From positions 1 to 27,286 of IMG/VR virus record IMGVR_UViG_3300040751_003522: a stretch of 27,286 bases of DNA; one strand, 5' to 3'. Position 1 is the stretch's first letter; each line of letters opens with the position of its first letter. This document shows positions 1-27,286 of the stretch, one piece after another. The stretch comes from a virus. The translations under genes and the position numbers were made by a program. The notes under the pieces are model-generated. The model was not told the origin of the DNA and searched no databases. It saw nothing but the letters and a program-made list of their open reading frames with translations.

Positions 1-86
1 GAGGTTATACTTGGGCTAGAGATAAACAAGGTAATCCATACAAGATAGCATTAGATCCTAACGATCCAGGAGGAGAACATGAATAA
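1..86 (+). CDS. 3' end of an unidentified protein (partial)
   Basis: An open frame enters from the left edge (codons begin at base 3) and stops with TAA at 84-86. The visible 27 residues start GYTWARDKQG and end DPNDPGGEHE, an acidic, Gly/Pro-rich tail. Its last codons overlap the next gene, whose ATG lies at 79, and its Gly-Gly-Glu codons provide that gene's Shine-Dalgarno sequence. The two genes are therefore probably translationally coupled. Too little of the protein is present to assign a family. Confidence 0.6.
   Translation, partial: GYTWARDKQGNPYKIALDPNDPGGEHE
68..75 (+). promoter_or_regulatory. strong Shine-Dalgarno for the gene at 79
   Basis: AGGAGGAG lies three bases before the ATG at 79, embedded in the last codons of the upstream gene. 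It supports the start at 79 and shows that this phage uses classical SD initiation inside operons. Confidence 0.7.
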
Positions 87-777
87 AACAAAAAAAGTTA
101 GCAGTAAAAAGAAAAAAGCATTGGTAAAAGCAATCAAAAATCCAATAAGATATTTTAAGTTAGATTTCGCAAGGTACGGAGGTGAGGTGTGTATGGGAAC
201 CATAACATCGGCACAATTTGAATATTGGTACAACAACGACAAGTTCGAACAGTACATGGTAGACATAGATTTCGATGACAAAGAAGCCAACAAGGATGTA
301 CCTAAAGATGCACAGTTCGACAGACCATTTCACGAACAGGATGATATCTGTCATATATCTGGACCAGAGCTAGCGGACGGACAGACCATGACCATAACGG
401 AAATGGACAAAGATGGTAACACCTTAATGGCTGAGGATGGAGGCTTCCTAGAAGATCAAAAGATAGATTTCGCTGACTTTAAAAAGTTGGGAGTCAAAAT
501 CAAATGTGTAGCCGAGCATAACTCAGGCTCAAAGAGCTGTAAGGATAAACATTATGTGTTTGGGCAATACTTCAACAAGGGAGGTTGGTACACAGAAGAT
601 TTAATTAAAACAGGACCAGACGGCATCAACTTTAAGAAAATGAATATTGATTACGAAGATGCAGACGGATTCAAAGTGTTCAGTCAAGTGACGATAGATG
701 GTGTGGACTACTACCTGCAAGAAGACAGCTCAGGCAAAGGTTCTAGTTTCTATGTAATGGAAGGCGATGACGTGTAG
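79..777 (+). CDS. Conserved-looking phage protein of unknown function (232 aa)
   Basis: I do not recognise a characterised family. The protein opens with a Lys-rich basic segment (residues about 3-20, many KKK runs) and is otherwise acidic and hydrophilic, with no signal peptide or membrane segment. A notable stretch around residues 33-60 (YGGEVCMG, then FEYWYNND) and a DDICHISGPEL stretch near residue 90 look like conserved patches. The C-terminal part is rich in Asp, Gly and aromatic residues, suggesting a beta-rich fold. The start at 79 is supported by a strong SD. It overlaps the end of the previous gene and is followed two bases later by the radical SAM gene, so the three form one transcription unit. 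Any functional link to the radical SAM enzyme is only suggested by position. Confidence 0.8.
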   Translation: MNKTKKVSSKKKKALVKAIKNPIRYFKLDFARYGGEVCMGTITSAQFEYWYNNDKFEQYMVDIDFDDKEANKDVPKDAQFDRPFHEQDDICHISGPELADGQTMTITEMDKDGNTLMAEDGGFLEDQKIDFADFKKLGVKIKCVAEHNSGSKSCKDKHYVFGQYFNKGGWYTEDLIKTGPDGINFKKMNIDYEDADGFKVFSQVTIDGVDYYLQEDSSGKGSSFYVMEGDDV

Positions 778-779
778 TC

Positions 780-2165
780 ATGTCTATCGACACCAGTAAA
801 TTTAAAACCAAAGATGGTAAAATATATCCCTGTAAAGAAAATCTAAAACCCACCAAAGATCTATTAGATTCAAAAGGATGTGGGTTCTGTTTAGCAAAAT
901 GGTCGCAGGTGACCATGCACCTTGGTAGTGGACTCAATCACAGTTGTCATCATGTTGGTGCACACAAAATTCCTTTAAATGAATTAGAAAACAATCCTAT
1001 GGCATTGCATAACACTTCGCAAAAGAAACAGATGCGAAAACAAATGTTGAACAATGAGAGACCTAGCGAATGTGACTATTGTTGGAGAATAGAGGACAAT
1101 ACTCAGGAATACAGTGACAGGATTTATAAGAGTTTAGAACCTTGGAGTATGAGAGACATTGAAAAAATCATCAATTCCAGTGGCGATGAAGATGTTTATC
1201 CTAGATATGTTGAAGTAAGTTTTGGAAATGTGTGTAATTTTAAATGCACATACTGTGGACCACCTTTCAGTTCTAAATGGACAGAAGAAATCAAACAACA
1301 CGGTCCTTACAATCTACTTAGATCCAAATACAATGATATCAAGTCGGACAATCAACCTATACCAAATAAGGAAGAAAATCCTTACATTGATGCTTTTTGG
1401 AAATGGTTCCCAGAAGCAGTCAACCATATGAAAGTTTTAAGAATCACAGGAGGAGAACCATTGCTTAATAAAAACACAATGAAAGTGTTACAGTTTATTA
1501 TTGACAATCCTCAACCAGGACTAGAACTTGCCATTAACACCAATGCCTGTGTGCCTCATGAAGTATGGAGTAAATTTGTATCATTGATTGAGATGTTATC
1601 ATCTAACAAATATATCAACAAAGTTAAAGTTTTTGTCAGTGCTGAAAGTGTAAGTGAACAGGCAGAATACAGCAGAGACGGAATTAATTGGAATGAATTT
1701 GTTAGCAATGTAAAAGAATTAATAATGTATGCAGAATGTGAATTAACATTTATGAGTGCTTTCAATGTTTTAAGTTTACCAACCTACATGAAGTTTTTAG
1801 AATTTGTGAACACAATGAAAATTCAAAATCGTGGCAAAGTTGATTTAGACATTGCTTATGTGCGTCATCCAGAGTTTTTAGATATAAGAATTGCCACAGA
1901 CACATTAATAAATCAATATCTCAAACCCTGTGTTGAATATGTGTCAGGTAATCCTAATTTTTCTAATTGGGAACTACAAAAAATCACAAGAATTTTAAAA
2001 GACTGTGAACAAAGATTCAATTCTAATAAACAAGACGATGATATCAGCATAAACAGGTATAGGTTTACACAGTTTGTAAGACAGTATGACAAAAGAAGAA
2101 GTAAGAATTTTTTAGAAATTTTCCCACAGTTGGAAGATTTTTGGAACACTTGTACAAAGAGTTAG
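780..2165 (+). CDS. Radical SAM protein with Cys-rich N-terminal extension
   Basis: This is a radical SAM enzyme. The diagnostic CxxxCxxC motif is CNFKCTYC (Cys152, Cys156, Cys159), which should hold the [4Fe-4S] cluster that cleaves S-adenosylmethionine. The TGGEPLL motif (about residues 223-229) is the usual SAM-contacting GGE strand. Before the core lies an unusual 140-residue segment with CGFC (Cys34, Cys37), a CHH (56-58) and CDYCW (Cys98, Cys101), enough ligands for a further Fe-S cluster or a zinc site. This layout resembles the twitch-type radical SAM proteins annotated in marine T4-like phages, whose substrates are unknown to me. At 461 residues it is a full-length protein with no sign of truncation. 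It begins two bases after the preceding gene without an evident SD, so coupling is likely. The radical SAM assignment is firm; the substrate is unknown. Confidence 0.92.
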   Translation: MSIDTSKFKTKDGKIYPCKENLKPTKDLLDSKGCGFCLAKWSQVTMHLGSGLNHSCHHVGAHKIPLNELENNPMALHNTSQKKQMRKQMLNNERPSECDYCWRIEDNTQEYSDRIYKSLEPWSMRDIEKIINSSGDEDVYPRYVEVSFGNVCNFKCTYCGPPFSSKWTEEIKQHGPYNLLRSKYNDIKSDNQPIPNKEENPYIDAFWKWFPEAVNHMKVLRITGGEPLLNKNTMKVLQFIIDNPQPGLELAINTNACVPHEVWSKFVSLIEMLSSNKYINKVKVFVSAESVSEQAEYSRDGINWNEFVSNVKELIMYAECELTFMSAFNVLSLPTYMKFLEFVNTMKIQNRGKVDLDIAYVRHPEFLDIRIATDTLINQYLKPCVEYVSGNPNFSNWELQKITRILKDCEQRFNSNKQDDDISINRYRFTQFVRQYDKRRSKNFLEIFPQLEDFWNTCTKS

Positions 2166-2189
2166 CATGGAAAATATTATACTTGGCTA

Positions 2190-2195
2190 TATACT
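2190..2195 (+). promoter_or_regulatory. possible -10 element before the gene at 2203
   Basis: TATACT lies seven bases before the ATG at 2203, the same geometry as the stronger promoters in this window. No convincing -35 hexamer is found at the correct distance, so this is weak. Confidence 0.3.
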
Positions 2196-2202
2196 CTAGA
2201 GT

Positions 2203-3045
2203 ATGACCGAAGAAACACAGAATAAAATTACAATTCAACAAAGAATTGAATCTAAATGCCATCAAATAATGGAGCCTGTAGAAATCTGGTTGGACAGGTT
2301 AATAAGTATGCCTGATAGATTTAATCCTGAAACTTTCCAAGTGCTGGACCATTTTAAAAAAGAACAAGTCAAAGGAGCTCATGCAAGAAAAATCTTAGAA
2401 ATGTATGAACCAGAATACAAAGAATATCAAGATGTGTTGACTTTGAGAAAAAAGAATTTGAAGTTCAAAGAAATAAACGACGAAGAAGATAATGATTCAG
2501 AAGAACGACAACTGTTAGAGTCATATGAAGATTGGCCTGATGAATTAATACAAAAAGGCATAAAAGCATACAATAATATATTTGAAGCATGTGATTACAT
2601 GAATAAAGTTGCAATGGCAAACAGAAAAGCACCCAAAAGAAGACCCAAAGATCCTGCCAAGTTGGTGGCAAAATTAAAGTATGCACAAAAGTTTGATGAT
2701 TTGAATATAACCAGTATTGATCCTAAAGAGATAATCAATGCCACCGAGCTGTTTGTGTACAATGTAAAGACCAGAAAGATAGGTTATTACATTGCAAAAA
2801 CAATAGATCCAAGAGGATTGAACAGAGAAGGCACAGGATTAACTGTGAAAGGATCCACAATTAGAGCATTCGACGAAGACAGCAGTGTGCAAAAGACTCT
2901 GAGAAAGCCACAAGAACAAGTCAAACGATTTGCTGAAGCAGGACCAGTGAAGATAAAAGCATTGCTTAAAGAGGTAAAAACCATGGATGTAAAATTAAAT
3001 GGCAGAGTCAACGAACACACTATATTATTAAGAGTCATTAGATAA
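2203..3045 (+). CDS. Unidentified 280-aa phage protein
   Basis: I do not recognise this family. It is hydrophilic and probably cytoplasmic or virion-associated, with no signal peptide or membrane segment. Residues 1-100 are mainly helical in composition and carry an acidic run (about 90-105, EINDEEDNDSEERQ). The middle is basic (RKAPKRRPKDP near 141-151), and the C-terminal half has a GYYIAK..DPRGLNREGTGLTVKGSTI stretch and then Lys-rich helices. The basic linker could bind nucleic acid, but nothing catalytic is visible. A 37-base gap with a possible -10 element separates it from the radical SAM gene, and its TAA stop lies inside the late-promoter box of the next gene. Confidence 0.8.
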   Translation: MTEETQNKITIQQRIESKCHQIMEPVEIWLDRLISMPDRFNPETFQVLDHFKKEQVKGAHARKILEMYEPEYKEYQDVLTLRKKNLKFKEINDEEDNDSEERQLLESYEDWPDELIQKGIKAYNNIFEACDYMNKVAMANRKAPKRRPKDPAKLVAKLKYAQKFDDLNITSIDPKEIINATELFVYNVKTRKIGYYIAKTIDPRGLNREGTGLTVKGSTIRAFDEDSSVQKTLRKPQEQVKRFAEAGPVKIKALLKEVKTMDVKLNGRVNEHTILLRVIR

Positions 3046-3048
3046 ATA
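3041..3048 (+). promoter_or_regulatory. T4-like late promoter box
   Basis: GATAAATA, one base from the T4 late consensus TATAAATA, lies six bases before the ATG at 3055 and contains the TAA stop of the upstream gene. With T4 spacing the transcript would start at about 3054, leaving essentially no leader. Confidence 0.7.
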
Positions 3049-3054
3049 ACGTAT

Positions 3055-3936
3055 ATGAGCGAATCAAACGACATTTTACGTATCAAAGATGGTCTGATTA
3101 GACTGGGCTATGCTATTGAAAATCTTCAAGCACAAGACAGTTCACAAGGCGAATACGTAGGTTTAAACAAAAGCATAGACTGGAAACACACAGATGGTAA
3201 CCATGTGTATGGTAAAGGTCTTCAATGGAGTGGTGACGGTTCAACCAAGGTGTTTAACTATCAAACAAATCCAGCAAGAATTTTTTCAAGTGAAGTTATA
3301 GATTTGCACAGAGATGCACACTATTCAATAGATAACGCACCAGTGTTAACAGCAACATCATTGGGATCAACTGTTAGAAGTTCGAATCTAAGACAGGTTG
3401 GTATTTTGAACGGATTAACTGTTAATGGTGATATCAATTTTGATTCTTTTGTGTTCTACGACAGTGGAATGAGTAGATTGGGAATTGGAACAGATGCCGC
3501 TAATGGTCAATTATCTGTGGCGTCCAACTCAGCAGAATTTGTGGTACAGCCAACAGAAAGATCGGTATCAATAGGAACGTACACATCAAGTGAATTAAAA
3601 ATACTAACAGACAACACAAACAGATTAAAAATCTCAGCAGAAGGCAATATCCAATTAGGTAATCAAGGCGGTTCAGATACTAAAATAAACATGTATGGAA
3701 AAGTAGGTGTTGGTATCACACAAATAGATCCAGAAGTTCAAGTAGATATTGCAGGCGCAATCAAGTTCGCAGGTAGAAAATTTATTGTTTCTGGAGACAT
3801 ACCTACTCAAGGTACGTACACACAAGGAGACACAATTTGGAATTCAAATCCCACACCAGGCAATGTGATGGGTTGGGTTTGCGTTAAAACAGGGTCACCA
3901 GGTGTATGGAAATCTTTCGGAAATATATCAAATTAA
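3055..3936 (+). CDS. Tail-fibre-like virion structural protein (293 aa)
   Basis: A probable fibre or baseplate-decorating protein. The sequence is rich in Gly, Asn, Ser, Thr and Val in alternating patterns typical of beta-structured phage fibres. The middle has fibre-like segments such as GRLGIGTD-type and GVGITQIDPEVQVDI strands (about residues 140-235). The C-terminal 45 residues contain a GWVCV..GSPGVWKSFG module, a pattern I associate with ends of phage tail proteins. There is no signal peptide, membrane helix or enzymatic motif. It follows a late promoter box, as expected for a virion gene. Its final 31 bases overlap the start of the small membrane protein at 3906. The structural role is inferred from composition and context. 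Confidence 0.75.
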   Translation: MSESNDILRIKDGLIRLGYAIENLQAQDSSQGEYVGLNKSIDWKHTDGNHVYGKGLQWSGDGSTKVFNYQTNPARIFSSEVIDLHRDAHYSIDNAPVLTATSLGSTVRSSNLRQVGILNGLTVNGDINFDSFVFYDSGMSRLGIGTDAANGQLSVASNSAEFVVQPTERSVSIGTYTSSELKILTDNTNRLKISAEGNIQLGNQGGSDTKINMYGKVGVGITQIDPEVQVDIAGAIKFAGRKFIVSGDIPTQGTYTQGDTIWNSNPTPGNVMGWVCVKTGSPGVWKSFGNISN

Positions 3937-4232
3937 ATCTAAAAAAACAAGTAACAGTTTGGTCATGGTTGGGACGTGTGGCTCCTCTGACTGCTCTTTT
4001 TGTGATTTGTTTGATGCTATTTTTTGATGTTGACACATGGACAGAAACTGTGTTAATATTAATTGCTATATTGTTCAGCATTACAGCATTCACATGGTGG
4101 TGGTGGGTAATTTATGCAGTGAGAGATATTTTTACAATGTTGAATCAAGCAAACAAAAAATTTACACAAGTTCTTTCCGAAATTAAGCAAATTAAAATTG
4201 AAACAAACAAACTGAAAAGACCTAAAAAATAA
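3906..4232 (+). CDS. Small two-helix membrane protein with WWWW motif
   Basis: A 108-residue protein with a basic N-terminus (residues 1-16), two hydrophobic segments (about 25-42 and 48-70) and a Lys-rich cytoplasmic-type tail that looks helical or coiled (about 75-108). The second segment ends in four consecutive tryptophans (FTWWWWVIYAV), an unusual interfacial anchor. The ATG at 3906 lies 31 bases inside the preceding gene in another frame. It is the only in-frame ATG ahead of the first membrane segment, so the overlap is probably real. No holin or spanin family can be named with confidence, although the size and topology would suit a lysis or membrane-remodelling factor. Confidence 0.75.
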   Translation: MEIFRKYIKLNLKKQVTVWSWLGRVAPLTALFVICLMLFFDVDTWTETVLILIAILFSITAFTWWWWVIYAVRDIFTMLNQANKKFTQVLSEIKQIKIETNKLKRPKK

Positions 4233-4238
4233 ATCATC

Positions 4239-4838
4239 ATGCTAGTAATTGGAAACGGTGAAAGTCGTAAAGATGTCGATATCGATGTTTTGCAAACAAT
4301 TAAAGTTGGATGCAACGCAATAATAAGAGATTATCATGTGCATCATTTAATTTGCTGTGACAAAAAGATGGTGAGTGAAGCAATAACCAACAACAGAATA
4401 TCCAATAAAAATATTTACACTAGATCAGATTGGCAAAATCTTTTTCCTGGTGTCAGCATGGTTCCTGAACTGTGGTATAAATCAGAAGAAAGAATTGATC
4501 AGCCGTGGCATTGGGGCAGTGGTGATTATGCAGTGCTTTTAGCAAGTGAGTTGGCAAAAGGACAAACAATACACTTGATAGGATTTGATCTTTACAGCAC
4601 CGACAGTAACGTAAACAATATCTACAAAGACACTCAAAATTACAACAAGTCTGACAGCAGATCAGTAGATCCTTCATACTGGATATATCACTTGGCTAAA
4701 ATATTTGACCATTACAGTCAAAATCAATACATAATATACCCTAACTTTAAAAACTTACCAAAATCTTGGCAAAACTTTGGCAATGTTTCCACTCAATCTT
4801 TGGATCATTTGGAATCAAACATTAACAATAAGAGTTGA
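4239..4838 (+). CDS. Rossmann-like / putative glycosyltransferase-type protein
   Basis: The N-terminus, a hydrophobic strand followed by GNGESR (residues 2-10), then VGCNAI and HHLICCDKKM, has the layout of the DUF115/sialyltransferase-like nucleotide-sugar binding proteins found in phages and bacteria. A later WHWGSGDYAVLLAS helix and IHLIGFDLY strand (about residues 88-125) fit the second half of such a fold, and an N-N-I-Y-K-D-T-Q-N-Y segment follows. There is no signal peptide. It starts six bases after the membrane protein gene. A role in transferring a sugar to phage DNA, virion or host surface is inference; the substrate is unknown. Confidence 0.6.
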   Translation: MLVIGNGESRKDVDIDVLQTIKVGCNAIIRDYHVHHLICCDKKMVSEAITNNRISNKNIYTRSDWQNLFPGVSMVPELWYKSEERIDQPWHWGSGDYAVLLASELAKGQTIHLIGFDLYSTDSNVNNIYKDTQNYNKSDSRSVDPSYWIYHLAKIFDHYSQNQYIIYPNFKNLPKSWQNFGNVSTQSLDHLESNINNKS

Positions 4839-4863
4839 CATTGACCCTAAATAAGTTTAATAT
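4835..4863 (+). promoter_or_regulatory. sigma70-type promoter for the QueD-like gene
   Basis: A -35 TTGACA (4835-4840) and a -10 TAATAT (4858-4863) are separated by 17 bases. The -10 element ends six bases before the ATG at 4870, so transcription should begin at about the start codon. Confidence 0.75.
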
Positions 4864-4869
4864 AAAGCA

Positions 4870-5316
4870 ATGAAACATTATTCTACAAAAACTTATGGAA
4901 ATGATAGAGGCTTCAGTTGTGCATTCAGACAGCCCAAAGCCACTCACAGTCATTGTTCATTAATACATGGATACAGTTTAGGTTTTAAATTTGTATTCGA
5001 ATCTGCCACACTGGATGATAAAAACTGGGTTTACGACTTTGGAAACTGTAAATGGATTAAAAAATATCTAGAAGAAAAATTTGATCACACACTGGCAATT
5101 GACAAAGCAGATCCTAAATTCGATGATCTTTTTGAATTGAAAAATAAAGGATTAGCAGATGTTGTTGTAATGGACGGAGTAGGTTGTGAAAAATTTGCAG
5201 AACACGTTTACAATTATGTTGCTCCGGAAGTTGCAAAAGGCACAGACAACAGAGTAAAATTGACAAGTGTTGAAGTATTTGAACATGGAGCCAACAGTGC
5301 TATATACAGTGCATGA
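4870..5316 (+). CDS. queD: QueD-like 6-carboxy/6-pyruvoyl-tetrahydropterin synthase, divergent
   Basis: A member of the QueD/PTPS family, which converts dihydroneopterin triphosphate to 6-carboxytetrahydropterin (queuosine and 7-deazaguanine pathway) or to 6-pyruvoyltetrahydropterin. Seen here: the Cys-x3-His-Gly core (Cys29, His33), the Asp-His pair (72-73) and the C-terminal VEVFEHGANSAIY segment with a candidate Glu at 138. Compared with E. coli QueD two of the three zinc histidines are changed: the first aligns with Phe19 and the last with Tyr35. His26 and His28 just before Cys29 could compensate. Other phage and bacterial members share the FRQ...HGY pattern as I recall, so this is likely a subfamily rather than a dead copy. 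It has its own sigma70 promoter and overlaps the next gene by four bases (ATGA). No QueE, QueC or FolE partner is visible here. Confidence 0.85.
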   Translation: MKHYSTKTYGNDRGFSCAFRQPKATHSHCSLIHGYSLGFKFVFESATLDDKNWVYDFGNCKWIKKYLEEKFDHTLAIDKADPKFDDLFELKNKGLADVVVMDGVGCEKFAEHVYNYVAPEVAKGTDNRVKLTSVEVFEHGANSAIYSA

Positions 5317-6020
5317 AGCGATATGTTGTATGTTTAAAACACGGTAACAAATACGGCCCTGAATATGTCAATGTGCTCGCCAACATGGTGGAAAGAAATT
5401 GCACACTTGATTATGAATTTGTTTGTTACACAGAAAATCCACATGGAATAGACACATCTAAAGTAACCATTAGACCTTTGCCAACTGCCTACAGAATAGG
5501 AGGATGGTGGTTCAAGCCTTTGTTGTTCAATCCCGACTTGAATGAAAGAGGCACCATGTTGTACATAGATTTAGACGTGATTATATTCAGAAACATTGAC
5601 AATCTTTTTACTCATCATCAAGATCAATTTATGGTAATCAGAGATTTCAATAGATGGCATCAAAAAGGTTGGAAAAAAATGAATTCATCTGTGGTTAGAT
5701 GGAATGTGGGACAACATCCACAAATATACAAAGACTTTGTGGCAGATGCTCCACAAGTAGCAAGAAGATATCATGGAGATCAAGACTGGTTGTATGCCAA
5801 GGTTAAAAAAGATTATCAATTTTGGCCCGATGATTGGATACAAAGTTACAAGTGGGAGATGCGTGGAAAGCCTCCTTTGACAAGAGATGCTTCGGGATTT
5901 AGAAACTTTGTTTCACCAGGTGTGCCAAAGATTAAACAAGAAACTTCAATTGCTGTATTTCATGGAGATCCTAATCCTAAAATTTGTTGTGATCCTTGGT
6001 GCAAAGAGCACTGGAAATAA
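5313..6020 (+). CDS. GT-A fold glycosyltransferase (DxD motif)
   Basis: A 235-residue glycosyltransferase resembling family 8-like enzymes. The TMLYIDLDVIIF strand (about residues 81-92) carries the DxD metal/nucleotide-sugar motif (Asp86, Asp88). Upstream, GGWWFKP (63-69) matches the conserved helix before the DxD strand. Downstream, SSVVRWNVG, a GDQDWLY helix and a terminal HGDPNPK segment follow the usual order of acceptor and metal-binding elements, with the late His as probable third metal ligand. There is no membrane anchor or signal peptide, so it is probably cytoplasmic. It overlaps the QueD-like gene through ATGA and should share its early promoter. The target may be modified phage DNA, virion protein or host polysaccharide. 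Association with a pterin/deazaguanine enzyme makes base modification thinkable but unproven. Confidence 0.8.
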   Translation: MKRYVVCLKHGNKYGPEYVNVLANMVERNCTLDYEFVCYTENPHGIDTSKVTIRPLPTAYRIGGWWFKPLLFNPDLNERGTMLYIDLDVIIFRNIDNLFTHHQDQFMVIRDFNRWHQKGWKKMNSSVVRWNVGQHPQIYKDFVADAPQVARRYHGDQDWLYAKVKKDYQFWPDDWIQSYKWEMRGKPPLTRDASGFRNFVSPGVPKIKQETSIAVFHGDPNPKICCDPWCKEHWK

Positions 6021-6049
6021 TTGACAACTATCGGAATATATGCTATAAT
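6021..6049 (+). promoter_or_regulatory. consensus sigma70 promoter (extended -10) for uvdE
   Basis: TTGACA (6021-6026), a 17-base spacer ending in TGC, and TATAAT (6044-6049) form a perfect consensus promoter with an extended -10. The ATG at 6055 begins six bases after the -10, where transcription itself should start. Confidence 0.9.
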
Positions 6050-6054
6050 AAAGC

Positions 6055-7101
6055 ATGATTAAACGTATTGGTTTCTGCTGTCAATGGTTCCATCATGACA
6101 GAACTCTTAAAAAGAAACAGTTGGAAGAAATAGAACGTCCAATGAACACCAGAGCAACAACAGTGCGTTGGCTCAACGAACATAAATCAGAAGCAGAAGA
6201 CAAATTGGCGTTTGTGTTCAAACACAACATTGATGGTATCAAAAATTTAATCCTAAAAGTTTCCACACTGCCCAAGAGCAGAAGAATGTGTAGAATTTCG
6301 TCTCCCATATTACCTGTGGCAACACAGGCTGACTGGAGATACTATTGGGACAAACCAGATATTTTAAAATATTGTGAAAAACATTTTGCTGAAGCAGGAG
6401 AGTTGGCTAGAAAGCATGATGTAAAAATTTCATTTCATCCAGGACAATTCACTGTGTTGGCAAGTGAAACACCAGATGTTGTTGAAAGATCAATAGATGA
6501 ATTTGAATATCATGTCAACATGGCAAGATGGATGGGGTTCGGTAAATCATTTCAAGACGGCTGTAAAATTAATGTACACATTTCAGGCAGATTGGGACCG
6601 GATGGCATCAAAAAAGTATTACCTAGACTGTCGCCAGAAGCACGTAATCTTCTCACAATAGAAAATGATGAAATGGGTTGGGGACTGGAATCTTCATTGG
6701 AATTAGAAAAACACTGTGCGTTGGTATTAGACATACATCATCATTGGGTTAGAACAGGAGAATATCTACAAGCCACAGATGACAGAGTGAAAAGAGTTGT
6801 GGACTCATGGAGAGGCACAAGACCTACCATGCACTATTCTTATTCTAGAGATGAATGGTTAACACCTGCTTATTCAAACACAAATGATATGCACAATGAT
6901 TTTCATGATATGGAAACACTATTGAACAAAGGTTGTAAAAAACAAAAATTAAGAGCACACTCAGAACTGTTGCCTAACAAAAAGGTGAATGAATGGGCAC
7001 TTACATTTTTACCTGAATTGGACATACAAGTAGAGGCCAAAATGAAAAATCTTGCCGCAGAACAACTGCACAACCAGGCTGTTGAGTTAGGCATTGTGTA
7101 A
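6055..7101 (+). CDS. uvsE: UV damage endonuclease (UvdE/UvsE family)
   Basis: A TIM-barrel endonuclease that nicks DNA 5' of UV photoproducts and some abasic or oxidised lesions, starting excision repair without UvrABC. Family signatures are seen in order: RIGFCCQ at the N-terminus (4-10), RISSPILP (80-87), SFHPGQF (126-132), NVHISG (173-178), TIENDE (201-206), LDIHHHW (225-231), TMHYSYS (258-264) and RAHSELL near residue 318. The His/Asp/Glu residues in these blocks are the expected metal-site ligands. At 348 residues it is slightly longer than typical bacterial members and is intact. It has the strongest promoter in the window, so early expression is expected, which suits repair of incoming DNA in sunlit water. 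The start follows directly from the promoter geometry; there is no SD. Confidence 0.95.
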   Translation: MIKRIGFCCQWFHHDRTLKKKQLEEIERPMNTRATTVRWLNEHKSEAEDKLAFVFKHNIDGIKNLILKVSTLPKSRRMCRISSPILPVATQADWRYYWDKPDILKYCEKHFAEAGELARKHDVKISFHPGQFTVLASETPDVVERSIDEFEYHVNMARWMGFGKSFQDGCKINVHISGRLGPDGIKKVLPRLSPEARNLLTIENDEMGWGLESSLELEKHCALVLDIHHHWVRTGEYLQATDDRVKRVVDSWRGTRPTMHYSYSRDEWLTPAYSNTNDMHNDFHDMETLLNKGCKKQKLRAHSELLPNKKVNEWALTFLPELDIQVEAKMKNLAAEQLHNQAVELGIV

Positions 7102-7115
7102 CGATAAATATCGTT
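7100..7115 (+). repeat. perfect 7-bp inverted repeat around the SOD late box
   Basis: AACGATA and TATCGTT are exact reverse complements separated by two bases. Together they run from the stop codon of uvsE to the base before the SOD start. The repeat may be an operator for a dimeric regulator or chance symmetry extending the late box. Confidence 0.5.
7103..7110 (+). promoter_or_regulatory. T4-like late promoter box for the SOD gene
   Basis: GATAAATA ends five bases before the ATG at 7116. With T4 late spacing the transcript would start exactly on the ATG. The box sits inside a perfect inverted repeat (7100-7115). Confidence 0.7.
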
Positions 7116-7667
7116 ATGAAATTACAGCACATAACAGAATCTAAAAATAGAGAAAAACAACTGGAAGTGGCAAAGTTGCCATACAAAATGACGGACCTTT
7201 CACCGGTACTGTCAGAAGAAAATATTGATTATCATTACAATGTACTCACTAAAGGTTACGTGAGAAGATACAACGAAGGCGAAGGTGATCCAGATTTTAA
7301 TTATGGAGGAGCAACACTTCACAATATGTTCTGGCTTCAACTCCAAGCACCCAAACCGGGCAACAAACCCACAGGTGCTATCAAAAATTTAATTGAAGAC
7401 GCACACAAATCTTTTGATGCTTTCAAAAAAGAATTAATTCGTACTGCCATGACCATTCAAGGTTCTGGTTGGGTATACATTGCCAAAAACGGATCAATTA
7501 AAACCACACCAAATCAATCATACAAATCAGACATACTAATGCCAATTGACATGTGGGAACATTCATTTTCGGATTATGTTCCTGCCAAGGATGCCAAAAA
7601 GAAATACTTAGAAGGCATCATGAGAATAATTAATTGGGAGTCAATCAATTTAAGATTACAATCTTAA
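7116..7667 (+). CDS. sod: Fe/Mn-family superoxide dismutase
   Basis: An iron/manganese superoxide dismutase, converting superoxide to oxygen and hydrogen peroxide. After a short phage-type leader (residues 1-19) the protein follows the family from end to end: LPYKMTDLSP (21-30), IDYHYN with ligand His40, the gateway Tyr48, GGATLHNMFW with ligand His69, a helical middle (KSFDAFKKEL), QGSGWVYIA (115-123) and IDMWEH with ligands Asp145 and His149, ending KYLEGIMRIINWESIN. All four metal ligands are present. The second-shell His-His seen in E. coli SodB (KHH) is Leu-Thr here, and a Gln (115) precedes GSGW, so the choice of Fe or Mn cannot be called. It has a late promoter box rather than an early one, suggesting production during virion assembly. 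No export signal is seen. Confidence 0.9.
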   Translation: MKLQHITESKNREKQLEVAKLPYKMTDLSPVLSEENIDYHYNVLTKGYVRRYNEGEGDPDFNYGGATLHNMFWLQLQAPKPGNKPTGAIKNLIEDAHKSFDAFKKELIRTAMTIQGSGWVYIAKNGSIKTTPNQSYKSDILMPIDMWEHSFSDYVPAKDAKKKYLEGIMRIINWESINLRLQS

Positions 7668-7670
7668 AAA

Positions 7671-7675
7671 AGGAG
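7671..7675 (+). promoter_or_regulatory. Shine-Dalgarno for the small gene at 7681
   Basis: AGGAG lies five bases before the ATG at 7681, in the 13-base gap after the SOD gene. It supports translation of this short gene. Confidence 0.75.
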
Positions 7676-7680
7676 ACAAT

Positions 7681-7854
7681 ATGATTAATCAAGTACAAAA
7701 ATGGGTTAATGCCAGAATCAAAGAAAGAACAACACTAGATGGTGCTCTTCTTGTAGTGGCAGGAATCTCATTCCTAATTTTCAAACCAATCGCTTCAATT
7801 GTGGCTTATGCGGCAATTGTGTATGGTGCTTGGACCATTTGGAAATCTGAATAA
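7681..7854 (+). CDS. Small membrane protein (57 aa)
   Basis: This short frame (MINQVQKWVN... to ...WTIWKSE) has a charged amphipathic N-terminus (residues 1-20, ARIKERTTLD) and a long hydrophobic stretch from about 21 to 53, enough for one long or two short membrane passes split by Lys-Pro at 35-36. It has a textbook SD and follows the SOD gene by 13 bases, so the two are probably co-transcribed from the late box. It resembles short hypothetical membrane proteins of marine T4-like phages; the function is unknown. It ends two bases before the convergent minus-strand gene. Confidence 0.8.
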   Translation: MINQVQKWVNARIKERTTLDGALLVVAGISFLIFKPIASIVAYAAIVYGAWTIWKSE

Positions 7855-7855
7855 T

Positions 7856-8143
7856 TTACAATTCGTTAATTTTTTTCAAACTAGAGGCGTCCATTTTAAA
7901 GATTTTTCTTTGGTGGGCGCCTTGTTTTTGAGCAAATCTTTTAGGATCACAGTTGTTGCACACATGCTTGTAATAATTACTGACCCTTTTGACTTGAATT
8001 TGACCTTTTGATCTTGTGAATTGATTGTCACACTGATCACACTTGAACAGATACAGTGTTTTAACTCTTTTACAAACATGTTTTTTGCCCAATTTACTAG
8101 TGCGTTCTGTGTGGGAAGTTTCTTTTAATTCTTTAATAAACAT
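7856..8143 (-). CDS. Zinc-ribbon-like small protein (minus strand)
   Basis: This is the only convincing gene on the minus strand. From the ATG at 8143 it encodes 95 residues; a TTG at 8170 would add nine. Two Cys pairs, CDQC (in LFKCDQCDNQF) and CNNC (in KHVCNNCDP), about 25 residues apart, form a likely four-Cys zinc site. Basic residues surround them (KKHVCKRVK, RSKGQIQVKR, and a basic C-terminus). The layout suggests a small DNA- or RNA-binding protein; some phage HNH nucleases carry similar ribbons, but no HNH catalytic motif is visible. The region upstream on its strand contains TGTAAATA (8156-8149), a weak late-box relative five bases before the ATG. It converges on the 57-aa gene with one base between the stops. 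Confidence 0.7.
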   Translation of the reverse strand: MFIKELKETSHTERTSKLGKKHVCKRVKTLYLFKCDQCDNQFTRSKGQIQVKRVSNYYKHVCNNCDPKRFAQKQGAHQRKIFKMDASSLKKINEL

Positions 8144-8176
8144 ACAATTATTTACATTAGGATTTATCAATTAATC

Positions 8177-8184
8177 AATAAATA
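8177..8184 (+). promoter_or_regulatory. possible late promoter box for the IscA-like gene and the giant fibre
   Basis: AATAAATA differs from the GATAAATA boxes by its first base and lies 12 bases before the ATG at 8197. It is the only late-box candidate upstream of the 2215-aa fibre gene, which overlaps the IscA-like gene. Confidence 0.45.
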
Positions 8185-8196
8185 ATTGTTGAAAAG

Positions 8197-15190
<6,994 letters not shown>

Positions 15191-15191
<1 letters not shown>

Positions 15192-15661
15192 TGGCACAAC
15201 AAAATATAAACATTGGATCAAGTGCAAACAAGGGCGATGGTGATCCGTTAAGAACGGCTTTTACAAAAATTAATTCTAACTTTACTGAACTATATGGTAA
15301 AGTTACTATACTTGAAGGTGGTGGCGTTGCAATACAACGTGATACACAAGGAAGTATATTTGGCGATGATTCAACTTTACTTGTGGATGCTGTAAACAGT
15401 TTAATACCAAGTTCAGTATTGTCAGGTGCTCTGCCGGCACTGGACGGTTCAGCACTTACAGGTGTTATAACAACAGAAACAGATCCAGTAGTAGGAGCAA
15501 TCACAGGAATAGTAAAAGCAGATGGGGCCGGCAATATTTCGGCGGCAGTGGCAGGAACAGATTACTTGGTAACAGAAACAATTGATTTAGCAACATTGCA
15601 AGGTGAAGTAGCGGCAAGTGTTGACTTTGCAGATTTTAAAACAAGGATAGCGGCATTATAA
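15191..15661 (+). CDS. Short fibre-like protein with shared N-terminal module
   Basis: A 156-residue structural protein starting with the shared module (NINIGSSANKGDGDPLRTAF, then KINSNFTELYG, residues 5-36). This is followed by a short coiled-coil-like stretch (KVTILEGGG) and a Ser/Ala/Gly-rich body with ALPALDGSALTG and ADGAGNISAAVAGTDYL motifs characteristic of phage fibre shafts. Its ATG overlaps the stop of the giant fibre gene (TAATG). The small size suggests an adaptor or fibre-tip accessory, perhaps assembling with the neighbouring large fibres. The structural role is inferred from the module and context. Confidence 0.75.
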
Positions 15662-15664
15662 GGA
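15660..15664 (+). promoter_or_regulatory. Shine-Dalgarno for the gene at 15672
   Basis: AAGGA overlaps the end of the previous gene and lies seven bases before the ATG at 15672. GATAAAAA (15663-15670), one base from the late box, overlaps it, but it abuts the ATG too closely for a promoter and is probably chance. Confidence 0.5.
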
Positions 15665-15671
15665 TAAAAAT

Positions 15672-17351
15672 ATGGCAAATAGAATACCACTTATTGTAGA
15701 TCAAAACGATGGCAACAAGATAAAAGAATTACCAGCAGGTGATAATCTTGATTTAACTAATTCGGGCATTGTTAATGCCAGCAGTATCGAAACAGGCACA
15801 ATTTCGATAAGCGGTGTAAATTTTTCAGGATCATACAACGATCTTACAGGCAAGCCAACCATTCCAACAGATGTTGCCAGTCTAACAGATGTCACCAATA
15901 GAATTCCAACACAACTGACACAGTTGAACATTTCAGATGGAAACGTGGGACAGTTTTTACAAACAGATGGAGCAGGCAATTTTTCATTTGCCACAATCAC
16001 ACAGTCAGGTGGAGACACCATAGTTGTACAAGGTGGAGACATAACTGGCATTCAGGTAACAGGTGATGATTCCGTACCAATCACAGTGGCAGGAAACAAC
16101 ACCGTAAAATTTGAAGGTGCTGGCACAATTACCACATCAGCCGCAGATGTTGACGGAACAACAGTGTTGACCATAACAGGTGTGGACAGCAACACCACAT
16201 ACACAGTGAACTTGGAAGAAGGTTTAACTGCGGACACAAAACTTTTACAATTAGTTTCAAATGCGGCTGTAACAGATTCAGTGGTATTCAAAGAAGGAAA
16301 CAATGTTACATTAGGAAGAGATGGAGACACACTCACTATCAATGCCACAAACACAGTTAATTCTTACACCATATCAGCAGAAGAAAATATTTCAGAACAA
16401 ACCACATTGAGATTAAGTGAGGCAGGTGGTGCTATTGATGAAGTTGTATTTGCAAGTGGCACAGACATCAACGTTGTGAGAACAGATGCAGGCACAATCA
16501 CAATCAACAGCACATTCACAGAAACAGATCAAAATTTAATTCAAACAGTCACAGCAGACACAGGCAGTTTCACAGCAACCACAGCCACAGATTCAATCAC
16601 ATTGGAAGGTGGTGCAGGTATTACCACATCAATTTCAAGTGATGTTGTGAGTATTGCATTTGATGGCAGTAACATTAACTCTTTACAATTTGCACAAGGT
16701 GTTGCAATTAATGAATTCAGTTCAGATGCAACATTGTCTGGAAATTCTACTTCTGCTGTGCCAACAGAACAAGCAGTGAAAACTTATGTGGACACCGAAA
16801 TCGCAGGAATCGAATTAGGAGGTGGTGGAGGAAATGCATTTGGAAACATTGTGGTGGACGGACAATCCACTGTGGGTGCTGACCAAGCCACAGACAATTT
16901 GACTTTCGTTGCAACCAATAACATTGAAATAACCACAGATGCAACTGGCGACAGTGTGACGTTTGCTGTAGATCCTGCAGGAGCCAACACTCAACTACAA
17001 TGGAACAACAACGGTGTGTTAGGAGCCAGTTCTGCAATGTCGTGGAATAACAACAACAACACATTGTCGGTTGAAAATATAGTAGCAACCTCTATTGAAA
17101 CAAACACACTTCAAGCACCATCCAGTTTAGTAGGCACTTACACAATTTCATCACCAACCACAATAACACTTGATCCTGTTTCAGAAGTGCAATTAGATGC
17201 ACCTATGAAATTGCAAAATAAAACTTCAGCACAATTGGCAAGTTTCGTTGCGAGTGCAGGTTCAATAGTTGCTGTGAGTGATAACAGTTACAAACCTGCT
17301 TACTACAATGGCAGTGTTTGGAAGTATGTGGTTGATGATACCAACGTGTAG
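15672..17351 (+). CDS. Tail-fibre-like structural protein (559 aa)
   Basis: A fibre protein built of low-complexity beta repeats rich in Thr, Asn, Ser, Val and Gly. The N-terminus (residues 1-60) carries RIPLIVDQNDGNKIKELPAGD and a YNDLTGKPTIPT element, a common linker in phage fibres. The middle contains several near-repeats of the pattern S-Y-T/I-x-x-E-x-L-x-x-x-x-x-L-x-L (about 175-260). Near 340-375 an INEFSSDATL..PTEQAVKTYVD module matches one in the giant fibre, followed by a GGGGG hinge (about 382). The C-terminus ends with AYYNGSVWKYV, a fold often ending phage fibres. No enzymatic motif, signal or membrane segment is present. An SD at 15660 supports the start. Confidence 0.8.
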   Translation: MANRIPLIVDQNDGNKIKELPAGDNLDLTNSGIVNASSIETGTISISGVNFSGSYNDLTGKPTIPTDVASLTDVTNRIPTQLTQLNISDGNVGQFLQTDGAGNFSFATITQSGGDTIVVQGGDITGIQVTGDDSVPITVAGNNTVKFEGAGTITTSAADVDGTTVLTITGVDSNTTYTVNLEEGLTADTKLLQLVSNAAVTDSVVFKEGNNVTLGRDGDTLTINATNTVNSYTISAEENISEQTTLRLSEAGGAIDEVVFASGTDINVVRTDAGTITINSTFTETDQNLIQTVTADTGSFTATTATDSITLEGGAGITTSISSDVVSIAFDGSNINSLQFAQGVAINEFSSDATLSGNSTSAVPTEQAVKTYVDTEIAGIELGGGGGNAFGNIVVDGQSTVGADQATDNLTFVATNNIEITTDATGDSVTFAVDPAGANTQLQWNNNGVLGASSAMSWNNNNNTLSVENIVATSIETNTLQAPSSLVGTYTISSPTTITLDPVSEVQLDAPMKLQNKTSAQLASFVASAGSIVAVSDNSYKPAYYNGSVWKYVVDDTNV

Positions 17352-17355
17352 GAGA
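17350..17355 (+). promoter_or_regulatory. Shine-Dalgarno for the subtilase gene
   Basis: AGGAGA overlaps the TAG stop of the fibre gene and lies five bases before the ATG at 17361, so the protease is translated from the structural operon. Confidence 0.75.
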
Positions 17356-17360
17356 CATTA

Positions 17361-19013
17361 ATGTCTGAAAAAGAATACATCGTCACAGTAAAAAAAGATA
17401 TCAATTGGCGTGATGTGCATAATGAAATTATCAACGACACCAGTGCCAATGGTGCTGTGGATTCAAACATTGTGCCAGACCGATCATGTGAATGTGTCAA
17501 GGAAAGAGCAAATAATCCAAGAAACACACACTACAATTTAACTGAAGACGAAGCAATGAAACTGGCCCTGGATCCAAGAATATTGGCTGTTCAAGCAGTT
17601 GATGACATTCCGGAACCTTTACCACGTGCATTTCAAGATGGAAATTTTAATAGAAGTTCAACTTCAACAGGCACTCAAGACAATTGGGGATTGTTAAGAC
17701 ACATTAATCAAACCAACATATTCAACAACAGCCTGTCAGATCCAGGTGGTACTTATGATTATGTGTTGGACGGCACTGGGGTTGATATGGTTATTGTTGA
17801 CACAGGAATTCAAGTAGGTCATCCAGAATGGGAAGATGCAGACGGTAACACAAGATTGCAACAGATTGATTGGTTCGCAGAGTCAGGTGTGTCTGGCACA
17901 CAGCCTGCTAACTTCTACACAGACACAAATGGTCATGGCACACACTGTATTGGAACCATGGCAGGTAAAACATTTGGATGGGCCAAGAATGCTAAAATCT
18001 ACAACATCACTCTATATGCTAATTCAGGAAATAATATCAGTTGGGACAACACGATTGATTGTCTCATAGGTTGGCACAACAACAAACCAATCGATCCTAA
18101 CACGGGTACAAAAAGACCCACAGTGGTCAACATGAGTTTTGGATATGTTTGGTATATCAGTGCTTCCACTCAGCCAAATCAAGTTAAATTTTCTAACCCT
18201 GGCACAGGTTATGACATCACAGGAGGACGTTACAGAGGCGTTGCACACAATGATAATTTCTTAAGCAATTTAGATGATAAAGGTTTACTAGGTGAATTTC
18301 AAGGGGGATCAACTTATGGTTATCCAAGAAAATATGCTTCCATAGACGCTGATGTTGAAGTGTTGATCAATAATGGTATCAATGTTTGTTGCGCCGCAGG
18401 AAATGATTCTATGAAAATAGATGTTCCGGGAGGAGTCGACTATGACAATTACATTTCAATTGATGCTGGTGGCAGTGCTTACTACATGTATTATCACCGA
18501 GGAGGTTCACCATCTGTGAATGAAGGTGGAAACACATTAAGTGGTCCTAATGTTACTGATGATAATCCTGTAGGAGATTTAAATGAAGGATTCATGGTGG
18601 GAGCATTGGAAAACAGTGATGTATTAGATGGCTCAACATATCTAGATAAGAAAACAACATTCAGTCAATCCGGACCAGCAGTAAACATTTATACAGCAGG
18701 TAGATACATCATCAGTGCCCAACCCAACAATCAAGGTTCTTCTTATTATTTAGATGCCAATTGGCGTCAGGCAAAATATTCAGGTACTTCCATGGCGGCT
18801 CCTCAAATGTGTGGAATGATAGGTTGTTTACTACAAGCACATCCTGATTGGACACCATCTCAAGTAAAAAAATTTTTCGAAACAAATGCAGTTGCAAACT
18901 TAAATGATACCGGCAACACTGATGATTACACCACAAACAGTACCATACACGGTGGGCCAAACAGAGTGGCTTATTTTCCTCTTAAAGGTCAGAGACCATT
19001 TAGCATAGGATAA
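17361..19013 (+). CDS. Subtilisin-like serine protease (peptidase S8)
   Basis: A complete subtilase. The catalytic triad is visible: Asp147 in VDMVIVDTGIQ, His192 in NGHGTHCIGTMAG and Ser477 in YSGTSMAAPQMCG. The oxyanion Asn348 lies in CAAGNDS. The N-terminal about 90 residues (YIVTVKKD..., then NLTEDEAMKLALDPRILAVQ) look like a propeptide of the inhibitor I9 type, which would be removed on maturation. An insertion of roughly 60 residues (about 270-330) and a Gly/Tyr-rich stretch (about 365-395) separate the core blocks. There is no Sec signal peptide, so the enzyme is either cytoplasmic or carried in the virion. It sits between fibre genes with its own SD, suggesting a virion-associated role: processing fibres, or digesting host surface protein. 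All catalytic residues are intact, so it should be active. Confidence 0.95.
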   Translation: MSEKEYIVTVKKDINWRDVHNEIINDTSANGAVDSNIVPDRSCECVKERANNPRNTHYNLTEDEAMKLALDPRILAVQAVDDIPEPLPRAFQDGNFNRSSTSTGTQDNWGLLRHINQTNIFNNSLSDPGGTYDYVLDGTGVDMVIVDTGIQVGHPEWEDADGNTRLQQIDWFAESGVSGTQPANFYTDTNGHGTHCIGTMAGKTFGWAKNAKIYNITLYANSGNNISWDNTIDCLIGWHNNKPIDPNTGTKRPTVVNMSFGYVWYISASTQPNQVKFSNPGTGYDITGGRYRGVAHNDNFLSNLDDKGLLGEFQGGSTYGYPRKYASIDADVEVLINNGINVCCAAGNDSMKIDVPGGVDYDNYISIDAGGSAYYMYYHRGGSPSVNEGGNTLSGPNVTDDNPVGDLNEGFMVGALENSDVLDGSTYLDKKTTFSQSGPAVNIYTAGRYIISAQPNNQGSSYYLDANWRQAKYSGTSMAAPQMCGMIGCLLQAHPDWTPSQVKKFFETNAVANLNDTGNTDDYTTNSTIHGGPNRVAYFPLKGQRPFSIG

Positions 19014-19016
19014 ATA
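19009..19016 (+). promoter_or_regulatory. T4-like late promoter box
   Basis: GATAAATA contains the TAA stop of the protease gene and ends five bases before the ATG at 19022. T4 spacing puts the transcript start on the ATG. Confidence 0.7.
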
Positions 19017-19021
19017 TTGAT

Positions 19022-19717
19022 ATGACAGTAAGCACAATCAACATTGGTAATATAGCAAACGACGGTACAGGTGATGATCTAAGAGAAGCGTTTATCAAAG
19101 TAAACAACAACTTCTTGGAATTGGATGCACGTAATCCTGAGCAAACCACAGCATCAAATCAGTTTGCTGATTCAGTTACAACTGCTGGCGTGTTTAAAGA
19201 AAAAGATGGTTTCAATTTAAAATTCAAAAACATCACAGCAGGTCAAAACATAACACTGGCTGTAGATGACAATCAAATCACAATCAATACAACAGGTATT
19301 GTGTCCCTTCAATACACAGCAGATGCAGGTGTAATAAATCCTATTGGAGCAACGGATCTTTTCAAATTTGCAGGAGCAGGTGGAACAACAACGACTCTTG
19401 GTGTAAATGGTAACAGCATCAAGCAACTCACAATAGACTCAAGACTAGCAAATGAATCTAATCCATCTTTGGGTGGCACATTGAATGCCAACAACAATCA
19501 AATAGTTGGAATAAGCACCTTACAAGTAGGTAATATTGATGCCTTAATAAAAGGACAAGATGTAACTGATCTAGATTCATTGATTGGTTTTAATTTTGGA
19601 ACCTTAACAGCAGGTATCACCAACTGGATAGAATATTTTGAATCTATACATCCAGTAAATCTTGGCACAATTGTAACGCCAGGCACTATTGATATTGATT
19701 TAGGCTCTATAGCCTAA
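19022..19717 (+). CDS. Fibre-like structural protein with shared N-terminal module
   Basis: A 231-residue protein whose N-terminus (STINIGNIANDGTGDDLREAF, then KVNNNFLELDA, residues 3-36) is a clear copy of the module in the genes at 8544 and 15191. The rest alternates short beta motifs (ITAGQNITLAVDDNQITI, NPSLGGTLNANNNQIVG), and NPSLGGTLNANN echoes [12 protein letters not shown] near residue 110 of the giant fibre. The C-terminus (NWIEYFESIHPVNLGTI, then PGTIDIDLGSIA) is compact. No membrane segment or enzyme motif is present. The late promoter box and position support a virion protein, perhaps a fibre adaptor or tip. Confidence 0.75.
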   Translation: MTVSTINIGNIANDGTGDDLREAFIKVNNNFLELDARNPEQTTASNQFADSVTTAGVFKEKDGFNLKFKNITAGQNITLAVDDNQITINTTGIVSLQYTADAGVINPIGATDLFKFAGAGGTTTTLGVNGNSIKQLTIDSRLANESNPSLGGTLNANNNQIVGISTLQVGNIDALIKGQDVTDLDSLIGFNFGTLTAGITNWIEYFESIHPVNLGTIVTPGTIDIDLGSIA

Positions 19718-19727
19718 TACGCTTCAC

Positions 19728-19735
19728 GATAAATA
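19728..19735 (+). promoter_or_regulatory. T4-like late promoter box
   Basis: GATAAATA lies eight bases before the ATG at 19744 in a 26-base intergenic gap. Its flanks (CAC before, TAGTT after) closely match those of the box before the SOD gene. Confidence 0.7.
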
Positions 19736-19743
19736 TAGTTACT

Positions 19744-22700
19744 ATGAGCAGTCTCTGGACAGTCACAACCGGATATAATTTGGGTACTTTTGAAGAAAAA
19801 AGTACACTGGACATTTCGTTGCCTGTGAATAGTGTGGATGAAATAAAATTAATAAGTGGAAATTTACCTTTAGGTGTGACCATATCGGACACAAATATTG
19901 TAGGAACACCTTTAGAAGTTGTGCGGAGCACTCAATTTAAATTTGTGTTGCGAGCAAATTTAAATGAATCCATTGAAGATCGAACATTTTTTTTAAATTT
20001 AGAAGGTCCTGACTCACCACTATGGGCAACTCCAAAAGGAAAATTACCAATAGGAGCAAACAATCAATTGTTTGTGTTGGACAGTGCTAGAGTTGAATAT
20101 CAATTAACAGCAACAGACATTGATGTATCAGCAGGAGACACACTGGAATATTACATTCCAGATGAAGTAGGTCAATTACCTCCAGGTTTAAGTTTGAGTA
20201 AAACAGGATTGATCACAGGTGTGATAGATCCAATATTGGCTTTGGACATTGAATCGAGAACAGGCACTTATGATTCAAATGATTATGACAGATTTCTATT
20301 TGATTTCGGTGATCAAGGTGTAAGAGCGGCAAGTAGTTTTTACTATGATTTGTCAATTAACGATACTTCAAGACAACCTAAAAAATTAAATCGTAATTAT
20401 CAATTTAGCGTTGCAGTCACTGATGGTATTAATACTGTAATACGTCCATTTGAAATATTTGTCATAGGTGAAGATTTTTTAAGAGCAGACAACACAATCA
20501 TGCAAGTAGGCACAGGAACATTTACTTCAGATGGTACATACTTGAGAAAACCTCAATGGTTAACACCAAGTGATCTTGGATATCGCAGAGCAAACAATTA
20601 TGTCACACTGTTTTTAGAAATATTTGATCCTAACGCCACCCAAGGTTTATTGAGATATGTATTAGAAAATCAAAATGATGATGGCACACAAACACAATTA
20701 CCACCAGGCACAGTGTTAGACACAATAACTGGAGAAGTGGCAGGAAGAATTCCATACCAACCAGCAGTTTCTAAAAATTATAAATTCACAGTAAGTGCAT
20801 TACGATATGGCAATGAGAATGAATTAGTTGGTGTTACAATTAATCCTTTTGAAGATCAAATACAAGGCTCAGATCAATTGAAAATTGCAAAACTGTCATT
20901 GGGATTGGAAGACGGTATAGATGATTTGAATTCTTTAATCAACCAATCAATTACAGTCAACAACAAAACTTATGTGGTGTTAGCAGTTGATGGTACCAAT
21001 GATTTCTATGATGTTTTAACATTGAGCAGAGCTCTTGAAGGAAATGACTTGTTAGCATACACAAATACTGTGTACAATCCGGACACCTACAGTAGTAATC
21101 CAACACCAATTGTCAGAGCCAACAATGAAATTTTTGTGTACAATAGAATAGACAAACAAAAATATGTTGGAAAAACTTTAATTTTTTCCAGCAGTGAACA
21201 ATATGTTATTCAAGACATACAAACTGTGTTAGATGAAGGTGAACCTGCACTACAAAACATTAACGCAACAGCAATTGACAAATTGATATTGAGTAAACCT
21301 TTAGAAAGAAATTTCACTAATCAACAAAATATTAGTATAGGTGCATTCCAAGGTGATACCTATTTCAAATTATTTTTAACAGGCAGTACAGACAAAGCAG
21401 TCGAAAGCACAAAAACTTTTTCAGTAAACATTTTAGGAGAAGTAGACAGCACAATTACTTGGCAATCTGATTCGTCTATAGGATCAATCACTCCAGATGA
21501 AGTTAGCAATTACAGTATTACTGCCAACAGTACAGTTACAGATGCAAATTTAAAATATGTCTTGATAGACGGTTCTTTACCACCAGGACTATCTTTGAGT
21601 ATAAATGGAGAAATCAATGGAGCATTGGATGGACAATCTGTAACTTTTATCGATGGTGGAGATTTTACATTAGATGCAGGCTCTACCAGCATTGATAGAA
21701 AATACGATTTCACAGTTACTTCCAGAGACAGATTTGGATTCACCAGTGAAAACAAACAATTCAACATCACTATAGATGTTTCTGATCCCAAGGAATATTC
21801 AGATTTATACGTCAAGCCATTTCTTGTACAGCATCAAAGAACACTGTTTAAAGATTTTATCAGTGATCCAGATATATTCAATCCGGAAAATATTTACAGA
21901 CCCAGCGATGCACAGTTTGGTATTCAAAAAGACTTACACATGTTGGTGTATGCAGGAATTGAAACACAGAATGTGGAAAAATATGTGAGTGCTGTGGCAG
22001 TTAATCACAAACGCAGAAGATTTAATTTTGGAGATATAAAAGTTGCTGAGGCAAAATTTGAAGGAACAACCGACACAATTTACGAAGTAATATATGCAGA
22101 AATAGTTGATCAACAAGATTCTACTAATGGGCAAGTTTCTAAATCATTCCAACCTAAAGACACAAAACGAATCACAATAGATCAAACAGACATCGAGGTC
22201 CTGGATGATACCACAAGGCTAAACATTGGTGGTGCTTTTTATCAATTGTTTAATCAAGCAGGCAATCAATTGATAACCCAAGCGATAGGTGATGACTTAC
22301 AGATTGTGGCTAGAAGCGGTAATCTTGTGTTCGACGCCGAAAACGGAGAATTAATTGTGGAGTTAAGAGGTGGACTACCTGTTGTGGTTGGTAAAGTACA
22401 AAACAATGCACCAACAGATCCTTATAGAAATAGACCAATTAATAATGTGATTAAAGTTGACAGTACATTTATTAAAACCAGTGCCAGCGAAGAAAACACA
22501 AAGTACATCAGCAATATCACAAATATGCGTGATCAAGTAAAAGCAACAGGAAATACAAAAGGATCAATGTTGCCATTATGGATGCGTACACCACAAGGAC
22601 AATCAGTCACACAATTAGGATATATCACAGCAGTGCCATTAGCATACTGTAAGCCAGGTACCAGTGCAACTGTGTTGAGTGCAATTCAAAATAATGATTT

Positions 22701-22809
22701 TGATATCAAAAACATAAACTTTGAAATTGATAGATACGTGGTTTCTAAATCTAATGAAAGATCAGATCAACAATATGTGCTGTTTCCAAATTATGAGTAC
22801 AATTTATAG
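19744..22809 (+). CDS. Large virion protein with He_PIG/Ig-like repeats (1021 aa)
   Basis: A large, probably elongated structural protein. Four copies of the He_PIG-type signature (L-P-x-G-[LTV], a hydrophobic strand, then a G/I-x-G turn) are visible near residues 41-56, 145-160, 318-335 and 610-630, each followed by an F-x-[FV]-x-[VL] beta strand typical of putative Ig-like domains. Residues about 680-1021 differ: they contain the segment beginning DLYVKPFLVQHQRTLFKDF and a Lys/Arg-rich part, and probably form a separate domain. There is no signal or membrane segment. Ig-like folds in phages mostly decorate fibres or capsids and bind carbohydrate. It has its own late promoter box and is followed by another late box, so it is a stand-alone late gene. 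Confidence 0.8.
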   Translation: MSSLWTVTTGYNLGTFEEKSTLDISLPVNSVDEIKLISGNLPLGVTISDTNIVGTPLEVVRSTQFKFVLRANLNESIEDRTFFLNLEGPDSPLWATPKGKLPIGANNQLFVLDSARVEYQLTATDIDVSAGDTLEYYIPDEVGQLPPGLSLSKTGLITGVIDPILALDIESRTGTYDSNDYDRFLFDFGDQGVRAASSFYYDLSINDTSRQPKKLNRNYQFSVAVTDGINTVIRPFEIFVIGEDFLRADNTIMQVGTGTFTSDGTYLRKPQWLTPSDLGYRRANNYVTLFLEIFDPNATQGLLRYVLENQNDDGTQTQLPPGTVLDTITGEVAGRIPYQPAVSKNYKFTVSALRYGNENELVGVTINPFEDQIQGSDQLKIAKLSLGLEDGIDDLNSLINQSITVNNKTYVVLAVDGTNDFYDVLTLSRALEGNDLLAYTNTVYNPDTYSSNPTPIVRANNEIFVYNRIDKQKYVGKTLIFSSSEQYVIQDIQTVLDEGEPALQNINATAIDKLILSKPLERNFTNQQNISIGAFQGDTYFKLFLTGSTDKAVESTKTFSVNILGEVDSTITWQSDSSIGSITPDEVSNYSITANSTVTDANLKYVLIDGSLPPGLSLSINGEINGALDGQSVTFIDGGDFTLDAGSTSIDRKYDFTVTSRDRFGFTSENKQFNITIDVSDPKEYSDLYVKPFLVQHQRTLFKDFISDPDIFNPENIYRPSDAQFGIQKDLHMLVYAGIETQNVEKYVSAVAVNHKRRRFNFGDIKVAEAKFEGTTDTIYEVIYAEIVDQQDSTNGQVSKSFQPKDTKRITIDQTDIEVLDDTTRLNIGGAFYQLFNQAGNQLITQAIGDDLQIVARSGNLVFDAENGELIVELRGGLPVVVGKVQNNAPTDPYRNRPINNVIKVDSTFIKTSASEENTKYISNITNMRDQVKATGNTKGSMLPLWMRTPQGQSVTQLGYITAVPLAYCKPGTSATVLSAIQNNDFDIKNINFEIDRYVVSKSNERSDQQYVLFPNYEYNL

Positions 22810-22816
22810 ATAAATA
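22809..22816 (+). promoter_or_regulatory. T4-like late promoter box
   Basis: GATAAATA begins at the last base of the TAG stop of the 1021-aa gene and ends 11 bases before the ATG at 22828. The predicted leader is about six bases. Confidence 0.65.
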
Positions 22817-22827
22817 TAAGTAATATT

Positions 22828-23391
22828 ATGACAAGCAATATAAACCCAAACGATATAGCAGAGCAATTTCCTGAAGCAGGCAGGGATAATCCTAGTCAAG
22901 GCTTTAGAGATAATTTTACCGCTATTCAAACTAATTTTTCAACAGCCCAATCAGAAATTACCAGTCTACAAAATAACACTGCAAAATTAAATGCAAACAA
23001 CAATTTTCAAAGCAATGAATTGAGTAATGCTTTGATGATCAACAATAAAATCAAAATTTTTGACGGTGGTGTAGTTTCTAGTTCACAAGATATCAATATC
23101 AGCAATGGACATTATCAAAAATTCACTTGTAGTGCATTAGTAACACTCAAATTTAGTGAATGGTCAAGTGTCAATGGACACATGGATGTTGTTTACATTG
23201 AATTAAAATCCAACAATGCTGATTCAAAAAATGTTACTTTTGACACAGTAGCAGGTGGAACAATCAAAGTTCAAACAGGTTACACAAATCCTGTTGCAGT
23301 TGACGATGCAAACAATCCTCTATTGTATAAATTTTGGAGTTATGACGGTGGGTTGACTGTGTTCATGCAGTTTGTTGGTAAATTTGAATAA
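22828..23391 (+). CDS. Fibre-like structural protein (187 aa)
   Basis: A structural protein with a divergent copy of the shared N-terminal module: GRDNPSQGFRDNFTAIQTNF (residues 18-37) keeps the Arg-x-x-Phe and Asn-Phe spacing. A short heptad-like helix follows (STAQSEITSLQNNTAKL). The C-terminal 100 residues are beta-rich and end LYKFWSYDGGLTVFMQFVG, a compact fold that could be a fibre tip. There is no enzymatic motif. Late promoter control fits a virion protein. The final A of its stop is the first base of the next gene's ATG (TAATG). Confidence 0.75.
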   Translation: MTSNINPNDIAEQFPEAGRDNPSQGFRDNFTAIQTNFSTAQSEITSLQNNTAKLNANNNFQSNELSNALMINNKIKIFDGGVVSSSQDINISNGHYQKFTCSALVTLKFSEWSSVNGHMDVVYIELKSNNADSKNVTFDTVAGGTIKVQTGYTNPVAVDDANNPLLYKFWSYDGGLTVFMQFVGKFE

Positions 23392-23636
23392 TGACAATCA
23401 ACAACACTCATCCAATGACTGAAAACTTATCCAAAGTTCCTACCAGTGAATTAGAACAAAAATTAAACGAATTAAGAAAAAAATATCTCAGTGCTACAAA
23501 TCCTCAGATCAAAAACCAAATATTTTATTTTCTTACTGACTATCAAGAAGAACTTAAATTAAGGTATGCTCAAGAACAAGCAGAATTGGAAAAACAATCT
23601 GATTCTGACCTTGACAATTTGATCAACGTAGATTAG
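23391..23636 (+). CDS. Small helical phage protein (81 aa)
   Basis: A hydrophilic, almost entirely helical protein. VPTSELEQKLNELRKKYL (residues 16-33) and YQEELKLRYAQEQAELEKQ (51-69) have heptad-like spacing, so it probably forms a short coiled coil or helical hairpin. Its tail is acidic (SDSDLDNLINVD). It is read from an ATG overlapping the previous stop, so it is co-expressed with a late structural gene. Marine T4-like phages carry similar small proteins as far as I recall, but I know no function. Confidence 0.7.
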   Translation: MTINNTHPMTENLSKVPTSELEQKLNELRKKYLSATNPQIKNQIFYFLTDYQEELKLRYAQEQAELEKQSDSDLDNLINVD

Positions 23637-23649
23637 TATATTAATACTA
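23634..23649 (+). repeat. perfect inverted repeat abutting the -35 of the next promoter
   Basis: TAGTAT and ATACTA, exact reverse complements around a four-base loop, overlap the stop of the 81-aa gene and end at the base before TTGACT. The stem is AT-only, so it is a weak terminator at best; an operator for the early promoter is the other reading. Confidence 0.45.
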
Positions 23650-23678
23650 TTGACTTTTAATCACAAATAAGTTATAAT
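23650..23678 (+). promoter_or_regulatory. sigma70-type promoter for the DnaE-like gene
   Basis: TTGACT (23650-23655) and TATAAT (23673-23678) are 17 bases apart. The ATG at 23685 begins seven bases after the -10, so the transcript should start at about the ATG. Confidence 0.85.
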
Positions 23679-23684
23679 ACATTT

Positions 23685-24206
23685 ATGAAATTAGATCCTT
23701 TGGGTGTGCCCAGTTTTGGTGTAGATGATTTGGTAGAATTAATATATCAAGGCAATATTAAAAAGATAGATCAAGTGTTGTGTGAAAAAAATGCACACAC
23801 AGAAGAATTCAATCAAAGTGTAAAAGAAACAGAAATTGGCAACTTGCTGAAATACTATCAACACATAGATATTGATCAATCAGAATTTGATTCAGCATTA
23901 CAATCAGAATGGTTTATGCCAAACAGTTTCAAAAATTTTGATGTTGAAAAACACATAATGAATATATGTCCAGATACTGATGAAGCACACACAAGAGTAC
24001 AGGAAGAAATCACAGCATTGAAATCCAAAAATTTAATGCCTGTGCTGAAATTTATGCACTTTTTGGTATCATACATGAGAGAAAACAACATCGTGTGGGG
24101 CGTTGGCCGAGGCAGTTCTGTGGCAAGTTACGTTTTGTTCTTGTTGGGTGTACACAAAGTAGACTCGATTCAATATGAGCTGGACTGGCGAGAGTTCATT
24201 AGATAA
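23685..24206 (+). CDS. Truncated DnaE-like (C-family DNA polymerase) fragment protein
   Basis: The C-terminal 55 residues match the start of the palm region of bacterial DNA polymerase III alpha: a helix (LKFMHFLVSYMRENN, 121-135), WGVGRGSSVAS (138-148, compare the family pattern GxGRGSAAGS), YVLFLLGVHKVDSIQYEL (149-166) and WREFIR. In DnaE the FxRFLNP and catalytic PDxD residues come directly after this point; here the protein ends instead. The N-terminal 115 residues are helical and acidic and do not look like a PHP domain. It cannot be a polymerase by itself. It may use the GRGS loop to bind nucleotide or phosphate, or mimic a DnaE surface. A strong leaderless-type sigma70 promoter marks it as early. 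The stop is a clean TAA embedded in the next late box, not an obvious frameshift. Confidence 0.7.
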   Translation: MKLDPLGVPSFGVDDLVELIYQGNIKKIDQVLCEKNAHTEEFNQSVKETEIGNLLKYYQHIDIDQSEFDSALQSEWFMPNSFKNFDVEKHIMNICPDTDEAHTRVQEEITALKSKNLMPVLKFMHFLVSYMRENNIVWGVGRGSSVASYVLFLLGVHKVDSIQYELDWREFIR

Positions 24207-24209
24207 ATA
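24202..24209 (+). promoter_or_regulatory. T4-like late promoter box
   Basis: GATAAATA contains the TAA stop of the DnaE-like gene and lies 24 bases before the ATG at 24234. Unlike the other boxes, it leaves room for a leader with an SD (GGAG, 24221-24224). Confidence 0.65.
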
Positions 24210-24220
24210 CATACATAATA

Positions 24221-24224
24221 GGAG
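24221..24224 (+). promoter_or_regulatory. Shine-Dalgarno for the gene at 24234
   Basis: GGAG lies nine bases before the ATG at 24234, making this the one late-box gene with a conventional leader and ribosome binding site. Confidence 0.65.
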
Positions 24225-24233
24225 AAAAATATA

Positions 24234-24593
24234 ATGGCTATTAAACAAACAGGAAAAAAGACTTATAAAACAATGCAAGGCAAGCCTATTGACATGGACT
24301 TGTTGCGTAAAAGAAATGAGCTGACTCCAGCAGTTGGAAATGCAAAAGTGAATGCTCGTGGTGATGAGTTAGGACCTGGTGGCAAAATTATTAAGAAAAG
24401 AGAAGATGTTCTAGCAGATTACTACAGAGATAATCCTGCAAAAGTTCCTGAAAAACAACAGGTTGCTCAACCTAAGCAAGAAGCACCTAAACAAGAAACT
24501 GTTGAACAAGAAACACCTAAGCAAGAAGATGTACAATCTGATGCAGAATGGGTTGAAGATGCAGAAGGAAACTTTGTTAAAAAAGAACAATAA
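24234..24593 (+). CDS. Conserved-looking phage protein with KQE repeat (119 aa)
   Basis: The N-terminal 65 residues look like a conserved phage domain (YKTMQGKPIDMDLLRKRNELTPAVG, then NARGDELGPGGKI) that I associate with small virion or head-assembly proteins in marine T4-like phages, without certainty. Residues about 75-110 form a disordered Lys/Gln/Glu/Pro tail made of a 15-base tandem repeat, and the end is acidic (DAEWVEDAEGNF). It has no membrane segment. A late promoter box, a leader and an SD precede it. Its stop overlaps the start of the co-chaperonin gene (TAATG), so the two are translationally coupled and may be functionally linked in capsid assembly. Confidence 0.75.
   Translation: MAIKQTGKKTYKTMQGKPIDMDLLRKRNELTPAVGNAKVNARGDELGPGGKIIKKREDVLADYYRDNPAKVPEKQQVAQPKQEAPKQETVEQETPKQEDVQSDAEWVEDAEGNFVKKEQ
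24471..24530 (+). repeat. 15-bp tandem repeat, four copies, coding for PKQE units
   Basis: Units begin at 24471, 24486, 24501 and 24516 with consensus CCTAAGCAAGAA plus three variable bases. The first, second and fourth copies are nearly identical over 12 bases and the third begins GTTGAA. They are in frame and encode P-K-Q-E-x units. Copy number could change by slippage without breaking the frame. Confidence 0.8.
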
Positions 24594-24958
24594 TGGCGGC
24601 TGATTTTAGAATTTACGAAGGCAATCTTAAACCAATTAAAACCAGAGTACTTGTCACTGACATGAACTTTGAGGCTTATAAAACAAAGTCTGGTTTAATT
24701 ATTCCTGGCGATGACGGTGTTGTGCATGGAATAAAACCAAGATGGGCTAAAGTTTTAGCAGTGGGACCAAAAGCACCCAGTGATTTAAAAGAAGGCGACT
24801 GGATCTTAATTCAACATGGACGTTGGAGTAGAGGCATCAAAATGCAAGATCCGAAATCAAAAGAAACAAAAACAATTTGGATGGTTGAATCTGAATCAAT
24901 TTTGTTACGAGGTGATCATAAACCAGATGACTATTACTCTGCCAAAGTAATAAATTAA
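24593..24958 (+). CDS. GroES-like co-chaperonin (functional counterpart of T4 gp31)
   Basis: A phage co-chaperonin expected to cap the host GroEL and help fold the major capsid protein. The GroES fold is recognisable: LKPIKTRVLV (12-21), the mobile loop (about 25-42) with the GroEL-binding hydrophobic triplet in SGLIIPG, WAKVLAVGPKAP (51-62), LKEGDWILIQHG (65-76) and the closing strand ESESILLRG. The KPRWAKV segment is the counterpart of the T/S-x-G-x-V strand of GroES. At 121 residues it is longer than E. coli GroES and similar to gp31, with an extended C-terminus (DDYYSAKVIN). It overlaps the preceding gene by one base. It follows a late promoter, fitting capsid assembly. Sequence similarity is to GroES; equivalence to gp31 is inferred. 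Confidence 0.88.
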   Translation: MAADFRIYEGNLKPIKTRVLVTDMNFEAYKTKSGLIIPGDDGVVHGIKPRWAKVLAVGPKAPSDLKEGDWILIQHGRWSRGIKMQDPKSKETKTIWMVESESILLRGDHKPDDYYSAKVIN

Positions 24959-24961
24959 TTC

Positions 24962-24990
24962 TTGACTTCTAACACATAACCTAATATACT
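24962..24990 (+). promoter_or_regulatory. sigma70-type promoter for the small membrane protein / gp44 cluster
   Basis: TTGACT (24962-24967) and TATACT (24985-24990) are separated by 17 bases. The ATG at 24997 begins seven bases after the -10. It probably drives 24997 through at least the ferredoxin gene, since the genes are overlapping or nearly contiguous. Confidence 0.8.
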
Positions 24991-24996
24991 AACAGT

Positions 24997-25164
24997 ATGA
25001 AATTACCACATTCATACTCTGGAATTAATACCACCGGACTAACTGGAATTGTTTTAATGACCTTACATGTAACAGGGTTTTTAACAGGTGCATATTGGCC
25101 ACTGGCTTATGTGTTATTAATACTGTCAGGCATAGGGCAAGAATACAGGAAGTATTATGATTAA
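24997..25164 (+). CDS. Small membrane protein (55 aa)
   Basis: A short frame directly downstream of a sigma70 promoter, from MKLPHSYSGI to QEYRKYYD. Residues about 15-46 are hydrophobic (TGIVLMTLHVTGFLTGAYWPLAYVLLILSG) and could form one or two membrane passes; both ends are polar, and the C-terminus is charged and aromatic. There is no SD, and the predicted transcript begins at the ATG. It overlaps the following gene by eight bases. The family is unknown; as the first gene of an early operon it could be a host-membrane-directed factor, which is inference only. Confidence 0.75.
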   Translation: MKLPHSYSGINTTGLTGIVLMTLHVTGFLTGAYWPLAYVLLILSGIGQEYRKYYD

Positions 25165-25909
25165 AGTTTATTGGACTAGATCATATCCAAAGCACAAAGA
25201 CCTACAAGCAATGGGATTGAATCCTTCCTCAATGATGAGTGGATTGCGTATTCCTGCTCCTGAACCTTTATTGAAGCATCTTGATTATCAAAACTTTTTT
25301 GGACCTTTGGTATCTAAATGTCCTGCTATTGTGGATGATTTAAAAAATGTGTTTGTGATTAAATCGCCTGTGGACATCACAATAGATATAGATATTATTA
25401 CTAAAAAAATGAATATCACTAAACAAGATCTGGATTTTGCAAAATCATTTATAGGGGATCCTCAAGGCAAATGGGGAATACATCAATTGGGGATTGGATA
25501 TTTGTTTTTTGCAGAAAAATCTTTACAGGCTACACAATTACCTGCGTACTATGATGAAAATGATTTTACAAAAGGTACACACACTATTTCCAGCAGTTTT
25601 GATATTGGTAATTGGTTTAGAGTTGCAGGTAAACCTGCTTTTATGATAAAGCCTGGCACAAAAAGTATTGACATCAAGGAGGGTGATCCGTTAATATACT
25701 ACAAGTTTAACACAACAGAAAAAATTAAATTAATTGAGTTTGACGATCAAGAACTGCAACGCCTTGAAGAAAAAAGTCCAGAATGGTTGTGCAGTACTCT
25801 TAAAGATCATACAGATAAAGTGATCACATTAGAAAAATGTTATGCATATTTTAATCAATTTAAAATGAGACAAAGAATACTAAAACTTATAAAAAGGAAT
25901 CTAATATGA
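25157..25909 (+). CDS. Unidentified 250-aa phage protein
   Basis: I do not recognise a characterised family. It begins MIKVYWTRSYPKHKD and has a Gly/Pro-rich conserved-looking stretch (GLRIPAPEPLLKHL, about 29-42) and a beta-rich middle (VFVIKSPVDITIDIDII; GIHQLGIGYLFFAEK, about 107-121). A FDIGNWFRVAGKPAFMIKPG segment (about 148-167) is followed by IKEGDPLIYYKFNT. The C-terminus is basic and helical (FKMRQRILKLIKRN). The GDPLIYYKF pattern suggests a small beta-barrel or sugar-binding fold, but no active site is recognisable. It starts eight bases inside the membrane protein gene and overlaps the clamp-loader gene by ATGA, so it belongs to the same early operon. Confidence 0.78.
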   Translation: MIKVYWTRSYPKHKDLQAMGLNPSSMMSGLRIPAPEPLLKHLDYQNFFGPLVSKCPAIVDDLKNVFVIKSPVDITIDIDIITKKMNITKQDLDFAKSFIGDPQGKWGIHQLGIGYLFFAEKSLQATQLPAYYDENDFTKGTHTISSSFDIGNWFRVAGKPAFMIKPGTKSIDIKEGDPLIYYKFNTTEKIKLIEFDDQELQRLEEKSPEWLCSTLKDHTDKVITLEKCYAYFNQFKMRQRILKLIKRNLI

Positions 25910-26820
25910 AAGAACTATGGGTAGAAAAATATCGTCCTAAAACTGTGGACGGATACGTGTTTAGAGATGATCACCAACGCAATCAAGTGCAACAATGGGT
26001 AAAAGAAAAAACTATTCCGCATTTGTTATTTTCAGGTAATGCTGGTATAGGTAAAACAACATTGGCTAAAATTCTATTTAATGAATTAGAACTTAATGAT
26101 TTAGACATTTTAGAAATAAATGCATCACGAACTAACTCAGTAGACGATGTACGTGACAAAATAATTAACTTTGTACAGATGATACCATTTGGTGACTTTA
26201 AAGTTGTACTGCTAGATGAGGCTGATTACTTGTCGCCAAATGCACAAGCGGCATTGCGTGGAGTGATGGAGGAGTATCACACAACCAGTAGATTCATATT
26301 GACGTGTAACTATCCTAACAGAATTATTCCGGCACTGCATTCAAGATGTCAAGGCTTTCACATTGAACGTATCGACCAAACAGAATTCACAACTAGAGTG
26401 GCAAAGATATTGATGGATGAAGGTATAACTCCGGACTTGGATGTATTGGACACTTATGTAAAAGCAACTTATCCAGACTTGAGAAAATGCATCAACACTG
26501 TGCAGATGAATTCACAAGATGGTACATTGGTTGCTCCTGATAAATCAGACAAAGCAGAAGCAGACTACAAATTAGAAATGACCGAATTGTTTAAGGCAGG
26601 CAAAATAAGTCAAGCCAGAAAGTTGGTGTGCAGTCAAGCACGTCCAGATGAGATTGAAGATATTTACAAATGGTTGTATGATAATATCACACTGTTTGGT
26701 GATGAACCCAAACAAGAAAAAGCAATACTTGTAATCAAACAAGGTTTAGTTGATCACACACTGGTTGCTGATCCAGAAATAAATCTTGCGGCTACAATGA
26801 TCAAATTACAAAATATCTAA
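25906..26820 (+). CDS. 44: Sliding-clamp loader large subunit, T4 gp44-like
   Basis: The AAA+ ATPase of the phage clamp loader, which opens the gp45 clamp and places it on primer-template DNA. It opens [12 protein letters not shown] (3-14), as in RFC/gp44 proteins. Walker A is GNAGIGKTT (44-52), Walker B VVLLDEAD (100-107), sensor 1 LTCN (132-135), and the HSRCQGF segment (145-151) holds the arginine finger of the SRC motif (Arg147). The C-terminal 100 residues form the helical collar ([15 protein letters not shown], then [14 protein letters not shown]). At 304 residues it is close to the T4 protein. It overlaps the upstream gene by ATGA. In T4 gene 62 follows gene 44 directly; here a ferredoxin gene takes that place, so the small loader subunit must lie elsewhere or be absent. 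Confidence 0.95.
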
Positions 26821-26825
26821 GCACT

Positions 26826-27149
26826 ATGACGTATGTTGTTAATGACAAATGCATTATGTGTAAACACACTACCTGTGTGTCAGTTTGCCCTGTAGATTGC
26901 TTCTATGAGGGAGAAAACATGCTGGTTATCAAACCCGATGAGTGTATTGATTGTGGAGTGTGTGAACCAGAGTGTCCTGAAGATGCTATTAAGTCTGATC
27001 AGGATCCTGAAGGAGAAGGATGGGTAGAGTTTAACAAACAATGGTCTGAAGCATGGCAAGTTTTAGATGTTCAAAAACAACCCATGCCTGAATACAAAAA
27101 ACATTCAGGTGAAGCCGACAAATTAAAGAAATATTTCAAAGACAAATAA
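26826..27149 (+). CDS. fdxA: 7Fe-type ferredoxin (FdxA / Azotobacter FdI family)
   Basis: A bacterial-type ferredoxin carrying one [3Fe-4S] and one [4Fe-4S] cluster. All nine family cysteines are in place: Cys9, Cys12, Cys17, Cys21 and Cys25 in the first half, then Cys40, Cys43, Cys46 and Cys50 in [12 protein letters not shown]. By alignment with Azotobacter FdI the [3Fe-4S] ligands would be Cys9, Cys17 and Cys50 and the [4Fe-4S] ligands Cys21, Cys40, Cys43 and Cys46. The [16 protein letters not shown] segment and the C-terminal extension ([15 protein letters not shown]) are characteristic of FdxA and distinguish it from the plant-type 2Fe-2S ferredoxins known from cyanophages. It starts five bases after gp44 in the same early operon, with no SD. 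An electron partner is not visible; the radical SAM protein is a candidate user. Confidence 0.94.
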
Positions 27150-27286
27150 ATGCAAATAGACAACCATCTATATCTTTATCATCATATTCCAAGAACCGGA
27201 GGGACATTTTTTATTACCAGCGGACCAAACACAGTAAGAGATCATACAGAACAATGGCTCACACACTACACATATGTGGAACGTTG
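27150..27286 (+). CDS. Sulfotransferase-like protein, 5' part only
   Basis: The frame opens at the ATG immediately after the ferredoxin stop (TAAATG) and runs off the right edge, giving 45 residues. Residues 11-20 read HHIPRTGGTF, matching the 5'-phosphosulfate-binding loop (HIPKTGGTS-type) of the Sulfotransfer_2-like carbohydrate sulfotransferases that use PAPS. It follows a hydrophobic strand (HLYLY), as expected for the P-loop-like N-terminus. The rest is outside the window, so the 3'-phosphate loop and catalytic base cannot be checked. If real, it would place a second class of carbohydrate-modifying enzyme beside the two glycosyltransferase-like genes. Confidence 0.7.
   Translation, partial: MQIDNHLYLYHHIPRTGGTFFITSGPNTVRDHTEQWLTHYTYVER

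Follow-up and report, generated by a model that had tools for sequence, protein, structure and literature searches.

The locus studied here raises the question of how genes are translated when their promoters end only 5 or 6 nt before the start codon. The window, that is, the whole stretch analyzed, is a viral contig of 27,286 bp (IMG/VR record IMGVR_UViG_3300040751_003522) that carries nearly all of its genes on the plus strand. A preliminary description had reported four sigma70 promoters with 17-bp spacers, ending 5 to 6 nt before an ATG, in front of genes without an SD sequence, and all of this was confirmed: an SD is absent from each of the four genes (4870, 6055, 23685, and 24997). The late boxes that it had placed at 3041, 7103, and 19009, also 5 to 6 nt from an ATG, stood as well, the gaps being 6, 5, and 5 nt; no SD was found within the transcripts predicted from these boxes (3042, 7104, and 19010 in Table 1). 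An AGGA that overlaps the 19010 box lies upstream of the predicted +1. Further late boxes, at 19729, 22810, and 8178 and on the minus strand at 8149-8155, had been missed.

Table 1. Promoters, late boxes, and genes of the window (gap, nt between the promoter element and the ATG)
Feature	Position	Strand	Remarks
Late box ATAAATA	3042-3048	+	Gap 6 to ATG 3055; contains TAA stop of upstream gene
Sigma70 promoter TTGACA-17-TAATAT	4835-4863	+	-10 ends 6 nt before ATG 4870
QueD-like gene	4870-5316	+	
Sigma70 promoter TTGACA-17-TATAAT	6021-6049	+	12/12 match; gap 5 to ATG 6055
UvdE-like gene	6055-7101	+	
Late box ATAAATA	7104-7110	+	Gap 5 to ATG 7116
Superoxide dismutase gene	start 7116	+	
SD AAGGAG of internal gene 7681-7854	7672-7680	+	Contrast case
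Gene for conserved 95-aa cysteine-rich protein	7856-8143	-	Leaderless type
Variant late box GTAAATA	8149-8155	-	Gap 5 to minus-strand ATG 8143
Late box ATAAATA	8178-8184	+	Gap 12 to ATG 8197 (or 18 to ATG 8203); no SD
IscA-like gene	start 8197 (or ATG 8203)	+	
Block of largely tail-fibre-like genes	8544-23391		
Late box ATAAATA	19010-19016	+	Gap 5 to ATG 19022; contains TAA stop of upstream gene
Late box ATAAATA	19729-19735	+	Gap 8 to ATG 19744; predicted leader ~3 nt
Late box ATAAATA	22810-22816	+	Gap 11 to ATG 22828; predicted leader ~6 nt, no SD
Sigma70 promoter TTGACT-17-TATAAT	23650-23678	+	Gap 6 to ATG 23685
DNA polymerase III alpha-type (DnaE) fragment gene	23685-24206	+	
Late box ATAAATA (24203-24209) and AGGAG (24220-24224)	24203-24233	+	Box 24 nt before ATG 24234; leadered counterexample
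GroES-like protein gene	24593		
Sigma70 promoter TTGACT-17-TATACT	24962-24990	+	Gap 6 to ATG 24997
Conserved 55-aa gene	24997-25164	+	
gp44-type clamp loader gene	25906		
Ferredoxin-like protein gene	26826		

The -10 hexamer of a sigma70 promoter spans positions -12 to -7, and the gap must be 6 for +1 to fall on the A of the AUG. For its part, the T4-type late box of 8 bp is numbered from -13 (PMC2988020); it ends at -6, so that a gap of 5 puts +1 on the same A. Judging from the sequences, we hold with a probability of roughly 0.86 that the lineage of marine T4-superfamily phages to which the window belongs follows a mixed leaderless and leadered strategy, in which many promoter-proximal genes would be expressed as leaderless mRNAs.

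Within the window, three sigma70 sites have a gap of exactly 6, versus 0.04 expected by chance, and none of 100 shuffles reached three. The two late boxes with gap 5 (0.25 expected; 3 of 100 shuffles reached two) exceed chance only modestly, and the part of the claim that concerns late genes therefore depends on the relatives. Related clamp loaders were found in at least 595 candidate stretches of IMG/VR, the best 80 loci being 81 to 100% identical. Genes were called in 160 IMG/VR loci, eight large related contigs, and eight reference phages (some in part), the start codons being the ORF calls of a simple in-house gene caller. The IMG/VR set comprised 3,260 distinct genes, which fell into 757 families; since the loci are related and partly overlapping, gene counts are not independent, and family counts are smaller.

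Among the 3,260 distinct genes, the promoter-to-ATG gap peaked at exactly 6 for sigma70 promoters and at exactly 5 for T4-type late boxes, each peak fitting the geometry of its own promoter. In the clamp-loader set, 79 of the 140 genes bearing a sigma70 promoter had a gap of 6, with few at 9 to 19, and the late-box gap was bimodal (4 to 6 and 15 to 28, with a trough in the middle). ATAAATA occurred at gap 5 in 16 families, compared with 0 to 3 for any single gap between 9 and 13, and the variant ATAAGTA likewise peaked at gap 5 (22 genes in 6 families, none with an SD). In a test independent of gene calls, 70 of 235 distinct sigma70 sites were followed by an ATG at offset 6, and 44 of 357 late boxes by one at offset 5; no excess of GTG or TTG was seen at the +1 offsets, the enrichment being confined to ATG. 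In Sinorhizobium meliloti, too, all leaderless starts are AUG (PMC3616915). Related contigs totaling 686 kb contained 21 instances of the sigma70/gap-6/ATG pattern (~30 per Mb), versus 3 for the reversed control. A spacer motif, ATAAGT/C, found in some sigma70 promoters was rejected as a general element, being confined to 12 of 74 sites in 3 families.

The sequence around the predicted start of transcription showed a bias of its own. A pyrimidine preceded the ATG in 98% of the late and 91% of the sigma70 sites (family-weighted), versus 46% of all genes, and leadered late promoters showed the same preference for T then A at positions 5 and 6 after the box. An SD was present in only 2 of 111 sigma70 leaderless-type genes, compared with 218 of 285 leadered late genes; the apparent SDs of gap-5 late-box genes partly coincide with the box and precede +1.

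Several arrangements of the window recur in homologues. The gap of 6 at the 4835 promoter is found in two relatives (L082 and L083), and the gap of 5 at the 6021 promoter in five (L082, L083, L084, L085, and L094). Of 55 members of the family of gene 23685, 38 have a strict sigma70 promoter 4 to 8 nt from the ATG. Among the late genes, leaderless-type members make up 20 of 23 in the family of gene 3055 and 5 of 9 in that of gene 7116, while the families of genes 19022 and 19744 are divided (22 leaderless-type and 18 leadered members, and 12 and 21, respectively). The minus-strand gene 8143-7856 has 23 homologues, 37.9 to 100% identical, in which a TAAATA box is retained 4 to 5 nt (in one case 7) ahead of the start.

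Gene 24997 and its family are informative in this respect. Six relatives resemble the window in having gap 6 and no SD, whereas 21 have a longer gap together with GGAG or AGGA, and the start codon is identical in both groups. Homologues whose promoter lies farther upstream thus carry SDs, which indicates that one gene can switch between the two states. The possibility that the true starts are downstream codons was rejected, as leadered homologues use the same ATG and the GenBank starts of Pelagibacter phage HTVC008M agree where checked. The DnaE-fragment gene, for its part, holds gap 6 under two different promoters: one is embedded in the last codons of the upstream gene, with the -35 element within these codons and the stop inside the -10 element, and the other has been relocated in the subgroup of the window.

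The leaderless reading of the preliminary description was therefore well supported by the gap peaks, the restriction to ATG, the pyrimidine at -1, the absence of SDs, and the reciprocity between SD and promoter position, but not as a systematic design for the first genes of early and late units, which was too strong a claim. Gene 24234 has an SD leader, 26 of the 55 members of its family are leadered, and most late boxes of the relatives are leadered too: leadered late promoters outnumber leaderless ones by 306 to 128 genes (64 to 34 families), and in the related contigs about two thirds of the late boxes are leadered, mostly with SDs. Each large related contig contains 4 to 6 leaderless-type and 4 to 17 leadered late boxes, so the design is mixed rather than universal. 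The coexistence of two modes of initiation was borne out. That genes inside operons have SDs held for those at 79, 7681, 15672, and 17361 but not for those at 8544, 15191, 23391, and 24593, which, rather than having an SD, overlap the stop codon of the preceding gene.

Under the mixed strategy, transcription would begin with the A of the AUG, driven by host-type sigma70 RNA polymerase and, at late genes, by a gp55-type late sigma. The resulting 5'-AUG mRNA would be bound by 70S ribosomes, or with the help of IF2, without SD pairing; loading of a 5' AUG by either means has been reviewed (PMC9031893). Other late units and many internal genes would keep SDs or translational coupling. The mode would be set by promoter position, with no SD when the promoter lies at the ATG and an SD when it lies ~15 to 30 nt upstream. 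We infer where the transcripts begin, that ribosomes load by the 70S/IF2 route, and whether a gene is early or late. The largest related contig, the 156-kb G001, has a gene for a gp55-type sigma (E value, 7.5e-78); none was found in the seven other related contigs, all of them partial, or among the genes of the window, itself a fragment, scanned against PHROGs.

Genome compaction by itself is an unlikely explanation. According to it, promoters were squeezed onto start codons, protein comes mostly from read-through polycistronic mRNA by termination-reinitiation, and leaderless mRNA is a by-product. The intergenic gaps of leaderless-type late genes are indeed shorter (median, 17 nt versus 37 nt), the upstream stop codon lies inside some late boxes (3045 and 19013), and the promoter of the DnaE-fragment family overlaps the upstream gene. 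However, in the 24997 family the gap-6 sites occupy intergenic regions of 38 to 43 nt, about as long as those of several SD-leadered homologues, so there is room for a leader. Moreover, compaction predicts neither the pyrimidine at -1 nor exact +1 gaps for two promoter geometries. Compaction thus contributes but cannot explain the sigma70 sites with room for a leader.

Less probable still is a role of the AT-rich boxes in translation, as AU-rich enhancers acting through the ribosome or bS1, rather than as promoters. The boxes do lie roughly where a ribosome would load, in AT-rich genomes (37% GC), but the sigma70 sites also possess a TTGACA with a spacer of 17 bp, the same boxes occur elsewhere 15 to 30 nt upstream with a separate SD, and the gaps of the two promoter types differ by exactly one base. 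Equally implausible are chance matches in AT-rich DNA or misassigned starts with the true start and SD downstream: loose promoter look-alikes in the first 14 kb of the window are at the chance level (50 versus 49.9 expected) and the late gap-5 pair of the window is weak by itself, but the exact sigma70 arrangement recurs in dozens of families, chance and composition are rejected by the gene-call-free test and the sigma70 shuffle counts, and the shared start codons of leadered homologues and the HTVC008M annotation speak against wrong starts.

T4, the textbook example of how phage transcription is staged, retains leaders on its late genes, in most cases with an SD. The late promoters of T4 and cyanophages (TATAAATA / NATAAATA, used with gp55) have the same box as the window, and a gp55-type sigma is likewise present in a relative of the window. 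Of 60 boxes in T4, Syn9, and P-SSM2, 59 precede the ATG by at least 12 nt, unlike in the lineage of the window. Late boxes at a gap of 8 or less numbered 0 of 23 in T4, 0 of 12 in Syn9, and 1 of 25 in P-SSM2, compared with 12 of 16 in HTVC008M (Fisher P = 7e-10 for HTVC008M versus the other three pooled). Thus, the arrangement is unusual for a T4-like phage, as had been proposed, when set against these three phages, yet it is shared by HTVC008M. This member of the Kyanoviridae resembles the lineage in its close late boxes, even more strongly for late genes, but is only distantly related and has few sigma70 leaderless-type sites (2 genes). Its gap-5 late genes include those at record positions 18916 on the minus strand and 19456, 31132, and 49760 on the plus strand. 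Its gene at 19456, annotated as a baseplate tail tube cap, has a gap of 5, versus 27 and 32 in the homologues of P-SSM2 and Syn9, respectively, in a partial alignment. The nearest cultured relatives by clamp loader (56% identity) are Pseudomonas phage PA5oct (Arenbergviridae) and its kin. PA5oct shares with the window the order DnaE fragment, GroES-like gene, clamp loader, its DnaE fragment being 44% identical, but leaders predominate in it, a gap of 9 or less being found at 3 of its 31 late boxes.

Leaderless phage and bacterial genes are already known. Thermus phage phiYS40 likewise makes many leaderless mRNAs (PMC3594737), and in that system the levels of the host's IF2 and IF3 reportedly change. 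It is, however, a different phage of a thermophilic host, and its leaderless class is middle and late, whereas here the sigma70 promoters are of the leaderless type too. In Deinococcus-Thermus genes with a -10 region adjacent to the ORF, the experimentally tested leaderless -10 motif of Deinococcus lies ~6 to 7 bp before the ORF (PMC12340547), similar to the gaps of 5 to 6 in the window and the peak at 6 in its relatives; those genes are bacterial and have a TANNNT motif, in contrast to the full -35 and -10 elements with 17-bp spacers and the separate phage late box of the window. No report of leaderless T4-like phages was found in the open-licence literature. On the best reading, what is new is the variant in a marine T4-superfamily lineage.

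More tentatively, and at less than even odds, leaderless initiation may have been favored by selection in those marine T4-superfamily phages whose hosts are streamlined bacteria, SAR11 for example. It would have arisen separately in the PA5oct-like marine lineage and in the family of HTVC008M, the one cultured phage on which the SAR11 link is based. It would cover host-sigma70 and gp55 promoters and provide a second ribosome-loading channel beside the SD-led genes, possibly tuned by bS21, a ribosomal protein encoded by the phage. A bS21 gene (PF01165) is present in HTVC008M, PA5oct, Atu_ph07, SCTP-2, and 3 of the 8 related contigs. As a cause, bS21 was rejected, for it does not track cleanly: XacN1, without bS21, has some leaderless-type genes. 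Sigma70/gap-6 matches occurred at ~0 to 3 per Mb, uncorrected for base composition, in 299 Pseudomonadota genomes, among which no obvious donor clade for a host copying of the leaderless style was seen.

Its switching homologues make the lineage well suited to comparative study of the conditions that favor leaderless translation. For uncultured marine phages, whose starts SD-based gene callers may overlook, it further supplies a rule, read from the sequence, by which promoters and start codons can be called.

Among homologues of the DnaJ-like family q987 in related IMG/VR loci (e.g., L034, L048, and L051), some carried a sigma70 promoter ending 5 to 6 nt before the ATG, and others had at a gap of 5 nt, in its place, the variant late-type box ATAAGTA. 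Thus, the promoter type switches, while the leaderless spacing, which places the predicted +1 at the A of the AUG, is kept. In the DnaE-fragment family of related contigs (e.g., L012, L026, and L049), the sigma70 promoter sits within the upstream gene, with TTGACA falling among the last codons of that gene and its TAA stop lying within the -10. The fragment occupies a conserved position, adjoining GroES-like and clamp-loader genes both in the window and in the Pseudomonas phage PA5oct.

Features of the window
Feature	Position	Strand	Remarks
Sigma70 candidate (fifth; weak)	2190-2195		TATACT, gap of 7 to ATG 2203; poor -35
Superoxide dismutase	7116-7667		
Cysteine-rich protein, 95 aa	8143-7856	-	Late box at gap of 5
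Subtilase (Peptidase_S8)	17361-19013		Amid tail-fibre-like genes
DnaE fragment, 173 aa, stand-alone	23685-24206		Matches DNA polymerase III alpha domain; counterpart in PA5oct, gp196

The cysteine-rich gene, missing from the preliminary description, has a ATCCTAATGTAA-like element immediately upstream (region 8144-8190) in addition to its late box. This element is kept in most homologues and is possibly an operator.

In the superoxide dismutase, an N-terminal extension (MKLQHITESKN...) precedes the Sod domain and is reminiscent of T4-type capsid-targeting peptides. Several further late leaderless-type genes begin similarly.

Ribosomal protein bS21 was not found in T4, Syn9, P-SSM2, RaK2, or XacN1; it is encoded by the large related contigs G002, G004, and G006 and by PA5oct, HTVC008M, Atu_ph07, and SCTP-2. 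A link between phage-encoded bS21 and the initiation mode is possible.
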